A stretch of 64,000 nucleotides of DNA from Roseimaritima multifibrata. GTDB taxonomy: Bacteria > Planctomycetota > Planctomycetia > Pirellulales > Pirellulaceae. Positions 1-64,000 of the stretch are shown here, piece after piece. Within the stretch, counting starts at the first letter, position 1. Every line of letters starts with the position of its first letter. The position numbers were made by a program, and so were the translations under genes. The stretch covers positions 6,510,001 to 6,574,000 of the forward strand of contig NZ_CP036262.1 of assembly GCF_007741495.1 (NCBI RefSeq), read 5' to 3'. The notes beneath the pieces are model-generated. The model saw only the letters and a program-made list of their open reading frames with translations, searched no databases and was not told the DNA's origin.

Positions 1-1908
1 ACTGGTCAGATCCCCCAGAGAAACGGTCAGTTTTCCGGTCCCATGGGAAACAGGACGCATCAGACCCTGAGCATCCACCGCTACAAAATCGGGCAATGAA
101 AGCTGACAACTACGAGTGACATCGACTCGCTCGCCGGCCTTCGTTTCGGCGGTCACCAACAACTGATTGTAAGCCAACGATCCATCAAGCGTGATTTTGT
201 CGGGCGTCAGATGCAGCCGAACCACGTCCTTCAGATCGATGCCGCTGGATTCGATATTGGCATCAGAAAATTCGGTCGTCGCTTTTTCCGCAGCGGCATC
301 CGCCGCCCATTTGGCCACATCAAAACCGGTGTCGGGTGCGACCTGATCAACCGGGGTCAACGGAGCGGGTTCCCACGTCGCTTCGACCGCTCCATCGCCC
401 GTCGATAGAATCCGCACCTTTCCATCGGCACTGGCGACGCCCAATCGATTTTGCGGGTCAAATGCAACCGCAAAAACCGCTGCATCGGGAATCGCAAGCT
501 TGGCAACCTCAGCGACTTCCTGTGACTGGAAACCTTGCAACTTCTTTTTTTCGTCAGCGGTTCGGCTGGCCACGCGTTTCGCTTGGATCGCCTTTATTTC
601 CGCTGGCAAGTCGCTATTCAACTCATACTGCCAAATGCGAACTTCACTGACTCCGTCCACGGTCGCCGCCGCGGCCAAGCGGGTTCCATCGGGGCTGATA
701 TCGACACTGAAAATTCGTCCCGGCATGTTTGGCAAGCGACGGATCAGGTTGGCATCGTCGCCGATCTTTCTCGCTGTCTGACGAAAGACACGGTAGATTT
801 TTGGAGCCCCATCGGCTCCACCGACCAAGATTTCGTCTCGGCTGGGGTGTCGATCAATCGCATTGATCCCTCCAGCCAATGCACCGGGCGTGATCGAAGT
901 CACGTTATCAACGAACCGCTCGGTAGCCACTTCAGTCAGTTTGACCGTCATGTCACGGCCGACCGACATCAGGTGGGAACCATCCAGCGAATAAACCGTA
1001 TCACGCACCCAATCTTCATGAGCACTCTGATAGAGGACTTGTTTCCCGGTCACTGCGTCGATCGCACGGATCGAAGTATCGGCACACGCGAAAGCCAATT
1101 GACTCCCGTCGGGCGACCAACTAACTCCGGTCAGGGTATCGAATGTTACTGGAACCGAAAGCTGCAGTGCCTGAGTCGCAACGTCCCAGACCTGTAATTC
1201 TCCCTGCAAAGCGGGTGAACCAGCTGCGACCGCCAGACGCTTGCCATCGGGAGAGAACGCGACGGCATTGATCCGTTCACTCATCCCAATCAGGCGTCCC
1301 ACACGTTCTCCGTTTTGCGAATTCACCAAGAGGACTTCATGAAACCCAGCGATTGCGCAGAGATCCTCGGTGGGAGAGAAATCCAACGAAGTGATCGCAG
1401 GCGGGCGACTGTAAAGCGGCGGGTTGTCCGCATCGTATGCCGGTACCGCAGCGACGCGGTCGTCGACGGCTCCATCCAAAATCCATTGTCGGATTTGAGC
1501 GATTTCGATCTCTGACAGCGGAGCGGATTCGCCGCGAGGCATTTCCGCGTGCCCATCGACTGGCGTGATCAGTTCGATCAAGTGGCTCTCGTCGGGTTTG
1601 CCCACAACGATCGCTGGCGATTCGCTCTCACCACCAATCAAAAGAGCCGCAAAATCGGTCATTTGGTAATCACCAAGCTGCTTAGCGCCCTGATGACAAC
1701 CGTAGCAGTGAGCTCGAAAAATCGGCTCGATCGTTGACGAGAAACTCGGCTTGCTTGGCTCGGCGGCAGTCGAGACTTCTTCAGCTTGGACAGGCAACGC
1801 GATCCAGCCTGCCAGCAACAAGGCTGCCAAGACACCAATCCCATTCAAACCGGACTGGCTGCTTCCTCCAGCAACACTTCTTCCAAACTTTTGGAACAAC
1901 CACGACAT
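1..1908 (-). CDS. Planctomycete cytochrome c (PSCyt1-like) / WD40 exported protein, 3' partial
   Basis: The first 636 codons of a gene that runs off the window start; the reading frame is open from the ATG at 1908 to base 1. A hydrophobic segment at residues about 22-42 ends in VQA, which looks like a signal peptide. A single heme c motif CYGCH (Cys68, Cys71, His72) follows inside a PSCyt1-like domain ending near ILDGAVDD. After it come WD40-like repeats with recurrent FSPDGKRLA, WSPDGSQLA and ISPDGTRLA. The last visible ~70 residues look like a bacterial Ig-like (Big2) domain. In planctomycetes this order often continues into DUF1549 and DUF1553 domains, which would lie outside the window. 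The start is preceded by a GTGGAG sequence about 9 nt upstream. Its electron-transfer role and substrate are unknown. The numerous plus-strand open frames here are shadows. Confidence 0.88.
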   Translation of the reverse strand, partial: MSWLFQKFGRSVAGGSSQSGLNGIGVLAALLLAGWIALPVQAEEVSTAAEPSKPSFSSTIEPIFRAHCYGCHQGAKQLGDYQMTDFAALLIGGESESPAIVVGKPDESHLIELITPVDGHAEMPRGESAPLSEIEIAQIRQWILDGAVDDRVAAVPAYDADNPPLYSRPPAITSLDFSPTEDLCAIAGFHEVLLVNSQNGERVGRLIGMSERINAVAFSPDGKRLAVAAGSPALQGELQVWDVATQALQLSVPVTFDTLTGVSWSPDGSQLAFACADTSIRAIDAVTGKQVLYQSAHEDWVRDTVYSLDGSHLMSVGRDMTVKLTEVATERFVDNVTSITPGALAGGINAIDRHPSRDEILVGGADGAPKIYRVFRQTARKIGDDANLIRRLPNMPGRIFSVDISPDGTRLAAAATVDGVSEVRIWQYELNSDLPAEIKAIQAKRVASRTADEKKKLQGFQSQEVAEVAKLAIPDAAVFAVAFDPQNRLGVASADGKVRILSTGDGAVEATWEPAPLTPVDQVAPDTGFDVAKWAADAAAEKATTEFSDANIESSGIDLKDVVRLHLTPDKITLDGSLAYNQLLVTAETKAGERVDVTRSCQLSLPDFVAVDAQGLMRPVSHGTGKLTVSLGDLTS

Positions 1909-2163
1909 AACGTCAATCTCCACTTGGCCAAGCAATATCGATTTGCGTTGAATCGATTTGCGTTGACCAAACATTGGTGGGTAGGCGGGAGGGGAGGCGA
2001 AGGAGGAATGCAGCCATTTAACTAAGGTACATTCAGCGGCCCCAAAGCGAGCTTAACGAGCAGTTCGGCGAGCGTCAACTAAAATTGACACAAAACAAAC
2101 CGCCTTCACGGCGTTACAATGACCGCCGATTCCTTCATTCCTTTACTTCCACGAGTCCCATCC

Positions 2164-3048
2164 ATGCCCCGATTGGCTGCCTTTCCGAAAGCTTTCATGC
2201 AGGCCCTCTGCAAAGACGGATCAATGACGGTTTCTGAGTGGATTGAATTGGCCGCGACCTTAGAAATCGATGGTCTTGAGTGGTACGCAGGTTTTCTGGA
2301 AATGGAAGATCGCTCCAACTGGGTCCGGTTCAGCAAACAGGTCGAAAGCCATGGGATGGTGATCCCGATGCTCTGCTGCTCGCCCGATTTCACTCACCCC
2401 GACCCCGCGTTTCGCCGGGCTCAAGTGCTGCGGCAACAGCACTGGATCGAAATGGCCGAGGCACTGGGGGCTAGCTATTGCCGAGTCCTCAGCGGTCAAC
2501 GACGGCCGGAATTGAGCATCGCACAAGGGGTCCAGTTTGCCGTCGAATCGATCGAAGCCTGCCTGCCGTTTGCCGAGGAACGCGGAATCACACTGATTAT
2601 CGAAAATCACTACAAAGACGATTTCTGGGAATATCCCGAATTTGCACAGCAGATGGACGTTTTCTGCCAAATCGTCGATGCCATCGACGACCCCAATTTC
2701 GGAGTCAACTATGACCCCAGCAATACGTACCTAGCTGGCGAAGACCCTCTTGAACTCCTTCGCCGTGTTTCCGATCGAGTCGTCACGATGCATGCGAGCG
2801 ATCGATACCTGATCGAAGGGACGATGGAAGACCTTCGCCGAGAGGAAACCGGCGCTGTCGGCTACGCCAAACGCCTTCGTCACGGTGAAATTGGCAAAGG
2901 CCTAAACGACTATGACGCCATCTTTAGTGAATTGGTCAGCAAAGGATTCGACGGCTGGATCAGCATCGAAGATGGAGTCGACGGGATGGAACAATTGGCT
3001 CGCAGCGTTGCGTTTCTAAAAAAGAAAATCCAAGAGCACTGGGGATAG
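2164..3048 (+). CDS. Sugar phosphate isomerase/epimerase (AP endonuclease 2-like TIM barrel)
   Basis: A xylose-isomerase-like TIM barrel of 294 residues from the ATG at 2164 (MPRLAAFPKAF). An in-frame ATG at 2119 would add 15 residues; neither has a clear Shine-Dalgarno sequence, and the shorter start gives a more typical N-terminus. Candidate metal-binding residues sit where this family has them: Glu in DGLEWYAG, Glu in IIENHYKDDFWEYPEF, Asp in VNYDPSNTYLAGEDP, His in VVTMHASDR and Glu in GWISIEDGVDGMEQL. The family isomerises or epimerises ketoses, inositols or sugar phosphates, and the substrate cannot be told from sequence. No signal peptide, so probably cytoplasmic. It stands alone: divergent from the cytochrome gene and convergent with the DUF4832 gene. 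Confidence 0.85.
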   Translation: MPRLAAFPKAFMQALCKDGSMTVSEWIELAATLEIDGLEWYAGFLEMEDRSNWVRFSKQVESHGMVIPMLCCSPDFTHPDPAFRRAQVLRQQHWIEMAEALGASYCRVLSGQRRPELSIAQGVQFAVESIEACLPFAEERGITLIIENHYKDDFWEYPEFAQQMDVFCQIVDAIDDPNFGVNYDPSNTYLAGEDPLELLRRVSDRVVTMHASDRYLIEGTMEDLRREETGAVGYAKRLRHGEIGKGLNDYDAIFSELVSKGFDGWISIEDGVDGMEQLARSVAFLKKKIQEHWG

Positions 3049-3274
3049 CCGGCCCCCGTTCCCCGATATCGCCTCGCTTTTAATATCAGGCATCGCGCGG
3101 CAGGCGGGCTCTTGGTCGTGAAGCGTTGTCGTTTTTGTTGCGGACGCTTTAAGCTGCCTGGCCGCCAAGTTTCGCTTGCAGCAAGCGTTCCATTTCCGGG
3201 TTTTTCCTAACGGAAACAATAACGTCCTTTTTGCTTGCCCGTAGGCCTCGCCAATTCAACGCGAGGCACTTCAC

Positions 3275-4621
3275 CTATTTATTATAAGTCTCAGATGTCA
3301 CTTCGATTTGAGACAGGACGGTCCACCCCTTCACAACGGGCAATTCATTAGCAAACCGAATGGCAGGACGATCTTGCCAGGGATCGCGAATTCCGATTGC
3401 TAACGAATAGGATCCAGGAGGCACGTCAAAAGCGATTCGGTCGGCCTCTTTAAACTTGCCGGGTTTCCAGGTACGAATATCCCAACGAACCTGCTGCGAT
3501 TGCACCAATGCCCCTGAAGCATCCAACAGCGCCAACTCAACAGACCAAGGGTAATAAAATGGCGCGACCCCAAGATTCTGACCGCTTATTGAATATTGGG
3601 CAGGCTGCTTCGCTTGGACGGTAGCGGGATGAGCCGCTTCATCGATTTGAAATTCGTAGCCCATCTTGCGAACGAGTTCCTGGCTTCGTTGCCGAAAGAC
3701 GTCACTTTTCGTTCGATCCAACGCCGGGCAATACGGACCGACCCAGGTGAAGTGCGACCGATCTAGCATGGCAAGAGTCCTATCAAAATCGGTTCCCAAC
3801 CATTGCTTGGCTTTCCCCGGAACCATCTCGCCGCCGATCACAGCCTGCTCCCAATTGGTTGTCCGTCCGGAGGCACGAAGCCCCGCGAGGAAACTCCAAT
3901 CTTTGCCATTGTCCGTATCTTCGGGGAACATATCATCGTGAAACCCAATCCAATCCTGATCTCCGGCGAATCCACTTGCATTGCGAACCATCAAAGACTT
4001 GTCAGGAAACGCCTTCCGAAACGCTTGAATAACTTTCTGCTCGGTCTGCTTTGACGCGTACATTTTTTCGCGAGGCCAAGTATGCCACTCTCCCCAGAAT
4101 CCGAGCATACCGACTTGCAGAAAAGCGACTCGAGGATTTTTGTTGTAGCGATCCCCAAGAGCCGCAATGAATTGCTCCATCGCGGCAACCATACGAGGGT
4201 CGTCGTAGTCCGGAGACAAACCACCCCCGTGATCCGTATAGGGTGCTTCTTTGACACCCGCTTTCCGCACCCAATCAGGAAGGCCTGAAGGCAACGAAGG
4301 GTAATCGATATAGATACGGAAAAGGATGTGTTTGCCTTTAGCCGCCGCGACTTCCCACTTCTTTTCCCACTCGGCAAACCGAAACTGCCCTTGCTCCGGT
4401 TCCAGTTCACGCCAGGAGACATACTGAAACACCATCGAGTATGGCTGATGAATGTCACCGGCATTCGTGTAGGGGCACCAGCCCTTCAGCGGATTATCCA
4501 GAGGCCCCGCCTGCGGTCGAGGCCGAACAACAACCTCCTCCGCACAAACCGAGGAGCCCGCAAAAAGCAAAACGAGCATCGCGCAAACAACACACCCACC
4601 GCAAGCAAAGCATCGCATCAT
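3275..4621 (-). CDS. Exported DUF4832-family protein (glycoside hydrolase-like fold)
   Basis: About 448 residues from the ATG at 4621 (MMRCFACGG). Residues 2-27 form a hydrophobic signal peptide ending near SSVCAEE. Family features seen are NPLKGWCPY near the start, FQYVSWRELEPEQGQF, a Tyr/Trp-rich core (GMLGFWGEWHTWP, IGFHDDMFPEDTDNG, GGEMVPGK) and a C-terminal beta-rich domain with VELALLDASGALV. These match DUF4874/DUF4832 proteins, which resemble (beta/alpha)8 glycosidases; two acidic residues in the Glu/Asp-rich strands could be catalytic, but that is inference. The frame stays open 38 codons further upstream, through a 7-nt tandem repeat that would encode WLLVVGC repeats. I reject that extension because it puts low-complexity sequence in front of a good signal peptide. 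The gene follows the large cytochrome gene on the same strand. Confidence 0.8.
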   Translation of the reverse strand: MMRCFACGGCVVCAMLVLLFAGSSVCAEEVVVRPRPQAGPLDNPLKGWCPYTNAGDIHQPYSMVFQYVSWRELEPEQGQFRFAEWEKKWEVAAAKGKHILFRIYIDYPSLPSGLPDWVRKAGVKEAPYTDHGGGLSPDYDDPRMVAAMEQFIAALGDRYNKNPRVAFLQVGMLGFWGEWHTWPREKMYASKQTEQKVIQAFRKAFPDKSLMVRNASGFAGDQDWIGFHDDMFPEDTDNGKDWSFLAGLRASGRTTNWEQAVIGGEMVPGKAKQWLGTDFDRTLAMLDRSHFTWVGPYCPALDRTKSDVFRQRSQELVRKMGYEFQIDEAAHPATVQAKQPAQYSISGQNLGVAPFYYPWSVELALLDASGALVQSQQVRWDIRTWKPGKFKEADRIAFDVPPGSYSLAIGIRDPWQDRPAIRFANELPVVKGWTVLSQIEVTSETYNK

Positions 4622-4650
4622 TTCCCCCAAACCTTTACCAGCAAAAAGCA

Positions 4651-4713
4651 CAACCAACAACCAACAACCAACAACCAACAACCAACAACCAACAACCAAC
4701 AACCAACAACCAA
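4651..4713. repeat. Tandem repeat, 7-nt unit CAACCAA, 9 copies
   Basis: Nine exact copies of CAACCAA in a row. Because 7 nt is not a multiple of 3, three copies make one 7-residue period, so any open frame reads a heptapeptide repeat (WLLVVGC on the minus strand, NNQQPTT on the plus strand). It lies 30 bp upstream of the DUF4832 start codon and runs into two other tandem arrays. Confidence 0.97.
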
Positions 4714-4738
4714 CCGCCAACCGCCACTCCGCCACTCC

Positions 4739-4810
4739 TTCACTCCTTCACTCCTTCACTCCTTCACTCCTTCACTCCGTGTCTCCGTGTCTCCGTGTCT
4801 CCGTGTCTCC
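4739..4810. repeat. Two adjacent 8-nt tandem arrays: TTCACTCC x5 then GTGTCTCC x4
   Basis: Positions 4739-4778 hold five exact TTCACTCC units and 4779-4810 four exact GTGTCTCC units, with no spacer. A degenerate CCGCCA(A/C)-type stretch (4714-4738) joins them to the 7-nt array. The block ends 12 bp before the stop codon of the large cytochrome gene. On the minus-strand transcript it is purine-rich (GGAGACAC and GGAGTGAA units), so each copy carries a GGAG-like sequence. Confidence 0.97.
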
Positions 4811-4822
4811 AATCCAAGCCAA

Positions 4823-7800
4823 CTACCTAAGCGACTGCAAATAGGCAACCAAATCAGCCAACTGCTTAGGCGTCAAATTATCAACAATCCCCTTCGGCAT
4901 CATCGAAAGCTCACGCTTGATTCGCTCTTCAATATCGTCTTGCAATATTTCCACAGAAACGCCATTGTCCTGACGGATGGTAACCGTTTCGGCACTCTCT
5001 AAGACAACAAAACCGGTCTGCAAACTTCCGTCGGTCAACAGGAATGCCCAGGTATCAAAACCTTGAGCCAGCTTCTTGCTCGGCTGGACGATGGATTCGA
5101 TCAATTCGGTTTTGCTGTATCGCTTGCCGATATCGACCAAGTGCGGGCCCTTCGGCTGTTGACCATTGGCAAACGTATGGCAATTGATACAGGACTGAGT
5201 CGTAAAGAAGACTTTCCCTGCCGCGGCATCACCCTGCACTGCCAACGTTTTCTTCAGGACATCGGCATAGGCTTGGTTCCCAATTTGATTTGGATCATTT
5301 GGGTCGACCGGAGGCAACTTGATCGCCTGTTCTTCTTCCCGCATCTCCTGCACGTTTTCACCTACCGAATCTAGCACGACAAGATGCCGCTTCAATTGTT
5401 CCTGCAGATGATCGACCATCGACTGGGGCGCCGATGCCAAGGCTTCTCGAATAGCATCTTCAATCCGCTTGGATTGCTGCCATGTTTGCCGCGAGTAGTA
5501 CGGTCCCGTCGTATCGGGCCGTGTTCCCCACCAGCCTTTTTCAAAAGGCCCTTCTTCATGATACAAACGGATCAAAGCCGTCCATGCATCCCTTCGTTTC
5601 TGCAGATCGGAAGTCTGACTTAGATGCGCAAATAAACCGTCCACCACTTCGGCCTTGTGCATTCCTCGCAGCGCCCATAACGCCCCATCGTGGTACGGAC
5701 CGTCTAGCCCTTCCAGGCAAACATCCACCGCTTGCAGTCGCACCAATGCGGCGGCCGCCAAGTGAGGCAGCACACGCTCGGGCCGTGCGGCGCGCCAATC
5801 ACCTGCTTCGGCGGCCTGCTGCGATTCGTCTTCGTCGGTTAATTCCAACAGACGCTTAGAAGCCTGTTGCCAGAGCGGCGTCAGCGACTGTTTCCGCTCA
5901 GGACTGGCGAATTCATAGATTCGACCGATGGCGACGATCGCGGCTGCCTGGACTTGAGGATCGGCATCCCTTAGCGCGGCCAAGATCGGTTCAACGGGAG
6001 CTAACGATGCAGACGGTTGACGGTCGGTTAAGGCACGAACGACCGCTGCCCGTAAAACGTCCAACTTCAAAAGCGGCAATAAATGGGGCTGAGCAATCGC
6101 AGGTTCCAACTGCCCCAGCGTCATCACTGCAGCGACTTGCCCGTATAAAGTCGCTTGCTCGTTAGTTGCCAACGCGACCAGCCCGGGAAGCATCGCCGCT
6201 TGATCGTTTTCAGCGCGGCGCAACCATTCTCGCTGAGCGGTAAAACGCCACGCAGCACTGGGATGATCAAGATGGCCAATCAATTCGGCAGCCGACAACG
6301 CGTGGACGTCCGGCATGGCAACCGGCTGGTAACCGGTTGGCACCAGCTGAGCCACAAAGCCGACGTTTGAATCACTAAAACTGTAACCACCATTCTTCCA
6401 ACTGCTAATGTACATCCGGCCAGACGGATCGACGTCGATGTCGGTCGGCCGCGGAAGGCTTGCAAACGTGTCTTGCTGAGGCCCAAACGTTGCCCCCTGA
6501 GCCGCAAGGTTATGCGAGTAGACTTTGCTCCGCCCCCAGTCGCAGGTCAGCAATAGATCATTGTGCCCTACAGGCCAACGAGCATCCTGAAAGAACATCG
6601 TCCCGCAACCGCTTCCACCGCCGTAGTCGCCCAGCGGCGGCATCGCTTCTTCGGTGAAGTTTATGTAAAGCGACGGATAGCCGTAGTTCGCTGTCTGCAT
6701 GATATGAGAAACACGCACATCCCAGCCGCCACCATCATTTGTGTTATCACGGGTGAACAGGTTCATCAGAGGATCGATCGAAACATCCAAGATATTTCGC
6801 AGCCCCCAAGCGAAAATTTCCATCCCCGAACCATCGGGGCGAATACGGACGACCCCACCACCGCGCCGACTGAGCGTGGTTCCATCTTTCGCGACGGCTT
6901 TGGTAAATCCAAAATCTCCTACCGCGATATAGATCCAACCATCGATGCCCATCCGGATGCCATTGGTCGTATGATCGGCACCTCGGCGGTTCACTTCGTC
7001 GGTGCTGATCCCGGTGATCAAACGGTCACTTGAATCGGACGTTCCATCGCCGTCGGTATCGTGATAGACGGTCAGAAAGGGAGGATGCAGAACCCACAGC
7101 GAACCATTGTCATAAACCAAGCCTCGCGGATGCTCCATTTCAGCAAACGTGTTGATTTCGTCGGCAACGCCATCTCCATCGGTATCACGGCACCGCAACA
7201 CTCGGCCGCCGCCACTGTCTTTGCCAAGCGATCCCTGCTCATCGACGCCGACAAAGACCTCGCCATTTGCAGAGGTGGTCAAACAGACGGGATAGCTGAC
7301 CTTCGGGGGAGCCGCAAAAATGGAGACATCAAATCCTGCGGCGACTTTGACATCGGCCACCGAGGCGGCAGGCGGCGCAGGCTTCCGAGGTTCCTTTAAT
7401 ACAGGCAGGTCCGCTACCGGTCCCGCGGAAGCCTCTAATTCCCACAGCGACCCCCACTGCCCTGCGGGCCCGTCTAAAAAGTGGACTCGTAAAAACTGAA
7501 CGCCGTTCGCGTCGACGTCATGGTCTGCAACCCCGTTTGGCTTTTTGTGCTTTGACGCATCGACGATCTCTTGCCAATCCTGGCCATCTTTGGAAACTTC
7601 GACTCGATACTGATAGGCGGCTCCCGTCCGATTTTCCCAGTGCAACCGAATGGCTTGCAGATCAACCGGTTTTTCAAAATCGACTTCGACCCATTCATTA
7701 CGCTGCGCTCCCGAAGCACACCAACGCGTATCGAGGCGTCCATCGGTCAGGAATTTTGGGTCTCGACCATTCTGATAACTTTTGGCACGAACCGGTTTCT

Positions 7801-7915
7801 GGAAAGCCAGATTCTCCTTGCCGCAACAATTCTCGCTGGTTTCATCGGCCGCCGAAAGCGGATTGGCCAGCGTGGCAAGAAGTAGAAATAGCTTCCAATG
7901 GGTAACCATTCGCAT
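4823..7915 (-). CDS. Membrane-bound dehydrogenase-type protein: F5/8C + beta-propeller + HEAT + cytochrome c (TIGR02604/TIGR02603)
   Basis: About 1030 residues. I start at the ATG at 7915 (MRMVTHWKLFLLLATLA), which gives a clean signal peptide ending at LSAADE; the longer frame from 7957 adds 14 residues in front of it. Domains in order: a discoidin/F5/8C-like carbohydrate-binding module (about 35-165, with TDGRLDTRWCASG); a PVC-type Glc/sorbosone dehydrogenase-like beta-propeller (about 190-530, with DTDGDGVADEI, NRRGADHTTNGIRMG and WGLRNILDVSIDP); HEAT-like repeats (about 540-860); and a C-terminal cytochrome c domain with CINCH at 909-913 and a downstream MPKG Met that may be the distal ligand. 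Likely an exported oxidase/dehydrogenase acting on sugars or polysaccharide; substrate unknown. Divergent from modA. Confidence 0.92.
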   Translation of the reverse strand: MRMVTHWKLFLLLATLANPLSAADETSENCCGKENLAFQKPVRAKSYQNGRDPKFLTDGRLDTRWCASGAQRNEWVEVDFEKPVDLQAIRLHWENRTGAAYQYRVEVSKDGQDWQEIVDASKHKKPNGVADHDVDANGVQFLRVHFLDGPAGQWGSLWELEASAGPVADLPVLKEPRKPAPPAASVADVKVAAGFDVSIFAAPPKVSYPVCLTTSANGEVFVGVDEQGSLGKDSGGGRVLRCRDTDGDGVADEINTFAEMEHPRGLVYDNGSLWVLHPPFLTVYHDTDGDGTSDSSDRLITGISTDEVNRRGADHTTNGIRMGIDGWIYIAVGDFGFTKAVAKDGTTLSRRGGGVVRIRPDGSGMEIFAWGLRNILDVSIDPLMNLFTRDNTNDGGGWDVRVSHIMQTANYGYPSLYINFTEEAMPPLGDYGGGSGCGTMFFQDARWPVGHNDLLLTCDWGRSKVYSHNLAAQGATFGPQQDTFASLPRPTDIDVDPSGRMYISSWKNGGYSFSDSNVGFVAQLVPTGYQPVAMPDVHALSAAELIGHLDHPSAAWRFTAQREWLRRAENDQAAMLPGLVALATNEQATLYGQVAAVMTLGQLEPAIAQPHLLPLLKLDVLRAAVVRALTDRQPSASLAPVEPILAALRDADPQVQAAAIVAIGRIYEFASPERKQSLTPLWQQASKRLLELTDEDESQQAAEAGDWRAARPERVLPHLAAAALVRLQAVDVCLEGLDGPYHDGALWALRGMHKAEVVDGLFAHLSQTSDLQKRRDAWTALIRLYHEEGPFEKGWWGTRPDTTGPYYSRQTWQQSKRIEDAIREALASAPQSMVDHLQEQLKRHLVVLDSVGENVQEMREEEQAIKLPPVDPNDPNQIGNQAYADVLKKTLAVQGDAAAGKVFFTTQSCINCHTFANGQQPKGPHLVDIGKRYSKTELIESIVQPSKKLAQGFDTWAFLLTDGSLQTGFVVLESAETVTIRQDNGVSVEILQDDIEERIKRELSMMPKGIVDNLTPKQLADLVAYLQSLR

Positions 7916-8007
7916 CGATATCGTCTCTGTAGAACACCAGAAAATCAAGCTAAACAAGACAGACTACGTGGCTCCAGGGTATCCTGAACGAAAATCGATT
8001 CAACCAG

Positions 8008-8859
8008 ATGGAAACCAGCCTGTTGCCAATCCTTTCACCATCGACACATTCCGCCGCCTGGGGAGCAATCCTGCCCCTTGTATTCAGTTTATTAGGCTGC
8101 GGATCTAATTCAGCCCCGATAGCGCACAGGGCGTCTCCAGAAACTTCAACGCTGACGATCGCCGCGGCCAGCAATCTTCGCTTCGCTCTTGAAGAACTGA
8201 ACGCTCGGTTTTGCGAAGCGAATCCGGACTGTCGCTTACAAATGCACTACGGATCATCCGGGCACTTATTTGCTCAGCTAATACAGCAGGCCCCCTTTGA
8301 CCTATTCCTGTCAGCCGACACCCGCTATCCCCAGCAGCTTGTCCAGCGCGGGGCCGCGGCCCCGGCAGACTACTTTGAATATGCCGAAGGAACGCTGATC
8401 GCTTGGGTCCCTTCCACATCCGAACTCTCTTTGCAGACCGCTGGACTTACGGCACTGAAATCTCCCAAAGTCGTCCGCCTGGGTATCGCCAATCCCCGCC
8501 TAGCTCCGTATGGAACGGCAGCCCAGCAGTCGCTACAAAATGCGGGACTATGGGAAGACCTTATGCCGAGAATCGTTTATGGGGAAAACATCACTCAAGT
8601 GGCGCACTTCATTGAAACAGGAACCGTCGATGCAGCGATTCTTGCAGGATCGCTAACTCGATCCGGTCGACGGAACCACAGGGGACAAGAGTGGGCGATC
8701 CCAACGGATCAATACGATCCGATCCGACAGGCAGGCGTGATCACGAAGCACAGTGAGCAACCGTTGCTTGCCGCCCGCTTCCGTGACTGGCTGTTAAGTG
8801 CTGAAGGACAGGCCGTCCTTCAACAACAAGGCTACGCTTCCCCAAAAGTAAAACCGTAA
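8008..8859 (+). CDS. modA: Molybdate ABC transporter substrate-binding lipoprotein ModA
   Basis: 283 residues. The N-terminal hydrophobic stretch ends in a lipobox (SLLGC, Cys31), so the protein should be a lipoprotein rather than a free periplasmic protein. The mature part has the ModA pattern: LTIAAASNLRFALEEL, YGSSGHLFAQLIQQAPFDLFLSADTRYP, KVVRLGIANPRLAPYGTAAQQ and the C-terminal LLAARFRDWLLSAEGQAVLQQQGY. It should bind molybdate or tungstate and pass it to ModB. It is first in a tight operon; the stop overlaps the modB ATG by one base (TAATG). I saw no ModE gene or convincing ModE operator, and no Moco riboswitch in the 92-bp leader. Confidence 0.95.
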   Translation: METSLLPILSPSTHSAAWGAILPLVFSLLGCGSNSAPIAHRASPETSTLTIAAASNLRFALEELNARFCEANPDCRLQMHYGSSGHLFAQLIQQAPFDLFLSADTRYPQQLVQRGAAAPADYFEYAEGTLIAWVPSTSELSLQTAGLTALKSPKVVRLGIANPRLAPYGTAAQQSLQNAGLWEDLMPRIVYGENITQVAHFIETGTVDAAILAGSLTRSGRRNHRGQEWAIPTDQYDPIRQAGVITKHSEQPLLAARFRDWLLSAEGQAVLQQQGYASPKVKP

Positions 8860-9536
8860 TGGATTGGTTAGCGATTGGGCTGACGCTGAAGCTTGCCTTC
8901 TTCACCACACTGATCCTATTGGTCGGTGGGTTGCCGATCGGGTATTGGCTGGCCACGACGCGTTCCCGTTTCCGTCTACTTATCGAAGCCCTGGTGACCC
9001 TTCCCCTGGTGCTCCCACCAACGGTGCTTGGATTTTATCTACTGACGGCAAGCGGTTCCCAAAGCTGGGCTGGGCAGCTATTTGAATCACTGACCGGTTC
9101 AAAGATCGCGTTCACTTTTGCCGGCATCTTGGCTGGATCTGTCATTGTGAATTTACCGTTTGCGGTCCGTCCGTTTACGGCCGCGTTCGCCAACCTGGAT
9201 CGGCAGTTACTGGAAGCTTCTTGGTGCCTTGGAGAATCGAAGTGGAATACACTGCGGCGGATTGGGTTGCCACTCTGCTGGCCGGGGATCCTCGCCGGGA
9301 TCGTTCTTACCTTTGCCCACACGGTCGGTGAATTCGGAGTGGTATTGATGATTGGCGGGAACCTTCCAGGCGTCACTCGCACGCTATCGATTTCGATCTA
9401 TGACGATGTCCAAGCTCTTGATTATGCCGCGGCCGGACGAACGTCTTTGCTTCTGTTGTCGAGTGCCATTGTGGCCATCCTGATTGCACACAGCCTTTCG
9501 CCGCGCGGAGCGATGCGGCAGGGAGGCCCGCGATGA
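8859..9536 (+). CDS. modB: Molybdate ABC transporter permease ModB
   Basis: 225 residues with five or more hydrophobic helices, a normal ModB size. The permease EAA-like loop that contacts the ATPase is visible as EASWCLGESKWNTLRRIGLPLCWPGILAG, followed by FAHTVGEFGVVLMIGGNLPGVTRTLSISIYDDVQA, which is strongly conserved in ModB. It forms the inner-membrane channel of the molybdate importer. It is translationally coupled on both sides: one base overlap with modA and four bases (ATGA) with modC. Confidence 0.95.
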   Translation: MDWLAIGLTLKLAFFTTLILLVGGLPIGYWLATTRSRFRLLIEALVTLPLVLPPTVLGFYLLTASGSQSWAGQLFESLTGSKIAFTFAGILAGSVIVNLPFAVRPFTAAFANLDRQLLEASWCLGESKWNTLRRIGLPLCWPGILAGIVLTFAHTVGEFGVVLMIGGNLPGVTRTLSISIYDDVQALDYAAAGRTSLLLLSSAIVAILIAHSLSPRGAMRQGGPR

Positions 9537-10621
9537 GCCAATACCTAGACGCGGAATTCGAGCATCGGTTTGATGGCGGCGCCCACATACAGGCCTCGTT
9601 CAAAATGCGATCCGATCGGTTCTCGATTGGCGTCCTGTTTGGCCCTTCCGGCGCAGGCAAGTCAACCGTCCTACGGTGCATTGCAGGATTAAATCGTCCC
9701 CAACAAGGACACATTCAATTTGCGGGTGAACCTTGGTTCGACGCCAAGCAGGGCATCCATCTTTCGCCTCAAAAGCGAGACATCGGGTATTGCTTTCAAC
9801 AAGGAGCACTCTTCCCGCACCTAAATGTTGCAAACAATATCGGTTATGCGATTGGGTATCCCAAGAAGGATTCGAAGGCAACGCTATCCGAAATGCTGGA
9901 ACGATTTGAACTGACAGGACTTGAAAAACGATTTCCTCACGAGCTTTCCGGCGGCCAACAACAGCGAACCGCCCTGGCCCGAGCGCTTGCACGTCGCCCC
10001 CGACTGATGCTTCTGGACGAACCGCTGGCGGCGCTGGACAGCAACCTGCGAATCGCACTCCGTGGCCGACTCCGCGAATGGCTCCGGCAATTTGATATTC
10101 CGGTCCTACTGGTCACACATGACCGAACCGATGCGATTGCGCTGGCGGACAAGATCATGGTCCTCACCCCAGAGGGCATCGAACAATCGGGGACCATTGA
10201 CGAGGTCTTTTCCAAGCCTCGAAATGCAGCCGTCGCCCAAATGGTTGGAACCGAAACTATTTTGCGAGGAACCGTTATCCAATCACAGCAAGGGATCACC
10301 ACCGTCCGGATTGGGGCGACCGAAATTCAGGCAGGGACCGCAGAAAATTTCGCTAAAGGACAGTCAGTCTACGCCTGCATTCAAGGTGAAAATGTAACCC
10401 TATTACATCACCCGGTTCCGACGCCCAGCAGCCGCAATCAGTTTGCAGTCAAAGTAACCGCAGTGATTCCGGAAGGGCCGCTACTTCGCATCCGTTTAGA
10501 CGGCGGCTTTGAGTTGACGGCGTTGATCACAAAAGCGGCCGCCGAAGGATTAACGATCCAAGCGGGACAATCCTTAACGGCCATGATCAAAGCGACCGCG
10601 ATTCATTTGGTGGCGACATGA
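9533..10621 (+). CDS. modC: Molybdate ABC transporter ATPase ModC
   Basis: 362 residues, full length. The ABC ATPase domain has Walker A GPSGAGKST (37-45), a Q-loop near FQQGALFPH, signature LSGGQQQR (138-145), Walker B LMLLDEPLAALD and H-loop LLVTHDR. The C-terminal quarter is the TOBE/Mop-like molybdate-binding domain (RNQFAVKVTAVIPEGPLLRIRLDGG), which in ModC senses substrate. It powers import through ModB. The start overlaps the modB stop (ATGA). The molybdate would serve molybdopterin enzymes encoded elsewhere. Confidence 0.95.
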   Translation: MSQYLDAEFEHRFDGGAHIQASFKMRSDRFSIGVLFGPSGAGKSTVLRCIAGLNRPQQGHIQFAGEPWFDAKQGIHLSPQKRDIGYCFQQGALFPHLNVANNIGYAIGYPKKDSKATLSEMLERFELTGLEKRFPHELSGGQQQRTALARALARRPRLMLLDEPLAALDSNLRIALRGRLREWLRQFDIPVLLVTHDRTDAIALADKIMVLTPEGIEQSGTIDEVFSKPRNAAVAQMVGTETILRGTVIQSQQGITTVRIGATEIQAGTAENFAKGQSVYACIQGENVTLLHHPVPTPSSRNQFAVKVTAVIPEGPLLRIRLDGGFELTALITKAAAEGLTIQAGQSLTAMIKATAIHLVAT

Positions 10622-10812
10622 GTCGCCACGCCCGAAGCGTAATACGCATTGCCCGATCCCCTTACCCGCATTGACCATCCCGACAGACGACGTTCTGTTA
10701 ATCTAGCGTTATGTAGCGTTATAAAAAAAGATCCTACAGGCACTCTGGATCACTTGAGGATAGCGCAGAAGATGTGGTTACTGAACGATTGCAGGCGGAA
10801 CCGAAGAGCGTG

Positions 10813-12864
10813 ATGAACATTTCTATTGAAACATTGGTGGCCAGTGGCTTAACGGCGGCTCAAGCAGAGGACTGGTTTCCGAAACTTCAGCAGTTGTCGA
10901 ACATCGATGATGAAGCTTTGCGTTGGCAACGAATAAGCGCTCAACTACTGACGCCATCGATCCCGTTTGCCGTTCATGAATTGCTGTACCAACAGAATTA
11001 TGCACAGCACCGCGAGCAACACTTGCCGTGTCCGGCGTGGATTCCCACACAAGAAGAAGCCGAGGTGACGCATCTGTGGAAATGGATGAAATCGCTGAAC
11101 CTGTCGGCTTACGAGGACCTGCACCGTTGGTCGGTCCAGCACCCGGAAGAATTTGCCAGCCGGATTGCCGACGCACTGCCCGTCCAGTTTCGCACTCCTC
11201 CTGATCGATTCTGCGATACTTCGGCTGGCGTCGAAAACACGCAGTGGTTTGCAGGAGCAACGTTGAATATCGTTGAAAGCTGCTTTCAGGCAGACGAGAC
11301 AGCGACGGCAATCATTTCAGGTGATCCGGACAACCATCTGGAACAACGAACCTACGGCGAACTCAAATCGCTGACGGCACGCGTCGCTAATGGACTGACG
11401 GAACGGGGAGTGGTTCCCGGAGACCGCGTCGCCATTGCGATGCCCATGACCGCAGACGCGGTGGCCGTATTCCTGGGAATCATCGCGGCGGGTTGTTCGG
11501 CGGTAACGATTGCCGACAGCTTTTCCGCAAACGAAATGGCCATCCGGTTAGAGTGCACTCAAGCGAAGTTCATTTTTATCCAAGATGAAATCCTGCGAGG
11601 CGGAAAAGCTTATCCGCTTTTTGCAAAGATTACCGATCAGCAAAACGTCAACGCGATCGTGTTTCGTGGGTCATCCCGTCGAGACATTGCGATCCGCAAC
11701 CAGGACTTGGAATGGGACGATTTTCTTTCGGATGATGCGGTGCTGCGATCGGTTGCTTGCCAGCCCAGCGACGAAACCACCATTCTTTTCTCTTCGGGAA
11801 CAACGGGCAGCCCCAAAGCGATTCCATGGGACCATGTCACCCCGATCAAATCGGCGAGCGATGCGTACTTCCACCACGATGTGCGTGTCGGCGACGTGCT
11901 GTGCTGGCCCACAAACCTTGGCTGGATGATGGGACCGTGGCTGGTCTACGCGGCCTTGATTAACAAAGCCACCATTGCGATTTCGTCTTCCGTTCCAACG
12001 GGCCGAACATTCTGTGAATTCGTCGAAAAATCCGCGGTCACGATGCTGGGACTGGTCCCCAGCCTGGTTTCACAGTGGCGCAAACAAGATCACACAAAAG
12101 ACCTGAACTGGAACGCCATCCGTTTGTTCAGTTCGACCGGTGAATGCTCCAACGCCAATGACATGCTGTGGCTGATGTCTCGCGCTGGTTACCGTCCAGT
12201 GGTCGAATATTGCGGCGGTACGGAAACGGGAGGATCCTATATCACCGGAACCCTCACGCGCCCCGCCGTGCCCGGCATGTTTTCGGCGAAAGCTATGGGG
12301 CTGTCGTGGATTTTGATGGACGATACTTTTACGGAAACCACCAACGGTGAAGTCTTTTTCGAACCACCGGCTCTTGGCCTGTCAACTCGGTTGCTGAACC
12401 GCGATCACCACGAAGCTTACTACGCCGGAATTCCAGCCGGACCGAAGCAACAGGTCCTACGTCGTCACGGCGATCAGATCGAAGCACTGCCGGGAATGTA
12501 TTATCGAGCTCACGGCCGTATCGATGATGCAATGAATCTAGGTGGTATCAAAGTCAGTTGTGTGCAGATTGAAGAGCTTTTGGTGCAACACACAGCCATC
12601 CGTGAACTGGCCGCGATCTCGGTACCGCCCCCAGGCGGTGGCCCAGAACAGCTTGTCGTCTACGTTGTGTTATACTCTGAAATCCATTTGCCGGACCTTC
12701 ATCAACAGCTGCAGCAGAGCATCAAAAGCGAACTAAACCCACTGTTCAAAATCCAGAACGTGGCGTTGATTGACTTATTGCCGCGGACCGCCTCCAACAA
12801 AATCATGCGTCGAAATCTGCGTGACGCGTATCTCTGCAAACAACAAGGACAAATAGGTTCATGA
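10813..12864 (+). CDS. AMP-dependent acyl-CoA synthetase, probably acetoacetyl-CoA synthetase
   Basis: About 683 residues from ATG 10813 (MNISIETLVASGL); a GTG at 10774 would add 13 residues. An ANL-family adenylating enzyme: the P-loop-like motif is TILFSSGTTGSPKAIPWDH, A5 is EYCGGTETGGSYITG, the hinge region is HGRIDDAMNLGGIKVS, and the catalytic A10 lysine is in RTASNKIMRRNLRD. N-terminal features (LHRWSVQHPEEF and QWFAGATLNIVESCF) and the length match the acetyl-/acetoacetyl-CoA synthetase branch. The next gene is a thiolase, overlapping by 4 nt, and a 3-hydroxybutyrate dehydrogenase lies downstream. That makes acetoacetate the best substrate guess, but a short-chain fatty acid cannot be excluded. 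Confidence 0.8.
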   Translation: MNISIETLVASGLTAAQAEDWFPKLQQLSNIDDEALRWQRISAQLLTPSIPFAVHELLYQQNYAQHREQHLPCPAWIPTQEEAEVTHLWKWMKSLNLSAYEDLHRWSVQHPEEFASRIADALPVQFRTPPDRFCDTSAGVENTQWFAGATLNIVESCFQADETATAIISGDPDNHLEQRTYGELKSLTARVANGLTERGVVPGDRVAIAMPMTADAVAVFLGIIAAGCSAVTIADSFSANEMAIRLECTQAKFIFIQDEILRGGKAYPLFAKITDQQNVNAIVFRGSSRRDIAIRNQDLEWDDFLSDDAVLRSVACQPSDETTILFSSGTTGSPKAIPWDHVTPIKSASDAYFHHDVRVGDVLCWPTNLGWMMGPWLVYAALINKATIAISSSVPTGRTFCEFVEKSAVTMLGLVPSLVSQWRKQDHTKDLNWNAIRLFSSTGECSNANDMLWLMSRAGYRPVVEYCGGTETGGSYITGTLTRPAVPGMFSAKAMGLSWILMDDTFTETTNGEVFFEPPALGLSTRLLNRDHHEAYYAGIPAGPKQQVLRRHGDQIEALPGMYYRAHGRIDDAMNLGGIKVSCVQIEELLVQHTAIRELAAISVPPPGGGPEQLVVYVVLYSEIHLPDLHQQLQQSIKSELNPLFKIQNVALIDLLPRTASNKIMRRNLRDAYLCKQQGQIGS

Positions 12865-14045
12865 CCAAAGTTGCCATCGTTGCCGCCACGCGAACTCCGA
12901 TCGGGACGTTTCAAAAGGCGTTCGCGTCCATTCCCGCCGATCAACTAGGCGCGATCACCATTGCGGAAGTGCTCCGTCGTGGCGGCGTGACATCGTCGCA
13001 GGTTGATGAAGTATTGATGGGGCAGGTTTATTCAACCGGTTCCGGCGCGAACCCAGCACGGCTGGCGGCTGTTCGAGCGGGACTGGGCTACGCTGTTCCG
13101 GCAACGACGGTCAACATGTTGTGCGGTTCAGGATTAAAAGCGGTCGCCCTCGCAGCCCAAGCGATTCAGTCAGGCCACGCAAAGACGATCATCGCCGGCG
13201 GCATGGAAAGCATGAGCAATGCTCCCTATGTCGTGCCGAATGCACGAACAGGATTGCGGATGGGGCATCAGCAAATCGTCGACACTCTGATTCACGACGC
13301 ACTCTGGGATGCCTTCTACGATTGCCACATGGGATCCACCGCCGAACATCTCGCCTCGCAATTTGACATTTCGCGAACCGCTCAGGATCAGTTTGCACTG
13401 CTTAGTCAACAGCGTTACCAAGCGGCGTTTGAAGCGGGAAGGTTCCAACAGGAAATCGTTCCTGTTTCGGTGCCGCAAAGGAAAGGGGAACCGGTCGTGG
13501 TATCGCAGGATGAACATCCTCGCAGCAATACACAACTTGAAAAACTGTCCGGTCTTCAACCCTGTTTTCAGGATGGCGGTACGGTGACGGCAGCCAACGC
13601 ATCGGGGCTGAATGACGGAGCCGCCGCACTGTTACTGGTTAGCGAATCGGAGGTTCAGCAACAGGGCCTAAAACCCTTGGCATGGATTCGGTCGTTCTGC
13701 AACGTGGGTGTCGATCCAATGGAAATGGGAATGGGGCCTGCCGTTGCGGTTACGAAACTGCTGGAGAAAGAATCACTAAAACTAGCCGACATCGATCTGT
13801 TTGAAGTGAACGAAGCCTTCGCGGCGCAAGCCCTTTCAGTGGGCAAGTTTTTGGATTGGGATATCGATCGCGTTAACGTTAACGGCGGAGCGATTGCACT
13901 TGGACATCCCCTGGGAGCCAGTGGAGCTCGCGTGGCAGTGACCTTGCTGCACGAAATGCAGAAACGCCAAAATCGACTTGGAATCGCGGCCCTCTGCATT
14001 GGCGGCGGCATGGGGATTGCCATGCTGTTTGAAGCGGCAGAATAA
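12861..14045 (+). CDS. Acetyl-CoA C-acetyltransferase (thiolase II)
   Basis: 394 residues, the normal biosynthetic/degradative thiolase length. Nucleophile Cys88 lies in NMLCGSGLKAVALAAQAI. The later motifs are NVNGGAIALGHPLGASGAR (catalytic His) and CIGGGMGIAMLFE (second Cys). GGMESMSNAPYVVPNARTGLRMG is the covering loop typical of acetoacetyl-CoA thiolases. It should cleave acetoacetyl-CoA to two acetyl-CoA, completing the pathway begun by the ligase whose stop it overlaps (ATGA). The reverse reaction, feeding polyhydroxybutyrate, is possible, but no phaC or phaB is in the window. Confidence 0.93.
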   Translation: MTKVAIVAATRTPIGTFQKAFASIPADQLGAITIAEVLRRGGVTSSQVDEVLMGQVYSTGSGANPARLAAVRAGLGYAVPATTVNMLCGSGLKAVALAAQAIQSGHAKTIIAGGMESMSNAPYVVPNARTGLRMGHQQIVDTLIHDALWDAFYDCHMGSTAEHLASQFDISRTAQDQFALLSQQRYQAAFEAGRFQQEIVPVSVPQRKGEPVVVSQDEHPRSNTQLEKLSGLQPCFQDGGTVTAANASGLNDGAAALLLVSESEVQQQGLKPLAWIRSFCNVGVDPMEMGMGPAVAVTKLLEKESLKLADIDLFEVNEAFAAQALSVGKFLDWDIDRVNVNGGAIALGHPLGASGARVAVTLLHEMQKRQNRLGIAALCIGGGMGIAMLFEAAE

Positions 14046-14111
14046 TCAGATCGAAGCCGCGTTTAAGAAACCAGCAGCCGACAGACATGTTACACAGGAA
14101 ATCAGTTCACC

Positions 14112-15044
14112 GTGCTTCAGAATATTGCGATCCTCGGTTGCGGTCTCATTGGTTCCAGCTGGGCGACGTGGTTTGCCCTCCAAGGCCAGAAAACGCGTCT
14201 ATACGATGTCGACCAAACCGCTTGCGAGCGAGGTGTTAAACGGGCGGGCGAAAATCTTCGCCGGCTGGTCGACCTGGACATGCTGGCAGCGGAAGACCTG
14301 CAGTCGGCTTTACAAAATCTGCAGCCAGTGAAAACGCTGCAAGAATTGTTGTCGGATTGCGACTATGTGCAGGAATCGGTCCGCGAAGACTACGACACAA
14401 AGGCGGAGGTCTATCGTGCCATCGAACAACATCTTTCGCCGCAGGCGATCATCGCCAGCAGTTCCTCCGGGCTGTTGATGTCGAAGATGCAGGAAGTTCT
14501 AAAACATCCTAGCCGTTCACTGATCGCCCACCCCTTCAATCCGCCGCACCTGATTCCGTTAGTGGAACTTGTGCCTGGTAAAAAAACCAGTGCAGACACC
14601 GTCACCACTGTCCGGGAATTTTTCCTACGGTTTGGCAAACGCCCAGTTGTCCTGAACAAGGAAGTTCCCGGACACATTGCCAACCGACTGGCAGCCGCCG
14701 TTTGGCGAGAAGCCCTGGCACTCCTGGACGATGACGTGGCCAGCCTGGAAGACATCGACGCCGCTTTATGTAACGGCCCTGGGCTGCGGTGGGCGCTGAT
14801 GGGACAACATGCGATCTACGATTTAGGTGGCGGTGAGGGAGGCTACCAGGCGTTCATCGATGGCATCGGGCGTTCGTTCACGTCCTACTGGGAGGACATG
14901 CAAACGTGGACTCGGATTCCCGAATCGGCTCGCGAAAAAGCGATCGCTGGCATCGAACCGCTGCGAAAAAAGTGCCCTCCGGAAGAACGGGCTCAATGGC
15001 GCGACGAGAAACTGGTTCGATTACTGAAACTTCTGGATGAATGA
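14112..15044 (+). CDS. 3-hydroxyacyl-CoA dehydrogenase family protein (lambda-crystallin / carnitine dehydrogenase-like)
   Basis: 310 residues from a GTG start; AGGAA lies about 12 nt upstream and no in-frame ATG fits. The N-terminal Rossmann motif is ILGCGLIGSSWATWFALQG. The central active-site motif is SSSSGLLMSKMQEVLKHPSRSLIAHPFNPPHLIPLVELVPG, and the C-terminal dimer domain has PGHIANRLAAAVWREALALLDDDVAS and GPGLRWALMGQHAIYDL. The single-domain size and the GLRWA motif put it near L-carnitine and L-gulonate dehydrogenases, which oxidise free L-3-hydroxy acids, rather than the FadB type. In this operon it could handle the L-3-hydroxy acid stereoisomer while the SDR handles the D form; that is inference. 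Confidence 0.82.
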   Translation: MLQNIAILGCGLIGSSWATWFALQGQKTRLYDVDQTACERGVKRAGENLRRLVDLDMLAAEDLQSALQNLQPVKTLQELLSDCDYVQESVREDYDTKAEVYRAIEQHLSPQAIIASSSSGLLMSKMQEVLKHPSRSLIAHPFNPPHLIPLVELVPGKKTSADTVTTVREFFLRFGKRPVVLNKEVPGHIANRLAAAVWREALALLDDDVASLEDIDAALCNGPGLRWALMGQHAIYDLGGGEGGYQAFIDGIGRSFTSYWEDMQTWTRIPESAREKAIAGIEPLRKKCPPEERAQWRDEKLVRLLKLLDE

Positions 15045-15823
15045 AGACCATGCCCCAACACGCTTCACGCACGGCACTGATCACCGGAGCCGCCAGCGGG
15101 ATCGGCGCCGACCTAGCGAAATGCTTTTACGCTGCGGGCTACAAACTGGTGCTGACCGATCGGAACCCGCCCGATTTCCTGGATGATTTTTCAGCACGAT
15201 CCGACGAAGTCCATTTTGTTCAGGCCGACTTGTCGACGGAATCGGGATGCGAACAAATTGTGCAGCAGGGTTTGCAACAATTTGCCGCGATTGACGTGTT
15301 GATCAACAACGCAGGATTTCAGCACATCTGTCCGCTGGAATCGTTTCCACTTGATGTCTGGCACCGGATGTTCGCGGTCATGCTGACCGCTCCGCTACGA
15401 TTGACTCAGCTGGTTTGGCCAGGAATGAAGCACAAGCAATGGGGACGGATCGTAAACATCGGTTCGATCCATTCGCAGGTCGCTTCGCCGCACAAAGTCG
15501 GCTACACGTCGATGAAACACGGGTTGATCGGATTAACCAAAACCGCCGCTCTGGAAGGCGGTCCAGAGGGAATCACCGTCAACGCAATCTGCCCCGCATA
15601 CGTGCGAACCCCACTGGTCGAACAGCAAATCGCGGCTCAGGCGGAAACGCGTGGAATTCGTCCCGATGCCGTCGAAAGCGAAGTCTTCCTGAAGTCGGCA
15701 GCCACCGGACAGATGATTGCTCCGCAAGAAATATCCAGCCTAGTCTTATACCTCTGCTCCGAACATGCTCGATCCGTCACCGGAGCGAACTGGAACATTG
15801 ATTGTGGCTGGACGGCACAATAA
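15041..15823 (+). CDS. Short-chain dehydrogenase, D-3-hydroxybutyrate dehydrogenase type
   Basis: 260 residues. Classical SDR: cofactor motif TGAASGIG, NNAG, catalytic Ser in NIGSIHSQVASPHK and the YTSMK Tyr/Lys pair. The stretch after the active site, AICPAYVRTPLVEQQIAAQAETRGI, closely follows known D-3-hydroxybutyrate dehydrogenases (TPLVE-QI-QA-RGI pattern), and the chain length matches. Predicted reaction: (R)-3-hydroxybutyrate + NAD+ to acetoacetate. The ATG overlaps the preceding stop (ATGA), so the two dehydrogenases are translationally coupled. A second ATG nine bases later (15050) is also possible. Confidence 0.87.
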   Translation: MKTMPQHASRTALITGAASGIGADLAKCFYAAGYKLVLTDRNPPDFLDDFSARSDEVHFVQADLSTESGCEQIVQQGLQQFAAIDVLINNAGFQHICPLESFPLDVWHRMFAVMLTAPLRLTQLVWPGMKHKQWGRIVNIGSIHSQVASPHKVGYTSMKHGLIGLTKTAALEGGPEGITVNAICPAYVRTPLVEQQIAAQAETRGIRPDAVESEVFLKSAATGQMIAPQEISSLVLYLCSEHARSVTGANWNIDCGWTAQ

Positions 15824-15855
15824 TTTTTCCTTTTGGAAGCGTTTAGAAAGTTACC

Positions 15856-17244
15856 ATGCTTGGCATTTTTGGAATTGTCCTGTCACTAGTCCTGCTGATG
15901 CTGCTGGCCTACCGAGGTTACAACGTGTTGGTGCTGGCCCCGCTGATGGCGCTGCTGGCTGTGGTTCTTGGGCAGCAAGGTCCCCTCTTGGCAACCTACA
16001 CTCAGATATTCATGCAAAGCCTGGGCGGGTACCTGATCAAGTACTTCCCACTGTTCCTGCTGGGATCGATCTTCGGCAAGCTGATGGGAGATTCCGGATC
16101 AGCGCGGTCGATTTCGCAGTTCATTGTCGCTCGACTGGGGCAGCAACAAGCGATCCTGGCGGTCGTACTGTCATGCGGAATCCTGACCTACGGCGGCGTC
16201 TCTTTGTTTGTGGTTGCGTTCGCGGTCTATCCGATTGCCGCCGATGTGTTTCGGATATCAGGAACCCCCAAACGATTCATTCCCGCCGCGATCGCGTTGG
16301 GAGCCTTCACGTTTACGATGACCGCTTTGCCAGGCACACCGGCCATTCAAAATGCAATCCCGATGCCCTTCTTCGGCACGACTCCCTTTGCCGCTCCAGT
16401 GCTGGGAATCATCGGTGGGGCCATCATGCTGTGCGGCGGAACGATGTGGCTGAACTTCCGAGCGCGTCGAGCGATCGCTGCGGGTGAAAGTTATCGAGAA
16501 CCGGCCGAAGAACTGGACGATCCGCAGGCAGGTTCACAAACGCCTTCCTTCTGGGTAGCGATCCTTCCAATCCTGATCGTGATCACGGGCAATTTTGTGT
16601 TCAGCAAATACCTGATTCCGAACTGGGAGACGCCGTATCTAAGCGAAGCTAAATACGGAGCCACGGAATTAAAATCGGTGCTGGGGATTTGGTCAATCAT
16701 CTGTGGACTGTTGCTTGCGACGGCGACGTTGATCGTGCTGCACTGGAAGCGGTGGACCAACCTTCAGGTATCCATTAACCAGGGAACCAAAGATTCGCTG
16801 CTACCAATTTTCAATACCGCTTCCGAAGTCGGATACGGGACCGTGATTGCGTCGCTGGCGGGATTCATAATCGTCCGAGACTACGTGGTGAACCTATCAC
16901 CGGGAAATCCTCTGGTGTCCGAGGCCATCGCCGTGACAACCTTGGCAGGGATCACAGGATCGGCCTCCGGCGGATTAAGCATCGCCTTGGAAACCCTGGG
17001 AGCGACCTACCTGCAACTGGGAGAACAGTCTGGAATCTCGCCGGAACTATTGCACCGAGTCGCCTCGATGTCCGCGGGGGCGTTCGACACGCTTCCACAC
17101 AATGGAGCGGTGATTACGCTGCTGGCAATCACAAACCTAACACACCGAACATCCTACGCCGACATTTTCATGGTCGCGGTCCTAATCCCCGCGATCGCTA
17201 CCATCACGGTCATCGTGGTTGGAAGCATGTTCGGTTCGTTCTAA
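15856..17244 (+). CDS. GntP-family proton/organic acid symporter
   Basis: 462 residues, about 12 hydrophobic segments. GntP-family features are visible: LMALLAVVLGQQGP near the N-terminus, YFPLFLLGSIFGKLMGDSGSARSIS, GGVSLFVVAFAVYPIAADVFR, TMTALPGTPAIQNAIPMPFFGTTPFAAP and the C-terminal SAGAFDTLPHNGAVITLLAIT. The family carries gluconate, D-glycerate and related hydroxy acids. As the last gene of the ligase-thiolase-dehydrogenase cluster (32 nt after the SDR) it most likely imports 3-hydroxybutyrate or a similar hydroxy acid; the substrate is inferred from neighbours only. Confidence 0.88.
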   Translation: MLGIFGIVLSLVLLMLLAYRGYNVLVLAPLMALLAVVLGQQGPLLATYTQIFMQSLGGYLIKYFPLFLLGSIFGKLMGDSGSARSISQFIVARLGQQQAILAVVLSCGILTYGGVSLFVVAFAVYPIAADVFRISGTPKRFIPAAIALGAFTFTMTALPGTPAIQNAIPMPFFGTTPFAAPVLGIIGGAIMLCGGTMWLNFRARRAIAAGESYREPAEELDDPQAGSQTPSFWVAILPILIVITGNFVFSKYLIPNWETPYLSEAKYGATELKSVLGIWSIICGLLLATATLIVLHWKRWTNLQVSINQGTKDSLLPIFNTASEVGYGTVIASLAGFIIVRDYVVNLSPGNPLVSEAIAVTTLAGITGSASGGLSIALETLGATYLQLGEQSGISPELLHRVASMSAGAFDTLPHNGAVITLLAITNLTHRTSYADIFMVAVLIPAIATITVIVVGSMFGSF

Positions 17245-17400
17245 GCCCATTCAGGCACGTAAGGACACAAAAAAAGCCCCGACACAGAATGCGGAGCCTC
17301 TTGCAGCCAAATGCACCAGAGCGAGGAGCGAACTCCTTTTGCTCATAGCATTCACGCCTATTCGGACGGGATGCTTTCCGTTTGCTAAACGGATGATGGA

Positions 17401-18303
17401 TTAGCGTGGCTTACGCTTGGTCAACTTTTTTGCGGGAGCCTTCGCAGGTTTTGCTTCTTTTTTGGGAGCTTCCTTCGCCTGCACCTTCTTGGCTGCTTTC
17501 TTCGCTGGCGTCTTCTTGGTTGCAGCCTTTTTCGTGGTCGCTTTCTTTGCGGACGATTTGCTCACCTCTTCATCCACATCTTCTACGGACTCGGTCGCCA
17601 CTTTTGCAGACGCCTTCAAAGCCAGTTCAAGAATCGCAAGCGATTTAACGGCATCCTTATCGACGGCCGAAACCACTGCATGGACGGTTTTGTCTTGCGG
17701 GTCTTGCCGCAAAGCGATACTCGCCTGCTGCAATAGCGAGCCAAATTCCATTCCCTTACTTTTCGGAATGGCTCGTTCCAAACCAGGAACCTTCCGTGTG
17801 ACCATCTCGGCTTCGTTGATAATTCCGCAAGCGAACATAATTCGCAAGCCATAGGAATCGACAGGAATGGAGTGTCCCCCCAAGCCATGCTGTGCAACCG
17901 AAGAGAGCACAAAGGGCGTCATTCCTGGCAGCGCTTCGAACTGTTCAACCGCCTTGCCTAGATTCTGCTTCTTCAGATCTTCCAGATCAAAAGAGTAGAA
18001 CGCTTCAAACGCGGACTGCAAACAACGCTTCAGACGCGTGGCTGCATTCATGGGATTGGGAAGACTTGAAAGCAGTTCGGCTATTTCTGAAACCGTTGTT
18101 ACGCGGACTTCATTCCAGTCGAAATATTGCTGTTCAAGTTTTGCCAAACCTTCATCCGCTAGTTCCGCGGGCGCCCCTTCTAGCAGACAGGCATACAACA
18201 GATGCTCCATCAGCGGACGGTTTGAATTGGGAACAGGCTTGTAGTGTTTCTTCAGAGACGTGTGCAGCTTGGCAATCCGAGCGGCTCGGTTACTGGCGGT
18301 CAT
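17401..18303 (-). CDS. HhH-GPD (endonuclease III-like) fold protein with histone H1-like tail
   Basis: 300 residues. Residues about 1-230 resemble the helical HhH-GPD DNA glycosylase fold: RPLMEHLLYACLLEG, then AATRLKRCLQ, then LPGMTPFVLSSVAQHGLGGHSIPVDSYGLR. Compared with endonuclease III (LPGVGRKTANVV ... VDTHV), the hairpin keeps LPG but loses the second Gly and the catalytic Lys (Phe/Val there), while the Asp in PVDS is kept. There is no 4Fe-4S cysteine cluster. Residues about 245-300 are a Lys/Ala/Pro tail (AKKATTKKAATKKTPAKKAAKK) of the histone H1/HU-tail type, expected to bind nucleic acid non-specifically. It is either a monofunctional glycosylase or a non-catalytic DNA/RNA-binding protein. 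It lies just downstream of rbfA on the same strand. Confidence 0.7.
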   Translation of the reverse strand: MTASNRAARIAKLHTSLKKHYKPVPNSNRPLMEHLLYACLLEGAPAELADEGLAKLEQQYFDWNEVRVTTVSEIAELLSSLPNPMNAATRLKRCLQSAFEAFYSFDLEDLKKQNLGKAVEQFEALPGMTPFVLSSVAQHGLGGHSIPVDSYGLRIMFACGIINEAEMVTRKVPGLERAIPKSKGMEFGSLLQQASIALRQDPQDKTVHAVVSAVDKDAVKSLAILELALKASAKVATESVEDVDEEVSKSSAKKATTKKAATKKTPAKKAAKKVQAKEAPKKEAKPAKAPAKKLTKRKPR

Positions 18304-18382
18304 CGCGCGGTACCCGTAGGTTGCGTAGGTGTCGGGAGATCAAAGTTTAAGGGAAACAAGGCTATGATTCAGGTTATCAAGC

Positions 18383-18916
18383 CTAATCGCCAACCTTGTC
18401 ATCGTCGCCAGCTTCGCCGTCGACGGGAGTGTTCGTTGTATTTTCAAGGGTGTCATCGTCGCTACCAGACGGCTCCGCTGCGACGCTCTCTTCCGAGATG
18501 GCGTCTGTTTCCGCGGGATCTTGACCGTCGGCTAGACCGGCTGCCGCCAATTTTGCGGCCTCCTCTTCCTCACGTTCACGGCGAATTTTAGCAAGCAATT
18601 CACCGACCTCTAACGCGCTCTGACTCCCGCGATCGATTTCAAACTGCAACCGAGGGATATATCGGCTATCGATCCGGTCCTTGATCTTCGCTTGCAGAAA
18701 TCCCGCCGAGTTTTGCAGTCCTCGGAGCGAAAGTTTTTCCTGAGCCTCATCCCCCATCACACTGACAAAGACTTTGGCTTCACGCATGTCGGTACTAACC
18801 TTCACACGCACCACCGTCACATCTTGGATGCGAGGGTCACGAATGTCGGTAAGGATCGAGGTAGCCACCACTTCACGAATCGCTTCGGCGGCTTTTAATA
18901 AACGTCGACTGGTCAC
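18383..18916 (-). CDS. rbfA: Ribosome-binding factor A
   Basis: 177 residues from a GTG; an in-frame stop two codons upstream fixes it. Residues 1-115 are the KH-type RbfA domain (AAEAIREVVATSILTDIRDPRI, VTVVRVKVSTDMREAKVFVSVMG, and SRYIPRLQFEIDRGSQSALEVGELLAKI). The last ~60 residues are an extra acidic, low-complexity tail (SEESVAAEPSGSDDDTLEN ...) absent from the E. coli protein. RbfA matures the 5' end of 16S rRNA in the 30S subunit. It is third in the nusA-infB-rbfA operon, 40 nt after infB. Confidence 0.95.
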   Translation of the reverse strand: MTSRRLLKAAEAIREVVATSILTDIRDPRIQDVTVVRVKVSTDMREAKVFVSVMGDEAQEKLSLRGLQNSAGFLQAKIKDRIDSRYIPRLQFEIDRGSQSALEVGELLAKIRREREEEEAAKLAAAGLADGQDPAETDAISEESVAAEPSGSDDDTLENTTNTPVDGEAGDDDKVGD

Positions 18917-18956
18917 AGATTAACGGCAATAAGAGAGAGGGGAGGAAAGAGAGGGA

Positions 18957-21881
18957 TCAATCCAAAGTCCGAGCGACTTCTTCGATTTTGTAGGCTTCCA
19001 AAACATCGTCCTGTTTGACGTCGTTGTAACCTGACAGTTTGATACCGCACTCCATTCCACGCGGGACCTCTTTGATGTCTTCCTTACCACGCCGCAGTGC
19101 ATCCAAAGGATAATCACCGATGGTTCGGCCATCGCGGTTGACTCGAATTCGGCAACCACGCTGGATCGATCCTTGAGCGACATAACAACCGGCAATCGTG
19201 CCGATTCGGCTGATTTGGAAGATCTGCTTAACCAGAGCCCGTCCAAGTTCAACGTTTCGTTTTTCTGGCCGCAAGCGTCCTTCGATCATCAACCGAATTT
19301 CGTCGGTCAATTTATAGATCACGTCATAACGTCGAATTTCAACTCCGCGTTCATCCGCCAATGAGCGGGCGGCGTCGTCTGGAATCACATTAAAGGCAAG
19401 GATCACCGCATCGGACGCGGACGCGAGCGTAACGTCGGCCAAGGTAACCCCACCAACACTTCGCTGCAGAACCCGCACTTCGACTTCAGGGTTTTCCAGC
19501 TTGGTTAGTTCTTTGTCGATAGCTTCCAAGGAGCCACGAACATCGGAGCGAATGATAACGTTCAGCTTGGTCTTTTCTTGCTGTTCGCCCAGTCGTCCCT
19601 GTTCCAGCAATTCCTGGAACGTTTCGAAGGAAACCTTGGTGGTGACGCCGGACAGGCTTTCCGTTCGGCTGCCATGTTCACGCGATGCTGCGATTTCGCG
19701 AGCCTGCGTGATATCGCTGAGGACGTGGAATCGATCGCCGGCACCCGGAGGTATATCCAGCCCGGTCAGATTCACAGGCGTACTTGGCCCAGCTTCTTGT
19801 AACGGAGCATTGGTGAGCGTATCGGTCATGGCCCGCACACGTCCGTGTGAGGAACCGCAAACCAGGATATCGCCAACTCGCAGGGTACCGTTCTGGACGA
19901 CCAACTTGGCGATCACACCGCGATCCCCTTGCTGTTCGGCTTCCAAACAAACCCCCAGTGCTTTACGCGATGGATTCGCACGGTATTCATGCAAATCAGC
20001 GACGGTCAGCAACGTTTCCAGAAGTTCATCCAACCCCATGCCGGTCGTGGCACTGGTCCGCACAACTTCGGTATCGCCACCCCATTCACTGGGAGTCAGC
20101 TGATGTTCGGTCATCTGGGTCATCGCCCGCATTGGATCGACACCTTCGAGGTCCGATTTATTCAATGCAACGACGATTGGCACACCAGCCGCTTTTGCGT
20201 GGCTGATCGCTTCTTCGGTTTGCGGCATAATTCCGTCGTCGGCTGCCACAACCAAAACCGCGATGTCGGTGACGTTCGCACCACGAGCACGCATTTCGGT
20301 AAACGCTTCGTGACCCGGCGTATCGACAAAGGTGACCGCGCGGCCATCTTTTTCGACCGTGTAGGCTCGAATGTGCTGCGTAATTCCGCCCGCTTCGCCT
20401 TTGACAACATTGATGCCGATCAAGGCATCCAGCAGGCTGGTTTTGCCGTGATCCACGTGACCCAGGAAGGTCACAATCGGAGCTCGTGTAACCAGATCCG
20501 CTTCTTCGTCTTCGGCTTCTTCGAGCGAAGTGATCAATTCGTCTTCAAGCGTCTCATGAGCTTTCAGATCGATTGTCAAATCCATATCGGCTGCAATCAA
20601 TTCTGCCGTTTGCTGATCGATCGTGGCGTTGATGTTTGCCATCACGCCCATTCCCATCATGAAACGGAGGACTTGAGCCACGGGGACTCCAGTCGCTTCG
20701 CAGAAATCTCGCATCGAGCATGGCAATTCCAAAGAAACAGCCTCTTTTCGGGGAGCTGCGGTGTTGACACCTTTACGGCGTCTACCACCACCGTGCCGTC
20801 CACCACCTCGGCGTCGACCGAAATCACCTCCGCCACCTTCCATCAGGTCGCGGCGATTGTTGGGGCGTCGGCTTCGGTTACGGTCAGGACGTGCCCCGGC
20901 CATACCCGCATTGCGTTTCTTTTCAGCCGCTTCGTCCGCTTCGCTAACTCGCGGCGACCGACCCTTTGCTTTCTCAGCAAATTCGGTCAGACCACCAGGA
21001 CGTGTCGCAGGCTTCTTCTTTTCGTCGGAGACAACTTTATCGATTCCAGCGGCGTCACCTTGCTTGTGGCCGGCGATCGCATCTTTGGTGAATCGAACTT
21101 CCGGCTGCTGCGCCGGCGGCTCCGAACCACTTTTCTTCGGTGCAGGCGGCTTCGCTTCGGGAAGGGCCGCCAAGTTGATTTTGATCGACGGTTCCCGTCG
21201 CTTCGGAGCTCGAGGGGCTCCGCCGGAATCGCCTTCACCACGACTCGATTGACTGGAACGACTGCCACGTCCGATGACGCGAATCTTGCCGCCACCACCA
21301 TGCCCAACAGGGTCACGGCGCATCGGCGAAAGAGGACCGGGGCTCATCTCAGGCTGCTGAGGTTTCGCTTTCGGCGCAGAGGCTGCTGGCTTTTCCTTCG
21401 GAGTTGCCGGAGGAGCTTTGGACGTCGCAGCGGGCTCGCTAGCCGCGGGCGTCTTAGCAGGTGTTGTCTCTGCAACCGGCTGTTCAGCAGGCTTGGCTGT
21501 TTCAGCAGGCAGATCCTCGACGGGCTTGGTAGCCGGAGGTGCATCTGCTTGAGCGGACTGCGGCGGTTCGGCTGCAGGCTCACTTGGAGCCCCAGTGGTG
21601 CGACGTCCAATTACCCGATTCGCAGTACCGCGATCAGAGATCACGTCACCCCCACGAACCGGGGCAATCGGAGCAGAGGCTCCTTTTGCAACTGAAACGG
21701 CAGGAGCGGCTTTTTTCTGTTTGCCGGCTTCTAGATATTTTTCAACACGCTGAACTTCATCATCATCCAAGCTTGCCAGTGCGGAACCCTTGCCGGTAAC
21801 ACCAGCTTTTTTACAGATTTCGACCAGCTCTTTGCTGTCTAACTTTAAGTCTTTTGCGAGCGCGTAAATGCGTACGGGCAC
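18957..21881 (-). CDS. infB: Translation initiation factor IF-2
   Basis: 974 residues, GTG start ([27 protein letters not shown] is the conserved IF2 N-terminal domain). A long Pro/Ala/Lys/Glu-rich linker (about 60-390) with Arg/Gly blocks follows. The GTPase has [13 protein letters not shown] (about 472), DTPGHEAF and NKSDLEG; the beta-barrel and fMet-tRNA-binding C-terminal domains end at [12 protein letters not shown]-2 delivers initiator tRNA to the 30S subunit. The long open frame on the opposite strand (19929-21695) is a compositional shadow of the linker and GTPase. Gene order nusA-infB-rbfA is the usual bacterial one; rimP and truB are not adjacent. Confidence 0.97.
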
Positions 21882-22014
21882 GGGGCAGGAATCCTGTGGA
21901 ATCGTTTCGTGACATGTCGTTAAATTACATCATTTCCTCCATACGCTTCGCTCGACATTGTCGCGAAGCGGCAGTCCTGACCCAGCTGGTTTCCCACTGG
22001 GCCTCTGCGGCGCA

Positions 22015-23493
22015 TCAACTACTTTGCTGACTGGTTTGAGCCGCTTCATCCGAATCTTCGTCACCAGAGGCTGCCTCGGACTCCGAAGTTTGTTCTTCAA
22101 CAGCAGGTTTCCCTGCCGCTTCCAAATTTTGATCCGTAGAGCCATCTTCTGCAACCGCTTGCTCCGAATCCGGAGCTTCTGCAGGAACCTCAGTCGCTGC
22201 TTCTGCAGGAACTTCTGCCGCTGCTTCCGCAGGAACCTCAGTCGCTGCTTCCGCAGGAACTTCTGCTGCAACAGCAGCCGGTTCACTACTCTCTACTTGT
22301 TTTTTTTCATTGTCGCGTCGGGTTCGACGTTCTTCAGCGGCAGCAACCTCGGCATCTTCGGCTCGAGCTTCCGCCTGTTCAACGATTCGGTCGACATCCG
22401 CTTCTGTCAAGCCGCTCATTTCAACCAGAGCATCCGGTTCGATCACCGAAAGGTCGTCATAGGAGAGATACCCCTGCTCAACCAAAGCTCCAGCGAGCTC
22501 TTCGGTAACACCTTCCAGCTCCAAGAAACCAGAGACAGCGCGACTGATCTGTTCCTCCAGTTCGCCGCCGGTCATGATTTCGATGTCCCAGCCACACAGT
22601 TTACTGGCCAGACGGACATTCTGTCCTCGTCGCCCAATCGCTAGCGATAACTGATCTTCCTGAACCAACACAATGGCTCGCCCGATCATATCACAAAGCA
22701 GGACCTGTTCGACTTCAGCGGGCTGCAACGCATTGGGAACCAAAACCAGAGGATCATCGCTATAGCGAATCACATCGATATGTTCACCGGCCAGCTCTTC
22801 ACGAACCGCCTTGATTCGACTGCCGCGAAAACCGACACAAACGGCGATAGGATCGACCTGATTATCCATACTGGCAACCGCAACTTTACTGCGATAACCA
22901 GGCTCACGACTGACCGATTTGATTTCAATCGTGCCATCGGAAAGCTCAGGGATCTCTTGTTCAAACAACCGCTGCACCAATTGCGGACGCGTTCGGCTGA
23001 GGACAACGCGAACCCGGTTGCCCGCGGCCCGAACCTCAAACACAACCGCTCGAACCCGCTCGTTGGCGTGCAGCGATTCGCCAGGAATCTGTTCACTACG
23101 AGGCAAAATGGCCTCGACATTCCCAAGATTCACCGTCGCAACACCGCCATCGGCTCGACCAATCGTGCCGCTCACGATCTGACCGATCAGTTCGCGATAC
23201 TCCAACATCAGGGAGTCTCGCTCGGCCTCTTTGACTTTTTGAATGATGACTTGCTTGGCAGTCTGGGCACCAATTCGGCCAATTTGATCTTCACCGACTG
23301 CTTCGCCGTCCAAGACCGCTTGGATCTTTCCGGACTGACGATCCAGGCGGACAACAATGTCCGAGTCTTCGCCGTACTGCCGCTTGGCCGCAGTCTGCAG
23401 CGCAGACTCAATCGCGGAGAACACGATTTCTTTATCTATGTTCTTTTCGCGATGGAGCGAGTCGACGTAACGAAGAATATCTTGGGGATTCAT
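22015..23493 (-). CDS. nusA: Transcription termination/antitermination factor NusA
   Basis: 492 residues. N-terminal RNA-polymerase-binding domain (NPQDILRYVDSLHREKNIDKEIVF), an S1 domain (LIGQIVSGTIGRADGGVATVNLG), KH domains (DPIAVCVGFRGSRIKAVREELAGEHIDVIRY and LAIGRRGQNVRLASKLCGWDIEI) and a helix-hairpin-helix C-terminal repeat (LVEQGYLSYDDLSVIEPDALVEMSGL). After that comes a Glu/Ala/Pro tail with four 8-residue repeats of the form EVPAEAAT (DNA about 22166-22267), then an acidic end. It modulates pausing, termination and antitermination. It is first in the nusA-infB-rbfA operon; a terminator-like hairpin lies 25 nt upstream of its ATG. Confidence 0.97.
   Translation of the reverse strand: MNPQDILRYVDSLHREKNIDKEIVFSAIESALQTAAKRQYGEDSDIVVRLDRQSGKIQAVLDGEAVGEDQIGRIGAQTAKQVIIQKVKEAERDSLMLEYRELIGQIVSGTIGRADGGVATVNLGNVEAILPRSEQIPGESLHANERVRAVVFEVRAAGNRVRVVLSRTRPQLVQRLFEQEIPELSDGTIEIKSVSREPGYRSKVAVASMDNQVDPIAVCVGFRGSRIKAVREELAGEHIDVIRYSDDPLVLVPNALQPAEVEQVLLCDMIGRAIVLVQEDQLSLAIGRRGQNVRLASKLCGWDIEIMTGGELEEQISRAVSGFLELEGVTEELAGALVEQGYLSYDDLSVIEPDALVEMSGLTEADVDRIVEQAEARAEDAEVAAAEERRTRRDNEKKQVESSEPAAVAAEVPAEAATEVPAEAAAEVPAEAATEVPAEAPDSEQAVAEDGSTDQNLEAAGKPAVEEQTSESEAASGDEDSDEAAQTSQQSS
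22166..22267. repeat. In-gene 24-bp repeats encoding EVPAEAAT-type octapeptides (nusA tail)
   Basis: About four 24-bp units inside nusA encode EVPAEAAT, EVPAEAAA, EVPAEAAT and EVPAEAPD. The unit length is a multiple of three, so copy number can vary without a frameshift. The encoded tail is acidic and probably disordered. Confidence 0.85.
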
Positions 23494-23517
23494 GCAGTTC
23501 TAATGGTTTCCACAGAC

Positions 23518-23548
23518 AAAAAAACGGCCCGGCCAATGGGACCCGGGC
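23518..23548 (-). terminator. Intrinsic terminator hairpin upstream of nusA
   Basis: On the minus strand GCCCGG/CCGGGC pair (23527-23532 with 23543-23548) around a 10-nt loop, followed directly by seven T residues (23524-23518). It lies 140 bp after the ketoacyl synthase-like stop and only 25 nt before the nusA ATG. It either ends the upstream transcript or attenuates nusA. Confidence 0.75.
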
Positions 23549-23687
23549 TGGTCGCAGGATCTATTCGAAGGACTGAGGTTACCGGCCGGCCGGCGATGTG
23601 TCAACCAACGGCAAATCAGAACCGGTCACGTTCGCGTTCAGCCACGCTGAACCGACGCCCCGATGCCCCTCCAGCCCCCTTAAATGG

Positions 23688-25004
23688 CTACTCAGCACCC
23701 AGTTTGGCGATTCGGACGCCCGCGGCCTGCCCTTGTGGGGTGATGTTGACCGACACGAAACTATCGCCTGCCGAAACGCCCCGTTCAACGCAGAGCGAAA
23801 CCGGACAGTCGGCATCGGGAGTTTGATAGTTGGGAGCCGGGAAAAGCTCCCCAGCTTGCATGGCAAGCAAACTAGTGATTACTTCGACCATTCCCCCACC
23901 GGCCCCTAAATTGCCAAAATTACCTTTGGCAGCGACCACCGGAGGAGCCGTTGCCCCCTCGAAGAATTCAGCAATTGCCCCCGCTTCCTGGCGATCGCCC
24001 GAAACGGTCCCCAGCCCGTGAGCGTGAACATGCCCGACCTGCGGTGCATCGCGGCAAGCGGCTCGAAGCACATTCAAGATGGCTTGGTGCTGGAAATCCG
24101 CCACCACACTCCCCGCCACAGCACTACTTCCATACCCGCAGACTTCACCCAAGATATTGGCCCCACGCGCTTCGGCGTGCTCCAGGGTTTCCAAAATCAT
24201 TGCCCCAGCCCCTTCCCCGAGCACCGACCCATCGCGATCGGCGTCAAACGGGCGGCTCATCTTAGCAGGATCATCGCGGTCGGCCGCCAGTTCCTCTTGC
24301 ATGCAAGCATGCATTGTCCGGAAAGGATGGACCTTCGAACCGGTCGAACCGACCAGAATCACATCCGCATGCCCCCGCTGCAGCGTCACAAAGGCTTCAC
24401 CGATGGCTGCCGGAGCACTTGCTTCACGGATGGTGATCGAATTGTTCGGTCCCTGCAGATTGTTATAAATCGCGATATGACTGGCTGGCATGTTGGGCAG
24501 GTACTTCAACAGCCACAGCGGATTCACCTCGGGCTTTCCCTTGGCCCCCCACTGATCAAACTGAAATTCCCCATCCTCATTCAGGCACTTCTGCACCCCG
24601 GCGGCGAATTCTTCGGGAAGGGTCATGATGTAATCGCAACCGTAGATCACTCCGGTTCGATGCGGATCGCGGATTTCGGCCGTCAGACCGGCATCGGTCA
24701 GTGCCAACTGGGCTACCGCCACCCCCATTTCGATCTCGCGGCACATGACCTTGCTGCCCTTGCGGATCGTCCGCTGCAGGGCTTTCTCCAACGGCCCATA
24801 ATTGTCGATTTTGCCAGTAAAGTCCTTTGCTTCGGCACCGCAAGCGATGGGCAAGCTTTCGGTCGGGATGCTTTCCAGACGTGAAATGCCGCTTTCCCCC
24901 TGAAGCAACCGCTCATAGAGTCGTTTTGGATCATTTCCAAGCGGGCTAACCACGCCAAGACCGGTGATCACTACGCGAGGCAGAGTATTCTTTTGCTGAA
25001 CCAT
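23688..25004 (-). CDS. Beta-ketoacyl-ACP synthase homologue lacking the catalytic Cys
   Basis: 438 residues from ATG 25004 (MVQQKNTLPRVVITGLGVVSPLG); a TTG three codons upstream is less likely. The thiolase-fold FabF pattern is plain. Against the FabF active-site block (GPSISIATACTSG) the ungapped match is GPNNSITIREASA, so the nucleophile Cys is Glu (about residue 194). The first His survives in HAHGLGTVSGDRQEAG, but the second (KSMTGH in FabF) is Asn in AKGNFGNLGAGGG. It therefore resembles chain-length-factor (KS-beta) or KSQ proteins, and condensing activity is not expected. It may act as a partner of a true KS or as a decarboxylase-type initiator. No other fatty-acid or polyketide gene is adjacent; nusA lies downstream on the same strand. 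Confidence 0.85.
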   Translation of the reverse strand: MVQQKNTLPRVVITGLGVVSPLGNDPKRLYERLLQGESGISRLESIPTESLPIACGAEAKDFTGKIDNYGPLEKALQRTIRKGSKVMCREIEMGVAVAQLALTDAGLTAEIRDPHRTGVIYGCDYIMTLPEEFAAGVQKCLNEDGEFQFDQWGAKGKPEVNPLWLLKYLPNMPASHIAIYNNLQGPNNSITIREASAPAAIGEAFVTLQRGHADVILVGSTGSKVHPFRTMHACMQEELAADRDDPAKMSRPFDADRDGSVLGEGAGAMILETLEHAEARGANILGEVCGYGSSAVAGSVVADFQHQAILNVLRAACRDAPQVGHVHAHGLGTVSGDRQEAGAIAEFFEGATAPPVVAAKGNFGNLGAGGGMVEVITSLLAMQAGELFPAPNYQTPDADCPVSLCVERGVSAGDSFVSVNITPQGQAAGVRIAKLGAE

Positions 25005-25179
25005 GACTTCCAAGCTGATCGATTACGGCAAATTTTTGAGGGACACCCTTGTATCCCCGACAATTTTCGCGGGACACCCAGTGCTCCCAACGATGGAGAG
25101 ACGCATTCTAATCACTCCGGACTGAATCCGACGAGATGGGCAAACGCTCCAGACGGGGACTTCCAGCACATGGGTCGCC

Positions 25180-25220
25180 AAAAACAAAAACCGACCAGCT
25201 TTCCGTAGAAAGCTGGCCGG
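25180..25220 (-). terminator. Intrinsic terminator of the porin gene
   Basis: Near-perfect hairpin (CCGACCAGCTTTC, 25191-25203, pairs with GAAAGCTGGCCGG, 25208-25220, one mismatch, 4-nt loop). On the minus strand it is followed by a T tract (TTTTTGTTTT, 25190-25181). It begins 38 bp after the porin stop, as expected for a strong rho-independent terminator. Confidence 0.9.
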
Positions 25221-25257
25221 CATGCGGATTCCTGGGAGCCCTGTGATTCATCAAGAC

Positions 25258-26559
25258 CTAGAAGGTCAAGATAGCGTCCATTCCGAACGTTGTCTGCGAT
25301 GCAGCATTGTTCTCGTTGATAGCGAAGTCGCCATCTTTGTCCCAGTCCCAGCGAAGTTCAGGACGGACGATCAAGTTCGAGTTGAACCGGTGGTTCAAGC
25401 CGAAGGTCAGATCGTAGACGTCGACGTTGTCGTCACCAACAACTCCGGTGTCTGGATCGCGGTGGAAGTACTCAAAGCGAGTTCCAACCGCGGTGCAGTC
25501 ATTGATGTCATACATCAAGTAGTTGACCAAGGCGAAACCTTTACGGAAGTTAACATCCGTATTGTTTGCGTGGGTGTTGATGTAATCCCACTGCGAAATC
25601 CAGGTGGTTTTCTCAGTTAGAGCAACATCGAATACCATGCTGTGCATGTAGCCTTCTTCCTGGACTCCGGAAGTCGCTGCACCCAGAGCACCGTTGGTGC
25701 CGAAACGACCGATGGTCGTTGCGTAGGTCAACGACACGTCTTCCGACATTCCAACGGTGAAACCACCGAGGAAGTTGTCACCATTGTCTACGTAACCGCT
25801 GTCCCAGCCGAAGGTGTAACCACCAAAGACCGACAAATCGCTCGACACATCGTACGTTGCCAAGAACCCGGTGTGGGTAAACGGCTCGTTGTTGTACATC
25901 GTGTAAGCGTGGCTGTAGAAGAAGTTATCCGGAGCCGCAACAACTTCGTAACCGATAGCGGTGTAGAAGTGACCGGCTTTAACCGACAAATCTCCGTAAG
26001 CTGCTTCAACATACAACTGAGGCAGTGCCCAGCCGTAAGGTCCGTTGTCCCAGGTTTGATCCCAACTGTCGTTGTTAGGGCCAAAGGCCTGAGTGTCGTT
26101 AGCGTCGGTACCGTACATGAAGTCAATGCGACCCCCGATGTCCAGTCCGCAGCTACCGTCGGCTACCTTCTCTGCATACATCCACAACTGCTGCATCTGA
26201 ATCTTGTCAGCATAGTTGTTGAATCGATTCTGACCGTTCTGGCTGTGATAGCCCAACTGTCCCCAGCCACCAACGGACCAGCCGTTGTAATCGCCGAAGA
26301 CGCTGTAGGGATCGCCCAGGCAACAATCGCCGAACAGATCTCCGATTCCCAGTCCGGTTGAGCAGCCTCCACACATCCCGTCACAGCTGCTATCGGAGCA
26401 ACCACAGGCGATGTCGCAGCCATCGGTATCACAACCGTCGGTGCAAGAGGCAGGTACAACGGCCGACGCATAAGCGTTGGTATAGTCATCAGCGGCAGCG
26501 GCGCCCATGTGCATCGTGCACAAAGCAGCTGCAAGCATAGCAATTTTACTCAGTTTCAC
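25258..26559 (-). CDS. Outer-membrane beta-barrel porin, BBP2/OmpL-like, with Cys-rich N-terminus
   Basis: 433 residues from a GTG with GGGAG about 8 nt upstream. A signal peptide (IAMLAAALCTMHMGAAAA) is followed by a segment with ten cysteines within about 45 residues (SCTDGC, DGCDIACGC, SSCDGMCGGC, GDCC). The rest is a barrel of alternating aromatic/polar strands: VGGWGQLGYHSQNG, IGGRIDFMYGTDA, LYVEAAYGDLSVKAGHFYTAIGYEVV, FRKGFALVNYLMYDINDCTAVGTRFEYF, ending in the outer-membrane signature Phe (MDAILTF). It matches planctomycete BBP2 proteins. Probably a general diffusion or solute-specific porin. The strong terminator and SD suggest high expression as a single-gene unit. Confidence 0.9.
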   Translation of the reverse strand: MKLSKIAMLAAALCTMHMGAAAADDYTNAYASAVVPASCTDGCDTDGCDIACGCSDSSCDGMCGGCSTGLGIGDLFGDCCLGDPYSVFGDYNGWSVGGWGQLGYHSQNGQNRFNNYADKIQMQQLWMYAEKVADGSCGLDIGGRIDFMYGTDANDTQAFGPNNDSWDQTWDNGPYGWALPQLYVEAAYGDLSVKAGHFYTAIGYEVVAAPDNFFYSHAYTMYNNEPFTHTGFLATYDVSSDLSVFGGYTFGWDSGYVDNGDNFLGGFTVGMSEDVSLTYATTIGRFGTNGALGAATSGVQEEGYMHSMVFDVALTEKTTWISQWDYINTHANNTDVNFRKGFALVNYLMYDINDCTAVGTRFEYFHRDPDTGVVGDDNVDVYDLTFGLNHRFNSNLIVRPELRWDWDKDGDFAINENNAASQTTFGMDAILTF

Positions 26560-26726
26560 AGGATTCTCCCCAATCCGAAGTTTTAGCGCACAAACGAAGT
26601 GTTTTGTCTTACGCCTTACTGGGAGATATCGGATGGGTAGCCCGGAAAGAATGGCTTTGTTGGATAATCCGAGGATCTAACCTCCGGAAAAGAAACGGTC
26701 GTTGCGAAGGTAACGATTATGACGGC

Positions 26727-27743
26727 TCAATGAGGCTTGTTGCCCCCCGAACCCGACAACAACCCCCTCACAAAGGTGGGCGAAACGAACAAACAATTAG
26801 CAACGATCATGATCCAACCAAAAGTGACCATCCCCAAGCATATAGCGATCCCCCCGTGTACCATCACCGCCATCATTAGCACAAAAGGGCGAGTCAATTT
26901 CGGCCACACCAAAGCACAGTAAAAGGTTTCCCAAAAAATCGTCGCGTGCGCCGCTGCACTACACAGCAAGGGGTAACGAGCCACCAACCAGGTCACGTCC
27001 AATGACTGGTATTCATAATTGGCAACCGAAAACCAAAGCGCACTACCATCCCACCACGTTTCGCCTCTGGCTTTCCACAGGCCGCCAAACAAATAGATCA
27101 CGCACAAATGCAACTGCCCCAGTCGGGTGGCGATCGTGACCGCCGGTGAAGCTTCTGCGGAAGGGAACATCCAAGCTTTCCAGGTCCCCCGCCACTTCCC
27201 CTCGACCAAATGAAGAAAGCGGCCGCGTAACTTTGCGTCCAGTGAATAGACAGCCCCGCAGGGCGCCAACATCAAATACATCAACAGCATCGTGACAATC
27301 TGATCCAAACCGAACAGCGATCCGGTCAGCCTGTGGACATACATCAACTGCATCCCCCAGGCCAATGGTGCGACGACACGCGTCCCCAGCCCTAACATCA
27401 GGGCGGCTGCAACCAGCAACATCAGCAGATGATGCCCCCACAGCAACGCCGCATGATCGATCCACCATAAATACGATCGCCCCCAGTCCCCGTTCTCAGG
27501 AACAATCGCCCCTTGATGTAAATCACGGATCGTCGCGTTATCAATCCAGGCGTCGGGGCCCAAAAACGAAAGCAGATCCCCAGCCAACACCACGTGGATA
27601 TAAAGCAGCATCGAACCGGTGGCGATGCGAATCAACGCCAACGTGTGAGGCAAGCGAGGCTCGAACCAAAACCGGTTCCAATTAGTCACCAACCCTGCAG
27701 CCCAATCCCGAACCGAATCGAGAACCCATTTAGATCGATCCAT
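26727..27743 (-). CDS. HTTM domain integral membrane protein (vitamin K-dependent carboxylase-like)
   Basis: 338 residues, at least seven hydrophobic helices. The HTTM (horizontally transferred transmembrane) pattern is visible: LALIRIATGSMLLYIHVVL near the N-terminus, GLGTRVVAPLAWGMQLMYVHR, LDQIVTMLLMYLMLAPCGAVYSLD, QLHLCVIYLFGGLWKARGETWWDGSALWFSV and IFWETFYCALVWPKLTRPF. The family shares the membrane core of gamma-glutamyl carboxylase; bacterial members have no established substrate. Its start overlaps the partner gene's stop (TAATG), so the two are translationally coupled. Confidence 0.88.
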   Translation of the reverse strand: MDRSKWVLDSVRDWAAGLVTNWNRFWFEPRLPHTLALIRIATGSMLLYIHVVLAGDLLSFLGPDAWIDNATIRDLHQGAIVPENGDWGRSYLWWIDHAALLWGHHLLMLLVAAALMLGLGTRVVAPLAWGMQLMYVHRLTGSLFGLDQIVTMLLMYLMLAPCGAVYSLDAKLRGRFLHLVEGKWRGTWKAWMFPSAEASPAVTIATRLGQLHLCVIYLFGGLWKARGETWWDGSALWFSVANYEYQSLDVTWLVARYPLLCSAAAHATIFWETFYCALVWPKLTRPFVLMMAVMVHGGIAICLGMVTFGWIMIVANCLFVSPTFVRGLLSGSGGNKPH

Positions 27744-28588
27744 TACTGCTGTTCTCCCTGCAGATCATCGCCTACTGAATCATCACCCGCGGAATCATCG
27801 ACGGCGGGACCATCGACGGCGGAACCTTCGACGGCGGCGGGGCTACCTACGGGAAGGTTTTCTCGAGGAACCGGGTCCGGCTGATAAGCGGCGGGTGGAT
27901 AGGGTTCCGGCGGCATCGCTTCATCCAACAAATTGACGTAAAGCCGAGGATCGCGAAGGCGAACTTGGTCGCGTAAATATTCGGGAACAAAGGGAGCACG
28001 GTGCTCGACACGATCGACCGTGATCTGATCGACGGGAACCCCTGCCTTACCCGCCAGATGCCGGCGGAAAGAATCGCGGATCGATTCGTATTGATCTCGA
28101 CTCGCCTGCCAGCGGCGAACCATTTCGTCCGGTTCCCGCTCCTTCACCTCCGCCGGTATCGGAGCCGCGTGCACGTTGTTGAGGAACTCGGTCAACATAA
28201 AGTGCCGGTGGTACAACAACCGCGGCCACTGACTTTCAAGATCGGGATATAGGACCGACGTTTCCGCCCCATCCGGCCGCTGCACATGAACATCGATTAA
28301 ATGGCTAGGGCCGGGATCGGGTGCAAAAAAGGCATAGCCGTGGTTCATATAGAGGAATTCACTATATCGTCGCACCGGCGTATTTAATGCGACTCCCGCG
28401 GGAGAACCGTCCGCATTAAACGGCAGACGCGTAATAAACTCGACCGGCTCGCCAACGACAGCCCATAGATGCCAGAGGATCAATCCACTAAGGATCCAAC
28501 GCCAACGCGTCGACGGCATGCCGCCAACCGATTCGGATTCCGCAGACCGCTCCACCGCTGAAGCCTCCACTGCACGTGTCGCTACCAT
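27743..28588 (-). CDS. Membrane-anchored protein of unknown function, HTTM partner
   Basis: 281 residues, first of a two-gene unit with the HTTM protein. One N-terminal transmembrane helix (WILSGLILWHLWAVVGEPV), then a soluble domain with RRYSEFLYMNHGYAFFAPDPGPSHLIDVHVQ, LESQWPRLLYHRHFMLTEFLNN and VDRVEHRAPFVPEYLRDQVRLRDPRLYVNL. The end is acidic and repetitive (VEGSAVDGPAVDDSAGDDSVGDD). I do not recognise a named enzyme domain. Proteins like this often precede HTTM genes in planctomycetes and could present a substrate to the HTTM protein; that is inference. An in-frame ATG at 28519 would start directly before the helix. Confidence 0.72.
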   Translation of the reverse strand: MVATRAVEASAVERSAESESVGGMPSTRWRWILSGLILWHLWAVVGEPVEFITRLPFNADGSPAGVALNTPVRRYSEFLYMNHGYAFFAPDPGPSHLIDVHVQRPDGAETSVLYPDLESQWPRLLYHRHFMLTEFLNNVHAAPIPAEVKEREPDEMVRRWQASRDQYESIRDSFRRHLAGKAGVPVDQITVDRVEHRAPFVPEYLRDQVRLRDPRLYVNLLDEAMPPEPYPPAAYQPDPVPRENLPVGSPAAVEGSAVDGPAVDDSAGDDSVGDDLQGEQQ

Positions 28589-28700
28589 GCCTATCTTATT
28601 CCTTGCGTAAAGTTAGCCGTCGGCCTCGAGTTTAACTTTAGCACGCAGAATGGTACAGAACGCCAGAAGCGCCACAGAAAGTCGCTCCGGCCACGAAGCA

Positions 28701-28738
28701 AAACGAAAAAAGCCGCTGCAGAAAACCTGCAGCGGCTT
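28701..28738 (-). terminator. Intrinsic terminator of the TIGR03000 gene
   Basis: AGCCGCTGCAG (28711-28721) pairs perfectly with CTGCAGCGGCT (28727-28737) across a 5-nt loop. On the minus strand it is followed by TTTTTTCGTTT. It lies about 45 bp after the stop codon at 28782. Confidence 0.9.
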
Positions 28739-28781
28739 CGTTTCGTTAAACACCTTTTATAAAGATGCTTGGACTTTTGCT

Positions 28782-30089
28782 TTAACGGGATGCCAAAGTG
28801 AGGTCCGCTTCGTTGTCAAAATCGAAGACCAACTTGCGTTCACTTCCTGCTTCCAAACGCAGAACTTGCGTTTGAGTAACTTCGCGGCCGTCACGGACGA
28901 TCGTTGCAGTCACTTCATAACCTTCCCAAACCTGCCCCTTGGTCAACTGCTTGGTCCGGTAAACACGTTCTTCGCCGGTTGCTTTGGTGGAATTGCCAGC
29001 CAACACGACCTGTGCGTCTTCAGGAACCAAAACCACCAAAGCGGTTTCGACCTTGTCGGAGACAGGTGCGCTGAAGACCAATCGCTCGGTATCACCAGCA
29101 CGCAGGCTCAAGGTTTGTGTCTGCTGCTGAGGAGCACCATCAACCACGGTCTCGACGACGATGTCATAGGTGTAGGTGAATCCTTCCTTCAATCCACGTG
29201 ACATGAACTGACGGATTGGGCCTTCGCTGCTGGTCAGATGACCGTTAACGGTTACGCGAGCGTCCGCGGCAACTGCCAAAGTGATCAAAGCTGCATCCTG
29301 CTGAATGCGTGCTTCGGCTGGAACCGCTTCTTTGACGGCTTCCTTAGCAGGAGCCGGTGATGGTGCGGCGTCGACTGCTGGAGCAGCGTCTCCGCCTTCA
29401 ATGACGGTACCCTGTGGATGCGATTCGATGACCGTACCTTCCGAGTAATCGCCGTATACCGGAGTACCAACGCTTTGCGATTCGTACTGTACCTGTGGAA
29501 CAGAATAACCGTAGCTGCTGGAGGAATACCCGCTAGAGGCGTATCCGCTGGAACCGTTGCTGCTGTAGCTAGGAACCGAATAACGAACGGTTCCGCTGCT
29601 GCCGCTGCTGCCACTGCTGCCGTGACTTGCATACGAACGGCGATAGCTGGCTTGTCCGCTGCTGTTGTAACTAGCGTATCCGCTGCTGCTATAGCTGGAG
29701 TACCCGCTGCTACCATGACTGGAATAGCCGCTGCTGCCGTGGCTGCGACGAGCGATGTGACGCGCCCGTTTCGCTGCGATGTGCGAGTGAACGGCGGTAT
29801 GGATCCGCGAAAGCAAACCGGGACCACCCGAGCATCCGCCACTGCTACCGTAGGAGCCGCCGCTGCTGCCATAAGAGCCGCCGCTGCTACCATAAGATCC
29901 GCCGCTGCTGCCGTAAGATCCGCCGCTGCTGCCGTAAGATCCAACGCTGTACGAAGCGTAGCCGCTGCTGGCACCGCCAGAAGATGCCCCGTATCCACCG
30001 CGATGAACTCCCCAACCTGCATCTGCAGGCGAGCTCATCAAACCTGCCAGCAAAACTGTCGCTGGCACCATCATTCGAATTCGTTTCAT
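28782..30089 (-). CDS. Exported Ser/Gly/Tyr-rich protein with two TIGR03000 domains
   Basis: 435 residues from ATG 30089 (MKRIRMMVPATVLLAGLMSSPADAG, a signal peptide; AGGA lies about 11 nt upstream). A longer frame from 30194 adds 35 residues without such a signal. Residues about 28-230 are low complexity: five YGSSGGS repeats, then GSSGYSS and SYASHGSSG blocks, with one basic stretch (HSHIAAKRARHIARRSHGS). The C-terminal half holds two copies of the planctomycete TIGR03000 domain: ITLAVAADARVTVNGHLTSSEGPIRQFMSRGL and VVLVPEDAQVVLAGNSTKATGEERVYRTKQL. Function unknown; probably a surface or matrix protein. It ends at a strong terminator. Confidence 0.88.
   Translation of the reverse strand: MKRIRMMVPATVLLAGLMSSPADAGWGVHRGGYGASSGGASSGYASYSVGSYGSSGGSYGSSGGSYGSSGGSYGSSGGSYGSSGGCSGGPGLLSRIHTAVHSHIAAKRARHIARRSHGSSGYSSHGSSGYSSYSSSGYASYNSSGQASYRRSYASHGSSGSSGSSGTVRYSVPSYSSNGSSGYASSGYSSSSYGYSVPQVQYESQSVGTPVYGDYSEGTVIESHPQGTVIEGGDAAPAVDAAPSPAPAKEAVKEAVPAEARIQQDAALITLAVAADARVTVNGHLTSSEGPIRQFMSRGLKEGFTYTYDIVVETVVDGAPQQQTQTLSLRAGDTERLVFSAPVSDKVETALVVLVPEDAQVVLAGNSTKATGEERVYRTKQLTKGQVWEGYEVTATIVRDGREVTQTQVLRLEAGSERKLVFDFDNEADLTLASR
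29520..30010. repeat. In-gene Ser/Gly codon repeats
   Basis: Repeats of a 21-bp unit encoding SYGSSGG (about 29850-29945) and several related GSSGYSS units. They encode the low-complexity half of the TIGR03000 protein and make long spurious frames on both strands. Confidence 0.85.
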
Positions 30090-30371
30090 CTGTTTTGTCG
30101 TCCTTTGTGCTTTGCTTGGCCAATTACCTGCGATCCCGCCCATCGGGATAATCCTAGCGGCGGTATTTGCAGCCCCATCTAGAATAGCCTTCAAACTGGG
30201 GGATTCAAGAAGATGGCGCCGTTTTTAGGGAATACAGAAGAACAAGCCAGTATTACGATTCCAATACTGATAGTGGTTCCGTAAAAACCGACGGCAACGA
30301 CCGCACAGCGCGGCGCTGTCCCGACCCAAAATCGCGACGAATTAGTCTTGCGATCTCATTTCAAATCTTGG

Positions 30372-30535
30372 CTTGATGCCAGCGAGGGACGTGAAATCGA
30401 TTCGTGACCTCCTGTCGGTCTGCCCACGCGCTGGCGAGCATAGCGACGGGACTGCCGCAACTACCGTCGCAAGAGGGTGGCCCCCGCTCGGAAACCGTCA
30501 CCTATTGATTTCACGTCCCAGTCGCTCGAATCAAG
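30372..30535. repeat. Palindromic intergenic element E1 (MITE/REP-like)
   Basis: A 164-bp element with near-perfect terminal inverted repeats. The left arm (30372-30409) starts CTTGAT, contains GGGACGTGAAATC and ends GTGACC. The reverse complement of the right arm (30497-30535) has the same blocks in the same order, with about four mismatches and a 2-nt gap. The interior has CCCACGCGCTGGCGAGC and ACTACCGTCGC blocks, which recur near 33.8 and 46.7 kb. The element fills most of the 451-bp gap 30090-30540, in which I see no gene. Confidence 0.8.
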
Positions 30536-30540
30536 CCGCT

Positions 30541-31818
30541 TTAATCAACTTTTTTAAAGCCGATATCGTCGAAGTCAGCGACTCCGGTTGCTCCGAACAA
30601 TCCAATCCGCAGGATCGCTTCGCGGCTTTGAGGTGGGACACGAATCAAGCGGCTTTCCGATTTCCAGCCTCGGGTTCCGCGGAACGGCCCCAACCAAAAA
30701 GTGCCCCGTTCACGACGCAGTTCGTCGTAAAAGGTAATGGCAACAATCGGCAGACGGTCACTTCCTTCCGCGCCGACCACCGCGCGGGTTCGGACACGCC
30801 CCGACAACCGGGCCATCGTTACTTCGCGACCATCGATCGCCAATCCCTGCAATAGATGGGAATCGAGTCCTGGCGTTTCGTTCTCGAAACGGATATACGA
30901 GCCATCGCTCTCTCCAGCGGTCGACGCACTTGACCCCGAAACGATATCGGTTTCAGCGGGTACCTGATGGACCTGGCGACCGTAGTACCAGCCAGGAATA
31001 TGGATCGAAGAGTCGCCGGACTGGCTGAAATCGCCGTTGATGACTTTAGGGTTGGACGGGTCAGGCTTTTGCTGCCGACCATCTTCGGCTTCGCCAGTCA
31101 TTGGAACAAACAACGTAGGACGGAGCGGCTGCCGCTCCAGTTTCCCGTCCTTTTTGATCATCCGATAAAGAGTCTGCTGATAACGCTCGCCGACGGGGAT
31201 GATCATCTGGCCCCCTTCGCGCAACTGATCGACCAACGGCTGGGGGATCGATTCGGGAGAGCAGGTCACGATGATTTTGTCGAACGGAGCCGCTTCGGGC
31301 CAGCCTAAAAAACCATCGCCAACGCGAGCCGAAACGTTCTCGTAACCCAGTCGCTCCAGAACCTCTTTCGCCTTCTTACCCAACGGGCGGACAATTTCGA
31401 TGGTATAGACGTGTTCTACCAACGGACTGAGGACCGCCGCTTGATATCCGCTGCCGGTCCCGATTTCCAAAACTTTGTCGGTCGGCTGTGGATCAAGGGC
31501 CTCGGTCATCAAAGCCACAATAAACGGACTGCTGATCGTTTGAGCGTCTCCGATCGGCAGCGCCATATCGAAATAGGCTTTGCTGCGCTGCGAAGTGGGA
31601 ACAAATTCATGCCGAGGCGTTTCAGCGATGGAACGCAGGACCCGCGTATCGGTAACCCCCGCGGTCTGAATTCGAGTCTCAACCAGCTGTTGCCTAGCTT
31701 TCTGGAATGGATCTTCCGCCACCGCAGTACCAACTTGAATAAACGGGACAAGAAACCCAACCGAAAACACCGCAGCCAACAGAGCAGGATGAAATGAGAA
31801 TCCGAATCGTGTCGACAT
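30541..31818 (-). CDS. Exported protein-L-isoaspartate O-methyltransferase with C-terminal jelly-roll-like domain
   Basis: 425 residues from ATG 31818 (MSTRFGFSFHPALLAAVFSVGF), a signal peptide followed by AVAEDPF. Residues about 35-235 are a complete PCMT: RIQTAGVTDTRVLRSIAETPRHEFVP, LPIGDAQTISSPFIVALMTE, SAM motif VLEIGTGSGYQAAVLSPL, and post-motif VGDGFLGWPEAAPFDKIIVTCSPESIPQPL. A second domain of ~155 residues starts VINGDFSQSG and ends AILRIGLFGATGVADFDDIGF, resembling CBM4/9-type jelly rolls. PCMT repairs isoaspartyl residues using SAM, a cytosolic cofactor, so export is puzzling. Upstream ATG 31842 would add 8 residues. Confidence 0.87.
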   Translation of the reverse strand: MSTRFGFSFHPALLAAVFSVGFLVPFIQVGTAVAEDPFQKARQQLVETRIQTAGVTDTRVLRSIAETPRHEFVPTSQRSKAYFDMALPIGDAQTISSPFIVALMTEALDPQPTDKVLEIGTGSGYQAAVLSPLVEHVYTIEIVRPLGKKAKEVLERLGYENVSARVGDGFLGWPEAAPFDKIIVTCSPESIPQPLVDQLREGGQMIIPVGERYQQTLYRMIKKDGKLERQPLRPTLFVPMTGEAEDGRQQKPDPSNPKVINGDFSQSGDSSIHIPGWYYGRQVHQVPAETDIVSGSSASTAGESDGSYIRFENETPGLDSHLLQGLAIDGREVTMARLSGRVRTRAVVGAEGSDRLPIVAITFYDELRRERGTFWLGPFRGTRGWKSESRLIRVPPQSREAILRIGLFGATGVADFDDIGFKKVD

Positions 31819-32179
31819 CGACAACTCCCGCGAAAAGATCAAAGGACGACGACATCAGCAGACAACCTACTGACTTCCTTATGTTTAGGATAACCCTAGG
31901 ATGCAAGCGGGCAGAAAAGAACTTTCATCCAAAGGCCCCCGCCCCAACCGTGGGAACGACCTGACCCGTTGTACCGATTCTAGCGATTAAACCAATTGAA
32001 CAAACATCCAGCGTCTCAAACATCCAGCGACCCGAGCCGAAAACGAAAAAGACGTGCGGCAGAACATGGTCCGCCGTCCGGCGACGGCAGCGACATTGAA
32101 AGGGAGGCCGCGGCGTTGACCGGGCCATTCGATCCTCAGCCGCGCACTCACGTGCGCGGCTGTAGATTCGGTCCGTTCG
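31819..32179. other. Intergenic region without a gene
   Basis: 361 bp between the methyltransferase start and the esterase stop. It contains a short direct repeat (AACATCCAGCG twice at 32003-32030) and a perfect 11-bp hairpin next to the esterase stop. I see no credible coding sequence or tRNA. Confidence 0.6.
32137..32162 (-). terminator. GC-rich hairpin after the esterase gene
   Basis: CAGCCGCGCAC (32137-32147) pairs perfectly with GTGCGCGGCTG (32152-32162), loop TCAC. It lies 17 bp downstream of the esterase stop. It lacks a T tract, so it may be a transcript-stabilising 3' hairpin or a rho-type end. Confidence 0.55.
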
Positions 32180-33706
32180 CTAACGAGCGTCTTTGGTGAT
32201 GCCCGGCCAATCATCGGTGCGGAACGGAGTCAAAGGAAGATCGTCTTTGTTATACAAGTTGACGACCGGGTTTTCGGCCCATGCGTAGCGCACGGCAACC
32301 GGTTCCGCAACTTCACCGCTGGAAACGGCGATCCGTCCGTCTGGCAAAATCTCGGCGTCGGCCCAGACAAATTTGCGGTCTTCACCCGCGATTGAAAAAC
32401 CTCGCAGTTCGTTAACATCAAACGGACGCCAGCCAGCTCCAACCTTATCAAAGGTCAGCACGATCTGATTGCCTTCTTTTTCCATCGATGCATATCGAGG
32501 GCTTTGGTAATCCATGTCCAAACCATACTCGTTGGCCAATGCCCAACGTGCCAAGCGGCCTCCGACAATCTGCTTGTTCCGCGGATGGATGTCCTTCGCT
32601 TCACCTTTATCAATGATCACGGCTTCACCGGTGTTCGGCAATTTGTCCATGGTCATCGTTTGGGCTTCACGAAGTTCCGCCCAACTGCTGTCGCCAGGTT
32701 CGGCGACTTCAGGACGGAAATCGGCTAGCTGAACCCAGTAGAAAGGAAAATCGCCCTGTCCCCAATCGGACCGCCACTGCGAAATCATCAGAGGGAAAAG
32801 GTCACGGTACTGATAGGCACGGCCAGCATTCGATTCGCCTTGATACCAGATTGCCCCACGGATTCCGTATCCGATGTGAGACTTCAGCACTCCGTTATAG
32901 ATATTGCCTGGGTTCTGATTGCCCGGCAGAGCCCGTTTTAGATTGGTCAGGTGCTTCTCTTCGGCGTCGCTGCGATCGGTTTTCGCTTGCAGCGTCTTCG
33001 CCTGTTCTTCCATCGACTCCCAACGCTTTAGCATCGGGCCGTACATTTCAGGATTCTTGGCCAGGGTTTCGCGAGGCACCCAAGCTTCCGCAGCCGATCC
33101 GCCCCAGGCGTTGTTAACCAAGCCAATGGGAATTCCCAGCGTCTGATACAACTGACGCCCGAAGAAATAGCCAACAGCGGAGAAACTGCCGACGGTATCG
33201 GGTGAGCAAACCATCCAGTGATGAGCATCATGAGACCAAACAGCCTCTTGAGTCCCAACGCGTGGATAATTGATCATGCGAATCTGCGGGTAATTGGCGG
33301 CTGCCTTTTCCAGATCAAAATCATTGGAATTACCGACATTCCACTGCATGTTGGACTGGCCACTACAAATCCAGACTTCGCCAACCAGAATGTCTTTGAC
33401 CGTTACGGTGTTTTTACCTTGAACCGCCAGCTCAAGCGGTTCTCCGACTTTCATCGGGTCAAGGGTGACTTGCCAATTCCCTTCGGCGTCGGCGGTCGCC
33501 GCGTGCGACTGGCCACCAATCTTGACGGTCACCTGTTCGCCACTATCGGCTCGGCCCCAAACGCGATTCGGCTGATCACGCTGCAAAACCATGTGGTCCG
33601 AAAAAATATTTGGAAGCCGAACATCTGCGACGGCGTCCGAAACGACAGAGCAAGCCGCCGCAGCAGCCAGCAATAAAGAAGCAGAAAAACGCAACACTTT
33701 AGGCAT
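32180..33706 (-). CDS. Sialate O-acetylesterase family exported protein
   Basis: 508 residues from ATG 33706 (MPKVLRFSASLLLAAAAACSVV), preceded by GAGG at 9 nt. A signal peptide ends near DAVADVRLPNIFSDHMVLQRDQP, the classic start of SASA proteins. Catalytic elements: CSGQSNM (nucleophile Ser), WYQGESNAG (oxyanion/substrate loop) and KDIHPRNK (Asp-His). The C-terminal ~90 residues are a beta domain. The family removes acetyl groups from sialic acids or plant/algal polysaccharides such as xylan. It is exported, so it should act on environmental glycans. Upstream it faces the two-component pair. Confidence 0.92.
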   Translation of the reverse strand: MPKVLRFSASLLLAAAAACSVVSDAVADVRLPNIFSDHMVLQRDQPNRVWGRADSGEQVTVKIGGQSHAATADAEGNWQVTLDPMKVGEPLELAVQGKNTVTVKDILVGEVWICSGQSNMQWNVGNSNDFDLEKAAANYPQIRMINYPRVGTQEAVWSHDAHHWMVCSPDTVGSFSAVGYFFGRQLYQTLGIPIGLVNNAWGGSAAEAWVPRETLAKNPEMYGPMLKRWESMEEQAKTLQAKTDRSDAEEKHLTNLKRALPGNQNPGNIYNGVLKSHIGYGIRGAIWYQGESNAGRAYQYRDLFPLMISQWRSDWGQGDFPFYWVQLADFRPEVAEPGDSSWAELREAQTMTMDKLPNTGEAVIIDKGEAKDIHPRNKQIVGGRLARWALANEYGLDMDYQSPRYASMEKEGNQIVLTFDKVGAGWRPFDVNELRGFSIAGEDRKFVWADAEILPDGRIAVSSGEVAEPVAVRYAWAENPVVNLYNKDDLPLTPFRTDDWPGITKDAR

Positions 33707-34134
33707 GGTGGGAACCTCAGGGGGGAGAAACAGAAATATTTGAAGTCCCACAGCATACTCTTTCCAATCTCAGAAAGGGGCCTTGGAAGCAACAATCCTG
33801 CAGTGCTCGCCCCTCTTTTTCGGGCGTGAAATGCATTCGTGACGAATTATCCACGCTCTGGCCGCCACTGCCGTAGCTACCGTCGCCAGACGGTAATTCC
33901 TGCTCCATCAATTGTTCCAACGGCACCAGACGCGTCGCTGACCAGCCACCACCACTCGGAAACTTAACCAACGGGATCAAAGCCCGTTGGCAGCCAAGAT
34001 TGGTCTTGCAATTTTTACAAAAGGATTGCTAGAGTCGCTGAGCGGACTGGGGCACCGTCAGAACACGCCCCACGAAAAAACCAAAACTCTGGCACTTCGT
34101 CCGGGGATTCCACCTACAGCAGGGAGGCTCACAG
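33707..34134. other. Intergenic region with repeat fragment E2
   Basis: 428 bp between the divergent esterase and histidine kinase genes. It holds repeat E2 (33821-33895) and presumably both promoters. No coding sequence is supported. AGGGAGG at 34120-34126 is the kinase ribosome-binding site. Confidence 0.6.
33821..33895. repeat. Dispersed repeat fragment E2
   Basis: CGGGCGTGAAATGCATTCGTGAC, then CCACGCTCTGG and GCTACCGTCGCCAGACGG blocks align in order with the left half of element E1 at 30.4 kb, but the right inverted arm is missing. It looks like a truncated copy of E1. Confidence 0.65.
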
Positions 34135-35757
34135 GTGTTAGCTCGCTCACCCATTCGAACCAAACTGCTACTGGCGTTGGCGATCCTCACGGCGATCATC
34201 AGCACGCTCGCTTTCAGTGGATTCTGGGGGCTTTACCGCTATCGCAGCCTTGCCAACAACATCAACCATCGCGCCGCGGAGATCCCTCAGATCAACGCCT
34301 TGCTGCGTTCCGTAGAAACAATGCGAGACAGTTGCCGAAGGATTGAGGACGATAGTTTCAACTCGTTTAAAATCGGGCCTGATCCGATTTTATCCGAATC
34401 GATCCAACGGAGCGAAAGCGATCGCTTTGACGATGCCTTGCAAGAATTCGGGTCGGTCCTCGCACGCTACCAAGTCTCCTTGGCAGCCTCCTCATCGGAA
34501 GACAACCTCTTTCTTGATCCAGAACAACAACAGCGGTTGCTAAACCGAATCGACAAAGCACTGCAATGTGTCCGCAGCACCCAACGCCGCCAGCTGCATG
34601 ATTTGGAGGCGATTGAATTCGCAACCCTGCAGCTGGACCTGGATGCCCTTGCCGATTACACGCAACAGTTGCCATCGATGCTGCAGCGCCGAATGGCGGG
34701 CGTCCGCGACCAAGTCCGCGGCCAATACCGAACCTGGATCACGCTTGCGTGGTCTTGCACGGTCCTTGCGCTGGTAATGCTGGGAGTCCTCCTGTGGCTG
34801 TTCAAAACCCTGATCATGCAACCTTTTCAGAACCTGCTGGAGGGCTGCCGCTTGGTCGCCTGCGGGCATTTCGATCACACCATCGAACTCGGCACCGGAG
34901 ACGAATTGGACGAACTGGGCCAGGCAATGAACGGGATGACCGAACGTTTCCGCAGCACTCGAGACGGCCTGAACAGCCAAGTCCGTCAACGCACCCGCGA
35001 AGTGATCCAGCGCGAACAGTTGGCCAGTGTGGGCTTTTTGGCAGCCGGGGTCGCCCACGAAATCAACAATCCACTCGCCTCCATTGCCTGGAGTGCCGAA
35101 GCCCTTGAATCACGTCTTCACGATGTGCTGCACAGCACGACCGATGAATGCACGATCATGCGTGAAGAGGCCGAAGCCCTCAAGAAGAACCTGACCCGAA
35201 TTCAGGACGAAGCCTTTCGCTGCAAAGGGATTACCGAACGTTTGCTTGACTTCAGCCGCATGAGCAATGTCACGGTCGCGCCGACCGACCTGGGCGAACT
35301 GGTCAGCGAAGTCGTTTCGATGGTCGGCACGCTTGGGCAGTACCGCTGCAAAAGCATCCGCATTGAATGCCCAGAAACCGTCATCGCTGAAATCAACGCT
35401 CAGGAAATCCGTCAAGTGATCCTGAACCTCTTAACCAACGCGTTGGAATCGGTTCCCAGTGATGGACTGGTCATCGCCAAAGTGGAAGCGACAAACAGCC
35501 AGGCTTCCGTTAGCGTCACGGACAACGGCTGCGGCATGAGCGACGAGGTTTGCGAAAACCTTTTCGAACCCTTCTTTACCCGTCGCCAAGATGGCCGCGG
35601 AACCGGGCTCGGCCTCAGCATTACTCACCGCATCATCAGCAAACATGGCGGCGTGATCACCGCTCACAGTGACGGCGAAGGTCACGGATCACGTTTGGAA
35701 TTCAGCTTGCCTATCAACACTATGGAGCCCAATCATGTCGCGTCTCAAGTCGCCTAA
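34135..35757 (+). CDS. Sensor histidine kinase (NtrB-like)
   Basis: 540 residues from a GTG with a strong GGGAGG 8 nt upstream. Transmembrane helices at about 9-30 and 202-225 flank a ~170-residue helical sensor region; a HAMP domain follows (FKTLIMQPFQNLLEGCRLVACGHFDHTI). The phosphoacceptor is His308 in GVAHEINNPLAS, then N box NLLTNALESV, G1 DNGCGMSDEV, F box FEPFFTRR and G2 GRGTGLGLSI. An inner-membrane kinase of the HisKA/NtrB class. It is paired with a sigma-54 activator that overlaps its 3' end; the signal is unknown. Confidence 0.93.
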   Translation: MLARSPIRTKLLLALAILTAIISTLAFSGFWGLYRYRSLANNINHRAAEIPQINALLRSVETMRDSCRRIEDDSFNSFKIGPDPILSESIQRSESDRFDDALQEFGSVLARYQVSLAASSSEDNLFLDPEQQQRLLNRIDKALQCVRSTQRRQLHDLEAIEFATLQLDLDALADYTQQLPSMLQRRMAGVRDQVRGQYRTWITLAWSCTVLALVMLGVLLWLFKTLIMQPFQNLLEGCRLVACGHFDHTIELGTGDELDELGQAMNGMTERFRSTRDGLNSQVRQRTREVIQREQLASVGFLAAGVAHEINNPLASIAWSAEALESRLHDVLHSTTDECTIMREEAEALKKNLTRIQDEAFRCKGITERLLDFSRMSNVTVAPTDLGELVSEVVSMVGTLGQYRCKSIRIECPETVIAEINAQEIRQVILNLLTNALESVPSDGLVIAKVEATNSQASVSVTDNGCGMSDEVCENLFEPFFTRRQDGRGTGLGLSITHRIISKHGGVITAHSDGEGHGSRLEFSLPINTMEPNHVASQVA

Positions 35758-37123
35758 AGAAACTGCCAAGATGCGGGTCTTGTTCGCTGATGATGAAGAC
35801 AACTTGCAGGAGTTGATTCGCAGCGAAGTCCCTCGCATGGGATACAGTGTGACGGTCTGCCCCGATGGGTTAACCGCGGTCGCCGCAATGGAAAAAGAGG
35901 CCTTCGATTGCTTGATCGTCGACCTCCAGATGCCCGGCTTTACCGGTATCCAGGTGATCGAACGCGCGGCAGAACTTCAGCCCGACATGGATACGGTCAT
36001 CATGACCGGAAACCCAAGCGAAAAAACAGCGATCGAAGCGATCCAGTTGCAGGTCTTCGACTACGTCATGAAACCTTGCCGGTTGGCCGATATCGCTGGC
36101 TTGCTGGGACGGGTTTGGGAACGCCGCCAAAACCGCCGGCAGGTAGCCGCTTTGGAACATCGCGTCCGCCGAGCCGAAGGGGAAACAAAACTGATCGGGG
36201 ACCATCCGACCATGCACGAAGCAACCCGCTTGATTGAACGGGTCGCCGCCACCGACAGCACGATCCTGATTCGCGGAGAAACAGGAACGGGCAAAGAACT
36301 GGTCGCCCGCTCACTGCATGAAAAAAGCGATCGGTCCGACCAACCGTTTGTCGCGATCAACTGCGGGGCCCTGCCCGAAAACCTGATCGAAAGCGAACTG
36401 TTCGGACACAACAAAGGAGCCTTTACCGGCGCCGACGCAGCCCGTGCGGGGCTGTTTGAAATGGCCGATGGTGGAACCCTGTTCCTCGATGAAATCGGTG
36501 AACTGCCTCTTTCCATGCAGGCCAAACTTCTGCGAGTCCTGGAAACAGGGGACATCCGCCGAGTGGGCGATAACGAAACGAAGAACATCGACGTCCGCGT
36601 GGTCTGTGCGACGCACCGCGACCTAGAACAAATGGTGCATGAAGGAACCTTTCGTGAAGACCTGATGTTTCGCATCAACACTTTCGAAGTCCAAGTCCCC
36701 GCGCTGCGTGAACGTATGAGCGACCTGCCGCTACTGGCCAATCACTTACTGGCCAGATTTCGACCGGACATGAAACCGGACATGAAAGACGCGTTCGCGC
36801 CGGAAACGCTGAAACTGCTCGCCGAACATGTCTGGCCTGGAAACGTTCGGGAACTGGCAAACGTGATTGAACATGCCGCGATCCTCTGCGACGGCCTGCC
36901 GATCCTGCCGGAACACCTGCCTCGCCACTTCAGTTCCAGACAATTAAGAAAAGAGCTTCGCAGCAGCGGCCCGACCAGTTTGCGGGACATGGAAATGCAT
37001 GCGATCGAAGAAGCGTTACAGCGGCACGACGGGAATAAACCTGCAGCAGCCGCCGAACTGGGAATCAGCCTGAAGACGCTGTACAACAAACTGAACGCCG
37101 CCATCGACAGCAAAGCTGGCTAG
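35735..37123 (+). CDS. Sigma-54-dependent response regulator (NtrC family)
   Basis: 462 residues from ATG 35735, preceded by GGAG at 7 nt and overlapping the kinase stop by 23 nt. Receiver domain with acidic pair ADDED, phosphoacceptor Asp63 (IVDLQMPGF) and Lys in YVMKP. The AAA+ domain is intact: Walker A GETGTGKE, GAFTGA loop (HNKGAFTGADAARAGLFE), Walker B LFLDEIGEL and sensor WPGNVREL. C-terminal Fis-type HTH (IEEALQRHDGNKPAAAAELGISLKTLYNKL). It should activate sigma-54 promoters on phosphorylation by the neighbouring kinase. Its target genes are not evident in this window. Confidence 0.95.
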   Translation: MSRLKSPKETAKMRVLFADDEDNLQELIRSEVPRMGYSVTVCPDGLTAVAAMEKEAFDCLIVDLQMPGFTGIQVIERAAELQPDMDTVIMTGNPSEKTAIEAIQLQVFDYVMKPCRLADIAGLLGRVWERRQNRRQVAALEHRVRRAEGETKLIGDHPTMHEATRLIERVAATDSTILIRGETGTGKELVARSLHEKSDRSDQPFVAINCGALPENLIESELFGHNKGAFTGADAARAGLFEMADGGTLFLDEIGELPLSMQAKLLRVLETGDIRRVGDNETKNIDVRVVCATHRDLEQMVHEGTFREDLMFRINTFEVQVPALRERMSDLPLLANHLLARFRPDMKPDMKDAFAPETLKLLAEHVWPGNVRELANVIEHAAILCDGLPILPEHLPRHFSSRQLRKELRSSGPTSLRDMEMHAIEEALQRHDGNKPAAAAELGISLKTLYNKLNAAIDSKAG

Positions 37124-37188
37124 AGGTTCGCCAAGGTTCGTCTGCAGGGCCGCCGGTTAGACGACCTGCAGACGAAAACGCATTACCA

Positions 37189-37608
37189 TTAGATCTCAAT
37201 TTTTAGATCGGTGGTTCCTGCGGCGGGAATTTCGACCGTCAGTCCTGAGGTTTCAGGACTGGCATATTTCGCAGGCAACACCGATTTTTCGGGCTTCATT
37301 GCTGAAAAATTTTCCCGCCCCGGTTCGCCACCCGGATCCTGGACCGGGCGAACAACAAACGCCGTAAACTTGCCGACCATGGCGCCGTCGGCATCTCCGA
37401 CCGTCCCCAGCTGAAAACGCCCCTGTTCATCGGTCAGACCACGAGCGCGACGCTCTTGTCCATCCGCCGGCTGCAGAATCACCTCGTATCCTGCCAAGGG
37501 CTTTTCCTTGTAGACCAAGGTTCCCGAGGCAGGGACCAAACTCAATCCAGGGTCACTGCAACCCAGGCACATCAGTGTCACTCCTAAAATCAACGACATC
37601 CACTTCAT
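37189..37608 (-). CDS. Small lipoprotein with carboxypeptidase-regulatory-like fold
   Basis: 139 residues from ATG 37608 (MKWMSLILGVTLMCLGCSD). The lipobox is MCLGC. The mature domain has the beta pattern SGTLVYKEKPLAGYEVILQP ... RGLTDEQGRFQLGTVGDADGAMVGKF and ends VLPAKYASPETSGLTVEIPAAGTTDLKIEI. This is a transthyretin-like carrier domain common in planctomycetes directly after DUF1559 genes, as here (85 nt downstream). Function unknown. A longer frame (from 37680) adds 24 residues in front of the lipobox. Confidence 0.78.
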   Translation of the reverse strand: MKWMSLILGVTLMCLGCSDPGLSLVPASGTLVYKEKPLAGYEVILQPADGQERRARGLTDEQGRFQLGTVGDADGAMVGKFTAFVVRPVQDPGGEPGRENFSAMKPEKSVLPAKYASPETSGLTVEIPAAGTTDLKIEI

Positions 37609-37693
37609 TGCGATACCACTCTGGCTGTTAGCGATAATTTCATCAAAACATACTGGGGGCAAATACGATCCGTTTGGCAAACCCTATCTTCGC

Positions 37694-38650
37694 TTACGGA
37701 AGATTCAGGACTTCGCCTCCGTTGGCGGTTCCCAACGCCAACCAAGCTAATCCGTCGACCGTTTCCGCACCAAAAGAAACCGACCCGTCGCAACGTAGCG
37801 TCAGGACGCCCGAAGGATGAAAACTTCGAGTTGCCAAGTGCCCCGCAGCTAAGCTGGAACTGTTGATGCAATCGCGGTACCGGGAATTCGGCGTCAACGT
37901 GTGGTTGTAGAACGTCGACACGATGAGAGCTCGGTAGTACTGCATCCCGCGATAACGCCAGGCACTCGCACTTGGATCGTCGCAGGCTCCGATGTCGTAA
38001 GTCGTGTCCATCGCTGCCGTCCAACCGGAAACTCCGGTCGCGGTTTGATAGTATTCAGGAGAAGTCCGAGCATAGACGGCCAAGGAAGAACCGCTGCCTG
38101 GATAAACCCCCTTTTTGATTTCGGAAAATGCCGCGGTGTTGCTAAGTCCATCGGTGATGTCCGCAAATTTCCGAGCTTCGCCTCGAGGGAAAACGGCAGT
38201 GCGATTTGTATCCGGAGCCAAGCCACCAAAGTTCTGCATGTAACAACCGTGCCCTGCCCAGCTGAACCCTGGAGCGCTGGCTGGATGAGACGGACATTGG
38301 TAGATGTCCAGCGTTTGCCGAACCGCTGCGGAGTTAGCCGAACTGCTATTTAGATCCAAGCTGAAATCGAAAAGCTGAAAGCTGTTATTCGCTTCGATGT
38401 AAGGAAGGATCAGCGTGTGGGGCGTCGCACTGTTCGATGAAACCCCGCCCGGCGGCAGCACGCGATGAGTCGATTCGTAATTGTGCAAAGCCAAACCAAT
38501 TTGCTTTAGGTTATTGGAGCACTGCATCCGGCGAGCCGCTTCACGCGCCGCCTGGACCGCTGGCAACAGCAGCCCCACCAAGACGCCGATGATCGCAATC
38601 ACCACCAACAACTCAACCAACGTAAAACCACTTCTGCGACGACGGACCAT
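37694..38650 (-). CDS. DUF1559 pseudopilin-like protein
   Basis: 318 residues from ATG 38650 ([21 protein letters not shown]), with GGAA 9 nt upstream. The prepilin cleavage/methylation motif GFTLVELL begins the hydrophobic helix; after it comes the DUF1559 signature [36 protein letters not shown] and a C-terminal [16 protein letters not shown]. Planctomycetes carry many paralogues; they are thought to assemble or be secreted through a type II/IV pilus-like system. The frame is open a further 102 codons upstream, but that part has no resemblance to the family. Co-transcribed with the lipoprotein. Confidence 0.93.
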
Positions 38651-39113
38651 GTTCACAATTTCCAGAAAATAAAAGAGCAGATTTGCAATCTCTTGCGCTA
38701 CTTCAAAATGGAATAAGTAGCCAAGGCAAGACGAAGAACAGATGAAAAGAATGGCTTCGACAACGGAAAACCAATCGAATAGTAGCCACCAACTTCGCCG
38801 ACTCAAATAAATTGAATCGGCTTTTTGACTAGTAGTGGCGGACGTCCCCAAAGATGCCACCGAACGGGAATCATGCAGCCATACCGATTCACGCGTCGCT
38901 TTGGTCACTTCCAGAAACAAACGTCGACACTTGCCATAGCCACCAAGCCCCCCCATACAGCCAAATACGGAACAGCAACCACCTCATTGGCGACGAACTG
39001 CCCCCTAAAAAAATGCTGGACTTTCAAATTTCCGAGGTGTACAATTCGATACTGTACAGACGCCCCCCTGGCGTTTGGCGGATCGTCAGTTCCCAACTTA
39101 GGGAGGACTTAAA
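38651..39113. other. Divergent regulatory region between DUF1559 gene and lexA
   Basis: 463 bp without a supported gene. The lexA side holds a candidate promoter and operator (39017-39058). The DUF1559 side is AT-richer near 38670-38840 and may hold that gene's promoter. Short open frames here lack any family resemblance. Confidence 0.6.
39017..39058 (+). promoter_or_regulatory. Candidate lexA promoter and self-operator
   Basis: A 21-bp inverted repeat, TGTACA-N9-TGTACA (39038-39058), overlaps a good -10 box TACAAT (39040-39045). TGGACT lies at 39017-39022 as a weak -35, with 17-bp spacing. It sits 56 bp before the lexA GTG. Because LexA usually represses itself, this is the best candidate for the LexA box of this organism; it differs from the E. 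coli CTGT-N8-ACAG and B. subtilis boxes. Confidence 0.55.
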
Positions 39114-39719
39114 GTGGAAGAAAGTCAAAAGTTAACCGATCGTCAACAAGCGGTTTATGACTTGATTCGGCAGCTGATCGTGACACGAGGCTATGGCCCA
39201 ACCGTCCGTGAAATCGGCGAAGAATTCGGGATCAAAAGCCCTAACGGGGTGATGTGCCACCTGAAAGCGCTGGAGCGGAAGGGGCTGATTCGCCGGTCTC
39301 CTAATAAGTCACGCGCTATCGAACTCGTGCATGAAGCCGATCGGATGCACGGAGCCATTCCATTTGCCGGAGTCGTCGCGGCAGGGCCGACCACGCTTGC
39401 CTTTGAACAAAACGACAGGATGAACCTGAGCGAAATATTTTCAGGCGAAGATCGCTTTCTGCTGCAGGTTTCCGGAGATTCCATGATCGATGCACATATC
39501 GCCGATGGCGATCTTGTTGTCATCCAACGACAGAGTACCGCTTCCCCTGGAGACATGGTGGTCGCTCAAACTCCGGAAGGTGAAGCGACTCTGAAATATT
39601 GGCATCCCGAGGACGGACGGATTCGCTTGCAACCCGCCAATGAAGAAATGGAGCCAATCTACGTTCGAGAAGCCGAAGTGCTGGGACTGGCCGTCGGGAT
39701 CATTCGCCCCAAACTGTAG
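39114..39719 (+). CDS. lexA: LexA repressor
   Basis: 201 residues from a GTG with GGGAGG 7 nt upstream. N-terminal winged helix (LTDRQQAVYDLIRQLIVTRGYGPTVREIGEEFGIKSPNGVMCHLKALERKGLIRR), then the self-cleavage site Ala90-Gly91 (GVVAAGPT), catalytic Ser123 (SGDSMID) and Lys161 (EATLKYW). It represses SOS genes until RecA-ssDNA triggers autoproteolysis. The operator candidate upstream suggests autoregulation. Single gene, convergent with the flavoprotein gene. Confidence 0.96.
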   Translation: MEESQKLTDRQQAVYDLIRQLIVTRGYGPTVREIGEEFGIKSPNGVMCHLKALERKGLIRRSPNKSRAIELVHEADRMHGAIPFAGVVAAGPTTLAFEQNDRMNLSEIFSGEDRFLLQVSGDSMIDAHIADGDLVVIQRQSTASPGDMVVAQTPEGEATLKYWHPEDGRIRLQPANEEMEPIYVREAEVLGLAVGIIRPKL

Positions 39720-39741
39720 AAACGGCTTTCCAGCTGGAAGC

Positions 39742-39768
39742 AAAAAATGTCTGCAGAACTTGCAGACA
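39742..39768 (-). terminator. Intrinsic terminator of the flavoprotein gene
   Basis: Perfect hairpin TGTCTGCA (39748-39755) / TGCAGACA (39761-39768), 5-nt loop, followed on the minus strand by TTTTTT (39747-39742). It lies 80 bp after the flavoprotein stop. The A-rich far side gives lexA no T tract. Confidence 0.85.
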
Positions 39769-39847
39769 TAAAAAGAAGAACCTCAGGCAGCCCCCAGTGG
39801 TTCTCTTCGCTGGCAAACCTACTGGCTGTCATAAAGCCAGCCGACGG

Positions 39848-41302
39848 TTAGCTCTGCGATTTTTTGATCTCGATCAATTGCTTGCGTTCGGGCAGGGCTT
39901 TGTAAGCCGGATCAAGAGGGAAGCAACCACTGATCATCCCGTTGCGCGGAGCTGTGGTGCAATCGCTAAACGTCCGGCAAATCAATTTCCGGACCATCGG
40001 TCGGCCCGCCAAGGTGTCGAGCGGCAATTCGGGATAGGACAACACCATCCGCCCCAGTCCGATCGAATCGACCATCCCCTCACGGACAACCGCTTGACCG
40101 ACATGCGCGACGTAGTCCTGCAGGTAGCTATAGCCGCTACCGACCATAAACATCTCGGGGACTGCGGCTTTGCATTCGGCGGTCGCTCGGACCTGCCGTA
40201 CGACTCCACACAACGGGTCCTCGGGCAACTGGTAACCGTCACTCGGCGGAAAGATCGCGGGACGTTGTATGTGCGGATTGTAGTAGGGACTGCCACAACT
40301 AAGATTCAGCAAACGAACGCCTTCGGCGGCCAACAGCCGGACCAATTCAATCGGTTCCTTAAGATCCATCTGCAGCGGATCGTCCGCTCGGCAGCCAAAC
40401 CCAGCATCGTATTCGGTTGCGGAATCCCAAGGTGCTGGTACACCGACTTCTTCCCCTTGCTGGTAGGGCAACGTATCAAACAGGCTTAAACGCACCCCGA
40501 TCGCAAGCTTTGGACAGGCGATTCGAACCGCTTTAATGATCGACAGCAACAATCGCGACCGCCCCGCCAGGTCTCCTCCATATTTTCCCGGTCGACTGCG
40601 TGCACTGAGAAATTCGTGCAACAGATAACCGTGACAGGATTTGATGTCGACAAACTGAAACCCACAGGTTTCGGCCAACTTGGCGGCTCGGACATATTCC
40701 TCGATCAAATCATCCAGTTCCGCATCGGTCCAGACGACCGAATGATCGAGCGGATCGATTTGGAAACGTTTATCCAGAATCGGATGATGATAAGCGATCC
40801 GAGGCTCTAAGAGCTTTTTATCGTTTGGGCGGCAGAACCGACCGCTGTGCGTCAACTGCAACCCGACCACCAAGTCGTCTGTACAGCCGGCGGCCTCCTG
40901 ATGAGCTTCCACCAAGACATTCCGCAGTTGCTGCAACCCCGGCTCGTTCGCAGCCAACGCCATGGTCTGATTCGGGTTGGCCCGGCCATCGGGGCGGACG
41001 GCGGCGGCCTCTCCACCCCAGATCAATTTGGCGCCGCTTTGGCCGAACCGCTGCCATCGCCTGATCGTCCACTCGCTGGGCGTCCCATCCCGGCCAGCAT
41101 CCCAACCCTCCATCGGGTGAATGCACCACCGGTTCCCAATTCGCAACCCTTCCGCCGTCCCCTCGGCCGCCAGCGGCGACCCTTCGGCAGCGGACAACAC
41201 TTCAGGATCGACAGGCAACTGCAGATTTAAAGAAGCGAGCCGCTCTTGAAGCGCCTGAGGCGTCCGAATCTGAGCAATTTTTCCGTAACTAGGAGCTGGC
41301 AT
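39848..41302 (-). CDS. Old yellow enzyme family NADH:flavin oxidoreductase
   Basis: 484 residues, an FMN TIM barrel: RIGNRWCIHPMEGWDAGRDGTPSEWTIRRW at the N-terminus, QLTHSGRFCRP (substrate/FMN loop), GFQFVDIKSCHGYLLHEFLSARSRPGKYGGDLAGRSR (the signature HGYLL-FL-P--N region) and VGSGYSYLQ. The C-terminus has Cys residues CRTFSDC ... GMISGC, reminiscent of the Fe-S-containing dienoyl-CoA reductase branch but without its usual spacing and without the second Rossmann domain. Likely reduces an activated C=C bond; substrate unknown. Ends at a strong terminator. Confidence 0.85.
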   Translation of the reverse strand: MPAPSYGKIAQIRTPQALQERLASLNLQLPVDPEVLSAAEGSPLAAEGTAEGLRIGNRWCIHPMEGWDAGRDGTPSEWTIRRWQRFGQSGAKLIWGGEAAAVRPDGRANPNQTMALAANEPGLQQLRNVLVEAHQEAAGCTDDLVVGLQLTHSGRFCRPNDKKLLEPRIAYHHPILDKRFQIDPLDHSVVWTDAELDDLIEEYVRAAKLAETCGFQFVDIKSCHGYLLHEFLSARSRPGKYGGDLAGRSRLLLSIIKAVRIACPKLAIGVRLSLFDTLPYQQGEEVGVPAPWDSATEYDAGFGCRADDPLQMDLKEPIELVRLLAAEGVRLLNLSCGSPYYNPHIQRPAIFPPSDGYQLPEDPLCGVVRQVRATAECKAAVPEMFMVGSGYSYLQDYVAHVGQAVVREGMVDSIGLGRMVLSYPELPLDTLAGRPMVRKLICRTFSDCTTAPRNGMISGCFPLDPAYKALPERKQLIEIKKSQS

Positions 41303-41392
41303 GGCAAGCGAACCAATCGAAATTCAGCGTCATAAAACAAATAAGGGACCCTAAGAATAATCGTTGGCGTCTTCACTGCCTATGGAACCCTT

Positions 41393-42874
41393 TTACAGCG
41401 CCCTGCGTTGCCGCTCCCATTCCCAACTGAAATCCACAATCGCTTGATCACTCAATGAGCTGGCAAGGGTATCTTCTGTCGGCAACGATTCCCCCACTAC
41501 GCGGCGAGACAACTGGTTCAGACGATTGATGACTTCCAGGGCATCTAAAGGAATGAGCAAGTAGTCTCCGTCAACGTCGATAAAAGCAAGATCGGTCGGT
41601 TCCTCTCCGGGCACCAGTTCCGATCTGCCGTTGCGGCGATTTAATTGGTTGATGATCTCCAGAGCATCCTGCGGTTCCACCCGCCCGTTTCCATCCACAT
41701 CGAAACGATTAACCGGATTTTGAAAATACGGAAGCTGAACAGCCGCGACATCGACCGCCAGGGTTTCGCTTAACTGCCCAACCCGATTTCCCCGCACAAG
41801 CACCTGAACGTCATACGCACCGGAGTCCTGATAGGTGTGTGACGCTTGGACCGTCGCTGTCAAATCGGAAACCGTCCAGCCAATATCTTTCATGGCGGCA
41901 AAATCGAGTGGGGAAAATAAAACTCGCGTCCCCTTCGTCAACGAAGGATCCATATTGGTTTCGCGGCCATCCACTTCCAGACCGTCCTGCCAATGGGAAA
42001 CTCCCGATAGCGGCACGTCCGTTCCGTACAGTGTCGAGGCCGATTCGCCGCCGAAGCTGCCACTGCCGGCCAGCACTTCCCACGCAGAGGATGTCGCCCC
42101 AACGTAAAAGGTTCCAAATCCAAGGACATGAGCCAGTTCGTGAACCGCCACGGAAAAAAAGTCATTCTGGCCTGAGCCGATTTCCGAAATATCCTCTCCA
42201 AAAAACCAATCTCGGTTCTCCCCACTTTGGTCTTTCGTATCGAACGCAAGCGATCCTCCCCAAGGCCCGATGTCGTTCAGGCTAGTCCCCAACGCCCCCT
42301 CCTGACCGCGTGACCGGATCTTATCCAGCCACGATGAACTGCCGCTGGCGGTCGAAAAATATCCGGTGGCCCCCTGCCCCACTTGGTTCTGTGGCAAGTC
42401 TCGCGCCCCCACAAAGATCACCAGTTCATTCGCTTGCACCCCAAAGGATGTCGCCAAGGAGTGTGAACTTCCTGTGCGTGGATGGATAATCGCGGGAACC
42501 CATGTATTACCTCCGCTGGGTTGAATCGAATCCAAACGATCGGCAAATCGCTGCACGATGGAATCCGCGGCCGCCTGCAGAATGGCTTTCCTTTCAGCGC
42601 CGGCAAAGAAACCGTCTGCATCCAGGGAATAATCAAAACGAATTCTGAGTGGCCCAGGTGCGGCGTCGCCAGAAACGTTAGCGACGCTGCTCGTGCCGTC
42701 GCCCCAGTCCACAATCGCCGAAGTGGCACCTGCCAATCCAGCCGTGTCGACCACCTCGGTCAATACGAAGGTTTCGCCGACGGTGGCCAACAAATTACGA
42801 GCCTCCAAGACTTCGATCCGGCCGCGAACCTTTCGCTGCCGGCCAGCTTGGCCAATTCGCCGAAACCAATTCAT
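41393..42874 (-). CDS. Exported leishmanolysin-like metalloprotease with dockerin-type repeats
   Basis: 493 residues. The N-terminus has Arg-rich RRIGQAGRQRKVRGRIEVLEARNLLA, a variant of the planctomycete LEPR-xLL export motif. A short PKD-like piece (VDWGDGTSS) follows. The catalytic site is HELAHVLGFG (His245, Glu246, His249); the third ligand expected three residues later is absent, but SHW (His294) followed by ETNMDPSL and LSPLDFAAMKDIGW fits the leishmanolysin-type (M8) layout, where the third His is distant. The end carries two Ca-binding dockerin-like loops (DVDGNGRVEPQDALEIINQLN and DVDGDYLLIPLDALEVINRLN). Probably secreted or cell-surface. It follows the Pro-rich protein gene by 8 nt. 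Confidence 0.8.
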   Translation of the reverse strand: MNWFRRIGQAGRQRKVRGRIEVLEARNLLATVGETFVLTEVVDTAGLAGATSAIVDWGDGTSSVANVSGDAAPGPLRIRFDYSLDADGFFAGAERKAILQAAADSIVQRFADRLDSIQPSGGNTWVPAIIHPRTGSSHSLATSFGVQANELVIFVGARDLPQNQVGQGATGYFSTASGSSSWLDKIRSRGQEGALGTSLNDIGPWGGSLAFDTKDQSGENRDWFFGEDISEIGSGQNDFFSVAVHELAHVLGFGTFYVGATSSAWEVLAGSGSFGGESASTLYGTDVPLSGVSHWQDGLEVDGRETNMDPSLTKGTRVLFSPLDFAAMKDIGWTVSDLTATVQASHTYQDSGAYDVQVLVRGNRVGQLSETLAVDVAAVQLPYFQNPVNRFDVDGNGRVEPQDALEIINQLNRRNGRSELVPGEEPTDLAFIDVDGDYLLIPLDALEVINRLNQLSRRVVGESLPTEDTLASSLSDQAIVDFSWEWERQRRAL

Positions 42875-42882
42875 ACGAACCT

Positions 42883-43845
42883 CTAGGGGGTAAAATAGCG
42901 AATGAAATTTCGTACGCCTTGGCCCGGAACGTAGGCTTTTGGTTGTCCGATGATTCCCTGCCCTACCTGAACGTTATTCATATCCTGCCCCAGTGTAAAC
43001 AATGGATTGCAACCCGCCTTTTTTTGCGGGACCAAAGGCATCGCAGCAGGCGAAATTACGGTCGGCCCGTAAGTAGCCGGAGGAGGCACATAGGTTCCAG
43101 CCGTCGGAACGTAAGTCGATGTCGGGTAAGCCGACCCACAGCCCCAATTCATTCCCGCACTATAACCCGAAGGGGCTGAAACGGCAGCACAATTTCCTAC
43201 GGTTGCCATTCCCTGCGCCAATTGAGGCGGCGACATCGGAGCGAGATCCGCACCCGACCGCACTGGCAAGGAGCGATCACTGGCCGAGCTAGTATCTAAT
43301 GGAACGGGTTGTGGCGTCGCCGGCGGCAACGGCGTCGAAGCTCCGGACGGATACGCTGGCGGTGCTCCAATGGCCGGAGGAGGGCCGGCGACTGGACCGC
43401 TCCCCGGCTGCATCGAAGGAGGAGTGGACAAATTGGGTGGCGGCATTACGGTTGGCCCCGCTCCTGGAGCTGTCGGCAAAGGGCTGGAATCTGGAGGCCC
43501 CGGCAACGATCCATCGGGCGGCAATGAAGGAGGAATCGCCATGCCTCCGCTAGCCTGCATCCAAGCCGTCTGCTGCACCGGCGCCAGCGATTGAGACGCC
43601 CGGGGAGCCGCATCGCGGAAACCGCTGCCTGAAGGAACCGGGATCTGACGAAGGGAATCCACCAAACTTGGCGATCCAAGCGGACGCAATTTGGCCTGGG
43701 CAGCGGCCTGCCTAGACTGCGAATCGTATTGACGGGCAGTTCCAGGAACATCTGCGCCCCAGGCTCCGGACGCCGTGACGGTAAGAATGCCCGAAATAGT
43801 TTTCAAAAATATCCAACGCTGACATAACATGCTGTAGAACTCCAT
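42883..43845 (-). CDS. Exported Pro-rich protein of unknown function
   Basis: 320 residues from ATG 43845 (MEFYSMLCQRWIFLKTISGILTVTASGAWGAD, signal peptide). Residues ~85-205 are Pro/Ser/Ala-rich (PPSLPPDGSLPGPPDSSPLP), then SYNWGCG-like Cys-containing segments, YVPTAGTYVPPPATYGPTV, and a conserved-looking end, GCNPLFTLGQDMNNVQVGQGIIGQPKAYVPGQGVRNFIRYFTP. Not a family I can name; planctomycetes have similar exported proteins with Tyr/Pro repeats. Spacing suggests co-transcription with the protease, so it may be a matrix or wall component cleaved by or associated with it (inference). Confidence 0.7.
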   Translation of the reverse strand: MEFYSMLCQRWIFLKTISGILTVTASGAWGADVPGTARQYDSQSRQAAAQAKLRPLGSPSLVDSLRQIPVPSGSGFRDAAPRASQSLAPVQQTAWMQASGGMAIPPSLPPDGSLPGPPDSSPLPTAPGAGPTVMPPPNLSTPPSMQPGSGPVAGPPPAIGAPPAYPSGASTPLPPATPQPVPLDTSSASDRSLPVRSGADLAPMSPPQLAQGMATVGNCAAVSAPSGYSAGMNWGCGSAYPTSTYVPTAGTYVPPPATYGPTVISPAAMPLVPQKKAGCNPLFTLGQDMNNVQVGQGIIGQPKAYVPGQGVRNFIRYFTP

Positions 43846-43950
43846 TTTGAGGGATCTTCGAGCCGACGTTACGCAACATTCCATTCACAGTGCAAGTCCG
43901 ATCACCGCGAAAAAAGATAGAATTCAACAGCCTGGCGGGTTTGGGACGCC

Positions 43951-44365
43951 CTTTCATTTCCTAGCGGAACGACGCGCGCGGCTTGTTGATTTAGTGATTG
44001 TCGCCTTCGCTCGGGACGCGAAATCAATCGATGACGATTTCAACCCTGCCCATCCGAGCCTAAGTGCAGTGCTTTTAGCCCAGCGGGCGGCAGACAAGGA
44101 TAGTTCTGTCGCCCGCTGGGCTTTCCTTTTCGTGATCCCCACTCCGGCGGCTTGCACCGCCGGCAAGTATCTGCCGCCCTCCGGGCTACCTGTTCACTCG
44201 GCCCCATGTAGGCTCGTCAACGGCTGCAAACTCTTCATTTATAGATTTCACGTCCCCCGCGAAAGAACGCTCCCTTAGAGCTAATTTCGCGTCCCGAGCG
44301 AGAGGCGACAATCTTTCTTAGGTTTCGATTAAATCAACAAGCCGCTTGCACCGTTCCGTCAAGAG
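43951..44365. repeat. Inverted-repeat-bracketed intergenic element E3 (MITE-like)
   Basis: The left arm (43951-44036) carries TAGCGGAACGACGC, GGCTTGTTGATTTA, GTGATTGTCGCC and CGCTCGGGACGCGAAATC. The reverse complement of the right arm (44284-44360) has the same blocks in the same order (ACGGAACGGTGC, GGCTTGTTGATTTA, GATTGTCGCC, CGCTCGGGACGCGAAAT), with an AATCGAAACCTAAGAAA insertion. The left arm is also about 93% identical over ~60 bp to the reverse complement of 54594-54658. The interior includes a GGGACGTGAAATC block (44251-44264, reverse), as in E1. Confidence 0.78.
44077..44130 (+). terminator. Long hairpin plus T-rich tail inside E3
   Basis: An 18-bp stem with one mismatch: AGCCCAGCGGGCGGCAGA (44077-44094) with TCTGTCGCCCGCTGGGCT (44105-44122), 10-nt loop, followed by TTCCTTTT. 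It looks like a plus-strand terminator, yet no plus-strand gene precedes it, so it may belong to the mobile repeat instead. Confidence 0.6.
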
Positions 44366-44406
44366 CGGCGATTACCGTTCATCCCGGCCCTACTCGACTA
44401 ATGCGA

Positions 44407-46557
44407 TCACTCCTCTGGATGGCAGTAGCGATCGATCCAATCGAAAAAGACCCGTCCCCACAAAACTCCATTTTGTGGTTTGAGGATCCAGTGCCCTTCT
44501 TCGGGGAAGTAAAGGAAACGGCTGGGAACGCCTTGCACCTGAGCCGCCGTGAAAGCTTCCATCCCCTGCGTGATTGGAACTCGGAAGTCTTTTTCACCAT
44601 GGATCACTAACAGCGGAGTCTTCCAGTTTCCGGCAAACCGATGAGGGGAAAACTGAGCGTACTTGGCGGCCACTTCGGGGCTTTGCCAATACGGGCCTCC
44701 TAAATCCCAATTTACAAAAAACAGTTCTTCGGTCGATCCATACATCGATTCAAGGTTGTAGACGCCGGCGTGTGAAATGATCGCACAAAAACGGTTCCCT
44801 GCGTTCCCCATCAACCAATAAGCGGTGTAGCCTCCAAAACTGGCACCGATCGCCGCAACACGACTTCGATCGATCTTTGGATCTCCCAGCATCGCATCGG
44901 TGGAAGCGAGAATGTCCTGCATCGCTTGACCGCCCCAATCGCCACTGATCTGGTCATTCCATTCACGTCCAAATCCGGGTAAACCGCGACGATTAACAGC
45001 CAACACGACGTAGCCCTTGGAGGCCATCAAATGGAAATTCCAGCGGTACGAGAACCATTGACCAATCTGTCCCTGCGGTCCTCCTTGGCAGTACGTCAAC
45101 ATCGGCCACTGACGGTCATCGGATTCGTCGTAATCGGGCGGCAGAATCACCCAGTTCTGAATCATCTTGCCGTCGGTTGCCTTAAAAAATCGCTCTTCGA
45201 TCCGAGGCAGGTCCAAACCTTTGTAGATGCTGCCGTTGACGTCGGTGATCGTCACTAGCTGTTGCTGGTCAAGATCGACCAATGCAAGTTCCGTTGGACG
45301 CAACATGCTTTGTTGTCGAACCAACAAATGCGTTCCATCCAGGACCGGAGCCACCACCGAGAAATTAAACCATCCTTTGGAAACCATCTGCAATTCAGAC
45401 GATTCGACTTGAATGGAATAGACCTGCGTGGTGCCTCGCGTTTCGCTATCGAAATACAAACTCTTGCTGTCAGGGCTCCAGGTCGCCCCATGAGTCGTTT
45501 GATCCAAGCCCTTGGTTACATCGCGCGTCTGCATCGTCGTCCGATCATAGACCATGATCCGGTTTCGATCGGATTCGAAACCACCCCGCTCCATCGAATC
45601 AAAGGCAATCAAGCGTCCATCGGGCGAATAGCGTGGCGACATGTCGTAGCCAGGCATTCCGGGAGTAATATTTCGCAGTGATCCTCCCGAAGCGGACACC
45701 AAGTAAATCGCGGTGTCCGTGCTTTCTGCAGGGTTGTTCACCAATTTCAAAGTGAGCGCCAATTCCTTTCCGTCCGGCGAAAACTCAAACTGCTCGGCAC
45801 CACCAAACGGAGGAACCGGGCAATCGGCTTTTAAGGACTTCATCAGATCGACCGCAGGCTCCGCAACGCCACTTTCATCCAACGGTGCGACATGGACGTG
45901 GCTATAGGCATAGTCATGCCAAGCGTCCCAGTGACGGAATAGCAACGAATCGATGATCCTTGCATCGGCCTTGGGCAAATCGTCATAGAGTTCACTAACC
46001 TCTTTGTCCATTTTCACTTCGACCGTAAATGCGATCGACTGACCGGTCGGGGAAGGTTTTAGATTGCCGATCCCGTCGGCGATGTCGGTCACCTGCACCG
46101 GATCGCCACCCGCAGGATCAAGCATCCAAGCCTGAGGCTTGCCCTCCTCGCCAGGTCCCGGGGCGATATACAACAATCGCGATCCTTCGGGACGCTGAAT
46201 CCAGCTAAGCGAATTCAAACCTTTGGTAGCGGGCAGTCGCTCGGTCGCCTTCGCGGCTCGCAGCGGGGTTTCGAAACCAAGTGAAGTCGTCGCAGGAGTT
46301 TTCCCCGCGGCTGATTCAAGCGGCTGCAGCATCAGTCGAGTCGTCCCGGAATTTTCCGCAACGTCATACTCGGTAACGAAGTAGGCGAGCTGCGTCCCAT
46401 CCGGAGAAACCGCAGCGTCGCCAATACGATGCAAATCCCACAGACGTTCTGGAGTGATTCGCTCAGCCGTCACCGCTTGGGAAGCCCCAAGCAGCAGGCA
46501 ACAAGAAAACAATTGAACAGCAATCGATCGCATCATGAAGTCCATCTGAAAGTCCAA
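44407..46557 (-). CDS. S9 family serine peptidase (acylaminoacyl-peptidase/DPP-like), exported
   Basis: 716 residues. The signal peptide follows Met8/Met9 (MMRSIAVQLFSCCLLLGASQAVTA), so translation may begin at 46536 rather than 46557. An N-terminal seven-bladed propeller (TolB/WD-like: VSPDGTQLAYFV, FSPDGKELALTL, YSPDGRLIAFDSM, WSPDSKSLYFDS) precedes an alpha/beta hydrolase. The triad is Ser573 (GASFGGYTAYW), Asp657 (HGEKDFRVPITQ) and His689 (EEGHWILKPQN). Cleaves oligopeptides, probably in the periplasm, for nutrition or turnover. It is the last gene before element E3. Confidence 0.93.
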   Translation of the reverse strand: MDFQMDFMMRSIAVQLFSCCLLLGASQAVTAERITPERLWDLHRIGDAAVSPDGTQLAYFVTEYDVAENSGTTRLMLQPLESAAGKTPATTSLGFETPLRAAKATERLPATKGLNSLSWIQRPEGSRLLYIAPGPGEEGKPQAWMLDPAGGDPVQVTDIADGIGNLKPSPTGQSIAFTVEVKMDKEVSELYDDLPKADARIIDSLLFRHWDAWHDYAYSHVHVAPLDESGVAEPAVDLMKSLKADCPVPPFGGAEQFEFSPDGKELALTLKLVNNPAESTDTAIYLVSASGGSLRNITPGMPGYDMSPRYSPDGRLIAFDSMERGGFESDRNRIMVYDRTTMQTRDVTKGLDQTTHGATWSPDSKSLYFDSETRGTTQVYSIQVESSELQMVSKGWFNFSVVAPVLDGTHLLVRQQSMLRPTELALVDLDQQQLVTITDVNGSIYKGLDLPRIEERFFKATDGKMIQNWVILPPDYDESDDRQWPMLTYCQGGPQGQIGQWFSYRWNFHLMASKGYVVLAVNRRGLPGFGREWNDQISGDWGGQAMQDILASTDAMLGDPKIDRSRVAAIGASFGGYTAYWLMGNAGNRFCAIISHAGVYNLESMYGSTEELFFVNWDLGGPYWQSPEVAAKYAQFSPHRFAGNWKTPLLVIHGEKDFRVPITQGMEAFTAAQVQGVPSRFLYFPEEGHWILKPQNGVLWGRVFFDWIDRYCHPEE

Positions 46558-46694
46558 CGGTCAAGTGTGAACGATCAGTATAGCGATCCCGCGATCTTGA
46601 TTGAAATCACAGAGATTAAATTGGACTCACGCCAGCGAATCGTTTATTCACTCGCTTGCCCTTCGTGCTTGTATTTGCTTGCGAAAGCATTGCC

Positions 46695-46736
46695 GGCCTG
46701 CCCACGCTCTGGCGAGCGTGATTGCGGCGACTACCC
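46695..46736. repeat. Dispersed repeat fragment E4 overlapping a stop codon
   Basis: CTGCCCACGCTCTGGCGAGCGTGA and GCGGCGACTACC blocks match the interior of E1 (CTGCCCACGCGCTGGCGAGC, GCCGCAACTACC) and E2. The TAG stop of the DUF1844 gene (46731-46733) lies within it, so insertion could have trimmed or extended that protein's end. Confidence 0.6.
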
Positions 46737-47168
46737 TTTGACCGACACAAATGCCATTCGCAACGCGTGCAGGGCTTCGCCCAACATTTTGCCTTCGTCT
46801 TCTTCCAGATTGCCTTTGGTCTTTACTTCTAGAACTTCCAGCGTGTCGATGTAGTGTTTTGCAACCACTTTATCGACCGTTGGCTTGCCGGTATTGGGGT
46901 CAGGAATCTGTCCCAACATGGCCATCGCCTGGGTGAACATCATCGAAATCAAAGTTTCGAACGAAGCGGGAGGCAGTTTGAAATTGGATTCCGCCGCAGG
47001 TTCCGTTTCGGCGACTTCTTCGCTTGCCGATTCTTCGTCTGCAGCTTCACTTGCGGACTCTTCGCTTTCTTCAGCAGCCTTCAAAGCTTCTTTTTCTTTT
47101 TGAACCTGCTCTTTCCAATCTTCGTCCACGATGATTTTTGGTTCGTCTTCTGATGATGAATCAGTCAT
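46731..47168 (-). CDS. DUF1844 protein
   Basis: 145 residues. Residues 1-62 are acidic and Glu/Ala/Ser-rich (EEVAETEPAAES); residues ~63-140 are the DUF1844 domain: NFKLPPASFETLISMMFTQAMAMLGQIPDP, VVAKHYIDTLEVLEVKTKGNLEEDEGKMLGEALHALRMAFV. The family is small, cytoplasmic and of unknown function. It starts 3 nt after the pyrG stop, so it is almost surely co-transcribed and possibly coupled to it. Confidence 0.9.
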   Translation of the reverse strand: MTDSSSEDEPKIIVDEDWKEQVQKEKEALKAAEESEESASEAADEESASEEVAETEPAAESNFKLPPASFETLISMMFTQAMAMLGQIPDPNTGKPTVDKVVAKHYIDTLEVLEVKTKGNLEEDEGKMLGEALHALRMAFVSVKG

Positions 47169-47171
47169 TCG

Positions 47172-48926
<1,755 letters not shown>

Positions 48927-49679
48927 CTATTTTCTCTCAAAACGCTGGCAAAAGGCTTCAAAATCGTCCAATGTATCAATTCCCGTCGCCGCCGAATCGA
49001 CTCTTCCGACGATGATTTTGTGGCCGGTGGCAAGCGCTCGCAATTGCTCCAGTTTTTCCGCTTGCTCAAGAGCTGCGGGCGGTTGCTGGGCAAACCACAA
49101 CAGAAAAGAACGGCGGTAGGCGTACAATCCGACGTGCTGCCAGAACAACGGCGGCTCCGCTTCCAACGCTGCGGCAGTGACGCCCCCCCGAACGTGCGGG
49201 ATCGGAGAACGACTAAAATAAAGCCCTTCGCCCCCCGTCCCGACGACCACTTTGACGCAGTTCGGATCGTTTAGTGGTTCCATGGCCCGAATCGGAGTCG
49301 CGACCGTAGCGATCGACGCTTCGGGATGGTCGGCCAACAATTGAGCCACCAATTCGATCGCCGCAGGATCGATTTCCGGTTCGTCCCCTTGAACGTTGAC
49401 GAATATTTCCACATCCGGCCAAGCCTGAGCAACTTCGGCGACGCGGTCGGTTCCGCTTTGGCAGTCCAGGCTGGTCATCAGGGCGTTTCCCCCAAACCCA
49501 TCGACCTCCTGCGCCAGCCGCGGGTCATCGACCGCCACCGTCACCTGTTCAATCCCCTTGGCCTGGGATACAGCGTCGTAGGTATGCTGAAGTACGGACC
49601 GTCCGCCGACCTGCAACAATAGCTTTTCAGGTAGTCGGCTGGAGGCCAAACGCGCGGGGATGACTGCGTGAATTTTCAT
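48927..49679 (-). CDS. kdsB: 3-deoxy-manno-octulosonate cytidylyltransferase
   Basis: 250 residues from ATG 49679 (MKIHAVIPARLASSRLPEKLL); a frame from 49706 adds 9 residues. CMP-Kdo synthetase pattern: RLPEKLLLQVGGRSVLQHTYD, LMTSLDCQSGTDRVAEVAQ, FVNVQGDEPEIDP, YFSRSPIPHVR and QHVGLYAYRRSFLLWF. It activates Kdo with CTP, a committed step of lipopolysaccharide inner-core synthesis, so the organism should have a Kdo-bearing outer membrane. First gene of kdsB-pyrG-DUF1844 (126 nt to pyrG). Confidence 0.95.
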   Translation of the reverse strand: MKIHAVIPARLASSRLPEKLLLQVGGRSVLQHTYDAVSQAKGIEQVTVAVDDPRLAQEVDGFGGNALMTSLDCQSGTDRVAEVAQAWPDVEIFVNVQGDEPEIDPAAIELVAQLLADHPEASIATVATPIRAMEPLNDPNCVKVVVGTGGEGLYFSRSPIPHVRGGVTAAALEAEPPLFWQHVGLYAYRRSFLLWFAQQPPAALEQAEKLEQLRALATGHKIIVGRVDSAATGIDTLDDFEAFCQRFERK

Positions 49680-49738
49680 GCTTTCTTTTTTACCGATTCC
49701 AGCCAAGAAGTAACAGTCACCATCGAAGTATCTGTTCC

Positions 49739-50278
49739 ATGAACACTACGCAAAACGAACCGTTTGACGTCACGAAAATCGTCCGTCCGGATCCCGCGCT
49801 GATGCGATATTACGTCCTCTGCGCCTTGGCCACAGGACCGATGTTCCCGGTCACCCTGGGCATTTTGCTGTGCCGCTACTACACGTTACGCTTCCGTTTT
49901 GATGACGCGGGAATCACGCTCTGCTGGGGTGTTTTGTTCCGACGCGAAACCTACCTGACGTACAAACGAATTCAGGACATTCACCTAAACCGCAACCTTG
50001 TGGAACGTTGGCTGGGGCTGGCGACACTCTCCGTCGAAACCGCCTCGGGATCCTCCACACCGGAAATGAAAATTGAAGGCGTCCTTCAAGCCGACCGACT
50101 GCGGGACTACCTATACAGCCAGATGCGTGGAACTCGGTCCGGCACGCCCGAACCGATCGAAGCCAGACTGGCGAACGATCCAGAGAAGCACGACGAAGTC
50201 CTGGAACTTCTAACCAGCATCCGCGATCAATTGTCGACGCGACTTGCCTCTGACCGTTCGAACGAGGGGTCGGCATGA
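49739..50278 (+). CDS. Bacterial PH-domain membrane protein (bPH2/DUF304), first of pair
   Basis: 179 residues. An N-terminal hydrophobic hairpin (YYVLCALATGPMFPVTLGILLCRYY) is followed by a bPH2 domain: LRFRFDDAGITLCWGVLFRRETYLTYKRIQDIHLNRNLVERWLGLATLSVETASG. The C-terminal segment (EVLELLTSIRDQLSTRL) is a probable helix. YdbS/YdbT-like proteins of this type are membrane-bound with unclear roles. It overlaps the second PH gene by four bases (ATGA) and is divergent from kdsB. Confidence 0.85.
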   Translation: MNTTQNEPFDVTKIVRPDPALMRYYVLCALATGPMFPVTLGILLCRYYTLRFRFDDAGITLCWGVLFRRETYLTYKRIQDIHLNRNLVERWLGLATLSVETASGSSTPEMKIEGVLQADRLRDYLYSQMRGTRSGTPEPIEARLANDPEKHDEVLELLTSIRDQLSTRLASDRSNEGSA

Positions 50279-51003
50279 GCACCGCATCGACCCCAATTTA
50301 CAACGGCATTTGGCGAATCCTTGCCGACTGGTTCTGCGTTCCGCGGCACGCCCCTTCCTTGCCGGTGCACGAAAACGAAAAGATCACGTCCAGACGCCCA
50401 GCCCCGGGTTTTCGCAACTACCTGTACTTCACCTCGATCGTGATTTTTGCAGTCGTTGCCATTCCGTTAACTATCGTCTGGGGGATTATGACCTCTCAAG
50501 AACCGGTGATCGGCTTGATCGCCCTTCCCTTTCTTCTACTGGGCATGCTTGCCATCGCTGCGATCACTTGGCTGGCAATTCGCTTGCGTTATGACACGAC
50601 CTGGTACGTCTTTAGCGACCGAAGCATGCGGCTGCGACGAGGGATTTGGCTGATTCGAGAAACCACGATCACGTTCGAAAACATTCAAAATGTCAGCACC
50701 CGCCAGGGCCCCGTGCAGCGATTTTTCGGGATCGCCGACGTCGTCGTCGATACCGCGGGCGGCGGTGGCAACGCCCACCAAGCATCCACTCAAGGACACA
50801 CGGGACTGATCGAAGGGATTGAAAACGCCAGCGAACTGCGAGACGCGATCCGAGAGAAAATCGGGAAGAACCGCACCAGCGGACTGGGTGATGAACCCGA
50901 TTTACAATCCTCAGCAAACGACGCGACCACCGCAGCCCATTCATTCACCTTGCAGCACGTCGCCGTCCTCCGCGAAATCGATAACCTGCTCCGCCAGCAA
51001 TAA
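50275..51003 (+). CDS. Bacterial PH-domain membrane protein (bPH2/DUF304), second of pair
   Basis: 242 residues. Two hydrophobic helices (YLYFTSIVIFAVVAIPLTIVWG and VIGLIALPFLLLGMLAIAAITWLA) precede the bPH2 domain, WYVFSDRSMRLRRGIWLIRETTITFENIQNVSTRQGPVQRFFGIADVVVDTAGGGG. It ends in a short helix (HVAVLREIDNLLRQQ) resembling the end of the first protein. The coupling by ATGA overlap suggests the two form a hetero-complex; function unknown. Confidence 0.85.
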   Translation: MSTASTPIYNGIWRILADWFCVPRHAPSLPVHENEKITSRRPAPGFRNYLYFTSIVIFAVVAIPLTIVWGIMTSQEPVIGLIALPFLLLGMLAIAAITWLAIRLRYDTTWYVFSDRSMRLRRGIWLIRETTITFENIQNVSTRQGPVQRFFGIADVVVDTAGGGGNAHQASTQGHTGLIEGIENASELRDAIREKIGKNRTSGLGDEPDLQSSANDATTAAHSFTLQHVAVLREIDNLLRQQ

Positions 51004-51019
51004 TCGCCGACGGCCCGGA

Positions 51020-52699
51020 TCAATCCATCCCATAGTGTTCGATTTCTGGCCAATAGATGTCTTCGAAGGCATCTTCTTGGTGGAAGTCAGGACTGTTGTC
51101 CAAATCGTGGCACTCCATGCACTTCTGTTTGGCTCGCTCCAAAGGAAGCTGCATCCCTTCTCGAAGGCTGGCCAATTGATCGGCAGCGACCCCCGAACCT
51201 TCCCGTTCGGCCGCCGCATGAGCTGCTCCTGGACCATGGCAATTTTCGCACCCGTTACCATGGAGAGCGACGCTTTTCTCTAGATCCTCATACCCACTGA
51301 GATACGGATAGTATTCCTGCGGATTCCAGCCCGTCACATGACAACTTAGACATTCTGGATCGAAATGCCTTGCGATATCTCCACGATCGTTGGGTGGATG
51401 GACAATGCTTTCGGTCGCATCGAAGTGAGGCGAACCCTCCCAAATATCATAGGCCGTTGTATGACATTCTCCACAAGCCTTGGAACCGATGAACTGGTCT
51501 CCCTTGGGATGAGGGACAGGACGAAGCCCCAGACCTTCTAACCCCAAGGCTTTCAGCTGCTCCTGATAGGAGGCCATCAACTGCATCATTTCTGGAGGAT
51601 CTTTGAATTCGTCGGTCAATGCGACTCGTGAATAACGCATCGAGCCATCGTCAAACAGTCCGATCAAACCGGAGTACATCCCTTTGTCGCCGGTGACAAT
51701 CATCTTCGTTTTCGAACCTTCAATCGTGTCCGGTTTATAACCCGGTTCGCCAAACCCACCGGCAACGACCATCAGATCAAACGTATCGGGCGCGAACTCT
51801 TGAATCGCTTTGCTGGCCGATTCCTCTTTGCCGAAGTACAGCAGGACACGAAACGCATCATTTTCTTCAGCGAGATCCGTTTTCAGTTTCTGCAGTGCTT
51901 CACCGACCGGGGCGACCGTGATTTCATCCCCGGAATCGGTATCCAAAGAATCAGGATCAAGCACCGAACTGACCAGAATGGTGCGTCCTCCCTTTTCGAT
52001 CCGTTTCACCGACGGCATCAATTCGGGATCAAGCAATGTGACATTCGCCGACACAAACATTGCGGGGTTATCCGCATCGGAAGCGGCGACGGAAAGCAGT
52101 TCGCCAACGCCCAGGCGGATATCATCCGGCCCAAACCCGACCGCTTCGTAACCCATTTCCTTCAGTCCGGTCACCGTCGCCTGGAATTTGATTTCGGCTT
52201 GGCGACCAAATCGCCGGACCTGATTGCCTCCGTCCACAGGGACAATGCTCCAGCCCTTTTCACGCAGCGCGTCCATGAACGCGTACCGCCGGGCCATGCC
52301 CCCTTTTTGATTCTCCAGCCCGGTGCAGCCACACGGTTCGATATACCCATGCTGTTGCCCCGAAACGACCAAAACGACGGCGGGGTCGGACCATTCTTTC
52401 CAGTCCAACGGTGGTTCGGAATCACCTTGCTGAGGAATTTCCGCAGGCGCGGCTTTGGTTCCCGCATCCGCGGTCATCTGCACGGGCTCGGGAGCGGGCA
52501 AATCAACATCGGGTGGCGTGATCGGGCCATCGGTAAGACGCCCCGGATCCGACTGACTTGCAGGCATTTCAACCGTCAAATCGTCGCTTTCTTTTTCTGC
52601 TTTGCGAGGAGAACAGCCGGAAACGGCAACGGCCAACGAAGTGACCAACAGCCCTTTCCAAACAATCTTGAAACTTTGACTAAAGCTCTGCATTCTCAT
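51020..52699 (-). CDS. Tetraheme cytochrome lipoprotein with N-terminal phosphoesterase-like domain
   Basis: 559 residues. The signal ends in a lipobox (AVSGC, Cys29). A Pro/Asp-rich linker is followed by a ~280-residue domain resembling the 5'-nucleotidase/metallophosphoesterase family (VVLVVSGQQHGYIEPCGCTGLENQKGGMARRYAFMDALREKG ... PDTFDLMVVAGGFGEPGYKPD); the usual metal-binding motifs are degraded. The C-terminal ~160 residues are a cytochrome c554-like multiheme domain with four heme motifs: CGECH, CLSCH, CENCH and CMECH. Likely periplasmic electron transfer. It follows the DUF1573 gene by 63 nt, probably one operon. Confidence 0.88.
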   Translation of the reverse strand: MRMQSFSQSFKIVWKGLLVTSLAVAVSGCSPRKAEKESDDLTVEMPASQSDPGRLTDGPITPPDVDLPAPEPVQMTADAGTKAAPAEIPQQGDSEPPLDWKEWSDPAVVLVVSGQQHGYIEPCGCTGLENQKGGMARRYAFMDALREKGWSIVPVDGGNQVRRFGRQAEIKFQATVTGLKEMGYEAVGFGPDDIRLGVGELLSVAASDADNPAMFVSANVTLLDPELMPSVKRIEKGGRTILVSSVLDPDSLDTDSGDEITVAPVGEALQKLKTDLAEENDAFRVLLYFGKEESASKAIQEFAPDTFDLMVVAGGFGEPGYKPDTIEGSKTKMIVTGDKGMYSGLIGLFDDGSMRYSRVALTDEFKDPPEMMQLMASYQEQLKALGLEGLGLRPVPHPKGDQFIGSKACGECHTTAYDIWEGSPHFDATESIVHPPNDRGDIARHFDPECLSCHVTGWNPQEYYPYLSGYEDLEKSVALHGNGCENCHGPGAAHAAAEREGSGVAADQLASLREGMQLPLERAKQKCMECHDLDNSPDFHQEDAFEDIYWPEIEHYGMD

Positions 52700-52762
52700 C
52701 CTGAGTTTCCTCGCAGCAGTTAATGATTGCCGACAACGCGCGATACAACAGCTATTATCGGC

Positions 52763-54013
52763 CTAGGAGGCGTCTCTCTGAACGTTGAATGTAACGCGTA
52801 ACATCAGGGGTGCCACATCTTCGCGATCGCTGCGAATCCAAATCGTTCCATAATCGTCATCCGATTCGCCCTGCTTGATCATTACCGGGGCGTCTTTGCG
52901 GACGCGAATTGTCAGCGGATAGCTAACCAAAGTATCTTTCACCGTTGGTTCCCCTAATTCCGCATCAAGGACGCCAGCAGGATCGATTTCCCCCACGTGC
53001 AGCTTGGCTTCATTTCGATGAGGCCCCCTCAGCAGCACGATTAATTTTTCTGAAACTCCCGTTCCAACACGGACCGTTGGCAGCTCCAAACGGAATTCAC
53101 CACCATCACGCCCACGCAACCTAGACCCTCCCTTCAAAGTGATCTCGCCGACGACTCGACCTTCCAGCGAAGTCATTTCAACAATGTCTTCGGTGCCGAC
53201 GGCAGCCGGATCGGTAGGATCGGCGGCGCGAAAGCGAAGCCGTGCCGAATAATTAAGGCGACCTTGGTTCAATCCTGGCGGAACGTTTAGGAGGACACGA
53301 AACACCTGCCGGGTATCGCCCTGGTTTTCGATATCTTCCGGCCCCGCTTCGATCTCTTCGACGTCAACGGTGGGCTCGACACCAGGCAGCGGCGTAATCC
53401 ACTCAACACCAGCAAATTTCAGGTCATACGGCAAGCGGTTGTAGACTCGACTTTCTTTTTCAATCGGCGTCCCCGAGCTAACCTCTCCGACCACCCAGGT
53501 ACTCGGAAGCAGGGCAAACGTGTCGACCACATCCCCGGTGATGTTCAGCTGCAGCTCGCCCTGATAGGGATCCGTCGTCGCGATCGTCGCCGTCTGAGCG
53601 AAAGTGTCACCCGATGTCTTGGCGTTCCAAACCATATCGACCGTCGTCGATTCCCCCGGCTTCAGACTCGCATTTTCCAGACTGCCCACGGTGCACTTGC
53701 AGGTGGTCTTCAGCACCGACAATTCCAAAATGCCATCGCCAACGTTCTTCAAGACAAACTGATGCGATTTTTGACCTTCCCGAACCATTCGCCCAAAATC
53801 GTAGTCCTTCCCTCCAATCACTTCCACGCGAGGGACACCGTTCTGTTCAAGCGACCCCATCAGCGGGAGCAATTCGTCGACCGTCAGATCGTCCCCTTTT
53901 TGAAAATGCCCAAAATACTCTTCAGTCCAGACATATTTCCGAGCCGCACTGACGTACCCAATCGAGCCGCCAGCAACCACAGCCAGCAAGCAAAGCATCA
54001 AAAAACGGACCAC
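52763..54013 (-). CDS. DUF1573 exported protein
   Basis: 416 residues from a GTG with GGAGG 7 nt upstream. The first ~22 residues are hydrophobic (FLMLCLLAVVAGGSIGYVSAA) and form a signal peptide or anchor. The DUF1573 domain is clear: DFGRMVREGQKSHQFVLKNVGDGILELSVLKTTCKCTVGSLENASLKPGESTTVDMVW, an Ig-like beta sandwich (ASH/MSP-related). The remaining ~250 residues are a second beta-rich region with no name I can give. Probably periplasmic; co-transcribed with the tetraheme lipoprotein, so it could be an accessory of that redox protein. Confidence 0.87.
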   Translation of the reverse strand: MVRFLMLCLLAVVAGGSIGYVSAARKYVWTEEYFGHFQKGDDLTVDELLPLMGSLEQNGVPRVEVIGGKDYDFGRMVREGQKSHQFVLKNVGDGILELSVLKTTCKCTVGSLENASLKPGESTTVDMVWNAKTSGDTFAQTATIATTDPYQGELQLNITGDVVDTFALLPSTWVVGEVSSGTPIEKESRVYNRLPYDLKFAGVEWITPLPGVEPTVDVEEIEAGPEDIENQGDTRQVFRVLLNVPPGLNQGRLNYSARLRFRAADPTDPAAVGTEDIVEMTSLEGRVVGEITLKGGSRLRGRDGGEFRLELPTVRVGTGVSEKLIVLLRGPHRNEAKLHVGEIDPAGVLDAELGEPTVKDTLVSYPLTIRVRKDAPVMIKQGESDDDYGTIWIRSDREDVAPLMLRVTFNVQRDAS

Positions 54014-54673
54014 AACGATCCTCCAATTTCAAAACGAACGACAATCTCACCTCCATTCTACGATCCACAGCCCCTGAGGGTTCGAATCGGAGAAGGGAGA
54101 AGGCGAAGCCCTCGCGAGCTGGCGGTTAAAGGCGTCGGTTATATGGATTTAGGCGTATTTCGAGGGTTTGGTATCGACGCCTGTCTTGCAAAGCAAGATC
54201 GCCCTACAGGGCATCGCGAGAATCGCATTCCTAGCGGATCGACGCGATCCGACCGGCAAACACACAACAGGTTCCAGGGCGAGGGTTTGCGGTTTATTGA
54301 TTTAATCGAAAGCGGAGAAAGTTTGTAGCCTTACGCTCCGCGAAAGTAGCTTTCAGGGAGCGTTCTTTCGCAGATCGAGCAGAATAAGCAAAGAAAACCT
54401 GTCGTTTTTCGCGCAGCAAAAAGAATAAACAAAGAAAACCTGGCTCCCCTCGCCCTCAAAACAAGCTCGCTTAAAACAGGTTTGATATTGAAACAACGGT
54501 TCGTCAGCCAGTTCAATGGACTGCGAATCAATAGCTTGTTTTGGGGGAGAGGGGCTGGGGGGCGAGGGGAGCCAGATTTTTGTCTGTCGTCTTTCACGGA
54601 GCGAAAGGCGACAATCACTAAATCAACAAGCCGCTTGCGCCGTTCCGCTAAGAAATGTGGATGAACCTGGGCG
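54014..54673. other. Long intergenic region with element E5
   Basis: 660 bp with no supported gene. 54061-54285 shows no family resemblance in any frame. 54286-54658 is a repeat element with a nested inverted repeat. It separates the DUF1573 and O-antigen ligase genes. Confidence 0.7.
54286..54658. repeat. Inverted-repeat-bracketed element E5 with nested hairpin
   Basis: The left arm (54286-54371) has GCGGTTTATTGATTTAATCG, AGCGGAGAAAG, CGCGAAAGTAGCTTT and GGGAGCGTTCTTTCGC. The right arm (54594-54658), reversed, has TAGCGGAACGGCGC, GGCTTGTTGATTTA, GTGATTGTCGCCTTTCGCTCC. Nested inside is a second inverted repeat: CTGGCTCCCCTCGCCC (54440-54455) and AAAACAAGCT (54458-54467) against AGCTTGTTTT (54533-54542) and GGGCGAGGGGAGCCAG (54560-54575). 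The left arm recurs at 61.1 kb and, reversed, in the right end of E3. Confidence 0.78.
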
Positions 54674-57016
54674 TTACGACTTCAGCAGCTCGGCTGCGGT
54701 TTTCTGCTCCGGTTTGGCCTGGACCGCTTCGCTCAAGACCTCCACCGAGAGAATATTGACCCGCGTTAGCTCCCTTTCGATATGCCCACCGGCGGCTGCC
54801 AACGTTTCGGCTCGTTCCTTCCATTCAGCGGCTTGCGGGTCCTGTTCGGCCATCAGGATCACTGCGATTTGAGCCGCCAAACGCTCGCTGACCGGCGCCA
54901 ATTCAGCAGCTCTCAAGTAAAGCAGCTTTGCTTCCTGCAGGTCCGCGGGATCGCCCCAGCGTTGATATAAATGCAGATACATGGCGGCAAGTCGACTGAT
55001 CAGCGAGGGATCTCGCGGTGCCTTGTTCGCAGCCGCTTCGGTTGCGGCTGCAAACCGTTCACGCAATGCCTGATTCGATTCCGCCATTAGCACCTGTCGA
55101 TACAGGTCGGCCAAAGCCACTTCCAAAGCAGGGTCCCAGGCGTCCGCTTCAATCGCCCGCCGATAATTCGCTTCAGCTCGATCGATCCGGAGTGCCGTGA
55201 TCGCCTCGGTACTCCACCGCTGTGCTTCGGTGACAGGACGCATGCCCGAATAGAAATAGGCGACCAACATTCCCAATCCGACAGCGCCAACCGTCCAACG
55301 CAGACGATAAAAAACGAGCGACCTTTGGGGCCGTTTTTCCGACTCCCGTTCCAAGCCCTGTTCAGGCTCGACCGCGTTCCCTGCCAACAATCCCCCTGCC
55401 AACAACCAAAACGGAATCGCCGCCCCCGGAATCGTCCACCCACTGGAGAGCATCCAGTGAATCAGGAGACCGGAAACCGCACCGATCAATGCATTGCGTG
55501 GGAGCGTCCCCTTTCCCAACCAATTCCAGACCAATGCGACCACCAACCCTCCGAGCGGCCATCCCCACAGCTGCGCATCAACGTCGGGAAAACGCCCGAT
55601 CAACGCTCCCAAGAACCAGACAACCAAAACACCACAACCATACCCAACCAACAACGGCCGTCCATCCACAACCGCTAGGGCTGGCGGGCCAACAAGCGGA
55701 AGGGAAACAGGTTCCGCGGACGACTGCAACGCCTGCGGCGTCCGCGATCCAACGAAGACCCAATAGACGCATAAAACAACCAAGACGACCAGCAACAACA
55801 CCGCGGGGATGCCTCCCGCGGCAGCCGTTTCCATCCACAGGTTATGCGGTTCGGCAACCTGTTCACTGGCGTCCATTGCCCGCACGTTTTCATAAGCCGA
55901 TTGAAAGTTCCCCGGTCCACACCCGAACCAAGGGGACTGCTGCACAAGCGAAATCGTCCCGCGCCAGTACTGCATCCGAAAAGCAACAGAAGCGGTCGCT
56001 CGTTCCATGATTTCACGGTTACTAGCCACGTACGCGACCAGCAGCGATCCGACCACGACCGCCGCGGCCAGGATCCCTTTCCAAGGGACCGCAAACGCCT
56101 GCGGAGCCGACTTGTTATCGCTTGCCGGCTTTCCGCCATCCCGGCTTAGTACGCTATAGATCGCCCAGGCAACCGCTACGATCAAAACCGCCAAAACCGC
56201 CGACCGACTGTTCGTCCGCAGCAATAAAGTCCCGATCAAAAAAGCGGCGATTGCGAATCCGAATCGTTCTCGCATCGCCAGCCGACGCCACTCTCCGACC
56301 AAAATCCCCAGCGTCAACAACAACGCGGGAACCAACAGACCGGCCAGAGTATTACTCAACGCGAACGTCGCGATCGGGCCACCGTCACGCAAACGGTTTT
56401 CAAAATTCATACGTTGGGCCGATCCGGGAGGGGCCTCGATGCCGACCATCCTCAGAACGCCATCGGGATCCATTGCATACTGCGCTCGATCGGCGGGAAA
56501 ACTGACCAGCAGCTGATGCCAACCATGCACGGCCAATAAACAGGCGGACAGGATGACCAGCAGGACAACCGTCCGCTGAGCCGCCCCGGCGGCGAACAAT
56601 CGCCTAGCCGACGTGAAGCAGGCGGCGCCCGCAACCCACAGCCACCATTCGTTCACCGCCGCTCGCAAATTCAAAACGTCCTGCAACGCATACAGGCTGA
56701 CTCCGATCCACAGCGCCAATCCCCAGGCCGCCAAATCGATCCCCCAGCCGCGAAGCGAAAGCGAACCGGACCGCAAACGAGTGAGCCCTGCACCGGGGAC
56801 CGGGATTGCCAGCCAGGCTAAGATCGCCGCGATGATCGCCAGCCCGCAGAAGTAAATCGCTTCCCCCATTTCAACCGCAACGCTATCGGCCGGCCAGAAG
56901 GTCGCCAACGCCAACAACATGGCCAATAAGCCAGCAGACAACGACGCCAGCAATGGCCAGCGAAATTGATTTTGAGCCTGCCCTGCCCGCGGTTTTACAG
57001 ATCGTTTTTTCGCCAT
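54674..57016 (-). CDS. O-antigen ligase/polymerase-like membrane protein with TPR-like tail
   Basis: 780 residues from ATG 57016 (MAKKRSVKPRAG), overlapping the WecA-like stop by 22 nt. About ten or more hydrophobic helices; the Wzy/WaaL-type periplasmic loop is visible: ASVAFRMQYWRGTISLVQQSPWFGCGPGNFQSAYENVRAMDASEQVAEPHNLWMETAAAGG (Arg and His positions typical of WaaL/Wzy). The last ~190 residues are helical TPR-like (ITALRIDRAEANYRRAIEADAWDPALEVALADLYRQVL). It should polymerise or ligate polysaccharide chains on lipid carriers at the outer face of the inner membrane. Confidence 0.85.
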   Translation of the reverse strand: MAKKRSVKPRAGQAQNQFRWPLLASLSAGLLAMLLALATFWPADSVAVEMGEAIYFCGLAIIAAILAWLAIPVPGAGLTRLRSGSLSLRGWGIDLAAWGLALWIGVSLYALQDVLNLRAAVNEWWLWVAGAACFTSARRLFAAGAAQRTVVLLVILSACLLAVHGWHQLLVSFPADRAQYAMDPDGVLRMVGIEAPPGSAQRMNFENRLRDGGPIATFALSNTLAGLLVPALLLTLGILVGEWRRLAMRERFGFAIAAFLIGTLLLRTNSRSAVLAVLIVAVAWAIYSVLSRDGGKPASDNKSAPQAFAVPWKGILAAAVVVGSLLVAYVASNREIMERATASVAFRMQYWRGTISLVQQSPWFGCGPGNFQSAYENVRAMDASEQVAEPHNLWMETAAAGGIPAVLLLVVLVVLCVYWVFVGSRTPQALQSSAEPVSLPLVGPPALAVVDGRPLLVGYGCGVLVVWFLGALIGRFPDVDAQLWGWPLGGLVVALVWNWLGKGTLPRNALIGAVSGLLIHWMLSSGWTIPGAAIPFWLLAGGLLAGNAVEPEQGLERESEKRPQRSLVFYRLRWTVGAVGLGMLVAYFYSGMRPVTEAQRWSTEAITALRIDRAEANYRRAIEADAWDPALEVALADLYRQVLMAESNQALRERFAAATEAAANKAPRDPSLISRLAAMYLHLYQRWGDPADLQEAKLLYLRAAELAPVSERLAAQIAVILMAEQDPQAAEWKERAETLAAAGGHIERELTRVNILSVEVLSEAVQAKPEQKTAAELLKS

Positions 57017-58191
57017 CCGGTTGATTCCAAAATCACGATCAGAGTCAGCATGCACAACACAATCCCCACCAGCAAAAGCGAACCGGCGGGAGTCACAAAG
57101 GCCAACAGTATCGCTGCCAAGCCACAGGTTAAAGTTAGTAAATGAATGGTTAATACGGCTTGGATTTTACTAAGTCCCAAATCGACTAAGCGATGAGAGA
57201 AATGACTTTTATCCCCTTCGAAAGGGCTTCGTCCTTCGCGAATTCGGATCCATAAGACCGTCGACATGTCGTACAGCGGGACGGCCATCACACACAGCGG
57301 AGCCAACACGGCGTGTGGTCGTGAACTTTCCTGATACCCAGCGTACGTCGCCAGCAAAGTTGCCACGGCTACCAAAAAACCGACAAGGTAGCTGCCGGAA
57401 TCTCCCATGAAGATTTTTGCAGGAGGCCGATTGTGCCACAAAAAACCGACCAGAGCTCCTGAAACCACGAACAACAGCCCAGCCACCAACAACTGAGGCT
57501 GCCCCGAATCGGGATCGGGCGTCAGCAACATCACGATTCCCAACATCCCAGCGACAATCGCCGCCACCCCGCCGCTGAGCGCGTCCATGTTGTCAAGCAT
57601 ATTAAACGAATTGATCAACGCGACGATCCATATCACCGACAACAGCTTGGTCAGCCAGGGAATGGGAATAAAAGCCGTCAAACTGTATCCCAGTCCAAAC
57701 ACCACGGCCGCCGCGACCCCTGCCTGGACCGCCAATCGAAACCAAGCGGAAAGCCCGCGACGGTCATCGACCAATCCCAGCACAGCCAACACCGTGCCAG
57801 CGAACAGCACCCCCCACAATTCGCCACTGCGGCTCCAAACCCCATCCAGCGAATCGACAACCGAAGGAGGCAAATAGGCGGCAAGCGAAGGCCATTGAAG
57901 GCAAGCCCAAACGATCGCGGTCCCCAGCCCAAAAGTCCCTACGACCGCAAACCAGATCCCTATCCCGCCCCCCAAAGGCGTTGGCACCGTGTGAACCTTG
58001 CGATGCCCAGGACGATCCAGCAAACCCAGCCTCTCCGCCCAGCGACGAACAGGAAACAGAACCAAGCAAGCGAGCACCGCAGCTGGAACAAACGTGGCAA
58101 ACACCAACAACCAGATCGGTGACAGCTCTTTCAAGACGAGTTCTTTCAGACAAGGCAAGCGACAGATAAGCGACAGAGAGGTGCACAACAT
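56995..58191 (-). CDS. WecA/MraY-family polyprenyl-phosphate sugar-1-phosphate transferase
   Basis: 398 residues from ATG 58191; the frame is open to 58365, and other starts (for example a TTG near 58146) are possible, so the N-terminus is uncertain. About eleven helices. Catalytic loops: VDDRRGLSAWFRLAVQ, NSFNMLDNMDALSGG (D-D-type motif with Ala in place of Gly), WHNRPPAKIFMGDSGSYLVGF and the His-rich SHFSHRLVDLGLSKIQA. It transfers a sugar 1-phosphate (GlcNAc-like) to undecaprenyl phosphate to start glycan synthesis. Overlap with the ligase-like gene indicates a two-gene polysaccharide unit. Confidence 0.87.
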   Translation of the reverse strand: MLCTSLSLICRLPCLKELVLKELSPIWLLVFATFVPAAVLACLVLFPVRRWAERLGLLDRPGHRKVHTVPTPLGGGIGIWFAVVGTFGLGTAIVWACLQWPSLAAYLPPSVVDSLDGVWSRSGELWGVLFAGTVLAVLGLVDDRRGLSAWFRLAVQAGVAAAVVFGLGYSLTAFIPIPWLTKLLSVIWIVALINSFNMLDNMDALSGGVAAIVAGMLGIVMLLTPDPDSGQPQLLVAGLLFVVSGALVGFLWHNRPPAKIFMGDSGSYLVGFLVAVATLLATYAGYQESSRPHAVLAPLCVMAVPLYDMSTVLWIRIREGRSPFEGDKSHFSHRLVDLGLSKIQAVLTIHLLTLTCGLAAILLAFVTPAGSLLLVGIVLCMLTLIVILESTGWRKNDL

Positions 58192-58447
58192 ACCACCCCC
58201 TGCCCCGCTTCTCCAGACTTCCAAACGCCCAGAGCGATCCCCCGCGGAAGAAAACGTCGTTGGATTCTCCGGATCGATAGCGTCCGAAAAATCGAGCACG
58301 AATCGCCCTCTACCTCTGCGGGGTTGTCGCGGAGTCTTCTCAATCGGATATTGAGGGGCTCGCAATCGCGTAAATTTGCATTGAATGGCATCCCGCTCCG
58401 CGGTCGCTTGCCAGTCGTTATTCCCCTTCTCTACGAGCCCGTTCGCT

Positions 58448-59767
58448 ATGAGTGCTTTTCCAGACGTCGATACGATTCAGTACGAAGGCCCCGACAGCGA
58501 CAACCCACTAGCGTTTCGCTGGTACAACCCTGACGAAATGGTCGAAGGCAAATCGATGCGCGACCACCTTCGATTCTCGGTCGTCTACTGGCACACCTTC
58601 CGCGGAACGGGCTCCGACCCGTTTGGCCCTGGAACGGCGGTTCGCCCTTGGGATGACGGAACCGATTCGGTCGACAATGCGTTAAAGCGAGTCGATGTCG
58701 CCTTTGAATTTTTCCAGAAACTCCAAGCCCCCTACTACGCCTTCCACGATCGTGACGTTTCGCCCGAAGGTTCCAACCTTGCCGAATCCCACAAGAACTT
58801 CGATCGCCTAGCACAGGCTCTAAAAGACCAGCAACAAGCAACCGGCGTGAAACTGCTCTGGGGCACCTGCAACCTCTTTAGTCACCCTCGTTATATGCAC
58901 GGGGCCGCAACCACCTGCAACGCAGACGTGTTTGCTTATGCCGCTTCGGAAGTCAAAAAATGCCTCGAAATCACCAACGATCTTGGTGGTGAAAACTATG
59001 TGTTCTGGGGTGGCCGCGAAGGTTATCAGAACCTTTACAACACCGACATGAAACGTGAACTGGATAACCTGGGACGCTTCCTTCATATGGCCGTCGATCA
59101 CGCCAAAAAGATCGGATTCACCGGTCAGTTCCTGATCGAACCCAAACCCAAAGAACCGACCAAGCATCAGTACGACAGCGATGCCGCAGCCTGCTTGAAC
59201 TTCCTTCGCGCCTACGGCCTGGAAGATCATTTCAAACTGAACATCGAAACGAACCACGCCACGCTGGCCGGTCATACGATGATGCATGAACTCGATTACG
59301 CGGGGATGCAAAACGCCCTGGGCAGTATCGACGCCAACACCGGCGACCTGTTGCTGGGCTGGGACACCGACCAGTTCCCCACCGATTACTACCAAACCGC
59401 CCAAGCGATGTGGATGATTTTGAAGCATGGCGGACTGGGATCGGGTGGAGTCAACTTTGACGCCAAGGTCCGCCGAGAAAGCTTCGAACCGATCGACCTG
59501 TTCTATGCCCACATCGGCGGCATGGACGCGTTCGCCAAAGGACTGAAAATCGCCGCCGCGATCCGAGCCGACGGACAGATGCAGTCCTTCGTCAAAGACC
59601 GCTACGCAAGCTGGGATAGCGGAATCGGAGCGAAAATCGAAGCGGGCCAAGTCGGCTTGGAAGAACTGCAAGCCTACATGCTGGAAAAGGGCCAAAGCGA
59701 CGCCAACACCAGCGGCCGCCAAGAGATGTTAGAAAACGTCTTTAACCGCTACATCGACCGCGTCTAA
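58448..59767 (+). CDS. xylA: Xylose isomerase
   Basis: 439 residues from ATG 58448 ([30 protein letters not shown]), exactly the group II XylA length; the frame to 58385 adds 21 residues. Active-site His100 and Asp103 in [13 protein letters not shown], the substrate/metal loop [49 protein letters not shown] and [18 protein letters not shown]. It converts D-xylose to D-xylulose (also glucose/fructose). Divergent from the WecA-like gene; no xylulokinase is adjacent, so xylB must be elsewhere. Confidence 0.97.
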
Positions 59768-60194
59768 AACCTGGCTCGAAGGCATGCCGGCTGTTGATTT
59801 TATCCAGTCGGCATCCACATTCTTAACGGTACGGCGCAAGCCGCGCTGGCCACTAAATTCTTGGCGGTACGGCACAAGCCGTCCGGCCCTCCGTCCGGCC
59901 CTCCCGCGCACTTGCCGGTCGGCTCGCGCCGATCCGCAAAGAAAAAACGGCCGCAAGGTGCCACAGCAGGTAACATTGGGACATCGCCATCGACTTACAT
60001 TTTTAGCGGTACGGCGCGAGCCGTCCGGCCCTCCGCCCTGCCCCCCCGCGCACTTGCCGGTCGGCTCACGCCGATCCGCCAAGAAAACCATGCGCAAGGT
60101 GTCACATGCGGTGGCGGAGCCGCAGACGAAAATGTCATCTTTGGAAAGATGTCCATTCTTTCTTTTCCGCTTTTTCATTCGAGAACTCTTCGAT
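59768..60194. other. Intergenic region made of direct repeats
   Basis: 427 bp between xylA and the peroxiredoxin-like gene, filled mostly by the repeat at 59825-60104. The frame of the next gene is open back to 59784 through these repeats, which I treat as non-coding. A promoter for the next gene should lie between about 60105 and 60190. Confidence 0.65.
59825..60104 (+). repeat. Direct intergenic repeat, two full copies and one partial
   Basis: Copies at 59858-59964 and 60000-60104 share GCGGTACGGC, AGCCGTCCGGCCCTCCG, CCGCGCACTTGCCGGTCGGCT, GCCGATCCGC, AAGAAAA and CGCAAGGTG blocks; a third copy at 59825-59850 has only the start (ACGGTACGGCGCAAGCCG). Spacers between copies share a CATC-AC--T motif. 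No coding function is apparent although one frame happens to stay open. Confidence 0.85.
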
Positions 60195-60938
60195 ATGTCA
60201 TTCCGCCCCTCTCTGGCCTGCCTGCTTTCGGTTGCCATGCTTAGTTCAACGTCCTTCGGCGTCGAGCCTCCCAACAACGATGGCCCGCAAACGCCATCCC
60301 TTTCACAACAACTGACCGAAAAAGCGGGAGAAGCAATCAAACGATACCCGCCAGAAGCGTTGGCGAAAATGAAATCGGCGGTCGATTCGGTCCGGGAAAC
60401 AGGTATCGAAAAATCGGCCAAACAGGTGGGTGACAAAGCGATCGACGCCAAACTTTCGGGCTGGGACGGAAGTTCGGTTCAACTGAGCGAACTATGGAAA
60501 GAAGGGCCTGTCGTCCTGATGTGGTATCGCGGCGGATGGTGCCCCTACTGCAATCTTCAATTGCGGGCGATGCAGAATGAACTAGGTGCGTTGGAATCGA
60601 CGGGAGCCAAACTGGTGGTACTGACCCCCGAATTGCCCGCGAACGCCAAAAAGACAGCCGAATCGAACGACCTGGGAATTGTCGCACTCCATGATTCCAA
60701 AAATGAAATTGCGAAAAAATACGGCGTCGTTTTTGACCTTCCAGAATCGATTTTGCCAATCTATCGCGACCGCCTGAAACTGGGTGAAGTCAACGGCAGC
60801 GATGCGATGGAACTGCCTCTCTCGGCGACCTACGTCATCGATACCGATGGAGTGATTCGATATGCGTACCTAAACGCCGACTACAAGCAACGCCCCGAGC
60901 CATCGGAAATTATCAACTTCATCAAAACGCTGAAGTAA
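60195..60938 (+). CDS. Exported AhpC/TSA peroxiredoxin-like (thioredoxin-fold) protein
   Basis: 247 residues from ATG 60195 (MSFRPSLACLLSVAMLSSTSFGVE, a signal peptide). A helical stretch (30-85) is followed by the thioredoxin fold: LMWYRGGWCPYCNLQLRAMQNELGALESTGAKLVVLTPELP. The Cys116-Pro-Tyr-Cys119 pair replaces the single-Cys TxxC peroxiredoxin motif. It ends SATYVIDTDGVIRYAYLNADYKQRPEPSEIINFI. It may reduce peroxides or disulfides in the periplasm. No partner gene is adjacent; hairpin-rich DNA follows. Confidence 0.85.
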   Translation: MSFRPSLACLLSVAMLSSTSFGVEPPNNDGPQTPSLSQQLTEKAGEAIKRYPPEALAKMKSAVDSVRETGIEKSAKQVGDKAIDAKLSGWDGSSVQLSELWKEGPVVLMWYRGGWCPYCNLQLRAMQNELGALESTGAKLVVLTPELPANAKKTAESNDLGIVALHDSKNEIAKKYGVVFDLPESILPIYRDRLKLGEVNGSDAMELPLSATYVIDTDGVIRYAYLNADYKQRPEPSEIINFIKTLK

Positions 60939-61085
60939 CGGTCGCAAGATATCACGTCGCCCGTCGCAAGATTGTCGCACTTCGCTCGAAACGTGCGATT
61001 TATAAGTTGGCGGCTTCCTAGCGAATCGCAATAGATGGAAGAGACCAAAATCCCAACCCGTCCAAAAATCGCAACATCAAAATGC

Positions 61086-61128
61086 GTAAGCGAGGGATAG
61101 CGGCCTGCTCTTTCGGTCCCTCGCTTAC
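61086..61128. terminator. 12-bp perfect hairpin between convergent genes
   Basis: GTAAGCGAGGGA (61086-61097) pairs exactly with TCCCTCGCTTAC (61117-61128) around a 19-nt loop. There is no long T tract; it sits between convergent genes and could act as a bidirectional terminator or belong to repeat E6. Confidence 0.5.
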
Positions 61129-61130
61129 CG

Positions 61131-61222
61131 GGCTGCCGATTAAATCGAAAGCGGAGAAAGATTGTAACCTTTCGCTACGCGAAAGTAGCTTTAAGAGAGC
61201 GTTCTTTTGCGGAGCGATAGGC
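61131..61222. repeat. Dispersed repeat E6 (copy of the E5 left arm)
   Basis: GATTAAATCGAAAGCGGAGAAAG, CGCGAAAGTAGCTTT, GAGCGTTCTTTTGCGGAGCG and GGCGACA blocks match 54296-54372 of E5 in the same order with few mismatches over ~80 bp, and the reverse complement of 44251-44345 in E3. It is a solo arm with no inverted partner nearby. Confidence 0.8.
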
Positions 61223-61247
61223 GACACTTTCCAAACCGGCTGTCTCG

Positions 61248-62903
61248 CTAGCGTTCGGATCTTAACAGAACCGGTTTGCCATAAATTTCTTCAAACAGAC
61301 CGCGGTTGTAGCGGATCGCTAATTGCTCCAACGAAACATCGGTCAGCCCTGGAATCTGCAGGACAAGACGATTTCGCTGAGAGATGCACTTCACCTGTTT
61401 GACGCGTCCACTTCGCGATGCATTTAACGCGATCGCCAGTCGCAGAATCGCTGCCAGCTTTGAAACGATCACCCGTCGTGCGAGGTCAAGCGTCCCATAA
61501 CCATCATGCGAAGGTTGCGGGAAAGCACGGCGGTGATAGCGAGCCAACAAGGCAACCAGCAAGACATCCTGTTGAGTCAAACCAAACAGGTCACTGTTAC
61601 GGATAATGTACATCGCGTGCTTGTGATTGCTGCGGTCGTTGATCGCTTCGCCAATCTCGTGCAGCAACGCTCCCAAGTACAGAATCACTTCATAGCGACT
61701 TTCTAAACCATGTTCATCGCGGAGCTGTTCAAACAGTTCACTTGCCAGACCTGCGGTATGCCGCGCAAACGTTTCATCAAAATCGAACCGTCGTCCCAGA
61801 CTGACCGCCGAGCGAATGATTTGCTGACGAAATCCTTCGGTCAGGCTGTCGTTGGCTGCCATTTCGTGCAGCAAACCGTCTCGCATATTCGTGTCGCTAA
61901 TGTGAATGACTTTCAGGTCAAACGCTCTAGCCAACTGCAGGTAGGTCAACAACGCGGGGCCCAAAGTCTCCGCTTCAGAAAAACTCAATCCAAACTTTCG
62001 GACGATCTGATCTTCATCACATAGCAGAACGTCGTTGGTGATTTCCTCCAGCTGCTCAAGCGGCAACGCGGCCAACGAATCACCATCCCACTCATGATCG
62101 AACAGATTGGCAACAAACCGGATATCACCACCGATCGCAATCAATTCAATCCGGGTATCGATCCGAACCGATTCTTGAATTTGTGAAATCGTTTGCCCGA
62201 TTTGATTCTCCATAATGGCCCGGCGTTTAGAAACCGGAGCTCCCATGGTTTCCAACAATCGAGCCAACCGAACCGCTCCCAGACGGTAGGTTTCCGAAGC
62301 GAGCACGTTCCCTTCGCGGATCACCAGCATTTCGGTACTTCCGCCCCCTACTTCCACGACCACCGATTTCGCAGCCGACAGCTCAGCATCCTGTTCCAGA
62401 TGGGGCAAGATTCCCATGTAGGTGATTCGATTGACCTCTGCGGCGTCGATCGATTCGACCTGCAGCCCGGTCGCGATGTAGACGCGATCAAGGAACTGCA
62501 AACGATTGGAAGCTTCCCGAACCGCACTGGTTGCGACGATTCGAATCTGTTCTGGCGACTCGATTCCGAATTCACGCAGGACGTGCTGATAGTTTTTCAG
62601 GATGGAGACCGCTTGTTCGATACTGCTGCGCCGGAAGCGACGCGACGTAAACGCATCGCGTCCCAGTTCGACAGGCCGAACCAAACGCGTCAGCGGCTTG
62701 ATTTCGCCTTCACTATCAATCTGAGCGACTTCCATGCGAATACTGGTCGCCCCAATATCAATCACAGCGACACTGCGTGGAGGGACTTCAGGAATCGGGA
62801 TCGAAGAATTCGCTTTTTTGGCTGTGGATGCGGAACTGAGTGACGTCGAACTATCAGTGGGCTCCGAAGGCTGTGCGCGGCTCACGTTGACTCCTGCTTC
62901 CAT
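61248..62903 (-). CDS. Ppx/GppA exopolyphosphatase/guanosine pentaphosphatase
   Basis: 551 residues; an alternative GTG at 62885 has a GGAG nearby. A Ser-rich lead of ~45 residues precedes the ASKHA core: SVAVIDIGATSIRMEVAQ, RIVATSAVREASNR, VESIDAAEVNRITYMGILP and VVVEVGGGSTEMLVI. The C-terminal ~200 residues hold an HD-type domain (YLGALLHEIGEAINDRSNHKHAMYII). It hydrolyses polyphosphate or pppGpp. It starts 19 nt after the HAD gene stop, so the two are probably co-transcribed. Confidence 0.9.
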   Translation of the reverse strand: MEAGVNVSRAQPSEPTDSSTSLSSASTAKKANSSIPIPEVPPRSVAVIDIGATSIRMEVAQIDSEGEIKPLTRLVRPVELGRDAFTSRRFRRSSIEQAVSILKNYQHVLREFGIESPEQIRIVATSAVREASNRLQFLDRVYIATGLQVESIDAAEVNRITYMGILPHLEQDAELSAAKSVVVEVGGGSTEMLVIREGNVLASETYRLGAVRLARLLETMGAPVSKRRAIMENQIGQTISQIQESVRIDTRIELIAIGGDIRFVANLFDHEWDGDSLAALPLEQLEEITNDVLLCDEDQIVRKFGLSFSEAETLGPALLTYLQLARAFDLKVIHISDTNMRDGLLHEMAANDSLTEGFRQQIIRSAVSLGRRFDFDETFARHTAGLASELFEQLRDEHGLESRYEVILYLGALLHEIGEAINDRSNHKHAMYIIRNSDLFGLTQQDVLLVALLARYHRRAFPQPSHDGYGTLDLARRVIVSKLAAILRLAIALNASRSGRVKQVKCISQRNRLVLQIPGLTDVSLEQLAIRYNRGLFEEIYGKPVLLRSER

Positions 62904-62922
62904 GATGCGATGACAGAATCCC

Positions 62923-63582
62923 CTATTCTACCGCTCCGGCAGCGGCGGGCACCCCCAATTGCCCCAATCGTTTATGAAGATCTTTCGGACCGCGAAAAAG
63001 GTCGGCCTGCCAGCCCGCTCGGATCGCTCCCGCCACGTTCTCCTCGCGGTCATCGGTAAAATAAATCGACTCAGCCGGGACCGCGGCGGCTTGCTGAGCG
63101 GCGGCATAGATTTCGGCGGCTGGTTTCATGCTGCCGATTTCAAAACTGAGGATATCGATTTCCGACCACCCCGACGCGACCGGCCAGCCTTGCCGCTGAA
63201 TCCAATCCCAGTGGGCATGGCACGTATTGGACAAGATACCGATGCGGATACCAGCTTTTTGCAGGCGCTGAATCACCGTCAAGGTTTGCTCGATCGGCGA
63301 AAACATGTCGCTGATCAGATCTAGCAGAGGAGCTCCACTTGGCTGCAATCGGCCTTCCAAACCGCCCAAATGGGCGGCAATTCTGGCGGTAAATTCGACG
63401 GGGGAACACTGCCCCGTTTCAAAAACTTCCTCCAATCCGCTTTCCCAAACCGCCTCATAAACTTGCTCGGGCTGGCAACCTGCCCAGCCAGCGACCTGTT
63501 GGCAACCTCGCTGCGGATCAAAAGAAACCAGCACATTTCCTAGGTCAAAGTACACAAATTGGATCGGCGAGCAGTCTGACAT
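62923..63582 (-). CDS. HAD-family hydrolase (YihX-like phosphatase)
   Basis: 219 residues from ATG 63582, with AGGAAGGA about 10 nt upstream; the frame to 63645 adds 21 residues. HAD motifs: I FDLGNVLVSFD (Asp, with the YihX-type DLGNV arrangement), II GILSNTCHAHW, III Lys in EIGSMKPAAEIY and IV YFTDDREENVAGA. YihX-type enzymes dephosphorylate alpha-glucose 1-phosphate and similar sugars; the substrate here is unproven. Probably one unit with the Ppx/GppA gene downstream. Confidence 0.87.
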   Translation of the reverse strand: MSDCSPIQFVYFDLGNVLVSFDPQRGCQQVAGWAGCQPEQVYEAVWESGLEEVFETGQCSPVEFTARIAAHLGGLEGRLQPSGAPLLDLISDMFSPIEQTLTVIQRLQKAGIRIGILSNTCHAHWDWIQRQGWPVASGWSEIDILSFEIGSMKPAAEIYAAAQQAAAVPAESIYFTDDREENVAGAIRAGWQADLFRGPKDLHKRLGQLGVPAAAGAVE

Positions 63583-63699
63583 CGTGAAAAAATCCTTCCT
63601 TCGGCGGGGGTCTTGGTCAGATCGATGTTCGCAGATCATAATCATGGGTCAATTATTTGATATGGACCCGTCCCCCGCCTGTAACCTGCGACCCCAGCG

Positions 63700-64000
63700 A
63701 TGAATGCTCCCCTAAACCCCTACAGCAGCCGCATCACCCAACCGAAAAGCCAAGGAGCGTCCCAAGCGATGCTCTACGGCACCGGGATGACCCCCGAGGA
63801 CATGAACAAGCCTCAGATCGGGATCGGAAGCGTCTGGTACGAGGGAAACACTTGCAATATGCACTTGCTGGACCTGGGCGAACGAGTCAAGGTCGGCGTC
63901 CAAGCCGCCGGAATGGTCGGGATGCGATTCAACACCATCGGCGTCTCGGACGGGATCTCGATGGGCACCGAGGGGATGAGCTACAGCCTGCAAAGCCGCG
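63700..64000 (+). CDS. ilvD: Dihydroxy-acid dehydratase, 5' partial
   Basis: The first 100 codons ([35 protein letters not shown]), cut by the window end. [33 protein letters not shown] matches the IlvD start, with Cys52 of GNTCNMH as the first Fe-S cluster ligand. [21 protein letters not shown] is the family signature following it. It makes 2-keto acids for Val, Ile and Leu synthesis. Divergent from the HAD gene. Confidence 0.95.

Follow-up and report, generated by a model that had tools for sequence, protein, structure and literature searches.

REPINs are usually regarded as dependent on one RAYT. In the available part of Bertels and Rainey (2011, PMC3116915), an inverted REP pair forms a hairpin and is tied to Y1 transposase genes, as it is for the element described here; in our case, however, the REP has the foot GTCG, the element has DDE-type ends and target duplications, and the cognate RAYT was not found in the genome that holds it. 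The GTAG and CGTC REP superfamilies (PMC3733652, main text) are likewise short tagged stem-loops, Planctomycetes included, but that main text has no word starting with GTCG, and it describes the CGTC REPs as being without a dedicated transposase, whereas the GTCG REP goes with a clade of RAYTs. RAYTs are linked to longer TIRs there as well as here; in that account the RAYT gene lies inside the TIRs, whereas the IS1182-type TIRs of our element enclose only a REPIN. The IS1182 family (IS1272 and relatives), together with its MITEs, shares the NF033551 transposase model with our case, although its members differ from the short copies here, which carry a REPIN. According to the available part of PMC5678879, IS1272 replaces its target stem-loop without duplication, in contrast to the 4 bp duplicated here; the same text reports palindromic targets for some IS1182 members and draws loop duplication as one pathway, only as a possibility.

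We analyzed a 64,000-nucleotide stretch of the Roseimaritima multifibrata genome (the window; contig NZ_CP036262.1, positions 6,510,001–6,574,000), in which six loci had been proposed to share one family of palindromic elements. The blocks on which this proposal was built are present at those loci, and their number in the genome is far above chance, but they are not one shared set; a single family is rejected, as block coordinates and ends separate at least three repeat families that are mixed there. Three loci (43979–44344, 54290–54633, and 61129–61246) represent a single element that measures 118 bp when intact and ends in the 15-bp inverted repeats CGGSYTGTYGATTTA, while the remaining loci consist of a GGGACGTG-ended element and the CACGCTCTGGCGAGCGTG REP. 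The features are as follows (window coordinates, with strand where assigned).

30386–30519 (+): GGGACGTG-ended element (family B), with 23-bp inverted ends, 87% complementary
30424–30443 (+): family E REP (CCACGCTCTGGCGAGCGTGG type), interior of the B element
33823–33895 (+): worn fragment, B-end-like and then a broken E repeat, recognized by eye only and under the cut-offs used for the other blocks
43979–44344 (−): REPIN-cored MITE copy 1, swollen; TIRs 43979–43993 and 44330–44344; covariance match at genome positions 6554225–6554347
44013–44256: GGGACGTG-ended (family B) element within copy 1, identified by its B ends
44078–44186: family D repeat pair within copy 1
46702–46721 (+): solo family E REP
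54228–54259 (+): family C hairpin repeat (TAGCGG..CGACGCGATCCGACCGG), adjoining copy 2, from the inverted-repeat listing
54290–54633 (+): REPIN-cored MITE copy 2; TIRs 54290–54304 and 54619–54633; blastn and covariance matches
54325–54346 (+) and 54591–54612 (−): REP halves of copy 2
54434–54569 (+): repeat F (CTGGCTCCCCTCGCCC...), with inverted arms, nested in copy 2 and splitting its right REP half
61129–61246 (+): REPIN-cored MITE copy 3; left TIR 61129–61143; blastn and covariance matches
61164–61185 (+) and 61204–61225 (−): REP halves of copy 3

The blocks GGCTTGTTGATTTA, AGCGGAGAAAG, CGCGAAAGTAGCTTT, and GGGAGCGTTCTTTCGC all come from the 118-bp element (44.2, 54.3, and 61.1 kb). A second family, marked by GGGACGTGAAATC, occurs at 30.4 kb and nested within the 44-kb copy, and a third, marked by CCACGCTCTGGCGAGC, at 30.4 and 46.7 kb; by eye, the 33.8-kb locus bears a weak likeness to the GGGACGTGAAATC family and holds a broken form of the CCACGCTCTGGCGAGC repeat. 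REP loops are a frequent location of the GGGACGTG-ended element, for which we counted 40 end pairs, some resembling chance matches inside genes. The inverted arms reported to bracket 150–400 bp are, at the two longest loci (44 and 54 kb), those of the 118-bp element, enlarged there by further repeats nested in it; the stretch occupied by repeat F in the latter is covered by 25 of the 31 matches in genome G002. The 54-kb copy is flanked by the 4-mers TTTG and CTTG (3/4 identical), and copy 3 has a worn-off right end, no remaining duplication, and a single-strand DNA fold z of −3.1. Consistent with the proposal that the repeats land in gaps, all six loci lie between ORFs taken as genes, some being overlapped by shorter mechanical ORFs, and of 11 flanking ORFs scanned, 9 contain Pfam domains. 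Family C 12-mers are the most frequent in a 464-kb genome sample.

The 118-bp element is short, dispersed, and multicopy. Positions 54289–54378 as a blastn query returned at least 44 genome matches at E≤1 (40 of 185 first-look candidates scored), and a covariance model of 18 copies returned at least 142 at E≤1 (150 of 2768 candidates scored), a figure that does not equal the number of places, as several of them were matched on both strands. Pattern searches confirmed the predicted enrichment: the TIR (≤1 mismatch) was found at 110 places versus 5 for the reversed control, and the 22-mer REP (≤2 mismatches) at 161 versus 0.

Both ends are kept in 22 of the 70 loci read in the window genome (≤5 and ≤6 arm mismatches; the 48 loci missing one or both ends were left out of the duplication test). 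The 4-bp flanks of these 22 copies are direct repeats, with 54/88 identities where 27.7 are expected (0/5000 and 0/20000 permutations), so that the target-site duplications sought in the original prediction are present. Flanks of 2, 3, 5, and 6 bp are at chance level and length 8 is borderline (0.058). Removal of similar flanks left 52/80 identities versus 26.0 expected (0/20000), and when the end cut-offs were loosened to admit 24 or 32 copies, identities were 57/96 and 66/128, respectively (0/5000 in each case); in the set of 32, lengths 2 and 8 reached 0.038 and 0.025. A transposase with matching ends, also anticipated, exists in the same genome, although it is a DDE enzyme of the IS1182 family and not a RAYT, even if the core is itself associated with a clade of RAYTs. 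This transposase (NCBIfam NF033551, 312.8 bits versus a cut-off of 270) is encoded by three identical elements of 1795 bp that share their ends with the 118-bp element, and no fourth copy was detected in the window genome at E≤0.001. Their duplications (GTAA, TTAC, and GTCA) have the same 4-bp length as those of the 118-bp element. Since ends and 4-bp duplications are common to both, we regard the 118-bp element as a MITE, probably moved by an IS1182-type transposase, as judged from sequence. In contrast to the identical IS copies, those of the MITE have diverged and show partial wear, suggesting that the resident IS may have arrived late and may not be what moved them.

All three IS copies are inserted in REP tetraloops, providing natural evidence that the sequence duplicated by an IS1182 element is precisely the hairpin loop it targets (3/3 copies). 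None of the 22 window-genome MITE copies lies in a hairpin loop (≥6 of 8 paired; background 0.5%), whereas 3/10 elements in genome G001 do, along with 3/25 and 1/10 in two other relatives. Hairpin-loop targeting is thus unsupported as a general MITE rule in the window genome (0/22), despite the G001 figure; it is a trait of the IS copies there and not a strict IS1182 family feature.

Between its ends, the MITE contains a left-arm spacer of ∼20 bp and two REPs GTCGCCTTTCGCTCCGCGAAAG in inverted orientation, spanning ∼60–66 bp (lengths by eye), which fold strongly into a hairpin, i.e., form a REPIN. The suggestion of a non-autonomous MITE or REP type therefore applies to three of the six loci, and there in both senses, with IS1182-type ends and 4-bp duplications around a REPIN core. 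The REP foot is GTCG rather than the GTAG of that superfamily; in many copies of the window genome, the left half shows the variant GTAG. Three loci of relatives close to contig ends were left out when the copies were read. In other genera, the REP adjoins a clade of RAYT genes: among 26 RAYT homologues scanned for adjoining REPs (of 46 protein matches), the five best scorers adjoin GTCG-footed REPs with the apex GCTCCGC, three of them the exact 22-mer, while the other 21 have no such REP adjoining within 5 mismatches. Three further such RAYTs come from loci picked by REP presence, and the eight REP-linked RAYTs form one clade (support 86/93, at a fork under the tool's starred support). No close member of this clade was found in the window genome (best 37% and 33%, adjoining other repeats). 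A RAYT of this genome as the mobilizer was considered and rejected; its eight Y1_Tnp genes (Pfam), and one more from the protein search, adjoin other repeats or none visible. The association of REP and RAYT is incomplete: the protein search matched clade RAYTs in only 4 of 12 REP-bearing genomes (G002, G009, G014, and G018), with no match in G001 (202 REPs) or G017 (55 REPs), both drafts.

The exact 22-mer occurs in at least 120 stretches of genomes, all planctomycetes among the 80 titles listed, and 5 of its 191 matches in those genomes have a TIR within 75 bp. No TIR lies within 75 bp of the window-genome REP in G001 (0/20), G009 (0/12), or G014 (0/10, some REPs entering twice through the overlapping loci L074 and L156). 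Among 13 REP matches in a 400-kb sample of the window genome, only 4 have a TIR at ≤75 bp, against a chance expectation of ∼4% (estimated from 103 loose TIR matches per 400 kb). This REP thus stands alone next to RAYTs in some genera, and in a genome lacking that RAYT it lies inside DDE-type ends with duplications.

Elements that share the 15-bp ends and the 4-bp duplications but have other palindromic cores occur in two other genera and one congener. Their length is 116–119 bp in 25/26 (G016), 10/11 (G001), and 10/10 (G009) cases; 7 of the 20 G016 stretches were fetched for showing paired ends, so that this constancy is partly selected, although the 15 elements from the other 13 stretches all measure 116–118 bp. 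Exact 4-bp duplications flank 12/25 elements in G016 (4.5 expected), 6/10 in G001 (0.7), and 6/10 in G009 (2.1), elements outside 115–120 bp (one each in G016 and G001) being left out; once elements sharing flanks had been thinned out, G016 no longer showed the signal (9 elements, 3874/20000) and G009 showed it only weakly (5 elements, 1999/20000). In core comparisons, for which consensus rows of minority length were dropped, the window core scores no better than shuffled sequence against the two G016 cores (128/200 and 101/200 shuffles score as high) and weakly better against the G001 and G009 cores (14/200 and 7/200), whereas the 15-bp ends of window and G016 elements score above all 200 shuffles. 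The G016-II core is related to the G001/G009 cores (71%, 0/200 shuffles), and the cores therefore form three groups, not five. Seventeen tandem repeats resembling the G016-II core (2–3 mismatches) flank a resident Y1 (RAYT-like) gene in a stretch that has no TIR. None of 12 Y1 stretches showed a RAYT adjoining the G001/G009 core.

We consider it likely that the element is chimeric, a 118-bp IS1182-family MITE with a REPIN inside. An IS1182 transposase would bind the 15-bp ends and excise the short element, then cut the target with a 4-bp stagger, and gap repair would yield the 4-bp duplication; the RAYTs of the clade in other genera probably spread the REP GTCGCCTTTCGCTCCGCGAAAG as single-stranded hairpins, whereas the MITE-borne REPs of the window genome, where that RAYT was not found, may be carried in trans by the IS1182 enzyme. 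We infer both the transposition and the identity of the enzyme from these sequence features. If the family consisted simply of REPINs mobilized by a RAYT, with the outer arms as longer parts of the REPIN hairpin, this would account for the tie between core REP and RAYT clade, the strong folding of inverted pairs, and the 9 of 13 sampled REPs without a nearby TIR. Y1 single-strand transposition is not expected to leave a 4-bp direct duplication, yet one lies exactly at the outer ends. Those ends are identical to the ends of the IS1182 element, the REP lacks a nearby TIR in three other genomes, and the cognate RAYT is missing from matches in the window genome, making a purely RAYT-driven family improbable.

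Equally improbable in our judgment is an ordinary MITE whose palindromic middle is required by the IS1182 transposase or derives from subterminal IS sequence, the RAYT-REP likeness being coincidence or reverse descent, with REPs as fossils of MITE cores. The IS right end, read inwards, does have CTTAGTGATTTTGGCGTTTTGCG in place of the MITE's TTTAGTGATTGTCGCCTTTCGC (sequences compared by reading), and the narrow length range suggests constraint; against this, the exact 22-mer is widespread with a TIR nearby for so few of its matches, and it adjoins RAYT genes in several genera. Strong hairpins and a few two-sided pair-keeping changes (e.g., columns 12/121 and 55/94) could also point to a structured regulatory or RNA element that selection maintains where it stands. 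However, individual copies break many of the pairs, 4-bp duplications are present, no Rfam match reaches the gathering score within the window (0 matches), and the orthologous 54.3-kb gap, the only one compared, has no REP in two congeners, contrary to conservation at orthologous positions; we regard this explanation as very improbable.

Returning to the chimeric element, the REPIN core seems to be exchangeable cargo, because same-length scaffolds in related genomes bear other REPIN-like cores. The REPIN would at some point have entered the scaffold, and cores may since have been swapped or each built anew. We tentatively suggest, as a possibility somewhat short of an even chance, that the near-fixed-length IS1182-type scaffold (116–119 bp) serves as a vehicle loaded with different RAYT-type REPINs in each lineage, that cores are exchanged among scaffolds, and that a REPIN may so outlive its own transposase under another enzyme. 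If true, hairpin repeats can switch mobilizer, which would help to explain REP families without a transposase. In the literature searched, we found no MITE that combines IS1182-type ends with exchangeable REPIN cores. The palindrome center of the scaffold is displaced from the middle towards one end.

The original prediction had gathered short palindromic blocks into one dispersed mobile family. The blocks are present at the loci named, but they sort into several families rather than one:

43979-44344, family A, a MITE with a REPIN core
54290-54633, family A
61129-61246, family A
30386-30519, family B, inverted ends GGGACGTG..., with a further copy nested within the 44-kb family A copy
30424-30443, family E, hairpin CCACGCTCTGGCGAGC
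46702-46721, family E, same hairpin
33.8-kb locus, a worn B/E piece, assigned by eye alone

Searches of the window for tRNAs and Rfam families returned nothing, and Pfam domains occur in 9 of the 11 scanned ORFs flanking the repeat loci. We searched the genome as one contig of 7216590 bases, which contains the window at 6510001-6574000, together with relatives that include three congeners.

Family A was described from 18 aligned copies and 70 loci read in the window genome. An intact copy is 118 bp long and consists of CGGSYTGTYGATTTA, a left-arm spacer of ∼20 bp, an inverted pair of GTCGCCTTTCGCTCCGCGAAAG, whose left half frequently reads GTAGCC, and TAAATCRACARSCCG. A clean copy (L007) folds far better than shuffled DNA (z = -10.5) and the worn 61-kb copy more weakly (z = -3.1). 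In the alignment, numerous base pairs are lost in single copies and few two-sided changes preserve pairing, as in decaying mobile copies. The first two window copies are each interrupted by other repeats. Repeat F (∼137 bp; 54434-54569), which split the second, is itself multicopy in the congener G002, accounting for 25 of the 31 matches of one genome search.

Direct 4-bp repeats at the outermost ends are a hallmark of DDE transposons. The 4-bp flanks of 22 two-ended family A loci agree at 54 of 88 positions, compared with 27.7 for swapped flanks, and 0 of 5000 and 0 of 20000 permutations reach the observed 54; flank lengths of 2, 3, 5, and 6 are at chance and 8 gives 0.058. Exact duplications occur in four copies (GACA, TGAC, TTCA, and CGAG; 0.22 expected). 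A pattern search of the window genome with the 15-bp inverted end (TIR) returned 110 places against 5 for the control, and among those listed three pairs each span 1795 bp:

3016358-3018152, 1795-bp IS copy (L320)
4618300-4620094, 1795-bp IS copy (L321)
6173498-6175292, 1795-bp IS copy (L322)

These three elements are identical, carry the ends of family A, are bounded by perfect duplications (GTAA, TTAC, and GTCA), and encode an IS1182-family transposase, of which a protein search (E≤0.001) found no fourth copy. All three sit exactly within the four-base loop of a family-D-type hairpin, with the loop duplicated; 8, 7, and 8 of 8 stem bases pair at the targets, where the background probability of at least 6 is 0.5%. 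In a study of IS1272 (PMC5678879), that element, of the same IS1182 family, replaces its target stem-loop without duplication, whereas the element here duplicates the loop, an outcome drawn there as one possibility.

An alternative to mobility is conservation at orthologous positions. At the 54-kb copy the flanking genes are 660 bp apart in the window; the corresponding gaps, measured from tblastn ends, are ∼115 bp (G001) and 326 bp (G002), and the REP, the GTCG-footed 22-mer of the core, is absent from both (≤4 mismatches). This speaks against such conservation at this one locus, in distant relatives whose exact empty site is not readable.

The same scaffold occurs elsewhere with other cores. 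The TIR pattern matches 495 places in G016, 77 in G001, and 53 in G009, and 45 of 47 elements in the stretches fetched are 116–119 bp long; 7 of the 20 G016 stretches were selected for listed paired ends, and the other 13 hold 15 elements, likewise of 116–118 bp. Exact 4-bp duplications flank 12/25, 6/10, and 6/10 elements in G016, G001, and G009 (4.5, 0.7, and 2.1 expected). Once elements with shared flanks are thinned out, G001 keeps the signal (8/20000 permutations), G009 retains a weak one, and G016, in which one target is common to many copies, has none left. The palindrome centre lies off-middle in nearly all elements; since the offset also served to assign orientation, its size alone is informative. 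The G001 and G009 core, GCCGTTTGGGCG(T/A)TAGCCCCGG, scores weakly above shuffled sequence against the window core (14/200 and 7/200), while the two G016 cores, GATGGACTTCCTAGTCCGTC and GAGCCG..GCGGCCGGGT, score at shuffled level and the 15-bp ends beat every shuffle. The second G016 core is related to that of G001 and G009, and repeats 2–3 mismatches from this second core surround a resident G016 Y1 gene, which scores 23.9 bits against Pfam Y1_Tnp (cut-off 23). They form a tandem array of REP pairs with a 94-bp period (L404, C20:86000-88200), with the searched 22-mer in 17 copies, all of one orientation, and no TIR within the stretch. The first G016 core is 2–4/20 mismatches from repeats flanking another G016 RAYT. 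None of 12 Y1 stretches placed a RAYT beside the G001/G009 core.

A TIR lies within 75 bp of the REP in 4 of 13 matches in a 400-kb window-genome sample, compared with 0/20 in G001, 0/12 in G009, 0/10 in G014 (some matches counted twice), and 5/191 at database loci. Thus, in G001 and G009 the REP is bare, while their MITEs hold another core. In the relatives' loci read, the covariance model matched the hairpin pair, around which no outer ends were seen by eye. Family B lies between the two REP halves in 16 of 40 pairs (chance ∼0.005 per position for one half), and REP loops are therefore common landing sites for it.

The 22-mer (≤2 mismatches) occurs in 12 of 30 genomes and its reversed control in none; exact matches span at least 120 database stretches, and the 80 titles shown are planctomycetes without exception. 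By title, the identical 22 bases recur across several planctomycete orders (L186-L265). In G014, two REP pairs flank a Y1 gene, whose coding match is separated from them by 17 and 14 bp. A search for homologues of this gene in 60 genomes gave 46 matches, distributed over 25 of them, and repeats were looked for around 26 of these matches. The five best-scoring RAYTs (G014, G009, G033, G002, and G018) adjoin GTCG-footed REPs with apex GCTCCGC, three being the exact 22-mer and two having altered stems; the other 21 have no such REP adjoining within 5 mismatches. Those of G009 and G033 were identified from the protein search only, and in G033 REPs flank one side alone. With three more from loci selected by REP presence, the eight REP-linked RAYTs form one clade (support 86/93, below the starred level). 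The link is incomplete, with a clade RAYT found in 4 of 12 REP-bearing genomes; the window genome has only distant homologues (37% and 33%), adjoining other repeats. RAYTs beside the REP in G014, G009, and G033 share only 55–60% identity. The draft genomes G001 and G017 hold 202 and 55 REP copies, neither with a detected clade RAYT.

We take family A to be an IS1182-type MITE that carries a REPIN and is presumably moved in trans by an IS1182 transposase, the REPIN's own RAYT being taken as absent or lost in the window genome. A RAYT could have inserted the REPIN into a MITE, or a pair of IS ends could have closed round a REPIN; the tight length range may reflect a transposase requirement or common descent. 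In the literature covered (titles and abstract openings, few subscription papers), we found no IS1182-ended MITE with REPIN cores, and no comparable family in Planctomycetes; priority is not claimed.

Other repeats accompany these elements. At genome positions 6488815-6489925 (L036, L037), tandem-duplicated RAYT genes are separated and flanked by GTAGGCCGGATCAAGGAGCGAAGCG repeats, and at genome position 7107148 (L032) a Y1 gene lies amid family-D repeats (GCCCGGAGGGCGACAGA), where a GTAG foot was not seen. Window ORF 59784-60938 encodes an AhpC/TSA domain, upstream of which a cluster of family-C hairpins (window 59817-60087) includes a 92-bp direct repeat with copies 142 bp apart. Minisatellites of 8- and 14-base units (CACTCCTT, CAACCAACAACCAA) occur at window 4651-4804 and at genome-sample loci, and the sample also has further short tandem families.
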